NCBI RefSeq assembly: GCF_006442545.2
Contig: NZ_CP083953.1
Coordinates: 310,001-374,000 of the forward strand
Reading direction: 5' to 3'
DNA: 64,000 nt
Source of the DNA: Mesorhizobium sp. B2-1-8
GTDB lineage: Bacteria > Pseudomonadota > Alphaproteobacteria > Rhizobiales > Rhizobiaceae
Shown here: positions 1-64,000 of the stretch, piece after piece
Position numbering within the stretch: the stretch's first letter is position 1
Layout of the letters: every line of letters starts with the position of its first letter
Program-made: the position numbers and the translations under genes
Notes under the pieces: model-generated
Database searches by the model: none
What the model saw: only the letters and a program-made list of their open reading frames with translations
What the model was told of the DNA's origin: nothing

Positions 1-464
1 TCGGCATCCGCTTGCCGGCGCTACAATTTCGTAACCAGAGGGTTGAGGCGGCCTACCGCAAGGAGCTTGTTCATGGCGAGGATAGCGCCGAGCGGGCGCA
101 GCCGGCGACGATCGCGGAACTCTTCTCGCACATCCGGCGCAATTACTTTCGACTTTATCTCAACTACGTTTACTTCAATGTGGTTCGACTGACTTATTTA
201 CAGGTAGATAACATCTTCCCCTACGTCGTACTGGGACCAAATATTGTGGCTGGCAAAATCACGCTAGGTGCCATGAACCAGATTCTGAACGCCTTCCTGC
301 AGGTACGTACGTCTATGCAGTTTCTGATCAATTCGTGGACGGTGATCGTGGAACTCTTGTCCATCTACAAGCGCCTGCGCGGCCTTGATGCCAATATCCG
401 GGGCGAACGCCTGCCCAAGATTGACCGGCGCTTCCGCGAGGATCCTCTCGAGACTCCCTGGTGA
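1..464 (+). CDS. BacA/SbmA-family peptide transporter, C-terminal part
   Basis: Partial gene that enters from the left edge; the open frame runs from base 3 to the TGA at 462-464. The roughly 154 visible residues match the C-terminal part of the SbmA/BacA inner-membrane family, with the run [20 protein letters not shown], then a [19 protein letters not shown] segment and a membrane stretch around [15 protein letters not shown]. Members import peptides such as bleomycin and host antimicrobial peptides using the proton gradient, and BacA is needed for chronic infection of legume nodules by some rhizobia. The N-terminal membrane segments lie outside the window, so whether this is BacA proper or a BacA-like paralogue cannot be told. 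Confidence 0.85.
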
Positions 465-470
465 CCTCGG

Positions 471-904
471 CTAGTGACCATCACCGTTGATCTGCTGCGA
501 CGTCAAGGAGTTCGGATCGATCTCCCGCTGCTTCAGCATGTACCGGATCTGCTTCGGCCCCTTGTTCAGGAAGACGCCCGTCAGCAGGGACAGAATCCAG
601 AAAGGCGCGCCGAAGAGGCTGCCTGTGTGGTCTCCGGTTTAGGAGTCACGTCAGGGTCGGGCGCTTTCGTGCGCTCTGCCTTGAGCTGGATGCGGATGCG
701 GACGTCGTCGGACTGCGGCGTGTCGTCGAGCTGACTCTGGATCTCCTCGAGGATCTCGGCACCCTGCTCGCAAGTCCCGCTGCTCTTGTGATCGCGGATG
801 AAGATTCTGTAATAGCGCATGATCATTGCCCCGAGGCGTTCGCGGTTCGCTTCCCGCTGTGCCTGCCGCCTCGCCTTGTTTACAGCCTTGAAGAGGCTGG
901 ACAT
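471..904 (-). pseudogene. Frameshifted hypothetical membrane protein
   Basis: I do not recognise this family. From the ATG at 904 the frame gives a charged helical segment (MSSLFKAVNKARRQAQREAN), then YYRIFIRDHKSSGTCEQG and an acidic linker, and stops near 581. A protein-like hydrophobic continuation (SLFGAPFWILSLLTGVFLNK, then KQIRYMLKQREIDPNSL) sits in the next frame from about 625 to the TAG at 471, has no start codon of its own, and would be joined by restoring one base near 625-640. I infer one gene with a single-base deletion. It could also be a genuine 107-residue protein with the downstream frame fortuitous. Confidence 0.35.
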
Positions 905-1008
905 GCACTCGAGAAAGATGTCGATGACCACAGCGTTTAGCAAGTGCTCTAATTGCCATTGCTTTGCACAGCCAGATTTCCCTCTCGGCGAATTTGAGGA
1001 GGCGAGCA

Positions 1009-1151
1009 ATGGAAATCGTGCATTCCTGTCGCGGCTGAAATTTGCCTGGCTGATTGGCTGGCACATCCTGCTGCCGGCAATTACCGTCGGACTGGCCTCG
1101 TTCATCGCGATGACAAAGTTGCCGGAAAGGGGCGTCGCGACTTTCCTTTGA
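1009..1151 (+). pseudogene. Decayed 5' fragment of cytochrome bd oxidase subunit I
   Basis: An ATG at 1009 follows a good ribosome binding site (GAGGAGG at 996-1002). After four codons (MEIV) the frame breaks, and the next frame reads AFLSRLKFAWLIGWHILLPA and then a second hydrophobic run with ITVGLASFIAM. This is the conserved N-terminus of cytochrome bd (CydA/CioA) quinol oxidase subunit I. One missing base after the fourth codon would join the two. The similarity ends after about 40 residues, whereas an intact subunit has about 450 to 530, so the gene is a truncated remnant and no quinol oxidase can come from it. Confidence 0.5.
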
Positions 1152-1274
1152 AGACGCCGCTGAGCTGAAGTCAAACACCAAGCGCAATATTGCGGGCTCG
1201 ATCAAACTCGTTCTGGCCGGTGTTCTTGCGTTATCTCGGCCTGCCGCCATTCTCTGAATCAAACGGTGGCCTAG

Positions 1275-1463
1275 TTATTGGAACGCTGACATTCGTGATG
1301 TCCAGATTGCCAAGCCGATGATGACAATCAATATCCAGAAGAGCGAATTAAAAAGCATGCGAACAAGGTCGCGGTTTTGCTCCTTGGTGACGCCAAGTCG
1401 ATCCGAGATAATGTCGCCCGGCGCGATAAACAGCCAGAGTATGAATCGACCGAGCCTTCCCAT
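1275..1463 (-). CDS. Small single-span membrane protein
   Basis: A 62-residue protein with hydrophobic segments at about residues 5-20 (GRFILWLFIAPGDII) and 35-57 (MLFNSLFWILIVIIGLAIW), joined by a charged loop with LGVTKEQNRDLVR. The ATG at 1463 has GAGGAAC about 6 bases upstream on the minus strand. I recall similar short proteins in Mesorhizobium, but no function is known to me. It stands alone between the cydA remnant and the insertion sequence. Confidence 0.55.
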   Translation of the reverse strand: MGRLGRFILWLFIAPGDIISDRLGVTKEQNRDLVRMLFNSLFWILIVIIGLAIWTSRMSAFQ

Positions 1464-1831
1464 GTCCCGTTCCTCGCCGCTTCAGCCAGACACCAAACCA
1501 CCAAGCTCCGTGCAAGTCGAGCGTGGTCATACTTGAAATCTCTCGTTCAGATGCACATCAGTCCTTGGCACCGGAAAATCAGCAAGGCTAAGAACAGATT
1601 GCCGCCGCTCCGTTGCGCGGCACGCCAACGGCGTCGCCTCATGCCAACGGAATTTCGGGCGTGACGCCGTTTAACCAAGGCGCAGCTCGTTAACCGTCAA
1701 AATCGTGTCTGGATGCCGTTTCATTCCCGACGCGATGCCAACGCAACCATGCATGGCATGTTGCGCTTCATCTCGGGCCGCATAACCGGTCCCGAACGAC
1801 GTGATCTTGCAGTCCGTCAGGCAACTACCCA
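1464..1831. other. Intergenic region left of the insertion sequence, no gene seen
   Basis: About 370 bases in which I see no convincing reading frame, RNA or repeat, apart from the tandem copy of the insertion target (gcaactaccc at 1821-1830) described with the insertion sequence. Confidence 0.5.
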
Positions 1832-1841
1832 GCAACTACCC
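1832..1841. repeat. Target-site duplication, left copy
   Basis: The ten bases gcaactaccc directly abut the left inverted repeat and recur at 3115-3124 directly after the right one. A further copy at 1821-1830 is separated from this one by a single base, so the target region itself holds a tandem repeat. Confidence 0.88.
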
Positions 1842-1865
1842 CAGGGCTGCGAATCCAGGTTAACG
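1842..1865 (+). repeat. Left terminal inverted repeat of the ISAs1 element
   Basis: The first bases are cagggctgcgaa, identical to the reverse complement of the right end. The transposase stop codon (1860-1862) lies inside this repeat. Confidence 0.9.
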
Positions 1866-3031
1866 GGGAAGTTGACCGAGGATTGAGGCGAGGTAGTCGG
1901 GGCTCCATCCGGCCTTTTTGCGCCTCAGTTTGATCGACTGCCTGTCGTTGATTGCCCGGACGAGGTTGAGGGCAAAATGGCGGACGATGGCCATGTTGTG
2001 GGCGCCATGGCCCTTTCTGAGCCGCGACTGGTCGTCCTTGAAGACGACATCAAGGGTCCAGTGCAGGGCATTCTCGATCAGCCAGTGGCCGCGCACGGCG
2101 TGGGCGGCCCGTTCGGCGGTGAGGTCGGCGGAGGCGATGAAGTAGCGGGTATCGAAGCGGCTCCTGTCCTTCAGTCCGGTGCGTGAAAAGTGACGCGGAC
2201 GATGGCCTTGACCTCAGGCAGGCGCAGTTCGCCGGGGAAACGGCGCTGGCCTGCGAGCCATCCAGTCTCGCGGCTGACGGTGACGACGCGTTCCTCGATG
2301 CGGCCATGGCCCTTGTCGAGGTCGGTGAAGCTGTCGAGGCTGTCTTGCGGCGCGTCGTCGAAGTAGCGCTCGATCTCGGCGCGCAATGTCGGCTGATTGG
2401 CCTTGACTGCGAGCAGATAGTCGGCGCCGTGAGCGCGGATTGCGGTTGCGATGGCGGCATTTGTGGCAATGGCGTCAATGGAGACGAGCGCGCCCAGGAG
2501 GCCGCCATTGGCGCCGAGGCGCTCCAGAAGCACGGGAATGGCCGTTGTCTCGTTGCTCTTGTCGGCCACGGCCTCCTGGCCGAGCACCAGCCGTGCGGTG
2601 GTGGCGAAGGCGGAAACCAGATGCAGCGGCGCCTTGCCTGCGCTCTTGTCGTGGCTGCGCCGCGAGGTCTTGCCGTCGATGGCAACGAAGTCGGGCTTGT
2701 CCGGCCACGTCTCGCGCACCCACGCGGTGAAGGCGCCGGCAAACAGCGCCGGATCGATGCGGTTCATGAGCAAAGTCAGCCAGCGGCCGCCCGGCACGCC
2801 GTGATGGTAGGGCAGATAGCGGCGCAGGAAGTCAAGATGGGCATTTCCCCACGCTGCTATCAGGTCGTAATCCTCGCAGTCGCAGATCGTGCCGCAGACG
2901 ACCAGAAGCAGCACCTCGGGCAGCGGATGGGCAACCCGCCACGGCTCACGCGGGTCTTCGATCTCGCCAAAATGCTCGAGAAGCGACCTCAGGCGGGACT
3001 TTTCGAATCCTTCAAGGGCGACAGTGGTCAT
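1860..3031 (-). pseudogene. ISAs1-family transposase, frameshifted
   Basis: DDE transposase of the ISAs1 family. The N-terminal part has HFGEIEDPREPWRVAHPLPE, and the catalytic core includes VAIDGKTSRRSHDK, VSAFATTARLVLGQE and the KSNETTAIP region. This frame stops near 2171. The conserved C-terminus (SRTGLKDRSRFDTRYF, VRGHWLIENALHWTLDVVF, KGHGAHNMAIVRHFALNL) continues in the next frame down to the TAA at 1860. The break falls near an AAAA run at 2186-2189 (TTTT on the coding strand) and looks like a one-base deletion. Programmed slippage is an alternative, but I see no classical slippery heptamer in frame. The start at 3031 is preferred over 3049 because GGAG lies 8 bases before it. Confidence 0.85.
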
Positions 3032-3090
3032 GGCGAGGCTCCGAATCATGGGACCCCCATGGAATCAGATCAGCCGCAATCCCCAAAGCG

Positions 3091-3114
3091 CGTTAACCCG
3101 AGTTCGCAGCCCTG
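3091..3114 (-). repeat. Right terminal inverted repeat of the ISAs1 element
   Basis: Read on the minus strand it begins cagggctgcgaa and differs from the left end at three of 24 positions. Confidence 0.9.
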
Positions 3115-3124
3115 GCAACTACCC
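3115..3124. repeat. Target-site duplication, right copy
   Basis: Identical to 1832-1841 and directly adjacent to the right inverted repeat. Confidence 0.88.
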
Positions 3125-3214
3125 TTGCGGCATTGACTCCCGACAGGGCCAGCGTAGGCTGGAGGGCACTCAGCGCGTCGGTCGTCTGGCATTGCCGTGA
3201 CCGGGGGGAAGCCC

Positions 3215-3613
3215 ATGATCGATCAGGTAGCGGGACCTTCTGCTACGGCTTTGCCTCGGCGCGATGTTCATCGCCGCGCGATGCTCAAAGTCAGGGTTTT
3301 CACCATTCCCGGCACCGTTGCCTTTTTCAAGTCGCTTGGGCTGCCCGGCTGGCTGGCCTATGTGACGATCGTGGCGGAACTGGGTGGCGCGGCCTGTCTC
3401 ATCCTGGGCATTTATCCGCGCTATGTCGCCCTGCTTTTGGTGCCGCTCATCCTTGGCACCATCGTCACCGTGCACGGCAAAAAGGGATGGCTGTTCAGCA
3501 ACACCGACGGCGGCTGGGAATATCCGGCGTTCTGGGCTGCGGCTCTTTTTGCAGTGTTTCTTCTGGGCGACGGAGCAGCCACGCTGGTCGCATCGCCTTA
3601 TTTCGGGTTTTGA
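3215..3613 (+). CDS. DoxX-family membrane protein, N-terminus atypical
   Basis: The body matches the DoxX/YphA-like membrane family: GTVAFFKSLGLPGWLAYVTI, then ELGGAACLILGIYPRYVALLL, then a VHGKKGWLFSNTDGGWEYPA loop and a last span AAALFAVFLLGDGAATL. Roughly three membrane spans are visible. The usual first span with its conserved arginine is missing; residues 1-30 are instead hydrophilic and unlike the family. I chose ATG 3215 because GGGGGGAAG lies just upstream; GTG 3197 is also in frame. The 5' end may be rearranged, perhaps connected with the insertion 100 bases upstream. DoxX proteins have been linked to thiol and redox metabolism, but no specific role can be assigned. Confidence 0.6.
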   Translation: MIDQVAGPSATALPRRDVHRRAMLKVRVFTIPGTVAFFKSLGLPGWLAYVTIVAELGGAACLILGIYPRYVALLLVPLILGTIVTVHGKKGWLFSNTDGGWEYPAFWAAALFAVFLLGDGAATLVASPYFGF

Positions 3614-3670
3614 CGATTTGAGGCGATAGTCAAAGCAGCGATTGTGCGTTGCGCTTAGCGAGGACAGGTC

Positions 3671-4180
3671 GTGGAAAGGCTTGCCGATTCAATCGATCCA
3701 CCGAATCCTAGCCGGCGACTGATGCTGTTTGGGCTGGTTTCAGCCTATACGGCCTCTTTGATACCTTGGGCATTGGCCCAGGAGGAGACCGATGCGGATA
3801 GCGGTGCTTTCCTGGCGGTTTCCGCCATTCTGGTCGGCCGCCAGTCGCTCGATCAGGCGCAAGCCCGACGCTTATACGCAGCGCTTGTCGCCGACGAGCC
3901 CGGGTTTCCGGCGGCCGCCAAGGCGCTGCTCGACACAATCGAGCAGCGCAAGATCGATCCCATGCAGTTGCAGAAGATTCTCAACGACGAAAATTCGCCG
4001 CTCAAGCTTGTGCCCTGGCGGATCGTGACGGCCTGGTACATGGGCATCGTCGGCGACGGCGCGAAGGCGCGCTGTCTCGCTTTTGAGACGGCACTCAACG
4101 CGCAGGCAGTTGCCGATGTGTTGAAGCCGCCGACCTACGCCTATGGGGCCTATGGCAGCTGGATCAGAAAACCGATCTGA
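3671..4180 (+). CDS. FAD-dependent sugar/alcohol dehydrogenase, small subunit
   Basis: A 169-residue protein of the sorbitol-dehydrogenase small-subunit family (FAD-SLDH type). A hydrophobic export segment near residues 17-36 (LMLFGLVSAYTASLIPWALA) follows an arginine pair, as expected for Tat-dependent export of this heterotrimer. The body has FLAVSAILVGRQSLD and ends LVPWRIVTAWYMGIVGDG, then YGAYGSWIRKPI, a tail typical of the family. It is followed after 6 bases by the flavoprotein gene and then by the triheme cytochrome, the usual order small-large-cytochrome. The small subunit assists assembly and export of the flavoprotein. The start is GTG 3671 with GAGGACA just upstream. Confidence 0.8.
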   Translation: MERLADSIDPPNPSRRLMLFGLVSAYTASLIPWALAQEETDADSGAFLAVSAILVGRQSLDQAQARRLYAALVADEPGFPAAAKALLDTIEQRKIDPMQLQKILNDENSPLKLVPWRIVTAWYMGIVGDGAKARCLAFETALNAQAVADVLKPPTYAYGAYGSWIRKPI

Positions 4181-4186
4181 GGGAAT

Positions 4187-5824
4187 ATGATGGCCGACAT
4201 CCTGTCAGCGGATTTTATCGTCGTCGGCTCGGGGATCATGGGTTCACTGGTGGCGCACAAGCTGGCGCTCGCGGGTGCGTCGGTGATCATCCTCGAAGCG
4301 GGCCCCCGCGTCACCCGCGGCGAACTGGTGGCGCGCTTCCGCAACTCCACCCGCCGCAGCGACTGGATGTCGCCATATCCGCCCGCCTCCTGGGCGCCGC
4401 ACCCGGTTTACCAACCTGAGCCGAACAACCATCTCATCCAGGCCGGGCCATATCCCTACGCGGCCGAGTACATCAGGCAGGTCGGCGGCACGACGTGGCA
4501 TTGGGCGGCGCATGCCTGGCGCAACGTACGCAACGATTTCAGGATCAAGAGCCTCTATGGTGTCGGCGTCGACTGGCCGATGAGCTACGACGACCTCGAA
4601 CCATTCTACCAGGAGGCGGAGGAGATCATGGGCGTTTCGGGTGCGCCCAACACCGGTTCGCCGCGCAACAAGCCGTTTCCGATGGAGTCTGTGGCCGAAC
4701 CCTATGCCATGCGCCGCCTGCGCGAACGGCTTGTCTCCGACTATCCGGTCGTGTCCAATACCACGGCGCGCAACAGCCGCCCTTATGACGGCCGGCCAGC
4801 CTGCTGCGGCAACAACTCCTGCCAGCCGATCTGCCCCATCGACGCCCAGTATCATGGCGGGCTTGCCGCGGCGGCCGCCGAAGCAGCTGGTGCAAGACTG
4901 ATCGCCAACGCCAATGTCTACAAGCTCGAACATGACGAAAAGGGTCGCATCGCGGCGGCACTCTACTACGATTCCGACAAGGCCTCGCATCGGGTGACTG
5001 GCAAGACCTTCATCGTCGCCGCTAACGGCATCGAGAGCCCGCGCCTGTTGCTCCTTTCGGCCAGCGACAAGTTCCCGAACGGCCTCGCCAACAGCTCCGA
5101 CATGGTCGGGCGCAATTTGATGGATCATCCCAGCACGTCGCTGACCTTCGACGCGGACGAGGACGTGTGGCTGGGGCGCGGGCCGCAAAGCCCAAGCTCC
5201 ATCAACACCATGCGCGACGGCGCGTTCCGCTCGGAGCATGCGCCTTACCGGCTCGATTTCACCAATATCTCGCGGGTCGACGGTGCGACGAAGAGCCTGA
5301 TAGCAGCGGGTGTCTACGGCGCTGAATTGGAAAAGCGCCTGCGCTTCAGCGCGGCGCGCGAGATGAACGTGAAGAACGTGCTCGAAGTCCTGCCGGACCC
5401 TGAGCACAGGATCACGCTCAGTTCGGAAAAGGACGCGATGGGCATCCCGAAGCCCGAGGCGCATTATGCGATCGCCGACTATACCGTGCGGGGCCATGAG
5501 CGATCCCAGCAGGATTTTCGGCGCATTGCCGAGCTGATGGGCGGCACCAATCTGCGCTTCAGCAAGAACGGAGACTTCGCCAACAACCAGCATATTTGCG
5601 GCACGTTGAGCATGGGCAGCGACCCCAAGACCTCGGTCTGCGACGGCTATGGTCGCGCGCACGATCACGAGAACCTGTTTCTCGCCAGCACCGGTGTGCT
5701 GCCGACAGCGGCGACTTGCAATTCGACGGAAAATGGCCTGGCGGTAGCACTGCGCTCGGTTGCGCACATATTGGGACAGCAAGCGGCCTCGACCGGCGCT
5801 GCTGGCGGCGCGGCAAAATCATGA
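4187..5824 (+). CDS. GMC-family FAD dehydrogenase, large catalytic subunit
   Basis: A 545-residue glucose-methanol-choline oxidoreductase. The N-terminal FAD fold shows VVGSGIMGSLVAHKL and ILEAGPR; the run VGGTTWHWAAHAWR contacts the flavin; a cysteine cluster CCGNNSCQPICPIDAQYHG lies near residues 205-223; the C-terminus has HICGTLSMGSDP and TAATCNSTENGLAVAL with the His/Asn region used in catalysis. The cysteine cluster is typical of gluconate, fructose and sorbitol dehydrogenases, where it can hold an Fe-S cluster that passes electrons to the cytochrome subunit. The protein oxidises a sugar, sugar acid or alcohol in the periplasm; the substrate cannot be read from the sequence. Two adjacent ATG codons (4187, 4190) could start it. 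The stop overlaps the cytochrome start (ATGA). Confidence 0.9.
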   Translation: MMADILSADFIVVGSGIMGSLVAHKLALAGASVIILEAGPRVTRGELVARFRNSTRRSDWMSPYPPASWAPHPVYQPEPNNHLIQAGPYPYAAEYIRQVGGTTWHWAAHAWRNVRNDFRIKSLYGVGVDWPMSYDDLEPFYQEAEEIMGVSGAPNTGSPRNKPFPMESVAEPYAMRRLRERLVSDYPVVSNTTARNSRPYDGRPACCGNNSCQPICPIDAQYHGGLAAAAAEAAGARLIANANVYKLEHDEKGRIAAALYYDSDKASHRVTGKTFIVAANGIESPRLLLLSASDKFPNGLANSSDMVGRNLMDHPSTSLTFDADEDVWLGRGPQSPSSINTMRDGAFRSEHAPYRLDFTNISRVDGATKSLIAAGVYGAELEKRLRFSAAREMNVKNVLEVLPDPEHRITLSSEKDAMGIPKPEAHYAIADYTVRGHERSQQDFRRIAELMGGTNLRFSKNGDFANNQHICGTLSMGSDPKTSVCDGYGRAHDHENLFLASTGVLPTAATCNSTENGLAVALRSVAHILGQQAASTGAAGGAAKS

Positions 5825-7212
5825 GCCGCGCCATGCCTCGCCTGTTTCGCCGCTCAGGTGTTGCCTTGGCGCTGTCGATTGCCGTGAACCCTGCTCTTAG
5901 CGCGGATATGGATCAGATTGCCCGCGGCAAGTATATCGCTACTGCCTCCGATTGCGTGGCCTGCCACACCGCTCCCGGCGGCGCGGTGATGGCGGGCGGC
6001 CTGCCGCTTGCAACGCCGATCGGGCCCATTATGTCAACCAATATAACCCCGTCGAAGGAAAACGGTATCGGCAGCTATACGCTGGAGCAGTTCGGCGCGG
6101 CGTTGCGCAAGGGCGTGCGTGCCGACGGCAAGCATCTCTACCCGGCCATGCCCTATACGGCCTATGCACTGCTGTCGGGCGACGACGTCGAGGCACTCTA
6201 TGCGTTTTTCATGAACGGCGTGGCCCCGGTCGAGACTAGCCCCGCCGAAACGAAACTGCCGTTTCCGTTCAACATTCGCCTGTCGATGGCGGCCTGGAAC
6301 CTGCTGTTCCTCGACAACGGCCCTTACAAGCCCGATCCGGCGCATGACGCCGAATGGAACCGCGGCGCCTATCTGGCGCGTGGACCCACGCATTGCGGTA
6401 CCTGCCATTCGCCTCGCAATCTATTCATGGCGGAAAAGACCTCCAGCGAAATGGCCGGCGGCGATGTCGGCTTCTGGCATGCACCCAACATCACCTCCGA
6501 TGCCAACAGTGGTGTGGGCGGGTGGAGCGTCGAGGAACTGGTCACTTACATGCGTGACGGCCATGCCGCCGGCAAGAGCCAGGCGGCCGGTCCGATGGCG
6601 GAAGCGGTAGACAACAGCTTGCGATTCCTGATGCCTGAAGATTTGCAGGCGATCGCGGTCTACGTGAAATCCATACCGGCGGCTCACGATGCCGTCGACA
6701 CGAAGCCGGTCTTTGCATGGGGCAGTCCTTCGGACGAACTGGAGAGTATCCGCGGCTTTGCGTTGCCGCAGGATCGCGACAAAATGAGCGGCCCGCAGCT
6801 CTACGACGCCTATTGCGCGAGCTGCCATCAGGCACAAGGGCAGGGCAGTTTCGAAGGCGGTCTGCCGCCGCTGCTGCACAACACCGCGCTCGGCCGAGAA
6901 AATTCCAACAATTTGGTGATGGTGATGCTGGAGGGCCTGCGTCGCCAACCGGACGTTCTGATGCCCGGCTTCGCGAAGGAACTTTCGGATACGCAAATTG
7001 CCACGCTGGGCACCTATCTGATTCAGCATTTTGGCAACCCGGCGGCCAAAGTGGACGTTGGGCAAGTCTCGGAGCTGCGCGCCGGCACGCAGAAATCCAT
7101 GCTGGTTCCGGCCATACGAGTGGCCATGGTCGTCGGCGCGCTGGTGCTGATCGGGCTTGTCGTCCTATGGCTGCGTCGGCGAAGAAATAGGGCCGTTGTG
7201 GTCCAGCATTGA
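5821..7212 (+). CDS. Triheme membrane-bound cytochrome c, dehydrogenase subunit
   Basis: A 463-residue protein with a signal peptide (about residues 1-28, ending NPALSA), three haem-binding motifs CVACH, CGTCH and CASCH, and a C-terminal membrane anchor (VAMVVGALVLIGLVVLWLRR) followed by basic residues. This is the architecture of the cytochrome subunit of membrane alcohol, gluconate and sorbitol dehydrogenases, which passes electrons from the flavoprotein to ubiquinone. Its ATG overlaps the stop of the flavoprotein gene by four bases (ATGA), so the three subunits are translationally coupled. Axial methionine regions are visible after each haem site, for example PAMPYTAYA and LMPGFAKEL. Confidence 0.9.
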   Translation: MSRAMPRLFRRSGVALALSIAVNPALSADMDQIARGKYIATASDCVACHTAPGGAVMAGGLPLATPIGPIMSTNITPSKENGIGSYTLEQFGAALRKGVRADGKHLYPAMPYTAYALLSGDDVEALYAFFMNGVAPVETSPAETKLPFPFNIRLSMAAWNLLFLDNGPYKPDPAHDAEWNRGAYLARGPTHCGTCHSPRNLFMAEKTSSEMAGGDVGFWHAPNITSDANSGVGGWSVEELVTYMRDGHAAGKSQAAGPMAEAVDNSLRFLMPEDLQAIAVYVKSIPAAHDAVDTKPVFAWGSPSDELESIRGFALPQDRDKMSGPQLYDAYCASCHQAQGQGSFEGGLPPLLHNTALGRENSNNLVMVMLEGLRRQPDVLMPGFAKELSDTQIATLGTYLIQHFGNPAAKVDVGQVSELRAGTQKSMLVPAIRVAMVVGALVLIGLVVLWLRRRRNRAVVVQH

Positions 7213-7360
7213 GCGGAAGTCACGGTGTGACATGACGCTCTCAACCCTGTGCATGTCGCCCAAATACTGATCTGCTTTGGGATGAGGGGATGCATAAAAA
7301 CAAAGGCCCAAGCCGCGTCGAATGAATCCGTTCAGATGCGATGGCCTGGCGGAGATGGTG

Positions 7361-8761
7361 ATGGCCCTGCCGGAACAGTTCGATGCCCTGGTTCTCGGAA
7401 GCGGCGAGGGCGGCAAGTATCTCGCGTGGCACCTGGCAAAATCAGGGCGTCGGACCGCGGTCGTGGAACGAAGATGGATTGGCGGTTCCTGCCCCAACAT
7501 CAACTGCCTCCCCAGCAAGAATGAAATTTGGAGCGCGAAGGTCGCGGATCTGGCGCGCCATGCCGCTAAATTCGGCACGCGGACTGGTGCGGTTACGGTC
7601 GACATGGGCAAAGTCCGCCAGCGGAAGCGTGACATGGTCGAAGGCCTGATCGCGATGCATCTGCAAAACTACAAGGCGAGCGGCGCCGAACTTGTCATGG
7701 GTAGTGGTCGCATGGTGGAATCGAAGACGATCGAGGTAGGCCTGAACGACGGTGGAACACGCGTCCTGAGTGCTGATCAAATCTTCCTCGATGTCGGGAC
7801 CCGCCCCGCGATCCCGGACGTGCCCGGCCTGACTGACGCAGCGCCGCTCACCAATATCGAGGCACTCGATCTCGACTATGTCCCTTCGCATTTGATCGTG
7901 CTGGGAGGCGGTTATGTCGGTCTCGAACTGGCCCAGGCCTACCGTCGCTTCGGCAGCCGGGTCACCGTCATTGATCGTGGATCTCGGCTGGCCCGCCGCG
8001 AAGATGCCGATGTCGGTGGCGAAGTAGAGCAATTCCTGGCCGCGGAAGGCATCCACATACGCCTGTCGACGGATATTCTCAGGGTGAAAGGTCAATCCGG
8101 TGGAACAATCAGCCTCGTGCTGCGCACGCCCTCGGGCGAGCGGACCATGGAAGGCAGCGACATTCTGGTGGCGGCCGGCCGCGTTCCCAACACAGCGGGA
8201 ATCGGACTCGAAGCGGCGGGCGTCAAGCTCGACGATCGCGGATATATTCATGTCAACGAAAGGCTGGAGACAAGCGCGCGCAACGTATGGGCGATCGGGG
8301 AGTGTGCCGGCAGCCCACAGTTCACGCATGTCTCCTACGACGATTTCCGGATCATCCGCGATAACCTCGCTGGAGGAATTCGCACGACACGGGACCGGCT
8401 GGTCCCGTATTGCATGTTCACCGATCCGCCCCTCGCGCGGGTGGGTCTGAACGAAGATGAGGCGATGCGCAAGGGTATGGCGGTGCGGGTCGCGCGGCTT
8501 CCGATGAAGGCGGTGTTGCGCACGCGAACCATCGACGAAACCACGGGGTTCATGAAGGCGATCATCTCCGCGGATGACGACCAAATTCTTGGCTTTGTCA
8601 TGGTCGGCCCGGAAGCGGGCGAGGTCATGGCCACGGTACAGACGGCCATGCTCGCCGGCCTGCCATACACGCACCTGCGCGACGCCATATTGGCGCATCC
8701 GACCATGGCGGAGGGCCTCGGTGCGTTGTTCTCGAATGTTGCGGCCCGCAACGGATCGTAG
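7361..8761 (+). CDS. FAD-dependent pyridine nucleotide-disulfide oxidoreductase
   Basis: A class I disulfide oxidoreductase of the dihydrolipoamide dehydrogenase/mercuric reductase type. It has an FAD fold near the N-terminus (LVLGSGEGGKYLAWHLAKSG), the redox pair in GGSCPNINCLPSK, an NAD(P) fold (VLGGGYVGLELAQAYRRFG), WAIGECAGSPQFTH for the second FAD contact, and a C-terminal dimerisation domain. The usual His-x4-Glu of lipoamide dehydrogenases near the C-terminus is replaced by HPTMAEGLGALF, so it is more likely a mercuric-reductase-like or soluble thiol/quinone reductase. I chose ATG 7361 because GGAG lies 6 bases upstream; ATG codons at 7322 and 7355 are also in frame. It lacks the N-terminal metal-binding domain of many MerA proteins, and no mer genes are nearby. 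Confidence 0.8.
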   Translation: MALPEQFDALVLGSGEGGKYLAWHLAKSGRRTAVVERRWIGGSCPNINCLPSKNEIWSAKVADLARHAAKFGTRTGAVTVDMGKVRQRKRDMVEGLIAMHLQNYKASGAELVMGSGRMVESKTIEVGLNDGGTRVLSADQIFLDVGTRPAIPDVPGLTDAAPLTNIEALDLDYVPSHLIVLGGGYVGLELAQAYRRFGSRVTVIDRGSRLARREDADVGGEVEQFLAAEGIHIRLSTDILRVKGQSGGTISLVLRTPSGERTMEGSDILVAAGRVPNTAGIGLEAAGVKLDDRGYIHVNERLETSARNVWAIGECAGSPQFTHVSYDDFRIIRDNLAGGIRTTRDRLVPYCMFTDPPLARVGLNEDEAMRKGMAVRVARLPMKAVLRTRTIDETTGFMKAIISADDDQILGFVMVGPEAGEVMATVQTAMLAGLPYTHLRDAILAHPTMAEGLGALFSNVAARNGS

Positions 8762-8820
8762 GCGCCACGAGAGGCCGGACGGTGCCCGGCGGAGGCCGTG
8801 GACATACCGCGACCGAGGAT

Positions 8821-9489
8821 TCAGCGTGGCTCCTCATCGCTCGAATTATCTGTTTCAGCGCGCCGCTGCGCCGACAGATGGGCGACTGGCAGATGCCAGC
8901 CATGTCTGATCGCCATGAAGCGAAGGCCGAAACACAAGATTGCTCCGGCCAATGCCGAGATGCCATAGGAAAAACCGAGCATATTGCCGACGACGGCGAT
9001 GGATGCACCGGCCAGTGCTGCCACAGCGTATAGATCGGAACGCAACACCTGTGGAATTTCCACAAGAAGAACATCCCGCAACATGCCACCACCGATGCCA
9101 GTCAACATGCCGAGCAGGGCTGACATTACCGGGCTTAATCCGAACTGAGTTGCCTTTTGCGCACCGGCGACGGCGAAAAGCGACAGTCCCGCCGCGTCGA
9201 ACCACAGAACGGGTTCGCGCAGCCTGTCGACACCGGCATACCAGAAGGAAACGATGAGACCGGCGAGAACCGAAACCAGCAGATATCGTCCGTCAGTCAG
9301 GGCCGCCGGCGGCACTGCGCCAATTAAGAGATCCCGGGTAATCCCACCGAAATTTCCGGCAACGAATGAGAGCACGAGAATGCCGAAAATATCGAGGCGC
9401 CGATTGACTGCCGCAACTGCGCCGCTGATCGCAAAGACGAAGGTTCCGACCAAGTCGAGAACGTGCACGAAGGTTCCAATGGCGACCAT
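8821..9489 (-). CDS. TRIC cation channel / UPF0126 membrane protein
   Basis: A 222-residue polytopic protein with two homologous halves. The first has VGTFVFAISGAVAAVNRRLD and FGGITRDLLIG; the second has DAAGLSLFAVAGAQKA and GIGGGMLRDVLL. The repeated G-G-x-x-R-D signature is the hallmark of the UPF0126 (YadS/YicG) family, the bacterial relatives of trimeric intracellular cation channels. The ATG at 9489 is preferred because AGGAA lies just upstream on the minus strand and the frame before it is not protein-like. The tail (residues 200 on) is hydrophilic. It converges with the flavoprotein gene. Confidence 0.85.
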   Translation of the reverse strand: MVAIGTFVHVLDLVGTFVFAISGAVAAVNRRLDIFGILVLSFVAGNFGGITRDLLIGAVPPAALTDGRYLLVSVLAGLIVSFWYAGVDRLREPVLWFDAAGLSLFAVAGAQKATQFGLSPVMSALLGMLTGIGGGMLRDVLLVEIPQVLRSDLYAVAALAGASIAVVGNMLGFSYGISALAGAILCFGLRFMAIRHGWHLPVAHLSAQRRAETDNSSDEEPR

Positions 9490-9696
9490 GCCGTTCCTAC
9501 TCGTGAAGGCTAGGGTGCAGGACTGATACCGGTTTTGGGTAAATCCGGGCTCAATCAAGTACCCGATCTTCTTTGTCCATCTGAGGGGACGTTCGGCGCT
9601 CCAAAATGCCAGACCGCAAGCGCGAAACGACTTCAGAAAAGTTCGCATGCAAGCGCAAAAGGCAATCCCGACAACCACAATCCTGGCAGGCGAATG

Positions 9697-10971
9697 TCAC
9701 GCCGCACCGAGCCAGGCCAACGTGCCAACGACCAACGCCTCGACGCCTGTTTCCAGGGTGGGATGCAGAACCGGCGCGAATTGCGGGCTGTGATTGACCG
9801 GCAGTTCGTTCAGCTTTCCCGCCGCCTTGGCCTTGGCATAGACTTTGGGATCATTGCCGCCCACGAACCAGAACACCGAGGGCACCTGCCATGCGGTGCC
9901 GAAGCAGCCAAAATCCTCGCTCGCTGGGGCTGGGCCGGTATGTTTCACCCGATCTGGCGAGAAATAACCGCGAAACGCCTCGGCGATGCGGTTGCTGGCG
10001 GCTTCGTCATTCACGTTAAGCGGGTAGCGGTCGAGCGGCGTGATCTCCGGCTTGCGCGGCGCGCCCGAGGCTTCGGCCTCAGCATTGACTATCCGCTCGA
10101 TGGCGGCAAGCACATGCTTGCGCACGCCAGCGTCGAATGTCCGCACATTGAGCTTGATGACGGCGTCGTCAGGAATGACATTTTCCTTGGTGCCCGCCTG
10201 CAGCACGCCAACCGTGACCACCGCCGCATCGTTGGCTGCAACCTCGCGGGAAACAATAGTCTGCAGCCGTAGCACGACGGACGCCGCCATGACGACAGGA
10301 TCAATGCTTGCCTGCGGCATCGAGCCATGCGCGCCACGGCCAAAAAGACGAATTTGCAGGCTGTCGGCCGCGGAGGTGATGGGGCCGGCGCTGCCAGCAA
10401 CGGATCCGGAGGGACCGACCATGACATGCTGGCCAAGCACGACATCGGGTTGAGGAAAGCGTTTGAGCAGGCCGTCGTCGATCATGGCCTGAGCGCCTTG
10501 CGCGGTCTCCTCACCCGGCTGGAAGACGGCCATCAAGGTACCCTTCCAGGCATCGCGCGTCTGCGACAGGAGTGTAGACGCCCCGACCAGCCAGGCCACA
10601 TGCATATCGTGACCGCACATATGGCCCACCGGCACAACATTGCCTTCGGCGTCCTTCGCCGTAACCTTGCTGGCATAGGCAAGCCCAGTGTTCTCTGCGA
10701 TCGGGAGCGCATCCATGTCGGCGCGCAGCATCACCGTCGGGCCTTCTCCGTTGCGGAGTAAGCCAACCACACCCGTTTTGCCCACCCCGGTCGTCACGTC
10801 GAAACCGGCTTTCTTGAGCCTGTCGGCGGCAATGCCCGCTGTGCGCGTCTCCTGCATCGAGAGCTCGGGATGTGCGTGGACATCCTTGTAGAGCGCCTCA
10901 AGCTCGGGCAGCAGCTTGGTCATGTCCTTCAACATGGCGGAAGCGCTTTTGGTGTGGACATGCTTTGTCAT
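9697..10971 (-). CDS. M20-family amidohydrolase (hippurate hydrolase-like)
   Basis: A 424-residue cytosolic metal-dependent amidohydrolase. Signatures are HAHPELSMQETRTA, LRADMDALPI, the metal-binding run VGHMCGHDMHVAWLVGA, the acidic pair in FQPGEETAQGAQAM, and the dimerisation domain with GRGAHGSMPQ. These proteins cleave N-acyl amino acids, hippurate or indole-acetyl amino acids. The ATG at 10971 has AGGAG about 7 bases upstream. It is a single gene with no obvious operon partner, so the substrate is open. Confidence 0.87.
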   Translation of the reverse strand: MTKHVHTKSASAMLKDMTKLLPELEALYKDVHAHPELSMQETRTAGIAADRLKKAGFDVTTGVGKTGVVGLLRNGEGPTVMLRADMDALPIAENTGLAYASKVTAKDAEGNVVPVGHMCGHDMHVAWLVGASTLLSQTRDAWKGTLMAVFQPGEETAQGAQAMIDDGLLKRFPQPDVVLGQHVMVGPSGSVAGSAGPITSAADSLQIRLFGRGAHGSMPQASIDPVVMAASVVLRLQTIVSREVAANDAAVVTVGVLQAGTKENVIPDDAVIKLNVRTFDAGVRKHVLAAIERIVNAEAEASGAPRKPEITPLDRYPLNVNDEAASNRIAEAFRGYFSPDRVKHTGPAPASEDFGCFGTAWQVPSVFWFVGGNDPKVYAKAKAAGKLNELPVNHSPQFAPVLHPTLETGVEALVVGTLAWLGAA

Positions 10972-11219
10972 GACGGACTCCTGTTCGTCCTCGATGCCTC
11001 CCGCTCTGGAACGGTCCGGGCAAGTCGGCGATCATGATCATGACCATCCACAGCGGCGGCAAGGTGGATCTTCGCAATCAACTGATCGTGACCTTGTCTC
11101 GCGCCAACGTAGCTGCCGCACAATCAGGGTGACAATCGGATTCAACAGGCAAACAATGATTTTCTGGGATGCGGGGTTGGTTTTCGATCAGACACGGCTC
11201 GACGAAGCAGGAGACCCTT

Positions 11220-11792
11220 ATGACTACGCACAAAGTGGGCTATCTCATCGGCAGCCTCGCCAAAGGCTCGATCAATCGCAAACTCGCCAAAGCACTGGTG
11301 CGGTTGGCGCCGCCCGAACTCGAAATGTCGGAGATCGCCTTCAAGGACCTGCCGCTCTATAGCTACGACTATGATGCCGACTATCCCCCCGCCGGCAAGG
11401 CGTTCAAGGCGGCCATCGCAGCCGTCAATGCTGTGCTGTTCGTCACGCCGGAATACAATCGTTCGATCCCGGGCGGGTTGAAGAATGCGATAGACTGGGC
11501 GAGCCGACCCTACGGCACCAACTCGTTTGCCCGCAAACCGTCCGCAGTGATCGGCACGTCGCCAGGCGCAATCGGCACCGCCGTCGCCCAGCAGAATCTG
11601 CGCAGCGTGCTCGGCTTCTGCAACTCGCCCCAGATGAACGCCCCGGAAGCCTATATCCAGTTCACACCGGGGCTGATCACCGATGACGGCGAGGTCACCA
11701 ATGACGGCACCGCCGATTTCCTGCGCACCTTCATGCAGGATTTCCACACCTTCATCGCGAGGGTTCGTTCAGTGCTGCCGAAAGATGCGTAG
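11220..11792 (+). CDS. NADPH-dependent FMN reductase
   Basis: A 190-residue flavodoxin-like protein of the NADPH-dependent FMN reductase family (ChrR/azoreductase type). The N-terminus has VGYLIGSLAKGSINRKLAK for phosphate binding of FMN, and the family signature FVTPEYNRSIPGGLKNAIDW is complete. Members reduce quinones, chromate or azo compounds with NAD(P)H and help against oxidative stress. The ATG at 11220 follows AGGAGACCCTT. Confidence 0.87.
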   Translation: MTTHKVGYLIGSLAKGSINRKLAKALVRLAPPELEMSEIAFKDLPLYSYDYDADYPPAGKAFKAAIAAVNAVLFVTPEYNRSIPGGLKNAIDWASRPYGTNSFARKPSAVIGTSPGAIGTAVAQQNLRSVLGFCNSPQMNAPEAYIQFTPGLITDDGEVTNDGTADFLRTFMQDFHTFIARVRSVLPKDA

Positions 11793-12396
11793 AGGCCGCT
11801 ACAAGGGGCGCGTTATCCCTTGCCTTTCCATCTGTGGTCGATGTCTCTCTTGCTTTGTCCAAGCGGCGAGCGGACCATGGTATTGGTACCATGTGGGAAT
11901 TCGCGGCCGAGCGTTAAGCCGCCGCGCCAAACGCTGCATATGCTGAAGGAACCGAACCCAGGATTCCTGGCAATGACTGCCCGAAGCACAAGTAGCGCAC
12001 GAGAGTTGACACCGTTGTCTTCTCCGCCTCAACGCGTGCGGTATTCGCCGCGGCAGGATCCGGGTCAAGGCTATTGCGCTCGGTCTGGTGCGTATGCCCA
12101 CGGCCGCGCGTTAACTCAATGGTCCCGAATCCGTCTAGAGGACGCCGACGTGTTCGATGAACGTGAGCGGGTCTTCCTGCGATTCGGCAAGGCGATCCTT
12201 TCGCTCCGGTGCTGTTCAAGCACACACTTGAGCACTTCGCTGTGCAAGCGCTGGCCGATGCCATGATCGTTCTCGGTTTCTACAGAATACTATCTGGGTT
12301 CAGCCAGACTTCAACCTGCGCAACCATCCCGTGGAAGACCGGAATTGGGTCAAGGGCTGACCTGGAACGCGCACAATCTGCTGAAGGAACAGGATC
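11793..12396. other. Intergenic stretch, no convincing gene
   Basis: About 600 bases without a reading frame I would defend. A short frame near 12315-12360 (PDFNLRNHPVEDRNWVKG, then stop) reads like the end of a protein and may be a remnant of the gene that once preceded the dehydrogenase pseudogene; I cannot name it. Confidence 0.4.
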
Positions 12397-12835
12397 ATGA
12401 GCAAGAAGATCGGATCTATTGGCCTCGGAACGATGGGCTTCCCTATGGCCGTCAACCTCAAAAGGCCGGTTCGAGGTGATCGGCTAAGACGCCTTCAAAG
12501 GCATTTACGAGAAGGCGGGCGGCGCCGGCATCACCATGGTCGATACGCTCAAGGAGGTCGCCGAACAGTCAGACGATGAGATCACCTCGACGGTGCGCGA
12601 CTATGCACAGAACGTCGAGGTCATCCTTGGTCAAAAGGGCCGGCTCGCGGCGCATGCCAAGGGCAAGACGATCATCATGCGCACGCTCCACCCCGAGACG
12701 ACGAACGGGCTGGGTGAGAAGGTCGAAGCAGAAAGCGATTTCACGCTGATCAGCGCGGCGGTGAGCGGCGGGCATTCGGGCGCTGTTCAACGCGGTATCC
12801 GCGACGCGCCTGTTCACGTCCATGGGCAGGGATAA
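12397..12835 (+). pseudogene. 3-hydroxyisobutyrate dehydrogenase-like pseudogene
   Basis: The first frame starts at ATG 12397 (MSKKIGSIGLGTMGFPMAVN), a Rossmann N-terminus of the beta-hydroxyacid dehydrogenase family. It breaks near 12460. The neighbouring frame holds the continuation (AGFEVIG, stop, DAFKGIYEKAGGAGITMVDT), then VAEQSDDEI, a GKTIIMRTLHPETTN region in place of the usual substrate-binding DMST run, and SAAVSGGHSGAV. There is thus at least one frameshift and one nonsense codon (TAA at 12484-12486, where Tyr is usual). The C-terminal helical domain is missing after about 130 residues. A ribosome binding site (AAGGAACAGG) survives. Confidence 0.75.
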
Positions 12836-13069
12836 GCCTGCGGCATAACAAATCGGCCGTAACGCGGGAGAGCGGATCGAACATGCCACTACAAACCTTC
12901 CGCCATCGTCTGATGGGTTAGAGTGGCATAGCTCGAGGCACGGCAATCTCGATGAAGGGTGCGCGGCCGTAACTGAACGAACCTCCGGTGCTCTCCCGAG
13001 CAGCGTGCCCAAATGGGATGTCGTGCGATGCAGGCACAGCTTTTGTCCGCTTTTCTGACACCAGTCAGC

Positions 13070-14014
13070 TTATCCCCGGATCGCATCCGGCCCCGCACCG
13101 CAAACGATGGCGCAGATCCGCTCGCTCGCGTTCAGCCGTACTCGGCCTTCTGCGATTGCGGCTATCGCGGCCGCGCCACTGAGGTCGGCGGCGAGGCCCA
13201 TCTCGAACCAAAGGCCCTTCGCGGCGCGCAGCATCTCGTCGTCATCGACCAGCACGATCTCGTCGACTTTGTCACTGACAATGTCGAAGATGCGGTCGTC
13301 GGTCTTAGCACACGCCATGGTCGCCACCGAGGTCGTCACCTTGTCCAGCGCGACGTTGCGTCCTGCTTCGAGCGCGCGCAGCAGCACTGGTGAGCCCGCC
13401 GCCTCCACGCCGACGACGCGGATATGCGGCGCCAGCGCCTTGATCGCCGTCGCCACGCCGCTGATCAGCCCGCCGCCACCCATGGCGACCAGCACCGTCG
13501 TCACGTCCGGCATCTGGTGGAGGATTTCGAGACCGACGGTGCCTTGCCCGGCCACCACCGCCGGGTCGGCGAACGGGTGGAAGTAGACCGCACCAGTCTC
13601 ACGAACGAAGGCCTGAGCCGCCTCGTTCGATTCATGCCAGGCAGAGCCGACGATGTGTGTGGCCGCACCCCAGGCTTGCAGCTTCTCGATCTTGGCCGGC
13701 GAGGCATTGGTGGGCAAGAAGATGGTGGTCTGCACGCCGGCCATGAGACCGGCGCGCGCGGTGGCAATGCCGTGGTTCCCGCCCGACGCGGTGACGATGC
13801 CATGCGTCAGCATCGCACGGTCCAGCGACAGCAGCTTGTTGGTGGCGCCGCGCGCCTTGAACGACCCGGTGACCTGCAGCAGTTCCAATTTCAGCATCAG
13901 TTCGACATCGCCGGCCAGGGGTGTCTTGAAATTGGAACCGGCGATCATCGGCGTGCGTCTTATGTTGCCCTCAATGCGCGCGGCGGCGGCGCGGATGTCT
14001 TCCAGCGCAATCAC
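13070..14014 (-). CDS. Threonine dehydratase-like PLP enzyme (EutB-like)
   Basis: A 314-residue fold-type II PLP enzyme of the serine/threonine dehydratase family. The lysine that binds PLP lies in VTGSFKARGATNKL, the cofactor phosphate loop is in VAMGGGGLISGVATAIK, and TASGGNHGIATA is the Asn loop. It starts with GTG 14014, overlapping the stop of the upstream deacylase gene (GTGA), so the two are coupled. In ectoine-degradation clusters a homologous dehydratase (EutB) accompanies EutD and EutE; the neighbours here make that role more likely than biosynthetic threonine deamination, and there is no C-terminal ACT regulatory domain. The unstable enamine such enzymes release would suit the RidA protein at 20015-21223. 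Confidence 0.8.
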   Translation of the reverse strand: MIALEDIRAAAARIEGNIRRTPMIAGSNFKTPLAGDVELMLKLELLQVTGSFKARGATNKLLSLDRAMLTHGIVTASGGNHGIATARAGLMAGVQTTIFLPTNASPAKIEKLQAWGAATHIVGSAWHESNEAAQAFVRETGAVYFHPFADPAVVAGQGTVGLEILHQMPDVTTVLVAMGGGGLISGVATAIKALAPHIRVVGVEAAGSPVLLRALEAGRNVALDKVTTSVATMACAKTDDRIFDIVSDKVDEIVLVDDDEMLRAAKGLWFEMGLAADLSGAAAIAAIAEGRVRLNASERICAIVCGAGPDAIRG

Positions 14015-15027
14015 GCTAGCTCTCCTTCGTAGCGCGTGGCGACAGTGACGCAGCAATTGCCGACGACGACACGGCCGGGCTGGCGGCGGCCATAGACGAT
14101 GCCGTCCGAGAGGTAGCGCACGGTCTCGGGCGCACGGCCGGGATCGGCCAGATTGTGGATGCGGCCGGCGTCCTCGCCAGCATGGACCACGGCGCCCAGA
14201 GCATGGAACGGTTCGAACACACCGTCACTCGTTGCCAGCACATAGCCGTCATGGCCGGGAATGCGCAGGATCTTTTCAGGTCGCGCGGCCCGCGGCTTGC
14301 CGGTCGGCGGCAGCACACCGAGATGGCTGAGCACATTGCGCACACCCTTGCGGCAGATGCCGAGCGCATCGAGCGACACCGTGCCGGCGCCGGCCATCTC
14401 GGTGCCGACCGTGGTCAGCCCGGCGCGCACCGATGTGGCTGTCGAGGTGCGCGGTTCGCCGAGATTGTCGATGACGACGGTCAGCGGCGCGTCGAAGGCC
14501 AGTACTGCCTCCATGTTGCGCTTGCGGTGGGCGGCATCCGGCGCCGGCTCGATGATGGCGCTGGGCAGGATGTTGAGCGAGGAGCCGCCTGAATGAAGAT
14601 CGACATAGGCGTGGCCGAGCGGCATGACGATGTCGCTGACATAGGCCGAGATCTGCTGGGTGATCGTGCCGGTGGGGTCGCCCGGAAAGGTGCGGTTGAG
14701 GTTCAGCCCGTCAACCGGCGAGGTGCGGCGGCCGGCCAGAACGGCGGGCAGGTTGATCGCCGGCAGGAAGATGATGCGGCCGCTGACCATGCCCGGGTCG
14801 AGATCGCGGATCATTTCGCCGAGCGTGATCGGCCCCTCATATTCGTCGCCATGGTTGCCGGCCTGCAGGATCGCAGTCGGGCCGCTGCCATTGCTGATCA
14901 CGGCAATCGGGATGCGCGTCGCGCCCCAGGCGTCTTCATGTGGCGAATGCGGGATGTCAACGAAGCCGACCTGCTTGCCGGCGCGGTCGAAGTCGATGGT
15001 GGTGCGGGCGGTGGACATGCGAGCCAT
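14011..15027 (-). CDS. Succinylglutamate desuccinylase/aspartoacylase-family deacylase (EutE/DoeB-like)
   Basis: A 338-residue zinc-dependent deacylase. Zinc ligands are in GNHGDEYEGP (His and Glu of the HxxE motif) and YVDLHSGG (His); RRTSPVDGLNLNRTFPGDP is the substrate loop. The family includes aspartoacylase, succinylglutamate desuccinylase and the N-acetyl-diaminobutyrate deacetylase DoeB/EutE of ectoine breakdown. Length and motif order fit DoeB/EutE best. I chose ATG 15027 (MARMSTART); ATG 15018 is possible. It lies downstream of the ABC transporter genes on the same strand and overlaps the dehydratase gene. Confidence 0.78.
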   Translation of the reverse strand: MARMSTARTTIDFDRAGKQVGFVDIPHSPHEDAWGATRIPIAVISNGSGPTAILQAGNHGDEYEGPITLGEMIRDLDPGMVSGRIIFLPAINLPAVLAGRRTSPVDGLNLNRTFPGDPTGTITQQISAYVSDIVMPLGHAYVDLHSGGSSLNILPSAIIEPAPDAAHRKRNMEAVLAFDAPLTVVIDNLGEPRTSTATSVRAGLTTVGTEMAGAGTVSLDALGICRKGVRNVLSHLGVLPPTGKPRAARPEKILRIPGHDGYVLATSDGVFEPFHALGAVVHAGEDAGRIHNLADPGRAPETVRYLSDGIVYGRRQPGRVVVGNCCVTVATRYEGELA

Positions 15028-15072
15028 GTTTCTCTTTGGAACTCTTGTGGGGATGGAAGCGGGCCGAGAAAG

Positions 15073-15101
15073 GGCGGCGGGGGCGGAAAACCCCCGCCGC
15101 C
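15073..15101. terminator. Perfect GC-rich stem-loop behind the binding-protein gene
   Basis: An 11-base perfect stem (GGCGGCGGGGG / CCCCCGCCGCC) with a 7-base loop, directly after the stop of the ABC binding-protein gene (15108, minus strand) and before the deacylase. No long T run follows on either strand. It may partly terminate, or protect the binding-protein mRNA so that this gene is expressed above those downstream. Confidence 0.6.
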
Positions 15102-15107
15102 GAAAGG

Positions 15108-15896
15108 TCAGATCGGGGGCAGGGTCGGCAGGGTGGTGCCGATCCACTTCTGCGACAGCGCCGAGAGCGAGCCGTCAAGCATGCCGAGATGGATGTAGGT
15201 GTCGAGCCAGCGCAGCAGTTCGGGACTACCCTGCTGGATGCCGATGTAGCATGGCGAGAACTGAAGGATGAATTTTGGCTTCAGCTGCACCTTGGGGTCC
15301 TTGTCCATCAGGTCCTTGGCGACGACATCGGCGGTGGCCAGCAATTGCGCCTGGCCAGAGGTGAAGGCGGCGGCGGCGGTGGCGTCGTCGTCGAAGCGCA
15401 CGATCTTGGCGTTGGGCGCGGCCTTGGTCAGTTCGAGGTCCTGCGTCGTGCCGCGCGCAACGGCGACGGTCTCGTCCTTGAGGTCGGCGGGGCTCTTCAC
15501 CGCGATGCTGTCGGGGCCGAAGACACCGATCGAAAGGGCTGAGTAGGGCGAGGTGAAGGCAATCTGCAGCGCGCGTTCCGGCGTCGCGCCCATGGCGGCG
15601 ATGACGATGTCGAGGCGGTCGGTGACGAGATAGGGTACGCGGTTCGCGCCGGTGATCTGCTGCATTTCGAGCTTGACGCCCAGCGCCTCGGCGATCTTCT
15701 TGGCCATGTCGACATCGAGGCCGACCGGCTCGTTCTTGGCGTCGACCGAACCGAAGGGCGGCACGTCGATGGGCACGCCGATGCGCACCGTGCCGGCGGA
15801 AAGGATCTTCTGCAGGTCGGCCGCGCTGGCCGGCATTGCCGAGACCGCGCCGGCCAGGAGCACGGCTGTGACGATCCTGGTAAGATGCTTGAACAT
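15108..15896 (-). CDS. ABC transporter periplasmic binding protein, amino acid type
   Basis: A 262-residue family 3 solute-binding protein. A Sec signal peptide covers about residues 1-26 (cleavage after SAMPASA). The mature part shows GTVRIGVPIDVPPFGSVD, VGLDVDMAKKIAEALGV, DRLDIVIAAMGATPERA and an ADVVAKDLMD hinge region. The family binds polar amino acids, opines and, in the Ehu system, ectoines. It follows the permease and ATPase genes in the same direction. The ligand cannot be read from the sequence; the flanking deacylase, dehydratase and M24 genes suggest an ectoine-like or N-acylated diamino acid. Confidence 0.9.
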   Translation of the reverse strand: MFKHLTRIVTAVLLAGAVSAMPASAADLQKILSAGTVRIGVPIDVPPFGSVDAKNEPVGLDVDMAKKIAEALGVKLEMQQITGANRVPYLVTDRLDIVIAAMGATPERALQIAFTSPYSALSIGVFGPDSIAVKSPADLKDETVAVARGTTQDLELTKAAPNAKIVRFDDDATAAAAFTSGQAQLLATADVVAKDLMDKDPKVQLKPKFILQFSPCYIGIQQGSPELLRWLDTYIHLGMLDGSLSALSQKWIGTTLPTLPPI

Positions 15897-15931
15897 GGAA
15901 CTTCCCCTTTTTCTGGTTGGGCTTTCTTTTC

Positions 15932-16663
15932 CTAGTGAAGGACGGCGCTCAGGAAGCTCCTGAGTTCGGCCGTACGAGGCTCGAGCAAGGTCTCACGCGC
16001 TGGCCCATCCTCGTGGATGCGGCCCTCGTGCATGAAGATCACGCGGTCGGCGACGTTCTTGGCAAAGTTCATCTCATGGGTGACGAGCATCATGGTCATG
16101 CCTTCGCTGGCGACGCTTTCGAGTACGCGCAGCACTTCGCCGACCAGTTCGGGGTCGAGCGCAGAGGTGATCTCGTCAAACAGCATCAACGTCGGCTGCA
16201 TGGCCAGAGAGCGGGCGATGGCGACGCGCTGCTGCTGGCCGCCCGACAATTCGTCGGGATAGGCAAGCAGCTTGTCTGCGAGGCCGACCTTGGCCACCAC
16301 GGCGTGGGCGACCTCGCGGGCGGCCGGCCTGTCGAGCTTGCGCACCAGCTTCAGCGCCAGCATGACATTGCGCTCGACATTGAGATGCGGGAACAGATTG
16401 TAGCTCTGGAACACCATGCCGGCGCGCTGGCGCAGCAGGTTGAGGTCGGCCTTGGGCGCGGTGACGTCGATGCCGTCGACGACGATGCGGCCGGCCTGCA
16501 CCTTCTCCAGTCCGTTGATGCAGCGAAGCATGGTCGACTTGCCCGAGCCCGAGCGGCCGATGACGGCGACGATCTCGCCTTTTTCCACGTTGAGCGAGAT
16601 GCCCTTCAGCACCTCGACCGCGCCGAAGCGCTTGCGGATATCGGCGATTTCAACGAGCGACAT
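15932..16663 (-). CDS. ABC transporter ATP-binding protein, polar amino acid type
   Basis: A 243-residue ATPase. Walker A is GRSGSGKST, the signature LSGGQQQRVAIARSL, Walker B TLMLFDEITSALD, and the H-loop MMLVTHEM. It closely follows the GlnQ/HisP pattern. ATG 16663 follows GGAGACTT and lies within the end of the permease gene (13-base overlap), so it is translationally coupled. It energises the importer formed with the two permeases upstream and the binding protein downstream. Confidence 0.92.
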   Translation of the reverse strand: MSLVEIADIRKRFGAVEVLKGISLNVEKGEIVAVIGRSGSGKSTMLRCINGLEKVQAGRIVVDGIDVTAPKADLNLLRQRAGMVFQSYNLFPHLNVERNVMLALKLVRKLDRPAAREVAHAVVAKVGLADKLLAYPDELSGGQQQRVAIARSLAMQPTLMLFDEITSALDPELVGEVLRVLESVASEGMTMMLVTHEMNFAKNVADRVIFMHEGRIHEDGPARETLLEPRTAELRSFLSAVLH

Positions 16664-17300
16664 GAAGTCTCCTTTCCAGCATGCGGGCGAGCTGGGAGAG
16701 GGAAAAGCAGATGACGAAATAGATGGCGGCGGCGGTGAGATAAACCGGCAGCGGAGCAAAGGTCGCACCGCTGATGATCTGGCTGGCGCGGGTCAGCTCG
16801 ACGAAGCCGATCAGCGCGGTGAGCGAGGTGTTCTTCACCAGCTGGACGAGGAAGCCGACGGTCGGCGCGACGGAGATGCGGATCGCCTGCGGCAGCACGA
16901 CGTGGCCAAGCCGCTGCGCGTAGGTGAGGCCGAGCGCCGCGCCCGCCTCCCATTGGCGCTGCGACACCGATTGCAGGCTGCCGCGCCAGATCTCTCCGAA
17001 GAAGGCCGATGCATAGATCGACAGCGACAAGGCCGCCGCCGTCCAGGCGTCGACCGAGAGGCCGACCAGCGGCAGGCCGAAGAAGAAGACGAAGAGCTGG
17101 CCGAGCAGCGGCGTGCCCTGGATCAGGTTGATCCAGGCGATGGCCAGCCAGTTGAGCGGCCCGAACGGGATGACGCGCAGCACGGCGACGACGATGCCCA
17201 GAAGGCCGCCGCCCACCGTGGCGGTGAACGCCAGCAGCAGCGTCCAGCGCGCGGCCTCGATCAGGTAGACGATATCGGTGCCGCCAAATTCGCGGATCAT
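16650..17300 (-). CDS. ABC transporter permease, polar amino acid type (second)
   Basis: A 216-residue integral membrane protein of the HisMQ/GlnP family. The N-terminal signature INLIQGTPLLGQLFVFFFGL and the EAA loop EAGAALGLTYAQRLGHVVLP (contact to the ATPase) are both clear, and about five membrane spans are visible. It overlaps the preceding permease by four bases (ATGA) and the ATPase gene by 13 bases. Confidence 0.9.
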   Translation of the reverse strand: MIREFGGTDIVYLIEAARWTLLLAFTATVGGGLLGIVVAVLRVIPFGPLNWLAIAWINLIQGTPLLGQLFVFFFGLPLVGLSVDAWTAAALSLSIYASAFFGEIWRGSLQSVSQRQWEAGAALGLTYAQRLGHVVLPQAIRISVAPTVGFLVQLVKNTSLTALIGFVELTRASQIISGATFAPLPVYLTAAAIYFVICFSLSQLARMLERRLHVAR

Positions 17301-17968
17301 CGGCGCGGCCTCTTGACGAAGACCGCCCAGTAGACGCCGGCGAAGAAAGCGCGGAAGCCCAGTGTGAGCACGAGATAGGAAACGGTGATCAGCGTGTAGG
17401 TCTCGAAGGAGCGGTAGGTGCGTGAATCGATGAAGGCGGCCTGGTGGAACAGTTCGGTGGCGCCGATCGAGGAGACGACGCTGGTGGTCAGCATGATCAG
17501 CACGAACTGGCTGGAAAGCGCCGGGTAAATGGCCTTCATTGCCTGGAACAGCACGACATGGCGAAAGGTCTGGCCGGCGGTGAGGCCGAGCGATCGGCCG
17601 GCCTCGATCTGGCTCTGGCGCACGGACTGGAAACCGGCGCGCAGGATTTCCGCACCATAGGCGCCCATGTTGATCGACAGCGCGATCAGCGCGGCGGTGT
17701 TGGCGCCAAGCTTGATGCCGATAGAAGGCAGGCCGAAGAAGACGATGAACAGCTGCACCAGCAGCGGCGTGTTGCGCAGCGCCTCGACATAGACGCGGGC
17801 GCAGGCGCGCAGTGGCGTCAGCGGGCTTATCGAGGCCATGGCGACGATCAAGCCGATGGCAAGTCCGCAGAGCATGGTGACGACCGAGAACTGCAAGGTC
17901 AGCAGCACGCCTTGCACGATCTCGGGGATATAGCGCAGCAGGACATCAAACTTGAAATTATAGCTCAT
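17297..17968 (-). CDS. ABC transporter permease, polar amino acid type (first)
   Basis: A 223-residue permease of the HisMQ family. VEALRNTPLLVQLFIVFFGL and the EAA loop EAGRSLGLTAGQTFRHVVL mark it. It is the first gene of the importer operon, read away from the IclR gene across a 121-base intergenic region that should hold the promoter and IclR operator. ATG 17968 begins MSYNFKFDVL. Confidence 0.9.
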   Translation of the reverse strand: MSYNFKFDVLLRYIPEIVQGVLLTLQFSVVTMLCGLAIGLIVAMASISPLTPLRACARVYVEALRNTPLLVQLFIVFFGLPSIGIKLGANTAALIALSINMGAYGAEILRAGFQSVRQSQIEAGRSLGLTAGQTFRHVVLFQAMKAIYPALSSQFVLIMLTTSVVSSIGATELFHQAAFIDSRTYRSFETYTLITVSYLVLTLGFRAFFAGVYWAVFVKRPRR

Positions 17969-18089
17969 GGATGCAGAGCGTCCCCTATGCAACGCTAGGC
18001 AGATCGCTATTTTCCGCTCGGATTTGCCTGGACACCACGCTATCGTCGCTTCATATGTGACGTCAAGCGTCATCTATGAAGCGATACAA

Positions 18090-18851
18090 ATGACGGACGA
18101 CAAGCTCAATTACAGCGCGCCGGCCCTCGAAAAGGGACTGGATATCCTCGAATTGCTGGCCAACGCCGGCCAGCCCTTGGGCACGCGCCAGATCGCCGAG
18201 GAACTGGGGCGATCGAAGAACGAGATCTTCCGCATGGTCCATGTGCTGTTTGCGCGCGGCTACATCCAGCGCGACGAAGGCGGCGAGGGGCTGATGCTGT
18301 CGAACAAGCTGTTCGGGCTGGGCATGCAGACGGCGCGCGCCCGTGACCTGGTGAGCACGGCGGCCCCCATCGTCGAGCGCTTCGCCGAGGAAGTGCACCA
18401 GGCGGCGCATCTGGTTGTCGCGCATCGCGGCGAAACCGTCATCATCGCGGCAGCATCGGGCGGGGCGGACATGAACTTCTCGCTCAAGCTCGGCTATCGC
18501 CGGCCGCTGGCGGACGCCCATTCCGGGCTGGTGCTGATGGCGTTCCAGCCCAAACCGGTGCGTGACCGGATGATCGCCGAATGCCTGATGCTGATGCGCG
18601 AGCCGCCGGACCCGACGACGCTCGCCGCCGAACTCGACGCGGTGCGCGAGCGCGGCGCCATCATCCATGAAAGCCGCGACATCATCGGCGTGACCGACGT
18701 CGTCTGTCCGATAATCGCCGGCGACCGGCGCGCCGTGGCCTGCGTAACGGTTGCGGCGGTCAGCCGACGCAGCGCCGCGCCCAATTTCGAGGCCATGCTG
18801 GCGCGGCTGAAGCTCGCTTGCGCCGAGATCGCGCATGAGCTTGGAGGGTAG
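18090..18851 (+). CDS. IclR-family transcriptional regulator
   Basis: A 253-residue regulator. The N-terminal winged helix-turn-helix (about residues 9-70) has ALEKGLDILELLANAGQPLG, TRQIAEELGRSKNEIFRMVH and GYIQRDEGG. The C-terminal effector domain has HLVVAHRGETVIIAA and a late segment with VVCPIIAGDRRAVACVTVAA, typical of IclR ligand domains. It is divergent from the importer operon (gap 17969-18089) and converges with the M24 gene, so it most likely controls uptake and breakdown of the importer substrate. Known ectoine clusters are usually controlled by GntR/MocR-type or AsnC-type proteins, so an IclR here is a difference. Confidence 0.88.
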   Translation: MTDDKLNYSAPALEKGLDILELLANAGQPLGTRQIAEELGRSKNEIFRMVHVLFARGYIQRDEGGEGLMLSNKLFGLGMQTARARDLVSTAAPIVERFAEEVHQAAHLVVAHRGETVIIAAASGGADMNFSLKLGYRRPLADAHSGLVLMAFQPKPVRDRMIAECLMLMREPPDPTTLAAELDAVRERGAIIHESRDIIGVTDVVCPIIAGDRRAVACVTVAAVSRRSAAPNFEAMLARLKLACAEIAHELGG

Positions 18852-18857
18852 GGACGC

Positions 18858-20015
18858 TCAGCCCGCGACGATGATGTCGCGCGGCGTGCGGGACAGCACC
18901 TCCGCACCGGTCGTGGTGACAAGCACATTGTCGATGATGCGCGCTCCAAGGCCTTCGGCGCCGATATAGACCGGCGGCTCGATGGTGACCACCATGCCAG
19001 CCTTCAGCATGTGCGGGCTGTCGCCGATCATGTGCAGCGGCTCGGCCCAGCTCGGCGGAAAGCCCGGCCCCAGCGCATAGCCTGATGTGTGGACACGGCA
19101 GGCTTCGAGCCCGGCCTCACCGATCACGGCGCGGGCCGCCTGGTGCGGCACGGTTGCCGGCACGCCATCGCGAATCGCCGCGATCATGGCATCGCCGGCG
19201 CGCAGGACGACGTCGTGCAATTCGGCCATGCGCGGCGTCGGCGTGCCCAGCGCGAAATTGCGGCCGATAGTGGCGGTGTAGCGGTTGAAGGTGGTGCCGA
19301 ATTCGATGTTACCGAAATCGCCATGTTCAAGCCGGCGCGCGGTCGGCGCGCCGTGGCTGTAGGCGGAGCGCGGGCCGGAGACGAGGTTGATCGGGCTAGC
19401 GGCGATGCCGCTGCCATTGCGCAGCAAGGTCTCGTGGATGCCGCCGGCCAGCGCCAGTTCCGATACGCCCACCGCGAGTTGGCAGGCGAAACGCTGCATT
19501 CCGAGGTCGGCAAGGGCCGCCGCGCGCCTCATAAATCCGATCTCGGCCGGCGACTTCACCAGCTTCAGGCCGGCGATCAGCTCGGTCGCCTCGGTGACCA
19601 GGGCATCGCCGATGACGGCGCGAAGGCCGAGATAGTGATGCGGGTGGAGATAGTAGGCCGGCACTTCGAGGCCGACGCGCCTGCCGAGCACGCCGTGGCG
19701 CCGCGCCATGCCGGCGAAGACTGCGACCGGATCCTCGTTCTCGCCGCCGCCATAGCCTTGTACCTCGCCGGCAAGGGCGTCCGTCTCGAATTCATGCACC
19801 TCGCCCTGGCGTGTCAGCACGACCAGCGGCTCGTCACGCGCGCCGACCAGCAGGCATTGGAATTCCTGGTAGCTTTTGGCATCGCTGCCGGTCAGCCAAT
19901 GGATTGAGGCGGGGTGGACGGCAACCAGCCAGTCGAGGTCGCGTGCGGCCATGGCGGCGCGGACACGCGTCAGCCGATCAGCGAACTCGGCGGCGGTGAA
20001 ATCATGTTTCGACAT
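18858..20015 (-). CDS. M24-family hydrolase (EutD/DoeA-like ectoine hydrolase)
   Basis: A 385-residue protein with the creatinase N-terminal domain (DFTAAEFADRLTRVRAAMAA, PASIHWLTG) and a pita-bread M24 domain. The metal-binding D-x-T region of aminopeptidases is replaced by FNRYTATIGRNFALG, and SGYALGPGFPPSWAE and VVTIEPPVY follow. Loss of metal ligands is shared with creatinase and with the ectoine hydrolase DoeA/EutD, so this is probably an amidohydrolase acting on a small ring or amidine rather than a peptidase. Its ATG at 20015 overlaps the stop of the RidA gene, forming a two-gene operon read towards the IclR gene. Confidence 0.75.
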   Translation of the reverse strand: MSKHDFTAAEFADRLTRVRAAMAARDLDWLVAVHPASIHWLTGSDAKSYQEFQCLLVGARDEPLVVLTRQGEVHEFETDALAGEVQGYGGGENEDPVAVFAGMARRHGVLGRRVGLEVPAYYLHPHHYLGLRAVIGDALVTEATELIAGLKLVKSPAEIGFMRRAAALADLGMQRFACQLAVGVSELALAGGIHETLLRNGSGIAASPINLVSGPRSAYSHGAPTARRLEHGDFGNIEFGTTFNRYTATIGRNFALGTPTPRMAELHDVVLRAGDAMIAAIRDGVPATVPHQAARAVIGEAGLEACRVHTSGYALGPGFPPSWAEPLHMIGDSPHMLKAGMVVTIEPPVYIGAEGLGARIIDNVLVTTTGAEVLSRTPRDIIVAG

Positions 20016-21223
20016 CAGTCTTGCGTCACCGCCATTGCCTCGATCTCGATCAGCAGGTTCTCGAAGGCAAAGCCGGCGACGCGGATCGCGGTCACCGCCG
20101 GACCAGGCTCGGCGTAGAATTCGCGCTGGACGCGGGCAATCACCGCGCGCGTCGCCTCGATCCCGGCCCAGCTGCCTTCGACGTGATAGTAGATGTAGAG
20201 CTTGGCGACATCGCTTTCGTCGAGCCCGCCTTCGGCCAGCGTGCGGCGGATGAACTCGAAGACGTTGCGGGTCTGCGTTTCCATGTCGTCGCCGACGGCC
20301 TGTGCCTTGTTGTCGGCCGAGATCTGGCCGCCGATGAAGGCGAGCCCGCCGACCTTCCAACCTTGCGTGAACTGGGTGTTGGGAATGCTCCAGTCCCAAT
20401 GGTTGGCCGGCTGCAGGCGCTGCTTGTCGTCGCCGAGCATGCCGATGCCCTCGACCTGGATCAGTTCGTCGGCATTGCCCATGCCCTGGATGCGCAGTCC
20501 GGCACCGGCCGCCGAAGGCGCCGACATGTAGCGGCGTCGCACATTGGTCATCTTCTCCCAGAAGTCGGTGACCTCGCGGCCCTCGCCGAAAAAGCGGAAA
20601 TAGGTGTTCTGGCGCATCAGGCTGTGGCGGTCGCCGCCGCCCGACCGCAGCATCGTGTCGAGGTTGCGGAAGGCCTCGTCGGTCTGCACCTCGATATCGC
20701 CAAGCCCGAGCACATCGCCTTCGGCATCGAGCGAGCGCTGGCCTCCGACAAACAGCATGTCGCCGACCTTCCAGCCATGGACGAAGGGCAGCTGCTTGCG
20801 CCAGCGCCAATGACCGGGCGGGTCGAGCAGTTCGCGCTTGCCGCCGATGACCACCCAAGCGTCGACCATCAGCAGCGCGCCCTCGCGGTCGAGGCCGCAG
20901 CGGATTTCCGTTGTGGTCGGGCCGGGGGCCGCGAAACAGCCGGCGCGCACGGCATCGAGTTCGTCGAGGAAGGCGCCGACGGCATCGGCCTCGCAACTGA
21001 AATAGATGTTGTGCTTGACCACATCGGCCATGCCCGCGCCGGCCTGGGCGAGGAGGGCCGCCAGCCGGTCGAAGATGGCGCGCGCCTGACCGATTATGTC
21101 GCTTGCGACGATATTGCCGTTGGCGTCCGTCGCCATCAGCCCGCCGATGAAGACGATGTCGCCCGCGCGGACGGCCTGCGGCGCCGATCCTTCGATATCG
21201 CTGAATGTCTGCATCCGCACCAC
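20015..21223 (-). CDS. Triple-domain RidA-family protein
   Basis: A 402-residue protein made of three consecutive RidA/YjgF-like domains, at about residues 1-130 (AGDIVFIGGLMATDANGN), 140-270 (VGDMLFVGGQRSLDAEGDVL) and 280-400 (VGGLAFIGGQISADNKAQAV). Each ends with a pattern like AAPGPTTTEIR or AEPGPAVTAIRV, the position of the arginine that in RidA holds the carboxylate of the enamine. RidA proteins hydrolyse reactive enamines or imines from PLP dehydratases. Domain 2 has GLRIQGMG after a shorter loop and may be structural. GTG 21223 follows GGAGG closely; ATG 21214 is possible. It lies 116 bases from a divergent TetR gene, with a palindromic operator between. Confidence 0.8.
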   Translation of the reverse strand: MVRMQTFSDIEGSAPQAVRAGDIVFIGGLMATDANGNIVASDIIGQARAIFDRLAALLAQAGAGMADVVKHNIYFSCEADAVGAFLDELDAVRAGCFAAPGPTTTEIRCGLDREGALLMVDAWVVIGGKRELLDPPGHWRWRKQLPFVHGWKVGDMLFVGGQRSLDAEGDVLGLGDIEVQTDEAFRNLDTMLRSGGGDRHSLMRQNTYFRFFGEGREVTDFWEKMTNVRRRYMSAPSAAGAGLRIQGMGNADELIQVEGIGMLGDDKQRLQPANHWDWSIPNTQFTQGWKVGGLAFIGGQISADNKAQAVGDDMETQTRNVFEFIRRTLAEGGLDESDVAKLYIYYHVEGSWAGIEATRAVIARVQREFYAEPGPAVTAIRVAGFAFENLLIEIEAMAVTQD

Positions 21224-21248
21224 GTATCCTCCCCCACCGATTCCAACT

Positions 21249-21268
21249 TACTTACCTGCAAGTCAGTA
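21249..21268. promoter_or_regulatory. Palindromic operator between the RidA and TetR genes
   Basis: The run TACTTACCTGCAAGTCAGTA is an imperfect palindrome (16 of 20 positions symmetric) centred between the divergent RidA and TetR genes. Size and position fit a TetR-dimer operator controlling both promoters. Confidence 0.6.
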
Positions 21269-21338
21269 TTCCGTCAAATGCTGGGGATGCCGCAAAGCTT
21301 CGGCGTCCAAGGCCAACGCATTTGGCTATGATGGAAGC

Positions 21339-21944
21339 ATGGACGAGACCGACACCAGACAGGCGATCAAGGATACGGCGCTGGAGCTTCTGGTGCGCCA
21401 TGGCTATCGCGGCACCAGCTTCGGGGATATTTCGGCGGCGCTCGGTACGACGCGCGCCAATATTCACTATCATTTCGGCAACAAGCAGGCGCTCGTCGAC
21501 GAGGTGCTTGGCGACTACATGGAGGCGACGCTGAGTGCCTTGCGCGCCGTGTGGTCGGATGAGGGTGCGAAGCTCTCCGATCAGGTAGAGGCCATGATCG
21601 CCTACAGCCGCGGCCGCTTCTTGCATTTCAATCCACCCGACACGAAGGGACGAAATTGGAGCCTGATCACAAGGCTCAGGCAGGACGCCGAACTTCTTGG
21701 CGCCGATGGCCAGAAGATGCTCGACCATTTCGGCGCGGAGCTTTCCATGCTGTTTACGGATGCCCTATCGGCTGCAGGCCGACGTGGCGAGCTAGCTCCA
21801 AATATTGTCCCTAGTGATGCGGCTCTGCTGCTCGCGGCGATAGCCGACAACGCTGCGCCGATCACGCTTGCCGAAGGCGGTTTTGACATGCTGGAGAAAA
21901 CGTATCGCAGCCTGGCGCAGATCATCAAATCCAGCACCTACTGA
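21339..21944 (+). CDS. TetR-family transcriptional regulator
   Basis: A 201-residue regulator. Residues 6-55 form the helix-turn-helix: IKDTALELLVRHGYRGTSFG, then DISAALGTTRANIHYHFGNK, a typical TetR recognition helix with YHF. The C-terminal ligand domain has a helix LSDQVEAMIAYSRGRFLHFN. It is divergent from the RidA-M24 operon and is the natural candidate to bind the palindrome at 21249-21268. The ATG at 21339 has a weak site (GGAAG) just upstream. Confidence 0.87.
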   Translation: MDETDTRQAIKDTALELLVRHGYRGTSFGDISAALGTTRANIHYHFGNKQALVDEVLGDYMEATLSALRAVWSDEGAKLSDQVEAMIAYSRGRFLHFNPPDTKGRNWSLITRLRQDAELLGADGQKMLDHFGAELSMLFTDALSAAGRRGELAPNIVPSDAALLLAAIADNAAPITLAEGGFDMLEKTYRSLAQIIKSSTY

Positions 21945-22257
21945 CTTTCAGTCGGAAAAGCACATAGAGGAAGGCGGTTTGAACCGAGGCTGACTGACGC
22001 ATCAAGCGACTTGCACTTGACGCCGACATTGGTCATCCACAGGAGGAGGCGCGGCCCACCTAGTCGGGAGGCAACAATCTCGTAGGGTATTCGACGCAAA
22101 TAAGAGTCTGCGGTGGCGATCGAGGCGGCCGCCGCGTTAAGTAGACAGACGCTTTGGGAATTTCTCTTGTCAAATCAGCCCAAGAAAACCGGTCCTGTAA
22201 GCCCCTCGAGCATCGGGCTTGCCGGCAATGCGCGGCGGCGACTATGCCATTCCGGAA
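21945..22257. other. Intergenic stretch, nothing recognised
   Basis: About 310 bases between the TetR gene and a small membrane protein gene; no reading frame, hairpin or repeat I would defend. Confidence 0.4.
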
Positions 22258-22401
22258 CTAGACGAACATCATGACAATAATCGCGCCGATGACGATCAGA
22301 ACAAGGCCGCCGATCAGCATCGGCAACAGACTGTTGTCCGAGTCGATACCAGACTCAAACTGCTTTGTTGTCGGCTTGTCGCTCTTATTTGGTTCAGCCA
22401 T
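22258..22401 (-). CDS. Small tail-anchored-like membrane protein, 47 aa
   Basis: The ATG at 22401 follows AAGGAGACGAG, a strong ribosome binding site. Residues 1-24 are hydrophilic (KSDKPTTKQFESGIDSDNS) and residues 25-47 are one hydrophobic span at the C-terminus (LLPMLIGGLVLIVIGAIIVM). No function known to me; small proteins of this layout are common in rhizobia. Confidence 0.6.
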   Translation of the reverse strand: MAEPNKSDKPTTKQFESGIDSDNSLLPMLIGGLVLIVIGAIIVMMFV

Positions 22402-22550
22402 AGCTCGTCTCCTTGTGTGACAAAGATCAGCATCTGTCCGGTAAAGGGAAAGGCCTCCGTCGGGGCCCGCGACGACCCTCTGCTCAGTCCTCAAATTGAT
22501 CGGGCGACGAGATGGAAACACTTTGTCCCCGACCGTAAGAGACTTCGACC

Positions 22551-23012
22551 TTACCCGCCGCTTTGCGTCACGCCGAAAGCTTGGGGTGACGCGGGCCGGC
22601 CAAGGAAATCCTGAGGCATCAGTGCGACGTCGGCCAGCGTGTAGCGGTCAAGAACGTTCTGGAAGGAGGCTATCGCTTCGCCAAACATGCTTGAAAGCTT
22701 GCAGGATCCGGTGAGCACACATTGGTTTCCGGTAGCAAAGCACTCCACAACCGCAAAATCCGGCTCAGTCAGCCGTATGACATCGCCGATCCGGATCATC
22801 TCGGGCCGGAGTCCCAGAACGAGGCCGCCGGAACGGCCGCGGACCGCCTTCAGGTATCCGCCGCGCGTCAGGGTATTGGCGACTTTGTTGAGGTGCGTTT
22901 TCGATACCTCGAAGATCCGGGCAGTTTCCTCGATCGTGATCAGGTGATCACCGGCGGAGGCCGCGTACATCAGCATTCTCAAGGCATAGTCCGAGAAGTT
23001 GGTCAGCCTCAC
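22551..23012 (-). CDS. nsrR: Rrf2-family Fe-S regulator, NsrR-like
   Basis: A 153-residue Rrf2 protein. The winged helix-turn-helix has LTNFSDYALRMLMYAAS, TARIFEVSKTHLNKVANTL and GYLKAVRGRSGGLVL. Three cysteines at about 91, 98 and 104 (ECFATGNQCVLTGSCKL) have the spacing of the iron-sulfur ligands of NsrR, the nitric oxide sensor. It starts with GTG 23012 behind GAGAGGAAG. It lies downstream of the group III globin gene on the same strand, a classical NsrR target, and a long palindrome lies upstream of that gene. RirA or IscR are less likely from the cysteine spacing. Confidence 0.82.
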   Translation of the reverse strand: MRLTNFSDYALRMLMYAASAGDHLITIEETARIFEVSKTHLNKVANTLTRGGYLKAVRGRSGGLVLGLRPEMIRIGDVIRLTEPDFAVVECFATGNQCVLTGSCKLSSMFGEAIASFQNVLDRYTLADVALMPQDFLGRPASPQAFGVTQSGG

Positions 23013-23073
23013 CGGCGCTTCCTCTCTTGGGTTGGCGTGCTGCAATGGCAACCACTCACAAACCAATTCGGCA

Positions 23074-23538
23074 TCACAGGTCTTTCTCGGCAATCGGTTC
23101 GATGCCAATCGTGGTCTCGCCGCGGCTGAAGGCGACCGCAAGACGAAAGCTGTGAGCGATGCGCAGCGCGCGATCCATGAACAGCGCCGCGACTTCAGGC
23201 GGGCAGATACGGCGCACTGTTACGCGAAATAACGTCAACCAACGCCGGAAATGCACCTCGCCAAGGCTGCCTATCGCGAGATGTGGGGGCAGGGGCCGAC
23301 CTTCATATCGGGATGTTCGCAGCAGTGTCGCGGACCAGAAGTCACACATCTTCGCCAGATGACGCGGCCACTCGTCGGATTGTATCTGCTGGCGGAAGAT
23401 GGGACCAAGAAGCTCATCACGGCGAATTTCTTCATAGAAGCCGTCAACCACGCCGCGGATCATGGTCTCGTCGAGCACATCCGGCAACGGGAGGCCGTCG
23501 ACGATGATCGTTCTCTTGCTCCGGCTATTCCCGCTCAT
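23074..23538 (-). CDS. Group III truncated haemoglobin
   Basis: A 154-residue protein with the group III globin pattern: IRGVVDGFYEEIRRDELLGP, then KMCDFWSATLLRTSRYEGRP and HLAIGSLGEVHFRRWLTLF with the proximal histidine. Such globins bind nitric oxide or oxygen and are linked to nitrosative stress. It is followed 61 bases later by the NsrR-like gene on the same strand, suggesting one operon repressed by NsrR. Confidence 0.87.
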   Translation of the reverse strand: MSGNSRSKRTIIVDGLPLPDVLDETMIRGVVDGFYEEIRRDELLGPIFRQQIQSDEWPRHLAKMCDFWSATLLRTSRYEGRPLPPHLAIGSLGEVHFRRWLTLFRVTVRRICPPEVAALFMDRALRIAHSFRLAVAFSRGETTIGIEPIAEKDL

Positions 23539-23723
23539 GTGCTCGCCCTCATTTCCGCCAGGCCAATGCGGCTTTTGGAATCGCCGCCAGGCTCAATCCA
23601 GGCCGCCGGCTCGTCGGCAGCACCGAAGTGCGCAGTCCTTGCAGCCATGGTTTGGGGATCAGGATCTATCAATGGCTTGCATTCTGATTGTGCCTTGGCT
23701 TGGCATCGAGGTAAGCATCTCAA

Positions 23724-23754
23724 CTAAAACATACATTGTCAATGTATGTTTTAG
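23724..23754. promoter_or_regulatory. Perfect 14-bp inverted repeat, likely NsrR operator
   Basis: CTAAAACATACATT, spacer GTC, then AATGTATGTTTTAG. The AT-rich half-site with ACATACATT resembles the known NsrR half-site pattern (ATGYATTT-like, mirrored). It lies 186 bases upstream of the globin-nsrR operon. A gene in the opposite direction cannot be named. I infer an NsrR operator; another dimeric regulator is possible. Confidence 0.55.
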
Positions 23755-23840
23755 GAATATGATCATGAAGTCGGGGTTCGATGGACTGGCAAGCTTTCTG
23801 TCGAACTGCACCCTGCTGAAGGCCGAGGCGTCGGAGTTCC

Positions 23841-24377
23841 TCAAAGGCGTACGTCCGCTACTAATGAGGCGTCGCGCAACTGGCCAGGCATGAAGCCGGC
23901 TGCGCACGTGTGCCAATTGGCGGAAATGACCGAGCGCGGATCAGCATCGAGTATCGCCATCACCTCACCGGCTGACTGTGCCTGTTGCAGTCCCTCTCGA
24001 GTCCGAGGCATCCGAAGCACCCGGCACACCTGCGAAAGAGCGGGAAGGAAGGCGGAGACGGCGGACCGAGGCCAGAGCAGGGTATAAACGATATCGACCG
24101 GATCGTCGTCCGGCCCGCCGAAATCGATAGGCCGATGCAGTCGAGCAAAAGATGCCACGGGAGAAGAGATCGTGTCGAACAAGGCGTGCGGGGTCGCAAC
24201 GCCGCGGCCGAGACCTGTCGAGCCGTGACACTCGCTGCGCCAAAGGCTATGGAGAACCATCTGCTCGTCGAGTCCGGCTCTCCGCGCTATCCTGACGGCT
24301 ATTTTCGACAATGCGGAATGCTTGCCCTTTGTCGCGAGGTCAAGCGCGACATCTTCTTCTAACAAGTAGGGGATCAT
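23841..24377 (-). CDS. PTS EIIA type-2 (PtsN-like) protein
   Basis: A 178-residue protein of the fructose/nitrogen EIIA family. Phosphorylation would be at His64 in LGRGVATPHALF, the conserved site; the family pattern IDFGGPDDDPVDIVYTLLWP follows. PtsN links phosphorelay state to nitrogen, potassium and stress control and is usually beside rpoN and hpf; here it stands alone, so it is probably a second copy. ATG 24377 gives the family start MIPYLLEEDVALDL. The C-terminal 25 residues (SANWHTCAAGFMPGQL) extend beyond the usual length of about 150. Confidence 0.78.
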   Translation of the reverse strand: MIPYLLEEDVALDLATKGKHSALSKIAVRIARRAGLDEQMVLHSLWRSECHGSTGLGRGVATPHALFDTISSPVASFARLHRPIDFGGPDDDPVDIVYTLLWPRSAVSAFLPALSQVCRVLRMPRTREGLQQAQSAGEVMAILDADPRSVISANWHTCAAGFMPGQLRDASLVADVRL

Positions 24378-24814
24378 CACAGTTGCCTGTAAGACTGATC
24401 CAAACGCAATCGCGGACAACGGTCAGTCACATCGCCAGCGTAGGGAAACGTTCACTTTGGACTGAATTGGAATCCCGGCTTTCCCGGACGCGAAGCCCAA
24501 CGTCTTTCGCGTCCGGGCTAGAGGAGCCTGCGTTGAGGCGCCACGGATCTCTTCGGAAATTTTGCGTGAAAATATGCATAGCAACTGAAATGTAGTGAAG
24601 GCCTTTTTGGAATCAAGCGACGCCAATAGTGGCCGTCGCTTCAGAGTTATTCGGTTCTGTGGGTACAACCCCTTCGACGATTTGACACGTGCCGTCTTGG
24701 TTCGCGAGCTATCGCGAATGGTCTAAGGGGTCTTGGTAATGCGCATTCTGGGATCTTTGCCATCGAGTGACTGAAGAGAATTCATGGATGCAAACAGGAG
24801 ATACCAAATAAACG
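24378..24814. other. Long intergenic region before box A
   Basis: About 440 bases without a gene I would defend; the minus-strand open frame at 24423-24668 has no recognisable features. The region leads into the conserved promoter box at 24823. Confidence 0.4.
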
Positions 24815-24822
24815 CAAAAACA

Positions 24823-24852
24823 ATGCACTGAAATGCCACTTAATTTCGTTTG
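24823..24852 (+). promoter_or_regulatory. Conserved LysR-regulon box A
   Basis: ATGCACT, 17 bases, CGTTTG, with ACTTAATTT just before CGTTTG and an A-rich run (CGCAAAAACA) before the first element. It matches four other boxes in this window at the same spacing and ends 127 bases before the start of the 24979 gene, which it faces. Confidence 0.65.
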
Positions 24853-24978
24853 ACGGACGTGGCCGTCTCCTCCTTGCTTGGCGGGCACGAATAGGCCGTG
24901 TCAGCGATGAAGATCGGATATTAGGTCTTCCATCTTTTGGCTGTTGCGCGGCTTCTACCAAAACAAGGAGTTACCGTG

Positions 24979-25392
24979 ATGAAAACGCTTGCCTTCGCAG
25001 TTGTCGTGACAATGGCCAGCTCGCTTTGCGCTATCGCGGCGAGCGATGTCGCCAAATCTCCGCCGGCTGCTCCTTACCAACAGGTCAGCAAGCTTGTGAA
25101 ATTGCCAGACTTCCTCCCCGGCATGGGCCAGCTCTTCGTCGATCCGGCGACATTGCCGGCGGGTCCATTCCTTGCCTATGATCACGACGGCAAGCTTGTC
25201 AGCACCATCTACATGCTGCCGATCAAGGATCTCAATCCGGACAAGCGTTTTGACGACCTCGCGGCGCCGGGCGGCAATGTCGACCATGTCGACGTCTACT
25301 ACAATGCCGGGCATCCGGGTGTTCCCGAACCGCATGTCCACGTCGTGTTGTGGCACGTCTCGGCCACCGACGAAGCCCGTGTCGCCAAATGA
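24979..25392 (+). CDS. Exported protein of unknown function
   Basis: A 137-residue protein with a Sec signal peptide (about residues 1-20, LAFAVVVTMASSLCAIAA). The mature part has LVKLPDFLPGMGQLFVDPAT, a middle FLAYDHDGKLVSTIYMLP and a His-rich C-terminus (VDHVDVYYNAGHPGVPEPHV) that could bind metal. I do not recognise the family with confidence. It follows AAGGAG (24965) and its stop overlaps the start of the cupredoxin gene (ATGA), so the two are coupled and probably both act in the periplasm. Confidence 0.7.
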   Translation: MKTLAFAVVVTMASSLCAIAASDVAKSPPAAPYQQVSKLVKLPDFLPGMGQLFVDPATLPAGPFLAYDHDGKLVSTIYMLPIKDLNPDKRFDDLAAPGGNVDHVDVYYNAGHPGVPEPHVHVVLWHVSATDEARVAK

Positions 25393-25913
25393 TGCTCACG
25401 CGTCGTCAGATACTGGGCGGGGGCGGCGCGCTTGCCGCCGCCCTTTCTCGCTCTTCTCCGGCCGCATGGGCCGAGGAGGTGGTGGAAATCGCGATGCGAG
25501 GGCGCGACGACGGCTCACAGGTCTGGTTCGACCCGATCGGCATTCTGATCAAACCAGGACAGACGGTCCGCTGGACCAATCTCAATTCGGGCAATTCGCA
25601 CACTACGACTGCATACAGTCCGACGAACTTCGAGAGACCGCGCCGCATGCCCGGGGCCGCAAAACCGTGGGATTCTGGCTACCTCCTGCCCAACGAGAGT
25701 TTTTCGGCTGCCTTCACTGAGCAGGGGGTCTATGACTACTACTGCGTCCCGCATGAGCACGCCGGCATGGTCGGCCGTATCATCGTCGGCGCGCCCGAAG
25801 CGCATGGCTGGACCGAGCTGGTTGGTGCGAATGGCGATTTGCCGGAGAAGGCCCTCAAAGCATTTCCGAAAGTCGAAAACATCATGATTCGCGGGGTCGT
25901 CCAGCGCGATTAG
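25389..25913 (+). CDS. Tat-exported cupredoxin (plastocyanin-like)
   Basis: A 174-residue blue copper protein. Residues 1-28 form a twin-arginine signal (LTRRQILGGGGALAAALSRS). The copper site is visible: His in NLNSGNSHTTT and the C-terminal Cys-x2-His-x4-Met in YYCVPHEHAGM. A pseudoazurin/plastocyanin-like electron carrier is expected. It is coupled to the preceding exported protein and followed after about 105 bases by a histidine kinase gene. Tat export would fit a protein whose copper or fold is fixed before export. Confidence 0.87.
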   Translation: MMLTRRQILGGGGALAAALSRSSPAAWAEEVVEIAMRGRDDGSQVWFDPIGILIKPGQTVRWTNLNSGNSHTTTAYSPTNFERPRRMPGAAKPWDSGYLLPNESFSAAFTEQGVYDYYCVPHEHAGMVGRIIVGAPEAHGWTELVGANGDLPEKALKAFPKVENIMIRGVVQRD

Positions 25914-26018
25914 GTCATGTCCGCGAAGGCGCCTGGCTGAACAACGAGGATTGGATACCGCGATCAGACCGGGCCACGAGTTCCCTGGCTGTCGTCAGTG
26001 ACCGATGGGGACGTTTTC

Positions 26019-26870
26019 ATGACGGGCGACGTGCATCCATGCGGAAATCAGCCACAATCTCAGACAGGGCGGGACGGGCGCTCTCGGTTGCCGCCCGCTT
26101 CTCTCGATGCCCGGACCGCAATCGAACGACGCGGGCAGGCGACACATCGGCTTGCTGCATTGGGCGAAATGACGGGCGGCATTGTCCATGACTTCAGAAA
26201 CCTGCTGGCGGTCATCGAATCCGGCCTGAGGCTTGCCGAAGCAAGGGCTGACGAGCCAAACCATGTGCTGACCTGCATTGCGATGGCGCGGGAAGGAATC
26301 GCTCGTGGGATCGATTTGACCTCGCAGCTCCTCGCTTTTGCAAAGCACCAGGAACTCGATGCCCATGCCGGCGACCTCAATGAATTCCTCAGGTCCTTCG
26401 AGCCATTGCTGAGATATGGCGCCGGTCCCGATATACGCGTCAGGCTTGAACTTGGTTCCGATATTCCGGACTGCCTGATCGATCCTGCATTGTTCGACAC
26501 GGCGGTGCTTAATCTCGTTGTCAACGCACGGGATGCCATGCCCAAAGGCGGCGAGATCAGGATTGTCACCGAGCGGTTGGTGCAGGAGACCGCCATACCT
26601 GACCACGTGGGGCCGGGAACCTATGTCTGCGTTCGCGTCAAGGACCAAGGGTGCGGTATGACCGAGGAAGTCTTGCGAACGGCGTTCGATCCCTTCTTCA
26701 CGACCAAAGGCGATAAGGGCACGGGCATCGGGCTGTCGCAGGTGCGCGCAGTGATGCGGATGATTGGCGGCCATGTTCGCATTGCGAGCGAGACGGGGAT
26801 TGGGACGACAGTCGATCTGCTGTTCCCGTCAATCCAACCGGAAGTCAAAGCGTCGCCAAGCAATGACTAG
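26019..26870 (+). CDS. Soluble histidine kinase without input domain
   Basis: A 283-residue kinase of the HWE/NtrB-like HisKA class. The phosphorylated histidine is about residue 57 in GEMTGGIVHDFRNLLAVIES; the N box is LNLVVNARDAMPKGGEI, the G1 box KDQGCGMTEEV, the F box FDPFFTTKGDKGTGIGL. The first 40 residues show no sensor or membrane segment, so the signal must come from a partner. No response regulator is adjacent. The start at ATG 26019 is chosen for GGGGA upstream; GTG 25998 is in frame. It overlaps the end of the convergent LysR gene by four bases. Confidence 0.82.
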   Translation: MTGDVHPCGNQPQSQTGRDGRSRLPPASLDARTAIERRGQATHRLAALGEMTGGIVHDFRNLLAVIESGLRLAEARADEPNHVLTCIAMAREGIARGIDLTSQLLAFAKHQELDAHAGDLNEFLRSFEPLLRYGAGPDIRVRLELGSDIPDCLIDPALFDTAVLNLVVNARDAMPKGGEIRIVTERLVQETAIPDHVGPGTYVCVRVKDQGCGMTEEVLRTAFDPFFTTKGDKGTGIGLSQVRAVMRMIGGHVRIASETGIGTTVDLLFPSIQPEVKASPSND

Positions 26871-27718
26871 AGTTTGACGTCGCCACCTGCAACGGCATGC
26901 AATCCCGCCAGGGCAGGACCCACAACGCTCTCGTCCGCACTCGCGGATTGGACCGCGTAAACCGGGTAAGAGAACTGCGGCATTTCAGGCACAAGATGAA
27001 GCCGGCCCGCTTCTATGTGAGGTTGCACTGAACTCATTCTGAAATACCCGGAGCCGCCAGCCGCAAGAACATAGTTCAGCGCGAGCGGACCGAGATCGAA
27101 AGAAAGATCCGGCGCAGCACTCGGGAAATTCATCCCGTGATGAAGTCCAAAATCCGGCCCCCAGTCCATATAGACATAATCGGATTCATCCAGGAGACGC
27201 GATTCGGAATTGGTAGTCACCAGGACGAGTTTCTCTTCCAAAAGCAGATCGATCTTCAAACCCGGTCTGTGCGGGGGCGCGTACATAATGGCCAAGTCGA
27301 CCAGTCCCGACGCGACCTGATTGATCAGATCCTGCGGCACGTCGACGTGTACTCTAAGCGCAATATCCGGAAGCGAATGGCGCATCCATCTGACCCAATC
27401 GAGCAGAAGGGGTTGCGCAAGGCTGACTTCGCTTCCGACCGTCAGAACGGCCCGGCGGCCCGGCGGCACTGCAACCTGATGAAGGGTTCGCTGCCATAGC
27501 TGGACGAACATCGGGGCGTGGCGCAGGAACTGCTCGCCAGCCGGGGTGAGCGAGGCTCCGCCCTTGTGCCGAACGAAAAGAGAACGGCCCAATTGCTGTT
27601 CAAGGTTGCGGATTCGCGCGCTCACGGTCGTCTGAGCGACGTTCAGGCGTTCCGAAGCTCGAATGAAACTCCCTGTAGAAACGATCTCGATGAAAGTGCG
27701 GGCGAGCTCAATGTCCAT
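26867..27718 (-). CDS. LysR-family regulator (paralogue 1)
   Basis: A 283-residue LysR protein. Helix-turn-helix at residues 1-60 (MDIELARTFIEIVSTGSFIR, then LNVAQTTVSARIRNLEQQLG). The ligand domain has LLLDWVRWMRHSLPDIALRV, VDLAIMYAPPHRPGL and YVYMDWGPDFGLHHG, and ends PQFSYPVYAVQSASADE. It is strongly similar along its length to the LysR gene at 37941 (for example QTTVSARIR, PLLLDW, DWGP and YPxYAV). ATG 27718 is preferred over 27754 because the family starts MDI. It is divergent from the dehydrogenase operon, with box B in the gap, so it is the best candidate to bind the box family. Confidence 0.9.
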   Translation of the reverse strand: MDIELARTFIEIVSTGSFIRASERLNVAQTTVSARIRNLEQQLGRSLFVRHKGGASLTPAGEQFLRHAPMFVQLWQRTLHQVAVPPGRRAVLTVGSEVSLAQPLLLDWVRWMRHSLPDIALRVHVDVPQDLINQVASGLVDLAIMYAPPHRPGLKIDLLLEEKLVLVTTNSESRLLDESDYVYMDWGPDFGLHHGMNFPSAAPDLSFDLGPLALNYVLAAGGSGYFRMSSVQPHIEAGRLHLVPEMPQFSYPVYAVQSASADESVVGPALAGLHAVAGGDVKL

Positions 27719-27737
27719 TCTGCATATAGCATAAAAA

Positions 27738-27767
27738 TTGCGCTCAAATGTCAATGAATTTCGTTTG
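27738..27767 (+). promoter_or_regulatory. Conserved LysR-regulon box B
   Basis: TTGCGCT, 17 bases, CGTTTG, preceded by CATAAAAA. It lies in the divergent gap between LysR paralogue 1 (start 27718, minus) and the dehydrogenase operon, whose first ATG (27905) it faces at 138 bases. Confidence 0.7.
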
Positions 27768-27904
27768 CCACATAGTAAGTGCGAACATTAGGCTCCGGTA
27801 ATCCACCAAGCTTAGCGCTGGTTGCTGCACAGCGCGGTTGGAGCGAGCGCAAGCTCTCTCCATCGCTACCCATCGTATTGCCTGCGGCGTCACAAGGAGA
27901 GATC

Positions 27905-28662
27905 ATGTCGACGAGAGAAAAGAGCCATGGCGGTGTGGGGCGTCGCGACTTCCTGAAGCTGTTCGGCGCAGCAGGGGCAGCAGCGGGTACACTGCCGCTT
28001 GGCGGATCCGCATCGGCGGACGAAAACATCGCGCTACCGCCAGTACGAAACATCATCACGTGACTGTCGCCGAACCTCATACTCGAGGGTCCGGCTATGA
28101 ATTCTTCAACGTCGACGAATCCGCCTTCATCGAGGCAGCGGTCGATACGCTCATTCCAAGCGATTCAACAGGCCCTGGTGCCAAGGAACTCGGCGTTGCG
28201 ACCTACGTCGACCGGCAGATGGCCGGCGGATACGGCAAGGGCGACCGTCAGTATCTGGAAGGACCGTTTGGCGAGGGTACGCCCGAGCAGGGCTATCAAT
28301 TGCCGATGACGCCATCGGAAGTGATCCGAGCCGGCATCGCGGATGTCAGGGCCTACGTGCAGAAAAGCCACAAGAGCACCTTCGAGGGCTTGTCGGCAAA
28401 AGATCGTGCCGAGGTCATGGCTGACCTTGAGAGCAACAAGATCGAGCTTCCGACAGTCCCGACGGCAACCTTCTTCGGGCTTTTGCTCCAGCTCACGATC
28501 GAGGGTTATTTCGCGGACCCGATGTATGGCGGAAACAAGGACGCGGCTGCCTGGAAGATGATCGGCTTTCCCGGCGCGGATGCCATGTACGCGGACAAGA
28601 TCGAGCCCTTCCGGAACAAGCCTTACAAGGCTGAACCGAAGGGCATCCAGGACCTCATTTGA
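27905..28662 (+). pseudogene. Gluconate 2-dehydrogenase-type small subunit, frameshifted
   Basis: Frame one from ATG 27905 gives a Tat signal (GVGRRDFLKLFGAAGAAAGT) and stops at 28063. Frame two carries the family body without a good start: SGYEFFNVDESAFIEAAVDT, LIPSDSTGPGAKELGVATYV, DRQMAGGYGKGDRQYLEGPF, then FFGLLLQLTIEGYFADPMYG and AAWKMIGFPGADAMY, ending 28662. This is the gluconate 2-dehydrogenase subunit 3 family, which assists the GMC subunit and brings it to the Tat pathway. A single-base deletion in the linker (about 28020-28065) explains the break. If real, the flavoprotein would have no export signal; if a sequence error, the gene is intact. The next gene shows the same kind of break. 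Confidence 0.75.
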
Positions 28663-28686
28663 TCGGCGGAAGAAGGAGATTTTGAC

Positions 28687-30455
28687 ATGACCACCAAACT
28701 GAACCCGGTAGATGTCCTGATTGTCGGTCTTGGGTGGACAGGCGGCATCATTGCCAAGGAGCTTGCATCCACCAAGCTGAAGATCGTCGCCCTTGAGCGG
28801 GGAGGCCCACGTGACACCAATCCGGACTTCATCGACCCAGAAATCCATGACGAATTGCGTTACGCGGCTCGCTACGATCTCATGCAGAACGTGCGACGGG
28901 AGACCATCACATTCCGCAATGGTGAATCGCAAACGGCGCTGCCTATGCGTCAACTCGGCTCCTTCCTGCCCGGCCAGGGCGTCGGCGGCGCCGGCGTGCA
29001 CTGGAACGGCGTCACATGGCGCTGGCTCGAATGGGATCATCAGGCGCGCACCAGGACCGCCGACAAGTACGGCGAGAAGATCATCCCTTCGGACATGCAC
29101 CTGCAGGACTGGCCGATCACCTACGACGATCTCGAACCCTATTATGACAAGTTCGAAAAAACCTGCGGCACCTCCGGCAAGGCCGGCAATATCAACGGTC
29201 GGAAGATCGATGGTGGCAACATCTTCGAGGGAGCGCGAAAGGAAGAGTACCCTAATCCGCCGATGATTGCCGCGCAGAGCATGATGATGTTCGAGAAGGC
29301 GGCCCGCAATCTGGGCTACCACCCTTTTCCAAATCCGTCGTCAAACGCGTCGCGGGATTACGTCAATCCCGACGCGTGGCCTTCGGCCAGTGCCACTACT
29401 GTGGATTCTGCGAGCGGTTCGGTTGCGAAGCGAATGCCAAGGCCAGCCCGCATTTCACCGTTATCCCGCTGGCGCTGAAGAACCCGAATTTCGAGCTGCG
29501 CACCAACTCGATCGTACTGAAGGTCAATCTCGACTCGACCCGCAAGCGGGCGGTCAGCGTCACCTATCTCGACGCACGCGGGCGTGAATTCGAACAGCCT
29601 GCCGACCTCATCATCCTGTCGGCCTATGCGCTCGGCAACGTCAATCTGTTGCTGCAGTCCGGCATCGGCGTGCCCTACGATCCGGCAACGGGGAAGGGCG
29701 TGGTCGGCCGCAACTATGCCTATCAGTGCGGTGGCGGGGCCACCGCCTTCTTCGACAAGAAGACCATCCTGAACCGCTACATGGGCGCCGGTGCGCTCGG
29801 CACCTGCATGGATGATTTCAACGGCGACAACTACGATTTCGTGAAGGCAGGCTATATCGGCGGCGGCGGCATCAGCTGCAGCAACTCGGGCGCCCGGCCT
29901 ATCCAGTCGCATCCAACTCCGCACGGCACGCCGCGCTGGGGCTCCGACTGGAAGCAGGCAGTGGTCGACAATTATGACCGCGCGGCGAGCGTTGGCAATC
30001 AAGGGGCCGTCATGGCCTACCGACAGAACTACTTGAGCCTTGATCCGACCTACACTGACGTCTTTGGACGTCCGCTGATGAGGATGACGTTCGACTTCCA
30101 GGACAACGAGGTAAAGCAGATGAACGGTCAGGCCGACATCTGCGTGGAGATCGCCAAGGAAATGGGTGCGACCAAGGTCGATCGGAGCATCCCGCCTGTG
30201 CCCTATTCCATCGTGCCTTATCAGAGCACGCACAACACAGGCGGGGCAGTCTTCGGAGCAGACCCGAGCACCAGCGTTCTGAACAAGTATCTTCAGGTCT
30301 GGGATGTCCCGAACGTATTCGTCACCGGCGCTTGCGTGTTTCCGCAAAACGCAGGGAAGAATCCGACCGGGCCGGTAGGTGCTCTTGCCTACTGGGCAGT
30401 GGACGCGATCAAGAACCAGTATCTGAAGAGCCCAGGCCGATTGGTTCCCTCCTGA
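28687..30455 (+). pseudogene. GMC-family FAD dehydrogenase large subunit, frameshifted
   Basis: Frame one (ATG 28687) has the FAD fold VDVLIVGLGWTGGIIAKELA, then LPGQGVGGAGVHWNGVTWRW and WPITYDDLEPYYDKFEKTCG, and stops at 29478 after losing sense near 29370. Frame two resumes with AFGQCHYCGFCERFGCEANA (the Cys cluster of gluconate dehydrogenase-like flavoproteins) and runs to 30455 with STHNTGGAVFGADPSTS and the C-terminal PQNAGKNPTGPVGALAYWAV. The break lies at GACGCGTGG (29371-29379), where GACGGCGTGG would restore D-G-V-A; one G seems to be missing. It is the second such flavoprotein in the window, most like gluconate/keto-gluconate dehydrogenases of this order. It has a good ribosome binding site (GAAGGAG). 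Confidence 0.8.
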
Positions 30456-30461
30456 GGCAAC

Positions 30462-30494
30462 GCCTGCCGGATCCGCGGTTCGGGTCCGGCAGGC
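30462..30494 (+). terminator. Stem-loop between the flavoprotein and cytochrome genes
   Basis: A 10-base perfect stem (GCCTGCCGGA / TCCGGCAGGC) with a 13-base loop, directly after the flavoprotein stop and about 80 bases before the cytochrome start, followed by TGGGTGTGTTT. It could partly terminate or separate expression of the cytochrome. Confidence 0.55.
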
Positions 30495-30571
30495 TGGGTG
30501 TGTTTCGAACCTCATATTGCCGGGAGCCGGCTCGACCGGAACCAACCATTAACTCATTGAAAGCAGCACAC

Positions 30572-30979
30572 ATGAAATCGATCATGCTTGGATTGGCGAC
30601 CGCGGTTCTCACCGCAGTCGGTTCGGCCCATGCGCAGGACGCATCTCCTGGCAATGCTGAGGCCGGCGCCGTCGTCTTCAAGAGGTGCATGGCCTGCCAC
30701 CAGGTCGGCCCTGATGCAAAGAACGGAGTAGGGCCTGTATTAAATGGCGTCGTTGGCCGTGCGGCAGGCACCTACCCCGATTACATTTATTCCGCGGCGA
30801 ACAAGGATTCAGGGCTGACCTGGGATGAACCGACGCTGACGACTTACCTGCGCGCGCCGCGCAAGCTGGTGCCAGGCACAAAGATGACATTCGCCGGCCT
30901 CAGCAAGGACCAGGAGATCGCCGATGTGATCACCTATCTCAAACAGTTCAACGCTCAAGGACAGAAGGCCGCCCCCTGA
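30572..30979 (+). CDS. Class I cytochrome c, soluble
   Basis: A 135-residue cytochrome. A signal peptide spans residues 1-21 (GLATAVLTAVGSAHA). The haem site is CMACH in FKRCMACHQVGPDAKNGVGP, and the axial Met lies in VPGTKMTFAGLSKDQE. It looks like the mitochondrial/c2-type cytochromes of alphaproteobacteria and is the natural electron acceptor of the dehydrogenase encoded upstream, or a donor to a terminal oxidase such as the one whose subunit I is at 35520-37115. Unlike the first dehydrogenase cluster (5821-7212) this is a monohaem soluble protein, so the two complexes differ in their electron outlet. Confidence 0.9.
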   Translation: MKSIMLGLATAVLTAVGSAHAQDASPGNAEAGAVVFKRCMACHQVGPDAKNGVGPVLNGVVGRAAGTYPDYIYSAANKDSGLTWDEPTLTTYLRAPRKLVPGTKMTFAGLSKDQEIADVITYLKQFNAQGQKAAP

Positions 30980-31019
30980 AACAGGGGACGATCTGTTCCG
31001 GCTTGCGAAGCGCTACCTT

Positions 31020-31229
31020 ATGAAGTTCCTCCTGCATCAGGGTCTGGGGTATTCCACGGTTCATCAGATTGGTGATTACCTGCGCAGCCATGGAACCGGT
31101 CATCACTGGATCGCGCGATATCGCGGCGACATCTTCGTCATCGTATCCGATCAAGCCGACGAGATAATCCTTCGAAAGGAGTTCTCCGGGCTTCTCGATG
31201 CCGTCAACGACGCGGAGACGGACGGATGA
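31020..31229 (+). CDS. Hypothetical small protein
   Basis: A 69-residue protein (MKFLLHQGLGYSTVHQIGDY, then HHWIARYRGDIFVIVSDQAD). Its stop overlaps the start of the DUF488 gene (ATGA), which supports expression. I see no known domain. The reading frame upstream of the ATG is also protein-like (DDLFRLAKRYL), but no start codon is available there. Confidence 0.5.
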   Translation: MKFLLHQGLGYSTVHQIGDYLRSHGTGHHWIARYRGDIFVIVSDQADEIILRKEFSGLLDAVNDAETDG

Positions 31230-31597
31230 GCGGAAAAGTCTTCAACGAGAGAGTGAAATTGAAGCGGGCATATGAGAGCCCTGTTGCCGACGATGGCACG
31301 CGGTTGCTGGTTGACCGGCTTTGGCCGCGCGGGGTCAAGAAGACCGAGGCCGCCATCGACTATTGGATGAAAGAACTCGCGCCAAGCACCGAGCTTCGGA
31401 AATGGTTCGGACACGATCCAGCCCGCTGGGAGGAGTTCCGTCGGCGATATGCGGCGGAAATCCACGCGCACCGCGACGAGGTCGACCGGCTGCGCGACCT
31501 GATACGGCAGGGCGCCGTCACGCTCGTCTACTCGGCTCACGACGAGGCCCACAATGATGCCGTCGTCCTGAGAGAGATTTTGCTGGGACATCGATAG
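31226..31597 (+). CDS. DUF488 family protein, YeaO-like
   Basis: A 123-residue protein with the YeaO-type DUF488 pattern: RLLVDRLWPRGVKKTEAAID, WMKELAPSTELRKWFGHDPA and VTLVYSAHDEAHNDAVVLRE. The family role is not well known to me. It is coupled by a four-base overlap to the small protein upstream and is followed by the transaldolase-like gene. A different DUF488 protein is at 38856-39401. Confidence 0.82.
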   Translation: MSGKVFNERVKLKRAYESPVADDGTRLLVDRLWPRGVKKTEAAIDYWMKELAPSTELRKWFGHDPARWEEFRRRYAAEIHAHRDEVDRLRDLIRQGAVTLVYSAHDEAHNDAVVLREILLGHR

Positions 31598-31739
31598 AGA
31601 CGCCGCGCGGCGCTGCCATTGACCTTCAAAAGCATTGGGCGTGCGATCACGACAGCGAGACCGAAATCACCTTATGGAACCAAACTGGAGAAGCCTCATC
31701 AAAGCATCGATGGACACGCTCACGTCGAGGAGAAACACC

Positions 31740-32396
31740 ATGAAATTCTTTGTTGATACCGCCGACGTGTCTGAAATTCGCGAGCTTGCTGCGGCTGGAT
31801 TTGTCGACGGGGTGACCACGAACCCATCGCTCATCTCAAAGACCGGTCGGCCGATCAGCGATGTGATCAAGGAGATTTGCGGGACGATCGAAGGCCCGGT
31901 TTCAGCGGAAGTCACCGCGCCCGACTTCGACGGCATGATCGCCGAGGGGGAGCGTTTGGCCAGCATTGCCGCCAATGTGGCGATCAAGGTGCCGTCGTCC
32001 TGGGATGGGTTCAGGGCTTGCAGGGCGCTCAGTCAGCTCGGGTACAAGGTCAACGTGACGCTGTGCTTTTCAGCCAACCAGGCGTTGCTCGCAGCCAAGG
32101 CAGGCGCGACCTTCATTTCGCCGTTTGTCGGCAGGCTCGACGATCTCGGTCTGGACGGCATGGAAGTGATCCGCGAAATCCGGGCGATTTACGACAATGA
32201 CAAATCCTTCACGACGCAAATCCTCGCCTCCTCAATTCGCACCCCACTCCATGTCAAGCACGCGGCGATGGCAGGCGCCGATATCGCGACGGTGCCACCG
32301 GCGGTGCTCAGAAACCTCGCCAAGCACCCGCTCACCGACAGGGGTCTCGAGTCGTTCCTCGCCGATTGGGGCAAGGCGGGGCAGGCGATCCTATAA
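31740..32396 (+). CDS. Transaldolase / fructose-6-phosphate aldolase family
   Basis: A 218-residue protein of the short transaldolase family (FSA/TalC). It shows [31 protein letters not shown], the Schiff-base lysine segment [39 protein letters not shown] and [14 protein letters not shown]. It interconverts sugar phosphates through dihydroxyacetone or erythrose-4-phosphate transfer. ATG 31740 follows GAGGAGAAA. Other ATG codons upstream (31674, 31710) do not give family-like residues. Confidence 0.87.
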
Positions 32397-32434
32397 TCAC
32401 CGCAGTGGAATCGCTAAGGAAGCCATCATAAAAA

Positions 32435-32464
32435 TTGCACTCAATCACCGATTAAATTCGTTTG
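32435..32464 (+). promoter_or_regulatory. Conserved LysR-regulon box C
   Basis: TTGCACT, 17 bases, CGTTTG, preceded by CATAAAAA exactly as in box B. It faces the Rieske-flavoprotein gene (ATG 32640, 176 bases further). No LysR gene is adjacent, so it should be served in trans. Confidence 0.7.
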
Positions 32465-32639
32465 CAGGATACCGGAGATGGCAGGAAACTCAGCCCAACG
32501 CGTGACGTGGTCGGAATGTTTGCTGCAAGCGGCGCTGAGAATCTGAAGGCGCACTAGCCAGGCAGAAAATATCCCGAAGCTGTGGGATTGCCGCCTCGCC
32601 GGACGAGCGATTTTGTAACAGGATCGCCAGGAGAAGAAA

Positions 32640-34175
32640 ATGGCTGAAGGCCATACCGTACTAGTGGGACCGAATCTGGTCCAGGGCATCGCGTTGTCAG
32701 ACCTTCCCGATGGCGGAAAGCTTGTCGGCCATTGCGGCGACGAACAGGTGCTGTTGGTGCGCCGAGGGACAGAGGTCTTCGCCACCGCGGCGACATGCAC
32801 ACATTACAGCGGGCCGCTCGTCGAAGGTCTTCTGGTGGAGGATACTGTCCGGTGTCCCTGGCATCACGCATGCTTCGATTTGCGCACAGGCGAGGCCTTG
32901 CACGCCCCTGCCTTCAATCCACTCGCTTGCTGGTCGGTGGAACAGCGCGACGGCCGGATATTCGTGGGCGAGAAGCGCAAGCGGACAGCACCAAAGCCGC
33001 GCGACGGAAGCTCTGGCCAGATTCCTGGGAAAATCGTCATTGTCGGCGGCGGGGCGGCTGGTTTCGCCGCGGCCGAAACACTGCGGCGCGAGCAGTATCT
33101 GGGCAGCATCGTCATGATCAGCGATGACCAAGCGCCGCCTGTCGACCGACCCAACCTCTCCAAGGACTACCTCGCCGGAAAGGCACCGGAGGATTGGATG
33201 CCGCTCCGGGGGGAGAAGTTCTATTCAAAAAACAACATCGGCCTGCGTCTCGATACGAAGGCCGTTGATATCGACCTGCATTCCCGGGAGGTCGTCCTCG
33301 CGGGTGAAGGCAGGATCCCATACGATAGGCTGCTGCTCGCCACGGGGGCAGAACCAGTTTGTCTTACTATCCCCGGCGCCGACCACCCACACGTTCACAC
33401 CCTCCGCTCGTTCGCAGACTGCAAGGCGATCATCGAGCGAGCCACGACTGCGCAGCGCGCCATTGTGCTTGGCGCCAGTTTCATTGGCTTGGAAGTTGCC
33501 GCGGCCCTGCGCGCGCGCGGCATCGACGTTCACGTCGTGGCACCAGATAAAAAGCCTATGGAGCGTGTCCTGGGTTCACAGATGGGCGACTTCATCCGGG
33601 CCCTCCATGAGGAGAACGGCGTTGTTTTCCACCTTGAGGACGTAGCGAGCCGCATCAACGGCAGCAGGGTGAAGCTCAGAAGTGGCGGCACGTTGGCGGC
33701 GGACTTCCTTGTGGCCGGCATCGGCGTGCGGCCGCGGACCGGGCTTGCCGAGACGGCTGGGCTAAGCCTTGATCGCGGTGTCGTGGTGGACGCCTTTCTG
33801 GAGACGAGCACGCCCGGCATATTTGCGGCCGGCGACATTGCACGGTGGCCCGATCCCCACACTGGTGAAAACATTCGGGTCGAGCATTGGGTCGTTGCAG
33901 AGAGACAGGGGCGAACTGCGGCACTCAACATGCTCGGCCATCGCGAGAAATTCGCTGCCGTGCCGTTCTTCTGGAGCCAGCACTACGACGTTCCCATCAA
34001 CTATGTCGGCCATGCCGAGCGATGGGACGAGATCGCAGTCGAGGGTGACATTGCCGCCAAGGATTGCCTGATCCGCTTCAAACGCGAAGGGCGCACGCTA
34101 GCTGTCGCTTCGATCTTCCGCGACATCGAGAGCCTAGAAGCCGAGGTGGAAATGGAGCGCCAAATAGCGACCTAG
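32640..34175 (+). CDS. Rieske ferredoxin fused to FAD-dependent reductase
   Basis: A 511-residue fusion. Residues 1-115 form a Rieske domain with ligands Cys53/His55 (ATCTHYSG) and Cys72/His75 (RCPWHHACFD). From about residue 131 a ferredoxin-reductase flavoprotein follows: IVIVGGGAAGFAAAETLRRE, RPNLSKDYLAGK, an NADH fold (AIVLGASFIGLEVAAALRAR) and the late FAD motif GIFAAGDIARWPD. This layout is shared with AIFM3-type proteins and some dioxygenase reductases. It moves electrons from NAD(P)H through FAD to the 2Fe-2S centre; the acceptor is unknown and no oxygenase is adjacent. It starts at ATG 32640 after AGGAGAAG, behind box C. Confidence 0.9.
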   Translation: MAEGHTVLVGPNLVQGIALSDLPDGGKLVGHCGDEQVLLVRRGTEVFATAATCTHYSGPLVEGLLVEDTVRCPWHHACFDLRTGEALHAPAFNPLACWSVEQRDGRIFVGEKRKRTAPKPRDGSSGQIPGKIVIVGGGAAGFAAAETLRREQYLGSIVMISDDQAPPVDRPNLSKDYLAGKAPEDWMPLRGEKFYSKNNIGLRLDTKAVDIDLHSREVVLAGEGRIPYDRLLLATGAEPVCLTIPGADHPHVHTLRSFADCKAIIERATTAQRAIVLGASFIGLEVAAALRARGIDVHVVAPDKKPMERVLGSQMGDFIRALHEENGVVFHLEDVASRINGSRVKLRSGGTLAADFLVAGIGVRPRTGLAETAGLSLDRGVVVDAFLETSTPGIFAAGDIARWPDPHTGENIRVEHWVVAERQGRTAALNMLGHREKFAAVPFFWSQHYDVPINYVGHAERWDEIAVEGDIAAKDCLIRFKREGRTLAVASIFRDIESLEAEVEMERQIAT

Positions 34176-34254
34176 CAAACGCTCTCCGGCACTCCGATCC
34201 GAGAGAGCACAACCAACATGGCAGAGCGGTGCATGACCGAAAGGAGTTCGACCT

Positions 34255-34551
34255 ATGTCCAAAACGCAACAGGAACTTGGCAATGCCAATGGTTTGCGCA
34301 CGGTTGCGCCCGCTCAGCATTATTCAAAGATCGTCGAGTTCGCCAAGGAGGTGGCTAGGGAAGCGTCCGATGCGATACCGACCTCGGTTGAAATCTTCTC
34401 GGACGGCGGCCACTGGTACTGCCGGGTCCGTCGAGGCAATCAAAAAACCCGGCCAATGGGCCCCTATACCAAGCAACAGGCTGAGCGGATCCAGGAAACT
34501 CGAAGCATGTTGATCGCCAAAAGGGGTACCGCTCGGATTATGTTCGATTAG
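34255..34551 (+). CDS. Hypothetical protein, 98 aa
   Basis: A short soluble protein (QHYSKIVEFAKEVAREASDA, FSDGGHWYCRVRRGNQKTRP, MGPYTKQQAERIQETRSMLI). I do not recognise it. It follows the Rieske-reductase gene by 79 bases with GAAAGGAG upstream, and is likely in the same transcript. The central GHWYCRVRRG suggests a small beta-sheet. Confidence 0.55.
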   Translation: MSKTQQELGNANGLRTVAPAQHYSKIVEFAKEVAREASDAIPTSVEIFSDGGHWYCRVRRGNQKTRPMGPYTKQQAERIQETRSMLIAKRGTARIMFD

Positions 34552-34838
34552 GGTGGGACCTTCGTGATCACGCCGACCGGCGCACTTCTCATTCAATGAT
34601 CGTTTGTCATTAGGTTTTTGGAACCTGCGCGGCAGACCTTCCGGCGTTCGAGGGTTGCCGCATTGCGCTGCTTGAAAATGACCGACTGAACCGAGTCATG
34701 TCGAATTGGTTGAAACACCAGTAGCGAATGCGCATCCTCAAAATTGAACAAATCTGCCCATGCAGTCCAGCGCTCTGGGGTCGACCCCCACCGACGGTGA
34801 CCAGGAGGTCAGGCAGGCATCGGAATGACACGCGCTTG

Positions 34839-35459
34839 CTATTCGCCTTCCGTGGCGATCAACATCCAATTCCTCTTGGTTGACAGGGTTTCGCAGGCGA
34901 ACGTCCATGTATCGGTCACCTCGACGATCTGCTTGGGATCGCCGGCGACGATCGTATCATCTGCCAACCGTGTAACCTGGATCAAATCGGAAACGTACCG
35001 AACAACAATTTCAGCGGTACCATCCTTTTCCAGAGCGTCGACCACCTTTGCTTCGCTCGTGCCGATGAATGTGAGTTGCAGCATCTCCCCGCAATCCCGG
35101 CGTCCCGCAATCGCTTGCTCGAAGGTATAAAGCACTTCCGGCCCGACGAGGTGCTTCAACGTCTGGAAGTCGCTGTCCACATAGGCTCTCAGGATAGTTT
35201 CGTAAGCGGTCTTGGCGCCGGCCAGGAATTTGGCGAGGTCGAAATCCGGGTCGATCTTTCGGATCAAATCCGAGGGCGCGTCCGCGGAGGAACGGGGTTC
35301 CGTACTCGCGGTTCGTTGGCCAGTCAGCGCATCGTCCCGCTTAGGCTTGTCTTCACCTGAGCGCGGCAGAAGTTGGCTCCAACTGCCCAGCAGTGCCCAA
35401 TAAAACGCGATGATCGCCACGATCAGGATGTGGTTGCTCGGATCTGTTGTCTCGTTCAT
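34839..35459 (-). CDS. Tim44-like membrane-anchored protein
   Basis: A 206-residue protein with one N-terminal membrane span (HILIVAIIAFYWALLGSWSQ), a charged linker, and a Tim44-like domain from about residue 70 (DFDLAKFLAGAKTAYETILR, DSDFQTLKHLVGPEVLYTFE, VVRYVSDLIQVTRLADDTIV, VTDTWTFACETLSTKRNWML). Tim44-like proteins of alphaproteobacteria (TimA type) are membrane adaptors. It is the last gene of a minus-strand set with cytochrome oxidase subunit I (60 bases upstream), which suggests a role in assembling or placing that oxidase; this is inference. Confidence 0.8.
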   Translation of the reverse strand: MNETTDPSNHILIVAIIAFYWALLGSWSQLLPRSGEDKPKRDDALTGQRTASTEPRSSADAPSDLIRKIDPDFDLAKFLAGAKTAYETILRAYVDSDFQTLKHLVGPEVLYTFEQAIAGRRDCGEMLQLTFIGTSEAKVVDALEKDGTAEIVVRYVSDLIQVTRLADDTIVAGDPKQIVEVTDTWTFACETLSTKRNWMLIATEGE

Positions 35460-35519
35460 GACCTTCTCCCGATAAGTATCGAAGCGACGGAAGGTGTCGA
35501 TTTGGAACAGGGTGCGAAG

Positions 35520-37115
35520 TCAGAGAATGCGCGGCAGCTTTTCCCACTGATGGAAGGGCGGCGGCGACGGAAGTTGCCACTCGAGCGTGGTCGCGCCTTC
35601 GCCCCATGGATTGGCTCCTGCCTGGCGTCTGCGGCTGAAAGCTTCCGCCACCGCGATGAAGAAGACGACAAGCCCGGCCGTTGAAATGTAGGACCCGATC
35701 GAGGACACGAAATTCCAGCCGGCAAAAGCGTCGGGGTAGTCGGCATAGCGTCGGGGCATGCCGGCCATGCCGAGGAAATGCTGCGGGAAGAAGACGAGAT
35801 TAACGCCGACGAACATCAGGCAGAAGTGCAGCTTTCCCAAAACTTCGCTGTACATGTAGCCTGTCATCTTCGGGAACCAGTAGTAGAAGCCCGCGAAGAT
35901 CGCGAAGACCGCCCCCAAAGACAACACATAGTGGAAGTGGGCGATGACAAAGTAAGTGTCGTGATACACGCGGTCGATACCGGGGTTCGCAACCATTATG
36001 CCAGTGACGCCACCAATGGTGAACAGCAGGACGAAACCGAGAGCCCACAGCATCGGCGTCTTGAACTCTATCGAGCCCCCCCACATGGTCGCCAACCATG
36101 AAAACACCTTCACGCCGGTCGGAACGGCGATGACCATCGAAGCGAAGGCGAAGTAGCGCTGCGTGTCGACTGAAAGGCCGGTCGTATACATATGATGTGC
36201 CCAGACGACAAAGCCGATCGCGCCGATTGCCACCATCGCATAGGCCATGCCGACGTAACCGAAGATCGGTTTCTTGGCGAAGGTCGAGATGACGTGGCTG
36301 ATGATGCCGAAGCCAGGGAGAATCATGATGTAGACTTCGGGATGGCCGAAGAACCAGAACAGGTGCTGGTAGAGTATCGGGTCGCCGCCGCTATCCGGAA
36401 CAAAGAAGGTCGTGCCAAAATTGCGGTCCGTGAGCAGCATCGTGATCGCGCCGGCAAGCACCGGAAGCGACATGAGCAGCATGAAGGCGGTGACCAGCAT
36501 CGACCAGGCGAACAGAGGCATCTTGTGCATCGTCATTCCCGGCGCGCGCATGTTGAAGATGGTCGTGATGAAGTTGATCGCGCCGAGGATCGATGACGCT
36601 CCTGCGAGGTGGATCGAAAGGATGACGAGATCGACGGCAGGGCCAGGCTGGCCGGAGGTCGAAAGCGGCGGATAAAGCGTCCAGCCGCCACCATGGCCGA
36701 GCGTGCCGGGCGCTCCCGGCACGAACATCGAAGTGACGAAAAGGCTAAACGCGGCCACGAGCAGCCAGAACGAGATGTTGTTCATGCGCGGGAAAGCCAT
36801 GTCGGGCGCACCGATCATGATCGGCACCATCCAGTTGCCGAAGCCACCGATCAGCGCCGGCATGAGGACGAAAAAGATCATGACCAGACCATGGGCGCTG
36901 ACGACGACGTTGTAGACGCTCGGATCGCCGAATATCTGCAAACCTGGTTCCTGCAACTCCATGCGGATCAAAACAGAAAGCGCCGTGCCGAAGACTCCCG
37001 CCATGATCGAGAACAGCAGGTAAAGTGTCCCGATATCCTTGTGGTTGGTGGAAAACAGCCACCTGACGAGAAAACGGGGCTTGTGATCATCCAAGGTCGT
37101 GGCCGGATTAGACAT
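35520..37115 (-). CDS. ctaD: Cytochrome c oxidase subunit I
   Basis: A 531-residue haem-copper oxidase subunit I with about twelve membrane spans. Hallmarks are [17 protein letters not shown], the haem a ligand in [12 protein letters not shown], the CuB region [20 protein letters not shown] with the cross-linked His-Tyr, [10 protein letters not shown], and the late His pair [12 protein letters not shown]. The D and K channel residues appear present (aa3, type A). Subunits II, III and the assembly factors are absent from the neighbourhood; instead it lies between a folate gene and a Tim44-like gene. It may be a second copy that shares subunits made elsewhere. ATG 37115 follows AGGAAG. Confidence 0.93.
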
Positions 37116-37146
37116 GATGTGCTTCCTGCTCTTCACCTGCGCTCAG

Positions 37147-37809
37147 TCATTCATCCGTGACGATCACATCCATCGGAATGTCGTGTGGCTGCGGATAGAT
37201 GGTTTGAATTCTGCTGCCGGTGTAACCGACGCCGACGACGAAAGGACGCTTCGGCGCGGCGGCCAAGGTCCGGTCGAAGAAGCCGCCGCCATAACCCAGG
37301 CGATAGTTGGCCTGGTCGAAACCGACAACGGGCGCGACGACCACATCCGGTTGGACCGATGGCCCGTGTGAGGGGACAAGAATATTCCATATGCCGCGTT
37401 CCAGAGGGTCTCCCGGTCCCCAGATGCGAAACTCCAGCGGCCAGCCTTTTTTGATGACGACCGGCAACGCGACCCGTCCGCCGCGCTCGATCACCCGTAT
37501 CGCCCAGTTGCGAAGGTCCGGTTCGCCTCGAAAAGGCCAGTAGCCGCTGACGATGCGACCGCTCACCCGGCCGACAACTAGGTCGAGAGCCGAAGCGATG
37601 CGCAAAGACCTCGCAGCGCGTTCCTCGGCGTCGACGGCCAGACGCTCGTCGATCAGGCGCTTGCGCTCCGCCTTGCGCCATCGACAGACACCGGTCCATG
37701 CGTCTTGCGCAATCGCTTCGGCGCCATATCCTGGGACGAGTTCGTGCATGAAGCATGGCGGAGAGGCGTACTCTCGCGTTTCCAGGGGACCATCCTCCTG
37801 ATCGGACAT
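37147..37809 (-). CDS. 5-formyltetrahydrofolate cyclo-ligase family protein
   Basis: A 220-residue protein. An N-terminal extension of about 45 residues (with ETREYASPPCFMHEL) precedes the cyclo-ligase fold: WRKAERKRLIDERLAVDAEE, VSGRIVSGYWPFRGEPDLRN, WGPGDPLERGIWNILVP, and the signature PVVGFDQANYRLGYGGGFFD. The enzyme converts 5-formyl-THF to 5,10-methenyl-THF with ATP. It starts with ATG 37809 behind GGAG, is first in the set with oxidase subunit I and the Tim44-like gene, and is faced by box E 76 bases upstream. Confidence 0.85.
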   Translation of the reverse strand: MSDQEDGPLETREYASPPCFMHELVPGYGAEAIAQDAWTGVCRWRKAERKRLIDERLAVDAEERAARSLRIASALDLVVGRVSGRIVSGYWPFRGEPDLRNWAIRVIERGGRVALPVVIKKGWPLEFRIWGPGDPLERGIWNILVPSHGPSVQPDVVVAPVVGFDQANYRLGYGGGFFDRTLAAAPKRPFVVGVGYTGSRIQTIYPQPHDIPMDVIVTDE

Positions 37810-37884
37810 TACGCACTCCGTTCCATAGACCGCCGCGGCCGGATATCTCTGCTGAACGAGGTTGCGCTGCGTAAAACAGGAAGG

Positions 37885-37914
37885 CAAACGGAATTAAATG
37901 CTGTATTAGTGCAA
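37885..37914 (-). promoter_or_regulatory. Conserved LysR-regulon box E (minus strand)
   Basis: Read on the minus strand: TTGCACT, 17 bases, CGTTTG, with CATTTAATTC before CGTTTG. It lies in the divergent gap between the cyclo-ligase gene (start 37809, minus), which it faces, and LysR paralogue 2 (start 37941, plus). This mirrors the geometry of box B. Confidence 0.7.
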
Positions 37915-37940
37915 CATTATTGCATTGATCCGGGACCAGC

Positions 37941-38786
37941 ATGGACATTGACCGCGCTCGCACTTTTTTGGAGATCGTTCATTCGGGCAGCTTTCTGAAA
38001 GCCGCAGACCGACTCCACGTGACCCAGACGACAGTGAGCGCGCGGATACGCACGCTGGAAGACGAACTCGGACGTCAGCTCTTTATCCGCAATCGCAATG
38101 GAGCGCAGCTGACGCAGGCAGGCAGAGAGTTCGAGCGGTTCGCCCAGTCATTCGTGCAAATCTGGGAGCGGGCACGCCACCAGCTCGCCATCCCATCGGG
38201 AAGGACAAGCGTCGTTGCCCTGGGCGGAGAGCTCAGTCTGTGGAACCCCCTGCTGCTCGACTGGCTGGTCTGGATGAAGAACGCCAAGCCGGAAATCGCT
38301 ATCCAAGCCCAGGTGGGTGTGCCGGACCAGCTCCTCGATCAGCTCAGGACCGGCGTTCTGGACATCGCGGTGCTCTATGCGCCGAAGCTGCTGCCAGGTT
38401 TCAGGGTGGAGCTTCTTGTCGAGGAGCAGCTCGTCCTGGTTCGGACCACGGACAGAGACGGGGAACTGGGTGCCTCCAGGGACTACGTCTATGTAGATTG
38501 GGGGCCGCTGTTTGCCGCGCAGCATGGTGCCAGTTCCTCGGTCTTCGGCGAGCCGGGATTGATGGTCGGCCTTGGCCCGCTCGGGCTGAGCTATATCCTG
38601 CGTGCCGGTGGCATGGGCTATTTCCGCAGGGGGGCGGCGGCTCCCCATATCGAGGCGGGGCAGCTGGAGGCCGTGAAGGGTGCGCCGGAATTCACCTACC
38701 CGGCCTATGCAGTCTATCCGGAAGCAAGCGCGGCGCGAGCCGACGTGCAGGAGGCGCTACGCGGCCTGAAACAGGTGGTGAAATGA
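37941..38786 (+). CDS. LysR-family regulator (paralogue 2)
   Basis: A 281-residue LysR protein. Helix-turn-helix: MDIDRARTFLEIVHSGSFLK, then LHVTQTTVSARIRTLEDELG. The effector domain has NPLLLDWLVWMKNAKPEIAI, VLDIAVLYAPKLLPGFRVEL, YVYVDWGPLFAAQHG and EFTYPAYAVYPEAS. It aligns throughout with the LysR at 26867-27718. It is divergent from the cyclo-ligase/oxidase operon with box E between them, and is the likely regulator of that operon and possibly of the other box-bearing genes. Confidence 0.9.
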   Translation: MDIDRARTFLEIVHSGSFLKAADRLHVTQTTVSARIRTLEDELGRQLFIRNRNGAQLTQAGREFERFAQSFVQIWERARHQLAIPSGRTSVVALGGELSLWNPLLLDWLVWMKNAKPEIAIQAQVGVPDQLLDQLRTGVLDIAVLYAPKLLPGFRVELLVEEQLVLVRTTDRDGELGASRDYVYVDWGPLFAAQHGASSSVFGEPGLMVGLGPLGLSYILRAGGMGYFRRGAAAPHIEAGQLEAVKGAPEFTYPAYAVYPEASAARADVQEALRGLKQVVK

Positions 38787-38855
38787 CCGCGCTCTTTGTT
38801 CCAAATCACTGATCATGCCGCCGGAAATAGATCCGTCGCCATGGATTAATTGAAC

Positions 38856-39401
38856 ATGCCTTATCCATTCCACACCATCGGTCACTCGGCCCGGTCGATT
38901 GCCGAATTCGTAGCTCTGCTGCGGGTCGCCGATATAAGCCTGGTGGTCGACATAAGAACCATCCGGCGCTCGCGTGCCAACCCGCAGTTCAACGGCGAGG
39001 TGCTGGCGGAAAAGCTGGCAGCATACGGGATTGGATATGAATGCATTGCTGAGCTTGGCGGCCTGCGCGGCAAGGCGCATGGTATCCCACCGGCGCTTAA
39101 CGCATTCTGGATCAACCAGAGTTTTCACAACTACGCCGACTACGCGCTATCAGTGGAGTTTCTTGGCGGCTTGGACCGGCTTGTGTACTTCGGCAGGCAG
39201 CGGCGATGCGCCGTCATGTGCTCTGAAACGCTCTGGTGGCGCTGTCACAGAAGGATCGTCGCGGACTATCTGATCAGCCGCGGCGAGTCCGTTTTTCATC
39301 TGATGGGTCATGACAAGGTCGAGCCAGCGAAACTTACCGACGGGGCGCGGGTAAGAGCTGACGGAACGCTTGTCTACCCGCCTTCGCAACCTCCGGGATA
39401 G
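38856..39401 (+). CDS. DUF488 family protein
   Basis: A 181-residue DUF488 protein of the longer type: FHTIGHSARSIAEFVALLRV, VVDIRTIRRSRANPQFN, CIAELGGLRGKAHG, then CAVMCSETLWWRCHRRIVAD, a Cys/His pattern typical of the family, and VFHLMGHDK. The family is widespread and uncharacterised. I chose ATG 38856; a TTG at 38850 is in frame. It follows LysR paralogue 2 and converges with a GreA/Rnk-like gene. Confidence 0.82.
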   Translation: MPYPFHTIGHSARSIAEFVALLRVADISLVVDIRTIRRSRANPQFNGEVLAEKLAAYGIGYECIAELGGLRGKAHGIPPALNAFWINQSFHNYADYALSVEFLGGLDRLVYFGRQRRCAVMCSETLWWRCHRRIVADYLISRGESVFHLMGHDKVEPAKLTDGARVRADGTLVYPPSQPPG

Positions 39402-39409
39402 TCGAGCCT

Positions 39410-39964
39410 TCAGGCGGCCGACGGACCTGGGTCGTCGAATCCGACGTCCGAAACCGCCAAGCGTTTGTTCTCCGCTTTGTCTTGCGGTTCATCGGAACGA
39501 TGGACGACGCGCAGAACCGGTCTCCCCGAGCCCGGCGCGGCACCCCCCGCCAGCTTCAATTTCTCGCGGGTTGCGTCTTCGGGCTGATAGACCACTTCAT
39601 GAACAGTCAGCGTTTCTAGGCCGCCGTCTGCGGTCGGAATGGATATGGACTGACCTTCGGCCAGACCAAGCAGCGCCAGGCCGCGCGGACTGGTGATAGG
39701 CAAAAGCATGCCAACCAGGCCGCGCATCTCGTCATGTGAGACGATGCGCGTTTCGGCAGGGCCGTCGTTTACCCGATAAGCCACGCGGCTGCTGAGGGTC
39801 ACGACGGTTGCCGGAATATCATCCCGAAACACTACAACCGCGCTCGAAATCTTCCGTTTAAGGATAGTCAAGAAGGCTTCCCCTCGGGCAGGATGACGAT
39901 CCCGCATCACTTCAAGAATTGTGTAGTCCTTTGTAGTCAGTTGGCAGCTGTCGATAGTGGGCAT
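39410..39964 (-). CDS. Rnk/GreA C-terminal domain protein (first)
   Basis: A 184-residue protein of the regulator of nucleoside diphosphate kinase (Rnk) type. An N-terminal coiled segment (TTKDYTILEVMRDRHPARGE) precedes the GreA/B FKBP-like C-terminal domain (VAYRVNDGPAETRIVSHDEM, MLLPITSPRGLALLGLAEGQ, LETLTVHEVVYQPEDA). Such proteins bind RNA polymerase in the secondary channel. ATG 39964 follows GGAGACGCACC. A related protein is encoded next upstream (40127-40603). Confidence 0.82.
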   Translation of the reverse strand: MPTIDSCQLTTKDYTILEVMRDRHPARGEAFLTILKRKISSAVVVFRDDIPATVVTLSSRVAYRVNDGPAETRIVSHDEMRGLVGMLLPITSPRGLALLGLAEGQSISIPTADGGLETLTVHEVVYQPEDATREKLKLAGGAAPGSGRPVLRVVHRSDEPQDKAENKRLAVSDVGFDDPGPSAA

Positions 39965-40027
39965 GGTGCGTCTCCAGCCGGTCCGCGCAAGGGGGCCAGC
40001 GTCAAGCAAATGATCGGGTGTGGAAAG

Positions 40028-40071
40028 CTGACCCCCTGTGCCGGACCACGAGAGACCGGCGCAGGGGTCAG
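40028..40071. terminator. Long stem-loop between the two Rnk-like genes
   Basis: CTGACCCCCTGTGCCGG pairs with CCGGCGCAGGGGTCAG around an 11-base loop, with one bulge and one mismatch. It follows the second Rnk-like gene (ends 40127) and precedes the first (starts 39964), both on the minus strand, so it probably separates two transcripts. No long T run is present. Confidence 0.5.
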
Positions 40072-40126
40072 ACACCCGCGATCAGGCTGCCTGCGTGATT
40101 GAGGAGACGGATGGAAACGCCCATGG

Positions 40127-40603
40127 CTAGACGTCCGCCGCAATCGTCGAAGACGCTGGTGCGCGCCAATCAGCCGTACCGGTTTCCGGAGCGGGTTGGT
40201 CCACTGCAAGTACCGACAGTTCGTGCCGGCGCCCATCGCGCGCGATCCACATGATCGACTGTCCAGCCGAGAGGCCGATCAGAGCCGTGCCAATCGGCGT
40301 GAGGATTGAGACCTTGCCCTCGGAGATATCCGCATCGCCAGGAAAAACCAGCGTAACTGTCTTTGCGTCGCCGGTATCAGGCTTGAACGTCACGGTAGAA
40401 CCCATACGGACAGTGCCGGCGGAGACCCAACCATCGGCGACGACGCGCGCGCGCTCAAGTTCCGCGAGCAGTTCGTCGATAGCTTCCGGATTTCGTGCAG
40501 CAACGGTGTTTGCAAGCGCCGATAAACGTGCATGGTCCGACTTTGAGATACGGATGTTCGGCTTGCGCCGGGTTTTCGTATTGTGTTGCATTTGAATACT
40601 CAT
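40127..40603 (-). CDS. Rnk/GreA C-terminal domain protein (second)
   Basis: A 158-residue Rnk-type protein. N-terminal part: NIRISKSDHARLSALANTVA and AIDELLAELERARVV. C-terminal GreA/B domain: MGSTVTFKPDTGDAKTVTLV, then ILTPIGTALIGLSAGQSIMW and RHELSVLAVDQP. It is similar in layout to the neighbouring 39410 protein but with a shorter tail. ATG 40603 is chosen; ATG 40591 is possible. Confidence 0.82.
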   Translation of the reverse strand: MSIQMQHNTKTRRKPNIRISKSDHARLSALANTVAARNPEAIDELLAELERARVVADGWVSAGTVRMGSTVTFKPDTGDAKTVTLVFPGDADISEGKVSILTPIGTALIGLSAGQSIMWIARDGRRHELSVLAVDQPAPETGTADWRAPASSTIAADV

Positions 40604-40733
40604 GCTCTTGCCGGCACCAGCCGCCCACCAACGGTGTCGGAGCTGAGTCGGTCCGTGAAAAATCCTGCTGACAACGCCGAGATCCCAGAGGCTTGCGGTC
40701 CTGCGGGACCATCCCATTTGGGCTAACGCACCG

Positions 40734-40768
40734 CCCCCTCGGCTCAGGGCGTATGGCTGAGCCGGGGG
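40734..40768. other. Stem-loop upstream of the second Rnk-like gene
   Basis: CCCCCTCGGCTCA pairs with TGAGCCGGGGG (one bulged T) around an 11-base loop. It lies about 130 bases upstream of the 40603 start and could be a leader structure or a terminator of something upstream. No T run. Confidence 0.35.
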
Positions 40769-40909
40769 CTAGATTCCCGCTATGGGGCAAACCCGGAAAA
40801 GAAAATCGTGACGAATTTTGACTGCGGCGTTCATAAGGCCATAGATGGTGAAGCAATCCGGGAAGTCAAGTCAGCCACCTCGTCGCAGCTGGCAGGAATC
40901 AATGCAGAC

Positions 40910-41116
40910 TTAGTTAGAGCGAGCACTAAGCAACGTTCTTATCACGAGCTCTCGTCCGGTCCTGTTTATCCCGGTTCCGCTCGGTCTTTCTTGCGCCAGT
41001 CCGAGGAAGACAAGACGTTCGGCCAAGGCTTTCGATAAAAATGGATAAGGCCCGCGGTTCATGCGCTTGAGCGCCGTTCGCTCCTCCTCGGTGAGATCGT
41101 CCCAGATAACGGTCAT
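40910..41116 (-). CDS. Hypothetical protein, 68 aa
   Basis: A small basic protein (VIWDDLTEEERTALKRMNRG, PYPFLSKALAERLVFLGLAQ, then INRTGRELVIRTLLSA) that reads like a minimal winged helix. The ATG at 41116 follows GGGAGG at 8 bases. No known family to me. Confidence 0.55.
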   Translation of the reverse strand: MTVIWDDLTEEERTALKRMNRGPYPFLSKALAERLVFLGLAQERPSGTGINRTGRELVIRTLLSARSN

Positions 41117-41212
41117 GAGGGCCACCTCCCTTGTTTGCGTTGTCTAGCCGATGCAGCTTCTGGATTGTCCAGCGATGGACCGCGACCGCGAGCCCCGAAG
41201 AAGATGTGGGGC

Positions 41213-41512
41213 CTATGGAACGGCATCTATTCCAACAATGCCGCCTTCATTCTCCAGGACGCCGATCCGCTTGACTTCCGAGCGGTTGAGTTTCAGGCGA
41301 ACGCCGATGCCGCCGCCATTCTCGGCGATGAAAACGGCGCCGGCGTTTTCAAGCGCGGTTTGCAGCGTGTCACAGACATCCTGGCTGGGAAGGCTGATCC
41401 GGCGTTCGAATTCCTCGACAATCAACGTGTCTACGCCTGAATTGACGGCGAGCTTTCCCCGGGTCCATTCGACCAGCGCGCGAGCGGCGCGGCATTGAGC
41501 ACCAGTGATCAT
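41213..41512 (-). CDS. XRE-like helix-turn-helix protein
   Basis: A 99-residue protein with the start MITGAQCRAARALVEWTRGK typical of a common rhizobial XRE-type family, followed by a degenerate second helix (LAVNSGVDTLIVEEFERRIS), then LQTALENAGAVFIAENGGG and GVRLKLNRSEV. The usual C-terminal part after that is shortened to LENEGGIVGIDAVP. It could bind DNA as a dimer. It lies just before box D but is transcribed away from it. Confidence 0.7.
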   Translation of the reverse strand: MITGAQCRAARALVEWTRGKLAVNSGVDTLIVEEFERRISLPSQDVCDTLQTALENAGAVFIAENGGGIGVRLKLNRSEVKRIGVLENEGGIVGIDAVP

Positions 41513-41668
41513 GTAAAATCTCCTGCTGGACTGCTTTCCTGGACGAAATCGCGCTGCCGACGGCCAAGACGTTTCGGTCGGGCGGGTTCATCCGGCAAAA
41601 AATGCATATCGAACCCGAAAAGGAAAGGGCCGCGTTAACTGCCAGATCAAATTTGTGGTGCAAAAAAA

Positions 41669-41698
41669 TTAAGCTAAAGCGGCAATAAATTTCGTTTG
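41669..41698 (+). promoter_or_regulatory. Conserved LysR-regulon box D
   Basis: TTAAGCT, 17 bases, CGTTTG, with AATAAATTT before CGTTTG and GCAAAAAAA before the first element. The first half is the most divergent of the five boxes, but spacing and second half are exact. It faces the operon that starts near 41824. Confidence 0.6.
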
Positions 41699-41823
41699 TT
41701 TTGCATGCAAGGATGAGTGAAGCTTCCGCGCAGCGAAATTGACAGGATCCGGTGCCAGGCAGCAGGTTTCAGCGCCAGGATGTGGAAATCTTGGCGGTAT
41801 CGCGGGAAGGGCACGGGCTTAAG

Positions 41824-42339
41824 ATGGACATGCTTGAACACGACGTCGGACCACTTTCCGGTCGGGACATTCAGCGCCGTGTGGTATCCGCCGACCGCCT
41901 CAACGCGAATGACTGCGCCCCGATGGCTCCCGCGGATTACAACGCTCTCAAAGCACGGCTGCGTGAAGAACTGCTCCTGCAGGCACAGACCCGACTGCCG
42001 ATCACCTATGCAAGGCTGGCCGACAGCATGGTTGTTTCCGATGCAACGGGCGTGATCCGGGACGCACTTGAACAACTGATGGATGATGATGCGGACGACG
42101 GCCTGCCGTTGCTTGCGGCTGTTGCCGTGAAGGCGCTCGAACCTGGTCTGCCGGCTCCCTGGTTCTTCCGGAAAGCCGAGGACATTGGTCTGTTCGCCGG
42201 CGATCCGGCCGATCTGGAAGCCTATGCTTTCCATGCACGGGAGTTCTATCGCGCGATCAGCCTCCATGCTGGTTTGTCACACGACGGCCAAGGCTCTGGA
42301 AGAACCTTGCCGGCGGGTCCCGCGCCTGCAAACAGGTGA
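41824..42339 (+). CDS. Hypothetical protein, first gene of the box D operon
   Basis: A 171-residue helical protein if begun at ATG 41824, or 138 residues from ATG 41923. The convincing part is LKARLREELLLQAQTRLPIT, YARLADSMVVSDATGVIRDA, LEQLMDDDADDGLPLLAAVA and APWFFRKAEDIGLFAG. I do not recognise the family; the fold looks all-helical and soluble. It is followed after 11 bases by the CBS-BON gene. Confidence 0.6.
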   Translation: MDMLEHDVGPLSGRDIQRRVVSADRLNANDCAPMAPADYNALKARLREELLLQAQTRLPITYARLADSMVVSDATGVIRDALEQLMDDDADDGLPLLAAVAVKALEPGLPAPWFFRKAEDIGLFAGDPADLEAYAFHAREFYRAISLHAGLSHDGQGSGRTLPAGPAPANR

Positions 42340-42350
42340 AGGAGAACGAA

Positions 42351-43049
42351 ATGCTGATCGCCAAGGACGTTATGACCTCACCGGTTATCACAGTAGGGCC
42401 GGACAGTACGCTGGAAGAGGTCGCCGATATTCTTTTGTCGCATGGAATTAGTGCCGTGCCGGTGACTGATCGAGGTGTGTTGCTGGGCATCGTCAGTGAA
42501 GGAGACCTGATCCGCCGGGCAGAGATCGGTACGGCCCCGCAACATCGTTCCTGGTGGCTTCGGCTTTTCGGCAACAACGCCGCTCTTGCGGAAGGCTATC
42601 TCAAGTCTCATTCCGCGCATGTGACCGATGTCATGACAAGACAAGTTGCGACTGTGGCCGAGAACACGCCGGTTATGGAGATCGCCACGCTGCTTGAACA
42701 CAATCGGATCAAGCGTGTTCCGGTGCTACGCGACGGGCAGGTGATCGGGGTCGTCAGTCGCGCCAATCTGGTCCGGGCCTTTGTCGCCGCCAGGAAACGT
42801 TCTCGAGCCCCGGTCTGGCGCAACGACAGCAGTATCAGGTCGGAGATTCTTGATGCCTTGCGATTCGAATCATGGCCGTCGACCGGGAGTCCGGGTGTAA
42901 CTGTGAGCAACGGCGTGGTCACCTTATGGGGAGCTTACTTATCCGAGCAGGAGCGGAAAGCCTTGCTCATTCTGGCTGAAAACACCGCTGGCGTACGAGC
43001 TATCGACGATCACCGCATTCCCCTCGATATGACCTATGGCGTGGTCTGA
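42351..43049 (+). CDS. Two CBS domains plus BON domain protein
   Basis: A 232-residue protein. CBS domain 1 (residues 1-60: AKDVMTSPVITVGPDSTLEE, HGISAVPVTDRGVLLGIVSE), CBS domain 2 (about 85-145: VTDVMTRQVATVAENTPVME, IKRVPVLRDGQVIGVVSRAN) and a C-terminal BON domain (about 165-230: TVSNGVVTLWGAYLSEQERK, VRAIDDHRI). CBS pairs sense adenine nucleotides; BON domains bind membranes or other ligands. Such proteins are frequent in stress loci. ATG 42351 follows AAGGAGAACGAA. Confidence 0.9.
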   Translation: MLIAKDVMTSPVITVGPDSTLEEVADILLSHGISAVPVTDRGVLLGIVSEGDLIRRAEIGTAPQHRSWWLRLFGNNAALAEGYLKSHSAHVTDVMTRQVATVAENTPVMEIATLLEHNRIKRVPVLRDGQVIGVVSRANLVRAFVAARKRSRAPVWRNDSSIRSEILDALRFESWPSTGSPGVTVSNGVVTLWGAYLSEQERKALLILAENTAGVRAIDDHRIPLDMTYGVV

Positions 43050-43076
43050 AGGGCCGGATGAGCGCTGCATCAGACT

Positions 43077-43477
43077 ATGCCCTTGACGCTGACATTCCCG
43101 ATTTCCGAAGAGCAGATTCGACTGCGCGTCTACGCCTTCTGCGGCAAGATCCGCCCCGACGCAGATCTCGGGCCGAGTTTCGAGCGCTTCGCTGTCGGCG
43201 ATTGGGAAACGCATCTGGCGAAGACGTGCGATTTCTGGTCCTCGGCCATGCTGACCACCGGGCCCTCCAAGGCAAGTTTCGCCGCGGTCCGCAAGCACAT
43301 GGGTAGGTTGGAGACCGATCTGCTCGACCGGTGGCTTACCTTGTTTGGCGACAGTTGCGGCGAAGTGCTGGACAGCGAGACTGCGGGGCTCTGTTGGCTG
43401 AAGGCGGCCCACCTCGTCGAAAGCCTGAAGCTGATCTTGTCCTATCGTCCTGGCCCGGCATGGCTGAGACACGCCGC

Positions 43478-43481
<4 letters not shown>
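43077..43481 (+). CDS. Group III truncated haemoglobin-like protein
   Basis: A 134-residue globin-like protein. [40 protein letters not shown] and [20 protein letters not shown] follow the same pattern as the globin at 23074-23538. The usual histidine before RWLTLF (HFRRWLTLF in the other copy) is here [13 protein letters not shown], so the proximal haem ligand may be missing or shifted. Its stop overlaps the FdxA start (ATGA), so the two are coupled. Confidence 0.72.
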
Positions 43482-43816
<335 letters not shown>

Positions 43817-43821
43817 TCAAA

Positions 43822-45840
43822 ATGAACGCATATGCGCATCAGCCGTCGCCTCTGTACCTGGGCATCGACACCGGCGGCACCTACACTGATGCCGTGCTGT
43901 GGTCGGAATCGACAGGCATCGTGGCCAAGGCCAAATCGCTGACCACGCGGTACGATCTTGCCGAGGGCATCGCTGGCGCGGTCAACGCTGTTTTGTCCGA
44001 AGCCGCCATCGAACCTGGCGCGATCAAGCTCGTCTCGATGTCGACCACGCTCGCGACCAACGCCCTCGTCGAAGGGCAGGGCGGACGGGTCGTGCTGGTG
44101 ATGATCGGCTTTGCTGAAGCCGATCTTACCCGGAACGGATTGTCAAAAGCCCTCGGCTCCGATCCCGTGATCTTTTGCCCGGGCGGACATGACGTCCACG
44201 GCGATGCGCGTCAGCTGGTCCTGGACGCTCTCGTGGCTGCGTTGCCGTCTCTCGCCGACACGGTTTCTGGCGTCGCCGTAGCTTCTTATTTTGCGGTCCG
44301 CAATCCAGAACACGAGATCGCAGTGCGTGACGTCATCCGCGAGCGTACCGGGCTTCCAGTGACCTGTTCGCACGAACTGTCGTCGAAACTCGGCGGCCCG
44401 CGTCGGGCGCTGACGACGCTTCTCAATGCGCGACTGATCTCGATGATTGATCGCCTTGTCAACGCCACCGAAGGCTTTCTGGCAAGACGCGGGATCGTCG
44501 CTCCGCTCATGGTCGTGCGTGGCGATGGCGCGCTCATTACCGCTGAATTCGCCCGCGCCCGGCCGATCGAGACCATCCTCTCAGGACCAGCGGCAAGCCT
44601 GGTGGGGGCGCGCTACATGACTGGCGTTGATAACGCCGTGGTGTCCGATATCGGCGGCACCACCACCGACATCGCCGTTCTCGACGGCGGCCGCCTTCGG
44701 CTCGATCCGGAAGGTGCCACCGTCGGCGGAATGCGCACCATGGTTGAAGCCGTCGCCATGCGCACCTTTGGCCTCGGCGGGGATTCGGAAGTCTCGCTTC
44801 ACGAGCGGTCGCTGACTTCGACGATAGTGCTTGGGCCCCGTCGGCTCGTGCCGCTGGCGCTCGCCGCGGTGAAGCACGGCGATGCCGTCTACCAAGGCCT
44901 CAAGCGGCAATTGCTCAGTCCCAACGCCAGCCGTTTGGACGGTCGTTTCGCATTGCGCACAGGTGTGCCCGAAGGTCTGGCCGCAGGCCTGACGGTTACT
45001 GAGGCGCGGCTCTATGGCGACATTTCGGCAATTCCCGCCGCACTCGATCGGCTGCTCGTATCGACGTCACAGGTCGCGACGCTCAATCGCCTGGTCGCGC
45101 GCGGTCTGGTGCACATCGCGGGCTTCACGCCATCCGACGCGGCACACGTTCTGGGCCGGCAAGGAAATTGGGATCCTGTCGCGGCTCGATTGGGCGCCGA
45201 ATTGTTCGCACGCAAACGCTGCGGCCAGGGGCATCGCGTCGCCAGAGGCGCGGAAGCTTTTTCCGGGATGGTTCTCACCGCGGTGACCCGGCGTTCTGCC
45301 GAAGCCATTCTTGAAACCGTTTTTTCCGAGGACGGGCTGGATGGCGGGGTCTCGGTTGCCAATCCGCTGGTTCAGCGCGCGGTTGGCCGGCAAGGTGGCA
45401 TGGCGCGCCTGTCGATCGCACTCGACCGGCCGGTGATCGGCCTCGGCGCTTCGGCATCGCTTCACTACGCGAGTCTGCCGCATTTGATTGGCAATGACTG
45501 CACCATTGCCGAACACGCCGACGTCGCAAACGCACTGGGTGCCGTCGTCGGGCAAGTGCGGATGTCGGCGGAAGCGCGCGTCAGCCAGCCGGAGATCGGG
45601 CTATTCCGTCTGAATTCAGGCGAGCGGCTGGACGACTATGACACCGAGGACGAAGCAATGGCTGCCGCCGAAACCCACATTCGCGCCTTGGCAGCAGGTC
45701 TCGCCGAGCGCGCGGGGACCGATCAGGCGCGAATCGAAATCTCACGCGACATAAGGGTTGCTACAATCGAAGGAGAGCGAAGTTTCGTCGAAGCCATCGT
45801 CGTCGCGACAGCCACCGGGCGGCCGCGCGTCGCGTCATGA
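43822..45840 (+). CDS. Hydantoinase/oxoprolinase-family protein (HyuA-like)
   Basis: A 672-residue ATP-dependent hydantoinase A-type protein. N-terminal domain: LYLGIDTGGTYTDAVLWSES, LVSMSTTLATNALVEGQGGR; central actin-like ATPase segment: VVSDIGGTTTDIAVLDGGRL, ETILSGPAASLVGARYMTG. The HyuB partner that normally forms the amidase is absent, so the substrate and activity are open. It is 5 bases after FdxA, in the same operon. Confidence 0.85.
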   Translation: MNAYAHQPSPLYLGIDTGGTYTDAVLWSESTGIVAKAKSLTTRYDLAEGIAGAVNAVLSEAAIEPGAIKLVSMSTTLATNALVEGQGGRVVLVMIGFAEADLTRNGLSKALGSDPVIFCPGGHDVHGDARQLVLDALVAALPSLADTVSGVAVASYFAVRNPEHEIAVRDVIRERTGLPVTCSHELSSKLGGPRRALTTLLNARLISMIDRLVNATEGFLARRGIVAPLMVVRGDGALITAEFARARPIETILSGPAASLVGARYMTGVDNAVVSDIGGTTTDIAVLDGGRLRLDPEGATVGGMRTMVEAVAMRTFGLGGDSEVSLHERSLTSTIVLGPRRLVPLALAAVKHGDAVYQGLKRQLLSPNASRLDGRFALRTGVPEGLAAGLTVTEARLYGDISAIPAALDRLLVSTSQVATLNRLVARGLVHIAGFTPSDAAHVLGRQGNWDPVAARLGAELFARKRCGQGHRVARGAEAFSGMVLTAVTRRSAEAILETVFSEDGLDGGVSVANPLVQRAVGRQGGMARLSIALDRPVIGLGASASLHYASLPHLIGNDCTIAEHADVANALGAVVGQVRMSAEARVSQPEIGLFRLNSGERLDDYDTEDEAMAAAETHIRALAAGLAERAGTDQARIEISRDIRVATIEGERSFVEAIVVATATGRPRVAS

Positions 45841-46257
45841 CGCAGATCAGAGCCCCCTCCGGTCATGACCGCAGGTCCCGCGACGAGCGCGTGCCGGTAC
45901 AAAGACCGAAGCAAGCAATGGTGCCAGAAACAGCGAACCAAGCTGCGCCGTGGTCGGCGTCACAGACTCGTAGCAGGCTCACCAGCTAACCGGCGGCATG
46001 GGCATTGTCGCGACGCCACGATGGACACACCAAGAGCGAGGTGGGAGTCGGTTTTTCACGGACTGTTTCGATGCCATTTTGGTTCTCCTTCAGGATCCTG
46101 ACGACGTGTGTCGAGAACGCGGCGGACGTGAAACTGGAGGAGAGGTTTCGAAACCTTCCCGTGGTTCGCCATGGGTGCGAACCTTGCTCCCTGCCTGTCG
46201 GGAACCAATCCTCGCTGGGCGCATCCAATAGTTTCGAGCGTGGACCCGGAGAGACCG
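45841..46257. other. Intergenic region, no gene seen
   Basis: About 415 bases between the hydantoinase and folE genes with no reading frame I would defend. Confidence 0.4.
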
Positions 46258-46887
46258 ATGGACCTGCATTCGCAAATTCTGGACGGCGCCGAAGACCGCG
46301 TGCCGGCCTCCGCCGAGGGAAGTTCAGCGGGAAACGGGACGCCCAAGACAATCGGCTGCGCCCGCCCGACGCGCTTCGATGCAGAGGCCGCGGTCAGGAC
46401 GTTGATCTCATGGGTCGGAGACGATCCGGCCCGACCCGGGCTTGTCGATACTCCTGCGCGTGTCGTTCGTGCTTATGAAGAGTGGTTTGCCGGCTATCGG
46501 CAAGATCCTGTGAGACTGCTCGAACGGACGTTCGATGAGATCGGCGGCTATGACCAGGCGGTCGAACTGCACGACATAGCGTTTCATTCGTTCTGCGAAC
46601 ACCACATGGCGGCAATCCACGGCAAGGCATACGTCGCCTACATGCCCGTCAGCCGCGTGGTGGGTATCTCCAAATTGGCAAGGGTTGTCGAGGCTTGTGC
46701 CTGTCGCCTGCAGATACAGGAGCGGCTCGCGGAAGACATCGCTCGCGCCATTGAGGATGCCCTGCAGCCGGGTGGAGTGGCCGTCGTGCTTGTTGCCGAG
46801 CATGGCTGCATGACATCGCGTGGCATCCACGCGCACGGCACGCGCCTGGTCACCAAATGGAGGTTTTCGACACGGACCTCGATCTGA
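46258..46887 (+). CDS. folE: GTP cyclohydrolase I
   Basis: A 209-residue GTP cyclohydrolase I. Signatures are DDPARPGLVDTPARVVRAYE, the zinc site FHSFCEHHMAAIHGKAYVAY, SRVVGISKLARVVEACACRL, and VVLVAEHGCMTSRGIHAHGT. It makes dihydroneopterin triphosphate for folate and pterin synthesis. An N-terminal extension of about 35 residues is poorly conserved. ATG 46258 follows GGAGAGACCG. A housekeeping copy may exist elsewhere, since this one is in an accessory region with another folate gene at 37147. Confidence 0.9.
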   Translation: MDLHSQILDGAEDRVPASAEGSSAGNGTPKTIGCARPTRFDAEAAVRTLISWVGDDPARPGLVDTPARVVRAYEEWFAGYRQDPVRLLERTFDEIGGYDQAVELHDIAFHSFCEHHMAAIHGKAYVAYMPVSRVVGISKLARVVEACACRLQIQERLAEDIARAIEDALQPGGVAVVLVAEHGCMTSRGIHAHGTRLVTKWRFSTRTSI

Positions 46888-46929
46888 GGCGCGAATTCCT
46901 GTCGTCGATTCCAGTGTGACGAATTTTCG

Positions 46930-46957
46930 GGAACCCTTGTTGTCGAGACCCATCTAT
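46930..46957 (+). promoter_or_regulatory. Possible ECF-type promoter of the sigma factor gene
   Basis: GGAACCC, 16 bases, TCTAT. The pattern fits sigma-E-type promoters (GGAACY, about 16 bases, TCT) and lies 22 bases before the sigma factor start, which would allow autoregulation. Single occurrence, so tentative. Confidence 0.35.
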
Positions 46958-46978
46958 TGAAGGGCAAGGAGACTGCTC

Positions 46979-47653
46979 ATGTTGTACGTTCGACGAGACG
47001 CGACCGAAATCATCGCCGCCTCTGATGACCTGGTATTGGCACAGCGCGCCATGGCGCGCGACGGCGCTGCCTTCCGCACCATCATCAAGACGCATAACCA
47101 GCGGCTTTACCGGATCGCGCGCGGCGTGGTGCGCAACGACAGCGAGGCCGAGGACGTCGTCCAGGAGGCCTATGTCAGGGCCTTTGCCCATCTCGAAAGT
47201 TTTCGCGGCGACGCCTCGCTCGGCACGTGGCTGTCGCGCATCGTCATCAACGAAGCGCTTGGCCGGTTGCGTAAAAGACGGCGAACGGTGACGATGCCCG
47301 ACAACCCCCAAGCCGAAATCATCCGGTTCCCCCTCAACCCAACCGACGATCCGGAGCGGACGATGGCGCAACGGCAGATTCTGGCCCTTGTCGAACGGGC
47401 GACCGACACCCTTCCAGATCTTTACCGGATGGTGTTCGTGGCACGGGTGATCGAGGGCCTGAGCATTGAAGAGACGTCAGAACTACTCGGCGTGCGCCCC
47501 GAAACTATCAAGACCCGCCTGCATCGCGCCCGCGTCCTGCTGCGCAAGGCGCTGGACGACCAAATCGGGCCAGTGCTCCTCGATGCCTTTCCCTTCGCCG
47601 GCCGGCGCTGCGAACGGCTGACCGCTGCCGTGATGGAGCGGCTCGGCTTGTGA
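46979..47653 (+). CDS. ECF-family RNA polymerase sigma factor
   Basis: A 224-residue sigma factor. Region 2: FRTIIKTHNQRLYRIARGVV, SEAEDVVQEAYVRAFAHLES, GTWLSRIVINEALGRLRKRR. Region 4: LPDLYRMVFVARVIEGLSIE, ETSELLGVRPETIKTRLHRA. A C-terminal tail FPFAGRRCERLTAAVMERLG contains one Cys. No anti-sigma gene follows, which is unusual; the next gene is a DUF4142 protein. It probably responds to stress through an unlinked anti-sigma or through its own level. Confidence 0.9.
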   Translation: MLYVRRDATEIIAASDDLVLAQRAMARDGAAFRTIIKTHNQRLYRIARGVVRNDSEAEDVVQEAYVRAFAHLESFRGDASLGTWLSRIVINEALGRLRKRRRTVTMPDNPQAEIIRFPLNPTDDPERTMAQRQILALVERATDTLPDLYRMVFVARVIEGLSIEETSELLGVRPETIKTRLHRARVLLRKALDDQIGPVLLDAFPFAGRRCERLTAAVMERLGL

Positions 47654-47774
47654 GACTGATCCTGGTCGAATTCAGCTGATTTGGCGGGAACGTTTGCCGC
47701 TACCCAGCATCCAATTGACCGTCAACTGAAAACGATGCCCGATGCGATTTTCGAGTCCGGGCGAAGGAGATCTC

Positions 47775-48299
47775 ATGCTTATTCGTCACACTGCCGCCCT
47801 GGCCGCCTTGCTGCTGCTCGGCACAGCCCCGCTCGCGCAAGCCGCCGATAAACCAACCGACCCGCAGATCGCGCACATCGCCTATACTGCCGGCGTGATC
47901 GATGTCGAGGCGGCCAAGCAAGCGCTCAAGAAATCAAGGAACAAAGAGGTGCTCGCCTTCGCCAAGGACATGGTGCGCGACCACGAAGCGGTGAACAAGC
48001 AGGCGCTCGATCTCGTCAAGAAGCTCAAGGTGACGCCGGAAGACAACGCCACCAGCAAGGCGCTCACCAAAGCCGCCACGGAAGAGCGGGCCAAGCTCGC
48101 CGACCTGAAGGGTGCGGCCTTCGACAAAGCCTATGTCGACAATGAAGTGGCCTACCACAAGCAGGTAGACGGCGCTCTCGAAACGCTGCTCATTCCTTCA
48201 GCCAGCAATGCCGAACTGAAGAGCCTGCTGGAGACCGGCCTGAAGATATTTCAGGGCCATGAGCAGCATGCCGAACACGTCGCCAGTATGCTGAAATGA
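47775..48299 (+). CDS. DUF4142 periplasmic protein
   Basis: A 174-residue exported four-helix protein of the DUF4142 family. The signal peptide covers residues 1-23 (ALAALLLLGTAPLAQA). The mature part shows IAHIAYTAGVIDVEAAKQAL, NKEVLAFAKDMVRDHEAVNK and AYVDNEVAYHKQVDGALETL, with conserved His residues that can bind metal in this ferritin-like fold. ATG 47775 follows GAAGGAGATC. Its stop overlaps the cupredoxin start (ATGA), so the two periplasmic proteins are coupled. Confidence 0.87.
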   Translation: MLIRHTAALAALLLLGTAPLAQAADKPTDPQIAHIAYTAGVIDVEAAKQALKKSRNKEVLAFAKDMVRDHEAVNKQALDLVKKLKVTPEDNATSKALTKAATEERAKLADLKGAAFDKAYVDNEVAYHKQVDGALETLLIPSASNAELKSLLETGLKIFQGHEQHAEHVASMLK

Positions 48300-48604
48300 G
48301 GCCGGCGTTGATGGTGCCGACATTGGCGCTGACGTTCATTGCAGCGCCGGTGAAGGCCGAAACCATTCAGGTCACCATCGACAAGCTGGTGTTCTCGCCA
48401 GCCACCGTCGAGGCGAAGGTAGGCGATACGATCGAGTGGGTGAACAAGGACATGTTCGCCCACACGGCCACCGTCAAGGGCGGTTGGGAGGTGATGATCC
48501 CGCCGAAGAAGTCCGCAAGCCTGACATTGAAGGCCGCGGGAGCGGTCGACTATTTCTGCCGCTTCCATCCCAACATGAGGGGTCACATCGCGGTGGCGCC
48601 GTAG
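48296..48604 (+). CDS. Cupredoxin (pseudoazurin/amicyanin-like)
   Basis: A 102-residue small blue copper protein. A signal peptide lies at residues 1-21 (VPTLALTFIAAPVKA). The copper ligands are His in NKDMFAHTATVKGG and Cys-x2-His-x2-Met in FCRFHPNM, as in amicyanin-type proteins. It is followed by a strong terminator at 48612. Coupled to the DUF4142 gene, as often seen in rhizobial stress loci. Confidence 0.9.
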   Translation: MRPALMVPTLALTFIAAPVKAETIQVTIDKLVFSPATVEAKVGDTIEWVNKDMFAHTATVKGGWEVMIPPKKSASLTLKAAGAVDYFCRFHPNMRGHIAVAP

Positions 48605-48611
48605 CTGGAGC

Positions 48612-48641
48612 GTGGGATCGCGGCAGGCGCCGCGATCCCAC
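48612..48641 (+). terminator. Perfect 13-bp stem-loop
   Basis: GTGGGATCGCGGC, loop AGGC, GCCGCGATCCCAC, directly after the cupredoxin stop. No long T run follows, but the stability suggests termination of the operon that starts with the DUF4142 gene. Confidence 0.7.
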
Positions 48642-48658
48642 AATTGGGGAGGTGCGTC

Positions 48659-48823
48659 GTGACCAAGCCGGTTGCACAACCCAAGGCCGCGCTTGCCTTT
48701 GCGGGCGGCGGCAGCTTCGGCGCTATTGAGGTTGCCGTGCTGAGCTCACTCGCGCGTCGCGGCATTGCAGCGGATATGGTTGTCGATCGAGCGTCAGAAC
48801 CGGATACGCATCGTGACGACTGA
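48659..48823 (+). pseudogene. Patatin-like phospholipase, 5' fragment
   Basis: GTG 48659 with GGGGAGG upstream opens a 54-residue frame. KAALAFAGGGSFGAIEVAVL contains the oxyanion-hole glycine run of patatin-like phospholipases, and SLARRGIAADMVV follows, but the GxSxG nucleophile segment that should come next is replaced by unrelated sequence (DRASEPDTHRDD) and a stop. Only the first sixth of the gene is left. Confidence 0.6.
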
Positions 48824-48856
48824 TGTTGTAGCCCCAAACAGTCTTGCGCTGAACAC

Positions 48857-49230
48857 GGCGCCTACACGTCAGAACTCCTGCGCGGCGGTTTGATGTCGGT
48901 TCCGGTCGGTCTCGCGACCCAGGCGTGCGGCATGTCGCGCGTGCTGCGGTTCGGCCGCATCGAGTTTCCGCTCGCAATCCGCCGGGCGCTGCCGGCCCAT
49001 GGCAATGAGCTTATCCTTGTCGTGAAAGGACCAGCCTTGCTTCGACAATCACGGTGCTCGAAACCGGGTATGCCAAGCGACTGATGAACCAGACCTTCGC
49101 GATCTTCGAGATATTCGACATTGCCGGGGTGCTCTATCTCGCAATCAATCTGCTGTTGATCGCGATCATCCGTTCCATAGAATGTTTTCTCATGCGGCAT
49201 GAAAACTCATCTGGTAAGATGACGGCGTGA
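48857..49230 (+). pseudogene. Remnant of an amino acid ABC transporter permease
   Basis: The frame from 48857 reads GAYTSELLRGGLMSVPVGLA, RVLRFGRIEFPLAIRRALPA and GNELILVVKGPAL, the second half of a HisM/GlnP-type permease with its EAA loop damaged. Near 49040 the frame shifts and continues as STITVLETGYAKRLMNQTFA and IAGVLYLAINLLLIAIIRSI to the TGA at 49230. The N-terminal half is missing. The break is again of the one-base-deletion type. Confidence 0.65.
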
Positions 49231-49625
49231 AGCTCAACTTAGTCGACTGCAGTTCCATGCGCCAGCCAAGACAAGTGGCGGACCACGGAAACCATCTGGA
49301 CTTTTCGCGGTTCCTCCGAGCTCCCGACGATGCGCGTATTCCCAAGCGTTAGCTGTAGTGCCTGGGCCGTGCGCCGGAATTTTCGAAAGTTGGAGTAGGC
49401 GGGCGCTACGCGGATCTGCTCCCAAGTTGAACGGCGGCAACCGGACCATCCGAAATGCAGAGGCAAGAGCGCCTGCTCTCTCGAAGGCCAAGATAACGGG
49501 ATCTGATGGAGTCATGTCATGTACTTATTTGCCGGCGCCAATTTGCGAAACTAGCGTTGTGAGACTGGCCAAGGCGGAAAAATAATGAGCCGAGGTCTGG
49601 TTCAACTCACAACGGAGTGACGGGC
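49231..49625. other. Intergenic region before the first ABC importer of the creatinine island
   Basis: About 395 bases; no gene seen. It should hold the promoter of the 49626-53863 operon, but I see no clear motif. Confidence 0.4.
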
Positions 49626-50669
49626 ATGGCGATCAAATCAATCGGACCGGCGCTAATTTTCTCCATCGGCGTGCTTTTTTCGACAACGGTGATGGCGCAG
49701 GACGCGCTCTCCGTCATGAGTTTCGGCGGCGCCTACCAGGAAGCGCAGCGCAAGGCCGTATTCGAAACCTACACAGCCAGCACAGGCATCAAGATTGACG
49801 AACAGGAATATGGCGGGGAAATCGCCAAGATCAAGGCGATGATCGAATCCGGAAACACCACCATAGACGTCGTCGATGTTGATGCGCCCACGTTGTTGCA
49901 AGGCTGCGATGAGGGCATTTTCGAAAAGATCGACTGGTCAACGATCGGCCCGAAAGAGGATTGGATTGAAGGCACGACGTCCGATTGTGGCGTTGGCACC
50001 ATTGTCTATGCGACGACGCTTGCCTATGACGGCGCCAAACTTTCCGACGGCCCGAAGACGATCAAGGATCTGTTCGACACGAACAAATACCCGGGGAAGC
50101 GGGGCCTGTGGAAGAACCCGGCAACCAATCTCGAATTTGCGTTGCTTGCTGACGGAGTGCCCCCGGGCCAGGTCTATGAGACGCTTTCGACGCCCGCGGG
50201 TCTCGACAGGGCCTTCGCCAAGCTCGATACCATCAAGGATAGCATCGTGTGGTGGGAAGCAGGCGCACAAGCACCGCAGCTGCTTGCCTCGGGCGAGGTG
50301 ACGATGACAACTGCCTGGAATGGCCGCATCTACAACGCCAACAAAGAGGGCAAGGACTTCCGCATCGTCTGGGACAACCAGATCCTCGATTCCAACTACT
50401 GGGTGATTCCGAAGGGCGCCAAGAATGCGGAAAGCTCCCTGGCCTTTATCAAATACGCAGCTGATCCCAAAATCCTGGCGGGCATCACCAAGTACATCCC
50501 TTACGGACCGGTGCGGAAATCCGCTTCCCAATTCGTAGCGCCCGAAGACGCCAAGAACTTGCCAACCAGCCCGCAAAACCTGACCGTTTCGCTGACGCTG
50601 GACAATGGGTTCTGGGCTGACAACGGAGATGAAATCCGCAAGCGGTTCACGACGTGGCTCGCACAATAG
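49626..50669 (+). CDS. ABC binding protein, spermidine/putrescine (PotD) type
   Basis: A 347-residue extracellular solute-binding protein of family 1 (PotD/opine type). The signal peptide ends near residue 25 (FSTTVMAQ). The mature part begins DALSVMSFGGAYQEAQRKAV, with GGEIAKIKAMIESGNTTIDV, TSDCGVGTIVYATTLAYDGA and GRIYNANKEGKDFRIVWDNQ. This class binds polyamines, opines or amidine-like cations. It is first in an operon with ATPase and two permeases, and the creatinase genes downstream make creatine or creatinine a plausible ligand. ATG 49626 is preferred to GTG 49617. Confidence 0.87.
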   Translation: MAIKSIGPALIFSIGVLFSTTVMAQDALSVMSFGGAYQEAQRKAVFETYTASTGIKIDEQEYGGEIAKIKAMIESGNTTIDVVDVDAPTLLQGCDEGIFEKIDWSTIGPKEDWIEGTTSDCGVGTIVYATTLAYDGAKLSDGPKTIKDLFDTNKYPGKRGLWKNPATNLEFALLADGVPPGQVYETLSTPAGLDRAFAKLDTIKDSIVWWEAGAQAPQLLASGEVTMTTAWNGRIYNANKEGKDFRIVWDNQILDSNYWVIPKGAKNAESSLAFIKYAADPKILAGITKYIPYGPVRKSASQFVAPEDAKNLPTSPQNLTVSLTLDNGFWADNGDEIRKRFTTWLAQ

Positions 50670-50694
50670 CGCGGCCATCCGGAGGATAGCATCG

Positions 50695-51813
50695 ATGAAC
50701 TTTTCTCGACGAATGTCACCTGCAACGGACAGTCAAGTCGATGCCCTCGTTCGGTTCGAGGATGTGAAGAAGTCCTACGATGGCATCAACTTCGTCGTTA
50801 AGGACTTGAACCTGACCGTCTTTCGCGGCGAGTTCCTGACCATGCTGGGGCCTTCGGGCTCCGGCAAGACCACGACCTTGATGATGCTGGGCGGCTTCGA
50901 GCAGCCGACGCTCGGTCATATCCTGCTCGACAACAGGCCAGTCGAGCGGCTGCCGCCGGAAAAGCGCAACATCGGCTTCGTGTTCCAGAACTACGCGCTG
51001 TTTCCGCACATGACGGTGGCGGAGAATGTCGCGTTCCCGCTGCGCTATCGCGGCAGTACAGGCGCTGCCGCCAAAGAAAAGGTGCGTCAGGCGCTTGGCC
51101 GCGTAAACCTTGAAACGCTGGGTGATCGACGCCCGGCACAGCTTTCCGGCGGCCAGCAGCAGCGCGTCGCATTGGCCCGCGCGCTGGTGTTCGAACCGTC
51201 GCTGGTGCTGATGGATGAACCGCTCGGTGCGCTCGACAAGCAGCTTCGCGAGCACATGCAGATCGAGATCAAGCAGCTCCAGACCTCACTCGGCATCACC
51301 ATGGTCTACGTCACGCACGACCAGTCCGAGGCGCTGACCATGTCGGACAGGATCGCGGTTTTCCATGACGGCCGCATCCAGCAGCTTGCCGATCCGGTGA
51401 CGCTCTACAACGAGCCGTCCAATCGTTTCGTGGCTTCCTTCATAGGCGAGAACAACACCTTGCCTTGCACCTTGGCCGGGCAGGAAGCCGGTCGCGCTGT
51501 GCTGCGCATGGCCGATGGGACGACGTTCAAGGCGGCGAATGGCAACCCGGCTGCCGGCGACGCACTCAGCCTATCGGTGCGGCCTGAAAATCTTTCGCTC
51601 GCCGGCGCCGCGACCGGTAGGGAGGTGAACCGCTTTTCCGGCACGGCGCGAGACGTATTCTTCCTTGGCGATCATATGCGGCTGTCGGTCGAGGCACTCG
51701 GCGGCCAGCTTGTCACCGCGCGTATCCCCGCCCGCCAGGGGCGGGCTTTCGCTCTCGGCGAAGAGGTGATGCTCGAATGCAGCGTCGCCGAATGCCGCTT
51801 GCTTAGGGGCTGA
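50695..51813 (+). CDS. ABC ATP-binding protein, PotA type
   Basis: A 372-residue ATPase. Walker A GPSGSGKTT, signature LSGGQQQRVALARALVFEPS, Walker B LVLMDEPLGALD, H-loop YVTHDQSEALTMSD. A C-terminal TOBE domain follows (SVRPENLSLA near residue 300). ATG 50695 follows GGAGGATAGC. It energises the permeases encoded directly downstream. Confidence 0.92.
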   Translation: MNFSRRMSPATDSQVDALVRFEDVKKSYDGINFVVKDLNLTVFRGEFLTMLGPSGSGKTTTLMMLGGFEQPTLGHILLDNRPVERLPPEKRNIGFVFQNYALFPHMTVAENVAFPLRYRGSTGAAAKEKVRQALGRVNLETLGDRRPAQLSGGQQQRVALARALVFEPSLVLMDEPLGALDKQLREHMQIEIKQLQTSLGITMVYVTHDQSEALTMSDRIAVFHDGRIQQLADPVTLYNEPSNRFVASFIGENNTLPCTLAGQEAGRAVLRMADGTTFKAANGNPAAGDALSLSVRPENLSLAGAATGREVNRFSGTARDVFFLGDHMRLSVEALGGQLVTARIPARQGRAFALGEEVMLECSVAECRLLRG

Positions 51814-51816
51814 GCC

Positions 51817-53049
51817 ATGACCGCCGTCGACACCGATCGCATCAACGTCTTCATGGCCGTGCGTCGTGCCGAACGTCCAGCCAGGCGCGCCGCTCTTACG
51901 CTGGCGCTGCCGCTTATTGCCTTTCTGGTCGTCGTCTTCGTCGCGCCGATTCTCTACCTGTTGGTGACGGCCGTCGGAAATCCGGAGACGCGCGAGGTAC
52001 TGCCGCAGACAATGGTCGCGCTTGAAAGCTGGGATGGTGCGGCCGCGCCGGACGAGGCGGTGTTTGCCGCCTTCGCAGCGGATCTCAAGATCGCCAAGAA
52101 CAACAGCACGGCTGCCCTGCTTGGCAAGCGCCTGAACTACGAGATATCCGGCATGCGTGGGCGCGTCCTCGCCGCCGCCCGCATGGTCGAGAAACTGGAC
52201 GTCGGTCCTTACAAGAAAAAGTTCGTCGAACTCGACAAGAACTGGCGATCGCCGGAAATCTGGTCGGTGATCAAGCGTAATTCTTCGGTGCTCACGCCCT
52301 ACTATCTGTTGACGGCCATTGACCTCAAGCAGGATCCGGATGGTTCGCTTGTGCGTGTCCAGGACGACCAGGCGATCTTCATCAACGTTTTGCTTCGCAC
52401 ACTCTTCGTCGCCGGGCTCGTGACCGCCTTCACGCTGCTTCTTGGCTATCCCGTCGCCTATGTGCTCACCATCGCGCCGAAGGCAATCGCCGGGGTCATG
52501 ATGCTGATGGTGCTGTTGCCGCTGTGGACGTCGCTGCTGGTTCGTACCACTGCCTGGGTGGTGCTGCTGCAATCGGACGGGGTTATCAACGATCTGCTGA
52601 TGGCGCTTCACCTGACCAGCGAGAAGGTGCAACTGATCTTTACGCGATTCGGCACGGTCACCGCCATGACCCACATCCAGCTGCCCTTCACAATCCTGCC
52701 GATCTATAGTGTGATGCGCTCGATCCCGACCACGCAGCTGCGCGCTGCCCGCTCGCTCGGCGCGCCGCCGCTTTCCGCATTCTGGCGTATCTATGCGCCG
52801 CAAACGCTGCCCGGCGTCGTTGCCGGCTGCCTGATGACCTTCATTCTTTCACTCGGCTATTACATCACGCCGGCGCTGGTTGGCGGTCCGCGGGACCAGA
52901 TGGTCTCCAACTTCATCTCGGTCTACATAAACCGGGATCTCAACTGGGGCCTGGCCGCCGGTCTCGGTGTGGTCCTGCTCGTCGTGACGCTCGCCATTTA
53001 CCTGTTGTTCCTGCGCCTCGTCGGCGCGGACAAGATCAAGCTGGGGTGA
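51817..53049 (+). CDS. ABC permease, PotB type, with large periplasmic insertion
   Basis: A 410-residue permease. The first span (LTLALPLIAFLVVVFVAPIL) is followed by an insertion of about 130 residues that is mostly hydrophilic and helical (ALLGKRLNYEISGMRGRVLA, YKKKFVELDKNWRSPEIW), before the usual PotB body with TTQLRAARSLGAPPLSAFWR as the EAA loop. PotB proteins usually have about 285 residues; the insertion is probably periplasmic and may help dock the binding protein. It starts 3 bases after the ATPase stop. Confidence 0.88.
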   Translation: MTAVDTDRINVFMAVRRAERPARRAALTLALPLIAFLVVVFVAPILYLLVTAVGNPETREVLPQTMVALESWDGAAAPDEAVFAAFAADLKIAKNNSTAALLGKRLNYEISGMRGRVLAAARMVEKLDVGPYKKKFVELDKNWRSPEIWSVIKRNSSVLTPYYLLTAIDLKQDPDGSLVRVQDDQAIFINVLLRTLFVAGLVTAFTLLLGYPVAYVLTIAPKAIAGVMMLMVLLPLWTSLLVRTTAWVVLLQSDGVINDLLMALHLTSEKVQLIFTRFGTVTAMTHIQLPFTILPIYSVMRSIPTTQLRAARSLGAPPLSAFWRIYAPQTLPGVVAGCLMTFILSLGYYITPALVGGPRDQMVSNFISVYINRDLNWGLAAGLGVVLLVVTLAIYLLFLRLVGADKIKLG

Positions 53050-53053
53050 CGCC

Positions 53054-53863
53054 ATGTGGCTGCCTTCCTACGCAACGCCGTCCGAACGCCTGATGCGCAC
53101 ACTCGTGGTGGCATTCGCCGTCGCGGTGCTATTGTTCCTGATTGCGCCGCTGTTCATCATCGTGCCGCTCTCCTTCTCCAAGGATCCTTTCTTCACCTTG
53201 CCGGTGCGGGAATATTCGTTGCGCTGGTATGCGGATTTCTTTGGCAACGCGCGGTGGATGAACGCCATATTCAACAGCGCGGTGGCGGCGGTGATGACCA
53301 CGATCCTGGCCACCACGCTCGGCACCTTGGCGGCACTCGGCATTTCGCGGCCCGATTTCCCGGCGCGGCGGCTGGTCATGGCATTGATAATTTCGCCGAT
53401 GATCGTGCCGATCGTCATCGTGGCTGTCGGCAGCTACCTCTTCTTCGGCCAGTTCGGCTTGACAAACACACGCACTGGCCTCGTCCTGGCGCATACGGCG
53501 CTGGCGACGCCGTTCGTCGTTATTACAGTGACAGCAACGTTGTCCACCTACGACACCAACCTTACTCGAGCGGCATTGAGCCTCGGCGCGTCGCCATTAT
53601 CGACCTTCTTCCGCGTCACTTTACCGAACATCATGCCGGGCGTGGTGTCAGGCGCGATCTTCGCCTTCGCGACCTCTTTCGATGAGGTGGTCGTTGCGCT
53701 GTTCATGACGGCCGCCGAGCAGCGTACTCTTCCGGTGCAGATGTTTTCGGGCATCCGCGACCAGATAAATCCGACCATCATGGCGGCCGCCACGCTGCTG
53801 CTTGCGCTGTCGATCATCCTGTTCATGATGCTGGCGCTGCTGACCCGGCGTCGGCTGAAGTAG
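53054..53863 (+). CDS. ABC permease, PotC type
   Basis: A 269-residue permease with six spans. LVVAFAVAVLLFLIAPLFII, YADFFGNARWMNAIFNSAVA, and the EAA loop LTRAALSLGASPLSTFFRVT are typical PotC features. It follows the first permease by 4 bases and closes the operon, converging with a LysR gene. Confidence 0.9.
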   Translation: MWLPSYATPSERLMRTLVVAFAVAVLLFLIAPLFIIVPLSFSKDPFFTLPVREYSLRWYADFFGNARWMNAIFNSAVAAVMTTILATTLGTLAALGISRPDFPARRLVMALIISPMIVPIVIVAVGSYLFFGQFGLTNTRTGLVLAHTALATPFVVITVTATLSTYDTNLTRAALSLGASPLSTFFRVTLPNIMPGVVSGAIFAFATSFDEVVVALFMTAAEQRTLPVQMFSGIRDQINPTIMAAATLLLALSIILFMMLALLTRRRLK

Positions 53864-53910
53864 TTGGCTTGCCGCTCCTTCGGTCTCGAGCCGAGAAAGC
53901 AGTTCTCAAC

Positions 53911-54798
53911 CTATGTCGCAACGCCTTGGCCGGCGACGAACATGTCGGCAAAACGGGCTGCAAAACTCTGCGCCACGGCCGAACGCTTGCGATCGGGGCT
54001 GACATAAATGCCGACCACGACATCGGCGAGCCGGGGAAGATGGTTCGACGGCTCGATGATCCGAAGCTTGTCCGGAATGATCCGGCGCGCCAGAACCGTC
54101 ACGCCGAAGTCCGCGCCCACGGCAGCCTCCAGGCCGGCGAGGCTTGGGCTTGTGTACACGATCTCAAAATTGCGTCCGTCACGCTGCAGCGCGGTCAGCA
54201 TGTTGCGGCGGTAGAGGCATCCTTCCGGGTAGCAAACGATGCGCAGCTCATCCTGTGTTCCCCCATCCTCCGGTTGATGGGCGGATTGCGCTCCGGCGAC
54301 CCAGGCCAGCGTTTCCTTCCAGGTCATGAACGCGCCTTCGGCAGGCCCATCGGGGGTCATCGCCACGACGATGTCGAAGAGACCGTTGCGCAGGCCTTGC
54401 AGCAGGTTGTGCGACAGGTCGCAGACGACGTCGAAGGTGAGGTCGCCGCCGTCGCGCGCCAGGCTGGCCATCAGCTTGGGCAAGAAATGATCGGCGTAGT
54501 CATTGGGAATGCCGAGCCGTAGCCGGCCCTTGCTGTCACGTTTCGAGAGCTTCAGCATCATGTCGTCATTGAGCGTCAGGATTTGGCGTGCGTAGCCGGC
54601 AACGAGTTCGCCCTGTTCCGTGATCTGCGCGCCACCTTCCTTGGTGAAGAGCGAGACGCCAAGCAGATCTTGAAGCCGCCTCATCTGAAGGCTGATCGCC
54701 GGCTGCGTGCGGCCGAGTTTTTCGGCGGCCCGCGTGTAACCGCGCAGGTCGATGACGGTGATGAATGCGCGGAGAAGGTCGGTCGGGATGCTGCGCAT
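53911..54798 (-). CDS. LysR-family regulator of the creatine region
   Basis: A 295-residue LysR protein. Helix-turn-helix: IPTDLLRAFITVIDLRGYTR, then LGRTQPAISLQMRRLQDLLG. The effector domain has RLRLGIPNDYADHFLPKLMA and RIVCYPEGCLYRRNMLTALQ. It is closely related to the LysR at 58900 (shared GRTQPAISLQ, GLPNDYA-like and PEGCxYR runs). ATG 54798 follows GGAGCTTACC. It lies after the creatinase gene on the same strand, separated by a terminator. Confidence 0.9.
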   Translation of the reverse strand: MRSIPTDLLRAFITVIDLRGYTRAAEKLGRTQPAISLQMRRLQDLLGVSLFTKEGGAQITEQGELVAGYARQILTLNDDMMLKLSKRDSKGRLRLGIPNDYADHFLPKLMASLARDGGDLTFDVVCDLSHNLLQGLRNGLFDIVVAMTPDGPAEGAFMTWKETLAWVAGAQSAHQPEDGGTQDELRIVCYPEGCLYRRNMLTALQRDGRNFEIVYTSPSLAGLEAAVGADFGVTVLARRIIPDKLRIIEPSNHLPRLADVVVGIYVSPDRKRSAVAQSFAARFADMFVAGQGVAT

Positions 54799-54848
54799 GG
54801 TAAGCTCCACATTTGCCGATTAGATCACGCTGCTCCAAACAAACGCAA

Positions 54849-54876
54849 GCGGGCCTCCCTTTTCAGGAAGGCCCGC
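54849..54876 (-). terminator. Terminator behind the first creatinase gene
   Basis: GCGGGCCTCCCT pairs with AGGAAGGCCCGC (one mismatch) around TTTC. Read on the minus strand, it follows the creatinase stop (54899) and is followed by TTGCGTTTGTTT. It separates the creatinase from the LysR gene. Confidence 0.65.
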
Positions 54877-54898
54877 CAAGAGTCGTGGCAATCGGCGA

Positions 54899-56134
54899 TC
54901 ACGCCTTGACGATGTTGCGCTCAGGGCCGAACGGGAATTTGGTGATGTTTTCCGCCCCATCTTCCGTCATCACCAGAATGTCGTGTTCGCGATAGCCGCC
55001 GGCGCCCGGCAGGCCTTCGGGAATGGTCAGCATCGGTTCCATTGAGACGACCATGCCCGGTTGCAGCACGGTGTTGATGTCTTCGCGCAGTTCCACGCCG
55101 GCCTCGCGGCCGTAGTAATGCGACAGCACGCCGAAGGAGTGGCCATAGCCGAACGAGCGGTAGCCGAGCAGATTGTGGCTGCGGTAGATTTCGTTCAATT
55201 CCGTCGCCACGTCGCCGCAGCGTGCGCCGGGCTTCAGAAGTTCCAGGCCGCGACGGTGGACGTCGCAGTTGATCTCCCAGATGCGCAGGTGCTCGTCGCT
55301 GGCGTGGTCGAGGAACAGCGTGCGTTCGAGCGCGGTATAATAACCCGAAATCATCGGGAAGCAGTTGAGCGAGAGGATGTCGCCTTTTTGAACCTTGCGC
55401 GAGGTCACCGGGTTGTGTGCGCCGTCGGTGTTGATGCCCGACTGGAACCACACCCAGGTATCCATCAGTTCGGCATGCGGAAAGGTCTTGGCGATATGCC
55501 GGACCATGGACTGCGTGCCGGCCAGCGCGACCTCGTACTCGGGAACGTTCGCCCCGATGGCCTTGTAGATGGCGTCGCCGCCGATATCGGCGGTGCGCGC
55601 GCCTTCCTTGATTAGGGCGATTTCCTCTGCCGATTTGATGGTGCGCAGCCACATGGTCGGCGCACCAACGTCGACGAACTCGACGTCGGGGAAGGCGTCC
55701 TGCAGCAGCTTCCTGAATTCGAGGTTGACGTGGTCGAACTCGATGCCGATCCGCTTCACGCCGGGTAGCGTTTGCTGGAGGGCATAGAAATAGTTGTCAC
55801 GCTGCCAGTCGGTGTAGGTGATGTTGTCGCCGAAGGTGCGGCGCCAAGGCTGGCCAGCATCGATGCCCGCCGAGACGGACACCGCCTTTTCAGCAGTCAC
55901 CACGAAGGCGTAGCGGCGGCCGAAATAGCAGAACATGAAGTCCGAGAAGTAACAGATGTTGTGATACGAAGTGAGCACGGCTGCGTCGAGCTTCAGCTCG
56001 GCCAGAATGCGGCGAAGGCCGTCCTGGCGCCGGGTCATTTCACCAGCGCTGAAGGTCGGGACCGCCCTCTCGCCATTGTGCATTTTCTGCAGCCGCAACA
56101 GTTCGTTGGGCATCCCTTTGGCATAAACGTTCAT
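54899..56134 (-). CDS. Creatinase (first copy)
   Basis: A 411-residue creatine amidinohydrolase, which cleaves creatine to sarcosine and urea. VLTSYHNICYFSDFMFCYFG, GIDAGQPWRRTFGDNITYTD, WFQSGINTDGAHNPVTSRKV (catalytic His region), SLNCFPMISGYYTALERTLF, FGYGHSFGVLSHYYGREAGV and LPGAGGYREHDILVM match Pseudomonas creatinase nearly throughout. It is a metal-free relative of M24 aminopeptidases and works as a cytosolic dimer. ATG 56134 (MNVYAKG) follows GGAG by 7 bases. It is divergent from the second creatinase gene. Confidence 0.92.
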   Translation of the reverse strand: MNVYAKGMPNELLRLQKMHNGERAVPTFSAGEMTRRQDGLRRILAELKLDAAVLTSYHNICYFSDFMFCYFGRRYAFVVTAEKAVSVSAGIDAGQPWRRTFGDNITYTDWQRDNYFYALQQTLPGVKRIGIEFDHVNLEFRKLLQDAFPDVEFVDVGAPTMWLRTIKSAEEIALIKEGARTADIGGDAIYKAIGANVPEYEVALAGTQSMVRHIAKTFPHAELMDTWVWFQSGINTDGAHNPVTSRKVQKGDILSLNCFPMISGYYTALERTLFLDHASDEHLRIWEINCDVHRRGLELLKPGARCGDVATELNEIYRSHNLLGYRSFGYGHSFGVLSHYYGREAGVELREDINTVLQPGMVVSMEPMLTIPEGLPGAGGYREHDILVMTEDGAENITKFPFGPERNIVKA

Positions 56135-56367
56135 TTCATTGCTCCGCATCTAAGTGGGTTTCAGGTTGGAAGCGGACTATAGAAATTCGGCCGCGCCGCC
56201 GGAAATGAGAAGTCGATATCGAGGGATTAGCGTTCCTAATCGCTCGCCATCGCCCAAACGGCTGACGATCTCCATAACTTGCCGAAATGCAGGTATCAGG
56301 TGAATAAATTTTCCTGATGCGCGCGTCGATTGTAGCTTCCTTGCATCAACCTGCAAGGAGCCGCGCG

Positions 56368-57582
56368 ATGACCGATGACATGTTGCACGTTATGGCGTGG
56401 CACAATGGCGAAAAGGAGTATTCGCCGTTCTCGGAGGCCGAGATGAAACGCCGCCAAAACGACGTGCGCCGCTGGATGGCTGAGAACTCGGTCGATGCGG
56501 TGCTGTTCACCTCCTATCACTGCATCAATTACTACTCGGGCTGGCTGTACTGCTATTTCGGTCGCAAGTACGGCATGGTCATCGACCATGACAGCGCGAC
56601 GACCATTTCTGCCGGCATCGACGGCGGCCAGCCTTTCCGTCGCAGCTTCGGCGACAACATCACCTACACCGATTGGCGTCGCGACAATTTCTACAGCGCC
56701 CTGCGCCAGCTCGCCACTGGCGCCAGGCGGATCGGTATCGAGTTCGACCACGTCAACCTCGACTTCCGCCGTCAGCTCGAGGAGGCGCTGCCGGGCGTCG
56801 AGTTCGTCGACATCGCCCAACCGTCCATGTGGATGCGCTCCATCAAGTCGCTGGAAGAGCAAAAGCTGATCCGCGAGGGGGCGCACGTCTGCGATGTCGG
56901 CGGTGCCGCTTGCGTGGCTGCCGTGAAGGCCGGCGTGGCTGAGCACGAGGTGGCGATCGCGACGACAAATGCGATGATCCGCGAGATCGCAAAATCGCAC
57001 CCTTATGTCGAACTGATGGACACCTGGACCTGGTTTCAGTCCGGCATCAACACTGACGGCGCGCACAATCCGGTCACCAACCGCAGCGTCCAGTCAGGCG
57101 ATATCCTGTCGCTTAACACGTTCCCCATGATCTTCGGCTATTACACCGCGCTCGAACGGACGCTGTTCTGCGACCATGTCGACGACGCCAGCCTCGACAT
57201 TTGGCAGAAAAATGTCGCGGTTCACCGCCGCGGACTCGAATTGATCAAGCCCGGCGCGCGCTGCAAGGACATCGCGATCGAACTCAACGAAATGTACCGC
57301 GCGTGGGATCTGCTGAAATACCGCTCCTTCGGGTATGGCCATTCCTTCGGCGTGCTCTGCCACTATTATGGCCGCGAAGCAGGGGTGGAGCTGCGCGAAG
57401 ACATCGACACCGTGCTGCAACCCGGAATGGTTGTGTCGATGGAACCGATGGTGATGTTACCGCAAGGCATGCCTGGCGCTGGCGGCTATCGCGAGCACGA
57501 CATCCTGATCGTGAAGGAGGACGGCGCGGAAAACATCACCAAGTTCCCGTTTGGTCCGGACCATAATGTCATCAGGACCTGA
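56368..57582 (+). CDS. Creatinase (second copy)
   Basis: A 404-residue creatinase closely similar to the divergent copy: VLFTSYHCINYYSGWLYCYF, GIDGGQPFRRSFGDNITYTD, WTWFQSGINTDGAHNPVTNR, FGYGHSFGVLCHYYGREAGV and MPGAGGYREHDILIVKEDGA. The catalytic regions are conserved, but the substrate neighbourhood differs in places (for example GWLYCYF for DFMFCYF). It may act on a different guanidino compound. ATG 56368 follows CAAGGAG. The 230-base divergent region holds both promoters. Confidence 0.92.
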   Translation: MTDDMLHVMAWHNGEKEYSPFSEAEMKRRQNDVRRWMAENSVDAVLFTSYHCINYYSGWLYCYFGRKYGMVIDHDSATTISAGIDGGQPFRRSFGDNITYTDWRRDNFYSALRQLATGARRIGIEFDHVNLDFRRQLEEALPGVEFVDIAQPSMWMRSIKSLEEQKLIREGAHVCDVGGAACVAAVKAGVAEHEVAIATTNAMIREIAKSHPYVELMDTWTWFQSGINTDGAHNPVTNRSVQSGDILSLNTFPMIFGYYTALERTLFCDHVDDASLDIWQKNVAVHRRGLELIKPGARCKDIAIELNEMYRAWDLLKYRSFGYGHSFGVLCHYYGREAGVELREDIDTVLQPGMVVSMEPMVMLPQGMPGAGGYREHDILIVKEDGAENITKFPFGPDHNVIRT

Positions 57583-58022
57583 CGGGTGTGTTTTACATCC
57601 CGCACGATTGGAATCGAGGGACGTCGCAACACGCAAGCCGGCCAGACCCATCGAGGTCACCTGTTTATGGCCTCGCATGCGTGTTTGTCATTTACCTGAC
57701 AAGAGTGTTCATGTCCGACACCCTCGTGGAGCGCAAGGATGTCTCCTTGGCCCCACCAGGCGAAAATACTGACAAAGAGATAGCGCAGGCGCCACCGAAT
57801 TGGCCTTTTCCATACTGATTACACTTATCAAGCACCGGCCAGCGTCCATATTTTGATACAGCAACTGCCTGGCAGTATGACCTACCCATCTCTCGACGGC
57901 CGGCAGCGGCGGACATTGGTGAGCGCCCCCTACTGGCATGCAGAGGTATCTCCCAGCCTGCCTGCGGACACGGGGTCCTGGGTCAGAATCCCGATCGGCT
58001 ATCCAACTTGCTGGGTGCAAAC
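57583..58022. other. Intergenic region between creatinase and creatininase genes
   Basis: About 440 bases between two convergent genes; I see no supported gene, RNA or clear terminator. Confidence 0.4.
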
Positions 58023-58802
58023 TCAGCGCGGAAATTCGACCTGCAATGCCTTGACGATGCCGCTCACGCAAACGTCCAGCAAGATTTCGCCCTTCTCCTT
58101 CGAAGCTTCCTTGGGCGATGACAGCGTGCCGCTCGTCGGTGTCCATTCAGGCTTTGGCGGGTAGACATCATAGGGCGGAAAGGTCGCCGGCTCATGATCG
58201 ATGGCGCGCTCGAGATGAACGAGATTCGGATAGAGTGCCAACATCAGCGATGTTTCGAGCACGCCGCCGTGCTCCAAGTCCCAGCCGGCGAACCCGTTGG
58301 GATAAAGACGCGCGATCGTCGCCTTGTCGACGAAATCCCAATAGGACAGCACTACGATCTTCATGTCGCCAATGCCTGACCAGCGCAGTTCGCGCAGCGC
58401 CAGATCGATGCCCTCGACGATGAACCATGAGTTTTCAAAATGGCCGTTCATCAAACAGATATTGCGCACGCCATGGCGGGCGAACTCCTTGATGACATCG
58501 CGCAGTGCCGCGACCAGTGTAGCGCCATCCAGGCTGGTCGTGCCCGGCAAGTGATTGCCGCCACCCGATTTCTGATGCGACTTGTAGCCATAGGTGAAGG
58601 GCGGCGCGACCAGCGCTCCAATCTCTCCGGCGACGCGACGGGAGAATTCGACCGGTAACAGCACATCGACATGCATGGGCATGTGGTGGCCATGCTGTTC
58701 CATCGAACCGACAGGGAGGAGGATGGGCACCGAACCGCCACGAACCTTTCCGTCATAGTCCGGCCAAGGCAGCTCGGCGGCAAAAACAGTGGCATCCGGC
58801 AT
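58023..58802 (-). CDS. Creatininase (creatinine amidohydrolase)
   Basis: A 259-residue creatininase that interconverts creatinine and creatine. Metal ligands are in PVGSMEQHGHHMPMHVDVLL (Glu, His, Asp) and CLMNGHFENSWFIVEGIDLA (His, Glu). KSHQKSGGGNHLPGTTSLDG, YWDFVDKATIARLYPNGFAG, WDLEHGGVLETSLMLALYPN and EPATFPPYDVYPP match Pseudomonas creatininase closely. One active-site residue differs: GHFEN instead of the usual GHYEN. ATG 58802 follows GGAGAACGCC. It is divergent from a LysR gene (gap 58803-58899). Confidence 0.92.
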   Translation of the reverse strand: MPDATVFAAELPWPDYDGKVRGGSVPILLPVGSMEQHGHHMPMHVDVLLPVEFSRRVAGEIGALVAPPFTYGYKSHQKSGGGNHLPGTTSLDGATLVAALRDVIKEFARHGVRNICLMNGHFENSWFIVEGIDLALRELRWSGIGDMKIVVLSYWDFVDKATIARLYPNGFAGWDLEHGGVLETSLMLALYPNLVHLERAIDHEPATFPPYDVYPPKPEWTPTSGTLSSPKEASKEKGEILLDVCVSGIVKALQVEFPR

Positions 58803-58899
58803 GGCGTTCTCCAACTTCAGCTGTTGGATTGATGATTAGTTGCGATGCCCGTATATGAAAAATTGATATTCATCATCCTCGTATGAGAAATCCAAATCC

Positions 58900-59814
58900 A
58901 TGCGCAACATAGTCAATTTCCAGACGGACCTCTTGAGGACCTTCGTGTCGGTTATCGATCTCGGTGCCTACACCAAGGCCGGAGACGCGCTCGGGCGCAC
59001 CCAGCCCGCGATATCGCTCCAGATCCGCCGGCTAGAGGAACTGGTCGGCGCACAACTCATCAGGCAGGTCGGACGCACACTGCTTCTTACCAGCGAGGGG
59101 GAGATGCTGTTGAGTTACGCCCGCGAGATGCTGCGGCTCAACGATGAGGCCGCTTCCTATTTCAACCGGTCGAAGATAGCTGGCGTGTTGCGCATCGGCT
59201 TGCCGAACGACTACGCGGTCGCTTTCCTGCAGGGCGTGATCACCGAATATACCAGCCAGCATCCGGGCATCTCACTGGAAATCCATTGCGGTTGGAGTGC
59301 CGACATTCTCGATCGGCTGCGCGCCGACGAACTCGATCTGGCCGTAGCAATGGTAAACAATGAGCGTTCCCAATATCTGTCGCGGTCGTGGATCGAGCGG
59401 CCGATTTGGGCTGCCGCCGAATCCGCGCGCTTTGAGTTGGAAACCGGCGTGCCTTTGGCAGCGCACCCGGAAGGATGTGCCTATCGGGCGCGCATGATCC
59501 AGTCTCTGGATGCCGCCCAAATCCGTTGGCGGATTGCCTATACCGGATCCGGCATTGCCGGGCTCCAGAATGCCGTGGTGAACGGCTTTGGCGCCAGCGC
59601 GCTGACCCGCTACACAATGCTACCAGGGATGCGAGTGCTTGACGACAGTGACGGGTTCCCAGCACTCGCAGAAATCCGTGTCGGTTTGTTCTACAAGCAC
59701 CCCAGACTGTCCGACGCAGGTATCCGGCTGGTCAACCATATTGTCTCGCGTCTGGATGAAGCGGGTGTCTCCGGCGACCCCGTGCGCCGGCCAATCGAGC
59801 TGAACCGTCAATAA
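58900..59814 (+). CDS. LysR-family regulator beside the creatininase gene
   Basis: A 304-residue LysR protein. NFQTDLLRTFVSVIDLGAYT and LGRTQPAISLQIRRLEELVG form the helix-turn-helix; LRIGLPNDYAVAFLQGVITE and HPEGCAYRARMIQSLDAAQI are in the effector domain. It is a paralogue of the 53911 regulator. It stands between the divergent creatininase gene and the second importer operon (starts 59906) and is the natural activator of both. Confidence 0.9.
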   Translation: MRNIVNFQTDLLRTFVSVIDLGAYTKAGDALGRTQPAISLQIRRLEELVGAQLIRQVGRTLLLTSEGEMLLSYAREMLRLNDEAASYFNRSKIAGVLRIGLPNDYAVAFLQGVITEYTSQHPGISLEIHCGWSADILDRLRADELDLAVAMVNNERSQYLSRSWIERPIWAAAESARFELETGVPLAAHPEGCAYRARMIQSLDAAQIRWRIAYTGSGIAGLQNAVVNGFGASALTRYTMLPGMRVLDDSDGFPALAEIRVGLFYKHPRLSDAGIRLVNHIVSRLDEAGVSGDPVRRPIELNRQ

Positions 59815-59905
59815 GGTGTGCAAATGCATTTATTATTAGAATTAATTTTTCAAATGGATTGCCCCTTCATACCCTAGCTGAAACTACAAACCAAGGGGAA
59901 CAATC

Positions 59906-61042
59906 ATGACAATCAAGAAAAGCTTGTCCGGCGTACCCACCCGCCGCGACCTACTGAAGAGTGCAAGCATTTTCGGCGGCGGCGCCCTCGCCATGCCGTT
60001 TCTCAGCCGGCTGGCTTTCGCCGAACCGGTCGAGCTCAATATGCTCGCCTGGTACGGTCATGCGGAGCCCGACGTCGTGGCCGAGTTCGAGGCCGCCAAC
60101 AACGTCAAGTTCAAGCCGAAATATTATACCGGCGGCGACAACATGCTCGGCCTGATTTCCCAGTCACCCCCTGGCACCTTCGACGTCATCCTGTCCGACG
60201 CGGAATACGTACAGCAGCTCAACGCTGCCGGCTATATCGAGAAGCTCGACCCGGCAGACTATCGGTTCGACGAGTTCTTCCCAGAGTTCCAGCATTTTCC
60301 TGGCCATTGGCAAGGCGACAATCTGTACTCGGTCATTACGCGCTTCGGATTTCTCGGTGTGGCCTACAATACCGAGGCGATCACCGAAAAGGAAGCTTCG
60401 ACCTACAACATCTACTGGGCTGATAAACTGAAGGGTAAGGTCGGTCATTTCGACTGGCATCTACCAAATCTCGGGCAAATCAGCCTGCTTGACGGCAACG
60501 CCAAACCGTACGACATCGATACAGCCGCCTGGGGCGCACTGCAGGAAAAGATGAAGACACTGCGTCCGCAGATCGGTGGATTCTTCGACTATGGCGGCAC
60601 CTTCTCCTCGCTGCAGAACGGCCAGATGCTGGCGATGGCTGGCATTGGCGACTGGATCACCGGAGCGCTGGAAAAAGGCGGCGCCAAGGTGCGTACCGTA
60701 ATCCCGGAAGAGGGAGGCCTTCAGTTCACTGAATCCTTCTCCATCGGCAAGGGCTCCACCAAGGCCGATCTGGCGAAGAAATGGATCCAGTACATCACCT
60801 CGGCCAAGGGCCAGGTGAAGTCAGCCAACATGGTCGCCTATCCTTGCCTCATCCCCAACAAGAAGGGCTGGGAACTGCTGGCCAAGGAAACGCCGGCGGA
60901 AGCCAAGCGCCAAGGCATGCTGCTCAACGAGAGCAACGTCATGGACATGATCCGCGCTGGTCGCATCAAATATCGGCAGTTACCGGTCCAGCAGAGCCTT
61001 GAGGACTGGAACGATTTCTGGTCGGATTACAAGGGCGCTTAG
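59906..61042 (+). CDS. ABC binding protein, PotD type, Tat-exported
   Basis: A 378-residue family 1 solute-binding protein. The signal peptide has a twin-arginine motif (PTRRDLLKSASIFGGGALAM) and ends near residue 39 (RLAFA). The mature part: EPVELNMLAWYGHAEPDVVA, FKPKYYTGGDNMLGLISQSP, PPGTFDVILSDAEYVQQLNA and SLQNGQMLAMAGIGDWITGA. Tat export is unusual for a binding protein and differs from the Sec signal of the 49626 homologue. It is followed by a stable stem-loop and then by two permease genes and the ATPase gene. The ligand may be creatinine or creatine. Confidence 0.9.
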   Translation: MTIKKSLSGVPTRRDLLKSASIFGGGALAMPFLSRLAFAEPVELNMLAWYGHAEPDVVAEFEAANNVKFKPKYYTGGDNMLGLISQSPPGTFDVILSDAEYVQQLNAAGYIEKLDPADYRFDEFFPEFQHFPGHWQGDNLYSVITRFGFLGVAYNTEAITEKEASTYNIYWADKLKGKVGHFDWHLPNLGQISLLDGNAKPYDIDTAAWGALQEKMKTLRPQIGGFFDYGGTFSSLQNGQMLAMAGIGDWITGALEKGGAKVRTVIPEEGGLQFTESFSIGKGSTKADLAKKWIQYITSAKGQVKSANMVAYPCLIPNKKGWELLAKETPAEAKRQGMLLNESNVMDMIRAGRIKYRQLPVQQSLEDWNDFWSDYKGA

Positions 61043-61082
61043 AACCCCGGATCGCGATATCTAGACAGCTTCGTGAAACGTG

Positions 61083-61104
61083 GGGCGGGCCGCTGCGCCC
61101 GCCC
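61083..61104 (+). terminator. Stem-loop behind the second binding-protein gene
   Basis: GGGCGGGC pairs with GCCCGCCC around a 6-base loop, 40 bases after the binding-protein stop. It probably limits expression of the permease and ATPase genes relative to the binding protein, similar to the hairpin at 15073-15101. Confidence 0.6.
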
Positions 61105-61139
61105 TTGCATTGCGGCGTGCCTGCGCGGCAGCCAATCAG

Positions 61140-62018
61140 ATGAGCCGTGTTCCAACGGCAGGGCTTGCTTCCATGCGGAAATCGATCACTCTCTACGGGC
61201 TGACCTTCTCCTTGCCGATGCTGATCTGGCAGGTGATGTTCTTCCTCGCACCGCTGGTCTTCCTGATCGCGCTGAGCTTCTGGACGGTCCGGAACTTCCG
61301 CATGGAGTCGGACTTCAATCCGGACAATTGGGTAAGGATGCTCGGCCGCGGTGTGTTCTGGGACGCCTATTTCCGAACGCTGAAGTTATCCGCCGCCGCC
61401 GCCATCATCACCAGTGCGCTGGCCTTTCCCTGCTCCTACGGAATTGCCTTCAAGCTGTCGGATGCGGCACGGCGCTGGGCGGTGTTCCTGATGGTCATTC
61501 CGTTCTTTACGTCCTATCTCGTGCGCGTCTATTCCTGGCAGATCTTTCTGTCCGACAATGGCATCTTCAACGCGGCGCTGGCCAGGGCCGGCATCGGTCC
61601 TTTCGGCATGCTGAATTCGACTTTCGGCACGTTGATCGGTTACCTGACGCTGAGCTTCCCGCTGGTGGTGCTATTGCAACTGTTCAGCCTGATTTTCGTC
61701 GACAGGAACCTGATCGAGGCCGCGCATAATCTGCGCTGCGGGCGGCTGCGTACGGTGTTCGAGGTGGTCGTGCCAGCAGCCAAGGTCGGACTGGTTATCG
61801 CCGCGCTGTTCTGCTTCATCCTCACCTTCGGCGACTTCGTCAGTCCACTCTATCTCGGGGGTGGCGACCCGCCGACGCTGTCCATTCTGATCACCGACAC
61901 CACCAAGTCCGGGCAGCAGTGGCCGCGCGCGGCGGTCATCGCGCTGACCATGATCGCGACCTTGCTGGCGGTGGCCTTCGCGGCCGTGAGCTATGCCTAC
62001 CGGGAGCGCGGACGATGA
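61140..62018 (+). CDS. ABC permease, PotB type
   Basis: A 292-residue permease. FSLPMLIWQVMFFLAPLVFL, a Ser-Trp loop (FWTVRNFRMESDFNPDNWVR), six spans and the EAA loop LIEAAHNLRCGRLRTVFEVV. ATG 61140 is the first start after the stem-loop at 61083-61104; ATG 61173 is possible. Its end overlaps the next permease (ATGA). Confidence 0.88.
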   Translation: MSRVPTAGLASMRKSITLYGLTFSLPMLIWQVMFFLAPLVFLIALSFWTVRNFRMESDFNPDNWVRMLGRGVFWDAYFRTLKLSAAAAIITSALAFPCSYGIAFKLSDAARRWAVFLMVIPFFTSYLVRVYSWQIFLSDNGIFNAALARAGIGPFGMLNSTFGTLIGYLTLSFPLVVLLQLFSLIFVDRNLIEAAHNLRCGRLRTVFEVVVPAAKVGLVIAALFCFILTFGDFVSPLYLGGGDPPTLSILITDTTKSGQQWPRAAVIALTMIATLLAVAFAAVSYAYRERGR

Positions 62019-62836
62019 GCGACTTCAACCGCAATCGATGGGTCGACTGGGCACTGAAGCTTTACATCGTGCTGTCGTTCGCCTTCATCTTCGCGCCGAT
62101 CGCGGCGAGCTTCGTCTTCTCGCTCAATGTCGACCGCTTTCCGTCGCTGCCGCTCGGCGGATTCTCGACGGTCTGGTATCAGACGGTCTACGCCGATCCA
62201 CTGGTGTGGGAAGGCTTGCGCAACACGCTGGTCGTTGGGGCGATCGTCTCCGTGCTGGCGACGGCGATCGGCTTTGGTGCCGCTTACACGGATTTCCGCT
62301 ACAGGTTCTTCGGCAAGCCGCTCTATCTCGCGCTGGCATTGTTGCCTCCGACCATTCCAGTCGTCATTCTCGGCCTTGCCATGCTGGCCTTCCTGTCGAA
62401 TGTCAGCCTGTCGGGTGAAATCCATTCCGTCATCATTGCTCATGTGGTTATGTGCGCGCCGTTCGCGATGGCGATCTGTCGGCTCCGCCTGTCGCAGATG
62501 GATCCGTCGCTGGAAGCAGCGGCCTGGAACCTCGGCGCCTCGGAATGGATGGCCATGCGGCATGTCATCATTCCGTTCTGCCGTCCGGCGATCTTCGCTG
62601 CGCTATTCATCACGATGGCGGTTTCCTTTGATGAGTTCGCCGTGGCCTGGTTCGTGTCGGGGCTGCACGAAACGCTACCGGTAAAGGTGCTCGGCTTCCT
62701 GCAGGGCCAGGTTAGCCCGCGCATCAATGTCATCGGCACCTTCGTCTTCCTTGCTTCGATGACACTGGTGATACTCGCCCAACTCCTTCTTATGAAACGC
62801 AGTCCTGCCCTCAAGAGCGGCGGCAAAGCGGAGTGA
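62015..62836 (+). CDS. ABC permease, PotC type
   Basis: A 273-residue permease with six spans: WALKLYIVLSFAFIFAPIAA, YADPLVWEGLRNTLVVGAIV, and the EAA loop SLEAAAWNLGASEWMAMRHV. The start overlaps the stop of the first permease by four bases. It forms the membrane channel with the 61140 permease. Confidence 0.9.
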   Translation: MSDFNRNRWVDWALKLYIVLSFAFIFAPIAASFVFSLNVDRFPSLPLGGFSTVWYQTVYADPLVWEGLRNTLVVGAIVSVLATAIGFGAAYTDFRYRFFGKPLYLALALLPPTIPVVILGLAMLAFLSNVSLSGEIHSVIIAHVVMCAPFAMAICRLRLSQMDPSLEAAAWNLGASEWMAMRHVIIPFCRPAIFAALFITMAVSFDEFAVAWFVSGLHETLPVKVLGFLQGQVSPRINVIGTFVFLASMTLVILAQLLLMKRSPALKSGGKAE

Positions 62837-62841
62837 CAGCC

Positions 62842-63933
62842 ATGACCGAAGAAGCCCTTGTCGTTTTTGACGGAGTGGTCAAAAGTTTCGGCAGTTTCGT
62901 TGCCGTCGAGCGTATGGACCTCGACATTCGCAAGGGTGAGTTCCTCGCCATCATGGGCTCGAGCGGTTGCGGCAAGACGACGACGCTGCGCATGCTTGCC
63001 GGTCTCGAGGCGCCGACCGAAGGCGAAATTCGCCTCGCCGGCAAGCGCATCAACGATCTACCGACGTGGCGACGCGACACGCCAATGGTATGGCAAAGCC
63101 TGGCGCTGTTTCCGTTCCTGACGGTGCGCGAGAATGTCGAATTCAGCCTGCGCATGCGCGGCGTCGACAAGGCCGAACGCGTCCGGCGCGTCGACAAATG
63201 GCTGGAACGCATGCAGATCACCGAATTCGCCGACCGCAATATCGCGCACCTTTCCGGCGGCCAGCGCCAGCGCGTGGCGCTCGCCCGCTCGCTGGTAACA
63301 GAGCCCGAAATCCTCTTGCTCGACGAGCCACTGTCGGCGCTCGACGCGCATCTCAAGGTGCGCATGCAGACCGTTCTGTCGAATCTGCAGAAGGAGCTCG
63401 GAATCACTTTCGTCTACGTCACCCATAGCCAGTCCGAGGCGTTCTCGATGGCCGACCGCGTCGTCATCATGAGCCGCGGCCGCATCGAACAGATCGGCAA
63501 TCCGCAGGAGATCTATCGCGCGCCCCGCACCCGGTTCGTAGCCGAGTTCTTGGGTTCGTCGAATGTCTTCGCCGGCAAAGTTTCGTCGGTAGCCACCGAT
63601 GCCATCAGGATCGCCACGCCCGCGGGCGAATTCGACGTCGCGCGCAATCCGACCAAGACATTGGCAAAGGGCGACAAGGCGACTTTCGTGGTCTCTGGCG
63701 ACAGGGTGCAACTCACCAGTCGCCGGCCGAGTTCCGGCAATGCCATGCACGCCTCGGTGGTGGGCGAAGAATTCGTCGGCGCCACCGCTGTCGTCCATCT
63801 TGAAGGCGCAGACGGGCTAGAGCTCAAGGCACAGAAAAGCCATGACGAACTGGAACAGCTCAACCTGACGCCTGGCGCGAAAATCTGGATGTCCTGGCGC
63901 CCTGAGGCGAGCCATATCCTCCCTGGCGAATAA
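62842..63933 (+). CDS. ABC ATP-binding protein, PotA type
   Basis: A 363-residue ATPase. Walker A GSSGCGKTT, signature LSGGQRQRVALARSLVTEPE, Walker B ILLLDEPLSALD, H-loop YVTHSQSEAFSMAD, and a C-terminal TOBE-like part from about residue 280. ATG 62842 is preferred; GTG 62833 is in frame. It completes the second importer. Confidence 0.92.
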   Translation: MTEEALVVFDGVVKSFGSFVAVERMDLDIRKGEFLAIMGSSGCGKTTTLRMLAGLEAPTEGEIRLAGKRINDLPTWRRDTPMVWQSLALFPFLTVRENVEFSLRMRGVDKAERVRRVDKWLERMQITEFADRNIAHLSGGQRQRVALARSLVTEPEILLLDEPLSALDAHLKVRMQTVLSNLQKELGITFVYVTHSQSEAFSMADRVVIMSRGRIEQIGNPQEIYRAPRTRFVAEFLGSSNVFAGKVSSVATDAIRIATPAGEFDVARNPTKTLAKGDKATFVVSGDRVQLTSRRPSSGNAMHASVVGEEFVGATAVVHLEGADGLELKAQKSHDELEQLNLTPGAKIWMSWRPEASHILPGE

Positions 63934-63951
63934 GACGCCGTATCCAACTCA

Positions 63952-64000
63952 CTAAGCGTTGCCTCGAAAGGTCGCCGGCGTCACGCCGCGGCGCTCGCGG
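63952..64000 (-). CDS. End of an AraC-type regulator gene (partial)
   Basis: The last 15 codons before a TAG at 63952-63954 on the minus strand read RERRGVTPATFRGNA. Ending with R-x-R-x-GVTP-x-x-FR is typical of AraC-family helix-turn-helix proteins. The rest of the gene is outside the window, so the call rests on 15 residues only. Confidence 0.4.
   Translation of the reverse strand, partial: RERRGVTPATFRGNA

Follow-up and report, generated by a model that had tools for sequence, protein, structure and literature searches.

A probable LysR-type regulon with a shared two-part operator on a Mesorhizobium plasmid

Results

The window analysed here is the whole 64,000-nucleotide stretch from position 310,001 to 374,000 of NZ_CP083953.1, a plasmid of Mesorhizobium sp. 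B2-1-8, and all five boxes described below are found on this one replicon. The boxes, in which a TTGCACT-like part is followed by CGTTTG, had been predicted at 24823-24852, 27738-27767, 32435-32464 and 41669-41698 on the plus strand and at 37885-37914 on the minus strand, and we confirm the coordinates, the strands and the claim that exactly 17 bases separate the two parts in five of five. Each box lies within a 46-column site, placed by both pattern and profile and listed here as a putative operator with the surrounding genes.

24807..24852, plus strand: putative operator 1, full 46-column site, before the DUF5602/TTHB210-like and cupredoxin genes
24979..25392, plus strand: TTHB210-like (DUF5602) protein, PF18197
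25389..25913, plus strand: cupredoxin, PF00127
26867..27718, minus strand: LysR1, PF00126 and PF03466, 52% identical to LysR2
27722..27767, plus strand: putative operator 2, full 46-column site, between LysR1 and the gluconate-dehydrogenase-like operon
27905..28662, plus strand: gluconate 2-dehydrogenase subunit 3 with Tat-like signal, PF13618 on frame 27838-28662, frame broken
28687..30455, plus strand: GMC oxidoreductase, split over frames 28687-29478 and 29376-30455, PF05199 and PF00732 on the second piece
30573..30979, plus strand: cytochrome c, PF00034 on frame 30332-30979, start by eye
31226..31597, plus strand: DUF488 protein, PF04343
31725..32396, plus strand: fructose-6-phosphate aldolase/transaldolase, PF00923
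32419..32464, plus strand: putative operator 3, full 46-column site, before the Rieske-FAD reductase
32640..34175, plus strand: FAD reductase with N-terminal Rieske domain, PF00355 and PF07992
34839..35459, minus strand: Tim44-like protein, PF04280
35520..37136, minus strand: cytochrome c oxidase subunit I, CtaD type, PF00115, TIGR02891 above cut-off
37147..37809, minus strand: 5-formyltetrahydrofolate cyclo-ligase, PF01812, TIGR02727 above cut-off, start inferred from relatives
37885..37930, minus strand: putative operator 4, full 46-column site, between LysR2 and the cyclo-ligase-ctaD genes
37941..38786, plus strand: LysR2, PF00126 and PF03466
41653..41698, plus strand: putative operator 5, full 46-column site, before the CBS-BON/globin-like/FdxA/hydantoinase-like operon
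42336..45840, plus strand: operon of CBS-BON, a 134-aa protein, FdxA and a hydantoinase/oxoprolinase-like protein, from family scans

The gene in the same place as the TTHB210-like gene in S. meliloti is annotated DUF5602. Downstream of box 2, two genes do not run in a single reading frame in this window: the frame break in gluconate 2-dehydrogenase subunit 3, whose Tat label was assigned by eye (RRDFLK), was checked against relatives, and both pieces of the GMC oxidoreductase align to one relative. The 134-aa protein is without a Pfam or NCBIfam match, and a relative of it is annotated as a group III truncated hemoglobin. No nod gene is found among the window proteins that were family-scanned. 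From CGTTTG to the start codon the sequence gives gaps of 126 (start 24979), 137 (27905) and 175 bases (32640) for boxes 1-3, of 75 for box 4 (start 37809, inferred from relatives) and of 53 for box 5 (41752, an uncertain start).

Boxes 2 and 4 occupy divergent gaps beside paralogous LysR genes (52% identity between the proteins), as had been claimed. They lie 19 and 26 bases from the start codons of LysR1 and LysR2, and the full 46-column sites end 3 bp and 10 bp from these codons, the arrangement expected for autoregulation. Both proteins carry the LysR helix-turn-helix and effector domains (PF00126 and PF03466), which, with an operator between regulator and divergent target (boxes 2 and 4), are features of LysR-type transcriptional regulator (LTTR) regulons, and the recognition-helix core, QTTVSARIR, is identical in the two. 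The best NCBIfam match of both is HdfR (NF002946), nearly full length at 125 and 117 bits, scores that lie below the equivalog cut-off of 240, so that neither protein is HdfR by that test. LysR2 has seven sequence matches among solved structures, including PDB 6wn5, a chain named HdfR; unlike HdfR, no flagellar gene is found among the targets scanned here.

The 13 fixed bases of the box are weak alone, and the missing signal is carried by the spacer. At up to 3 mismatches, the number found in the box at 41669, they match the window 14 times versus 15.0 expected by chance, and because this is no better than chance the 13-base pattern alone was dropped and replaced by a spacer-containing pattern and a profile. 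At no more than 1 mismatch the 13 bases give six matches in the whole genome, four of which are these boxes. The pattern WWTGCRCTNAANNNNCANTNAATTTCGTTTG at up to 3 mismatches has five matches in 6,870,590 bases (a 6.87 Mb genome), which are the five boxes, and its reversed control has none; as the pattern was built from these boxes, the real test is the absence of further matches. A genome search with the 46-column profile, in which 150 of 470 first-look candidates were scored, returns the same five with E values from 4.9e-10 to 7.8e-8, the next two matches having E values of 0.2 (the opposite strand of box 4, that is, its dyad) and 1.5. The box is thus not scattered through the genome, pattern and profile returning only the five.

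The box had been proposed as the complete operator, and although the shared element is real, the proposal missed the left arm of a dyad. The conserved element extends about 10-15 bases to the left of the box, and the full site of about 40-46 bp consists of a GCA-N7-TGC dyad and, two helical turns on, a half ending AATTTCGTTTG. Across 69 sites the dyad is centred on column 14, where palindromicity is 0.62 versus a mean of 0.29 over centres; its arms hold CA in 69/69 and TG in 66/69, with both GCA and TGC in 50/69. The CA at columns 9-10 (69/69) is found again 22 bp away at columns 31-32 in 51 of the 69, so that a dyad recognition site and a second site about two turns away are both present. T-N11-A is common in LTTR sites, though not universal; it is not conserved in these 69 (23 at the best column pair), and a G-N11-C spacing is found instead. 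CGTTTG probably marks the half on the promoter side. Conservation is also seen in every one of the five sets for a block that lies 16-30 bases to the right of CGTTTG (0.62-0.72), so a promoter element could account for part of the conservation; in an LTTR regulon the second site would be expected to overlap the -35 region of the target promoter.

Across the genus, the box is kept in the orthologous promoters of the same five target sets, a check that had been proposed with the original prediction. In sets of 17, 11, 15, 16 and 15 sites, hand-picked at orthologous places from 111 matrix matches, conservation of the 46-bp block versus the 65 bases upstream is 0.79 versus 0.32, 0.91 versus 0.84, 0.79 versus 0.60, 0.87 versus 0.75 and 0.83 versus 0.62 in the five sets. 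The spacer pattern has a match in 34 of 146 genus genomes and its reversed control in none (0/146). At E <= 1e-60 a LysR match is found in 55 of the 146, of which the 34 with at least 50% identity were counted; the other 21, with relatives of only 37-38%, were not counted as LysR and have no box.

Box and LysR are either both present (32) or both absent (110) in 142 of the 146 genomes of the genus, with 2 that have only the box and 2 only LysR. In 394 genomes drawn from the larger family, with thresholds of E <= 1e-75 for LysR and E <= 1e-3 for the box, the two agree in 385 (41 with both, 344 with neither), the box being found alone in 3 and LysR alone in 6. The co-occurrence is partly linkage, since box and LysR are often neighbours, and Fisher values here and below are optimistic because the genomes are related by descent. 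The discordant genomes are of several kinds. A box is present in G068 with no LysR match at E <= 1e-60, in G286 beside only a 27% LysR-like match and, as a single candidate match with 3 mismatches, in G030; LysR is present in G461 and in G176, the latter showing no box over the 10 kb that were read. Other mismatches are only apparent: a LysR does lie next to the box in G261 (48% LysR) and in G460 (where it is in pieces), and weaker boxes are present in G277 (L161, L170), G369, G401, G455, G012 and G031, the last with two that score only 12 and 17. One of the two family searches used stricter filters that lose weak matches.

The site is found within 260 bp upstream of LysR in 69 of 78 loci from many genera and within 20 bp of the LysR start in 64, with 9 below the matrix threshold; these are the best 80 of 130 loci minus L155 and L166, where LysR is incomplete, and the matrices were trained on sites also scanned, some of the 69 included. 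Where a known divergent target lies within 600 bp, the left half (the dyad) and the right half are each kept in 58 of 59 loci. Of the 19 loci without one, 13 retain the dyad and 5 the promoter-side right half (Fisher 1.6e-10, for 5/19), a number that rises to 6 when it is considered that placing sites by the left half misplaced L180, which has a complete site (35.6) before an acetate-CoA ligase gene; in L188 the right half is shifted by one base. A dyad that survives loss of the promoter-side half where no known divergent target remains follows LysR-type logic, and loci with and without such a target provide a natural experiment in which the two halves of a LysR operator, recognition and promoter-side, can be told apart. 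Scanned over all 2,366,345 bases fetched, in which loci overlap and training sites are included, the matrix gives 348 matches above 14, and none in the same bases reversed.

In this genome the sites are confined to 17 kb, in agreement with the regulon size first proposed, but in some other genomes they are also found on contigs other than that of LysR: G519 (COX1; cystathionine gamma-synthase), G361 (cystathionine gamma-synthase) and G380 (cyclo-ligase-COX1). Elsewhere the site precedes genes for CysJ (sulfite reductase flavoprotein), cystathionine gamma-synthase and acetate-CoA ligase, so the label of redox regulon, which fits part of the gene list, is too narrow. On Sinorhizobium medicae pSymA the site and a LysR gene are found with the cyclo-ligase, and on a betaproteobacterial (Variovorax) plasmid with acetate-CoA ligase; a Paracoccus plasmid carries a LysR relative (53%) and no site in the 12.8 kb read. 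Next genes were listed for 35 boxes, with seven representative proteins and one more family-scanned; several of the remaining boxes have no clear next gene (e.g. L195, L197 and L191). A function common to the targets was sought, and no single pathway fits all.

Discussion

The five boxes are very likely operators of one LysR-type regulon with two paralogous regulators. The original prediction of a regulon with its own operator stands in that one shared operator is linked to two LysR genes; the element is wider than proposed and the target label was too narrow. Reading function from sequence, we propose that the GCA-N7-TGC dyad of each predicted operator would serve as the recognition half and that the second half, CAnTnAATTTCGTTTG, 22 bp (two helical turns) on towards the target, probably overlaps with, or sits directly next to, the promoter of the target gene. 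The sister paralogs LysR1 and LysR2 have a common helix core and probably bind and share the same operators, and each lysR gene may be autoregulated through the operator directly upstream of its own start. Some signal would shift a bound tetramer on the second half, and the shift would switch on, rather than repress, the cupredoxin, sugar-dehydrogenase, Rieske reductase, folate cyclo-ligase/oxidase-subunit-I and CBS-globin-ferredoxin operons, perhaps in a stress or respiratory role.

A division of labour between the paralogs, with LysR1 acting on operators 1-2 and LysR2 on operators 3-5 as two regulons with similar operators, is unlikely. In the sequence that was read, G034 and G087, which have LysR1 only, retain operators 1-2, G109 and G039, which have LysR2 only, retain operators 3-5, and each operator set has its own sub-consensus, as such a division would predict. 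But operator 3 is found with LysR1 where no LysR2 was detected (G144) as well as with LysR2 where no LysR1 was detected (G109, G039), operator 4 is still intact in G047 and G070, where LysR2 is in pieces, and the recognition-helix core is the same in both proteins.

It is very unlikely that a different regulator binds the box and merely counts the LysR genes among its targets, given that on distant plasmids (S. medicae pSymA and Variovorax) the LysR gene stays the partner of the site and the rest changes. Promoters of an alternative sigma factor, such as a general-stress ECF with the LysR genes as mere regulon members, are suggested by the CGTT end, the 17-base spacing, the orientation to the gene and the conserved block downstream of CGTTTG. 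The ECF general-stress (EcfG) consensus is GGAAC-N17-CGTT, and none of the five boxes is among its 11 window matches at up to 1 mismatch (14.4 expected by chance), so an EcfG site was rejected; moreover, a 46-bp site with a dyad, tied to one LysR subfamily across genera, does not fit a sigma factor, and the dyad survives where the CGTTTG half is gone, which leaves this explanation highly improbable. Scarcely credible is that five similar sites so close together derive from a short repeat or from duplication of a promoter segment, with no shared regulation: the likeness stops at the operator, every copy has its own position at which it is conserved from genome to genome, and the flanks of the five sets differ by eye, the ground on which duplication was rejected. 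An FNR/FixK site (consensus TTGAY-N4-RTCAA) was also tried and rejected, the three window matches at up to 1 mismatch (1318, 49156 and 58863; 4.8 expected) lying nowhere near the boxes.

One LysR-type regulon with a two-part operator also has close precedents. As outlined in the account of LTTR recognition and activation binding sites (RBS/ABS) in PMC11739112, such systems share with ours a divergent LysR gene, a dyad beside the regulator gene and a second half that is nearer the target promoter and two helical turns off (PMC11739112). The present system departs from the textbook LTTR in its dyad, GCA-N7-TGC (G-N11-C) rather than T-N11-A, in its two paralogs and in an operator dispersed over several operons. 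RhizoBindingSites is described as holding motifs predicted by automatic footprinting for nine symbiotic Rhizobiales, Mesorhizobium japonicum MAFF303099 among them (PMC7674921); our comparison is with this description. A regulon with this operator was not found in the open-licence full texts searched. For poorly studied accessory respiration and redox genes of many soil and plant-associated bacteria, the analysis offers a regulator together with a model of its operator and a list of targets that can be tested, and it offers a profile with which one LysR regulon can be followed as its targets change between genomes.

The pair of site and LysR recurs in many other bacteria with changing genes, mostly of redox, respiration and sulfur metabolism; nitrosative or sulfur-redox stress as their common theme would be a guess. 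We tentatively consider it possible, if rather doubtful, that a portable control cassette, made up of one LysR subfamily with its 46-bp operator, is carried on alphaproteobacterial plasmids and chromosomes and on the Variovorax plasmid, recruiting spare core aerobic functions under one signal, perhaps respiratory, nitrosative or sulfur-redox stress. The spare core functions would then be oxidase subunit I, folate cyclo-ligase, sulfite reductase flavoprotein, cystathionine gamma-synthase, acetate-CoA ligase, ferredoxin and globin.

Results

Five operators and two LysR genes in one 17 kb segment

The original prediction described five copies of a box, TTGCACT-N17-CGTTTG, each pointing at the start of a gene or operon, and inspection of the window sequence bears out their coordinates. 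They are listed here as full operators, with the two paralogous LysR genes.

24807-24852, plus strand: operator 1
26867-27718, minus strand: LysR1
27722-27767, plus strand: operator 2, beside LysR1
32419-32464, plus strand: operator 3
37885-37930, minus strand: operator 4, beside LysR2
37941-38786, plus strand: LysR2
41653-41698, plus strand: operator 5

With up to three mismatches allowed, the fixed bases of the box alone match 14 times in the window against 15.0 expected, which is not significant. When the conserved spacer bases are included at the same tolerance, the 6,870,590-base genome yields five matches, all of them the five boxes, and the reversed spacer pattern yields none. A 46-column profile built from 69 sites also returns these five from the whole genome (E 4.9e-10 to 7.8e-8), so that by spacer pattern and profile alike the box is not scattered at random. 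Because the next profile matches have E values of 0.2 (box 4 on the opposite strand) and 1.5, the operator set is, as far as the profile sees, complete and confined to 17 kb of contig C2 (494,461 bases).

Behind operator 2 (27905-30455), the genes for gluconate 2-dehydrogenase subunit 3 and a GMC oxidoreductase are each split over two frames. Eleven of 12 relatives keep the subunit-3 gene in frame, the twelfth (locus L086) giving no output; Mesorhizobium sp. 131-2-1 has the GMC gene as one CDS, but genome G129 also has it in pieces. The breaks may represent decay or assembly error and leave the operators untouched. Upstream of operator 1 (22551-23538) lie a regulator and a globin-like gene, labelled Rrf2 and globin by eye; the pair stays close to operator 1 in several relatives, and in Variovorax relatives so named are found near LysR.

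A longer operator, with the box as its right part

In the alignment the predicted box makes up the right-hand portion of a more extended site. With the unconserved left end removed, the 69 sites have the majority consensus GCAAAAATATTGCACTnAAnnGnCAATTAATTTCGTTTG. Its left part is a dyad, GCA-N7-TGC, with CA in 69/69, TG in 66/69 and both full arms in 50/69 sites, and palindromicity is maximal at the dyad centre (0.62 versus a mean of 0.29). A second CA lies 22 bp past the first in 51/69 sites, followed by AATTTCGTTTG, and CGTTTG is exact in 59/69. The classical T-N11-A is not conserved among the 69 sites (best 23/69). Sites ending in GCAATATCATTCRTTTG (15327 in locus L132, 8959 in L167, 9745 in L183) form a second operator sub-class; they precede genes with protein starts resembling the CysJ-type flavoprotein of locus L154, whose protein alone was family-scanned.

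The spacer pattern is found in 34 of 146 genomes of the genus, and the control in none of the 146. Most matches belong to five orthologous sub-types, which shows the conservation in orthologous promoters that the prediction called for; corresponding in turn to operators 1 to 5, they precede DUF5602-cupredoxin, the gluconate-dehydrogenase-like operon, the Rieske reductase, cyclo-ligase-ctaD and the CBS-globin-FdxA operon. In all five hand-picked sets the operator is conserved above its 65 upstream bases, which in the two sets beside LysR reach into its coding region and show good conservation of their own (0.84 and 0.75). A further conserved block 16-30 bases right of CGTTTG (0.62-0.72) may hold the -10 region.

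Boxes and LysR genes co-occur

LysR1 and LysR2 are 52% identical and share the stretch QTTVSARIR, invariant in 14 aligned relatives except for V32 (nearly invariant). Boxes and LysR genes tend to be found in the same genomes.

Genomes with box and LysR in the genus (LysR at at least 50% identity) and in the family (394 genomes, 109 genera; LysR at E <= 1e-75)
Genus: both 32; box only 2; LysR only 2; neither 110
Family: both 41; box only 3; LysR only 6; neither 344

The associated p-values (1.7e-27 and 1.5e-45) should not be read literally, since related genomes are counted and linkage is partly reflected. A closer look weakens most of the exceptions: in G261 and G460 a LysR does lie next to the box but is below threshold or in pieces, and G012, G031, G277, G369, G401 and G455 have weaker boxes. 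The genomes left are G176, G461, G286, G030 and G068. G176 has a LysR with no box within the 10 kb read, the G286 box has a LysR-like neighbour of only 27%, and G068 has a box with no LysR match at E <= 1e-60. The G068 operator (locus L111, 7833-7878), well conserved and overlapping the end of a reading frame named amidase-like by eye, is probably a relic. No box is found in 21 genus genomes whose sole LysR match at E <= 1e-60 is a 37-38% relative. The plasmid of Mesorhizobium sp. 131-2-1 (genome G119; loci L080-L082 and L265) carries three LysR copies of this subfamily, and also extra boxes without counterpart in the window.

Of 80 named LysR loci (the best 80 of 130), 78 have a usable start. 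In 69 of the 78 an operator scoring above 14 lies no more than 260 bp upstream of LysR, and in 64 of the 69 it is at most 20 bp from the start codon; the median gap is 10 bp. The records include Mesorhizobium, Hoeflea, Aminobacter, Shinella, Nitratireductor, Chelativorans, Rhizobium, Bosea and Neoroseomonas. Among named plasmids, the operator is present three times on Sinorhizobium meliloti pB, twice on S. medicae pSymA and once, flanked by LysR and acetate-CoA ligase, on a Variovorax plasmid; Paracoccus aminovorans plasmid IV has a 53% LysR relative and no site in the 12.8 kb read. Scored over 2,366,345 fetched bases, the matrix has 348 matches above 14, overlapping loci and training sites included, and none above 14 in the same bases reversed. 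The box-LysR link persists over evolutionary distance. At the betaproteobacterial locus, L267 (Variovorax sp. RA8 plasmid 2), the operator accompanies a 59% LysR relative, and acetate-CoA ligase is encoded divergently; a transposase gene of the IS1071 family is ~4 kb away, and horizontal transfer is likely.

The two operator halves differ in retention. Fifty-nine of the 78 loci have a window-type divergent target within 600 bp, and each half is retained in 58 of these 59, many of which are close relatives. Of the 19 loci lacking such a target, 13 retain the dyad half and 5 the CGTTTG half, or 6 counting L180, a complete site before an acetate-CoA ligase gene. This is the pattern expected if LysR is anchored by the dyad next to the gene encoding it, while the second half acts for the promoter of the target.

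Discussion

The reading that fits best is classical LysR-type control by one or two paralogs, probably activation with autoregulation, along the lines of the RBS/ABS model as set out in PMC11739112. Under a strict split each paralog would have its own operators. Operator 3, however, occurs with LysR1 where LysR2 is not detected (G144) and with LysR2 where LysR1 is not detected (G109 and G039), and operator 4 is intact in two genomes with LysR2 in pieces (G047 and G070); operators shared by both paralogs would therefore seem likelier than a strict split. LysR regulons are well known as a kind; this operator and gene set was not found in the open-licence papers searched. There is a motif database for Rhizobiales (PMC7674921), and it may include matrices for part of this gene set.

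Boxes also occur away from LysR. In G519, the boxes that precede COX1 and cystathionine gamma-synthase do not share a contig with LysR. In G361 LysR is on a contig of 734 kb, and the box preceding cystathionine gamma-synthase is on one of 4.0 Mb. G380 has a box before cyclo-ligase-COX1, again on another contig than LysR; the G519 and G361 synthases are named by protein start, matching the type scanned in locus L129. Taking as target the longest frame that begins no more than 450 bp from the box, we family-scanned representatives of 35 boxes, with three NCBIfam assignments above cut-off:

L154: CysJ, TIGR01931
L129: cystathionine gamma-synthase, TIGR02080
L254: acetate-CoA ligase, TIGR02188

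Pfam adds XdhC-like, nitronate-monooxygenase-like and DUF2478 genes. Redox and respiratory genes do dominate in the window, as predicted, but a single "redox" label for the regulon is doubtful because sulfur, folate and acetate genes are among the targets elsewhere. At a guess, the target list would fit a stress damaging respiration or sulfur and iron-sulfur enzymes. Window positions 45800-48800 match a relative's sigma factor, folE (GTP cyclohydrolase I), DUF4142 and cupredoxin genes, and the folate gene folE adjoins a regulon that includes a folate cyclo-ligase.
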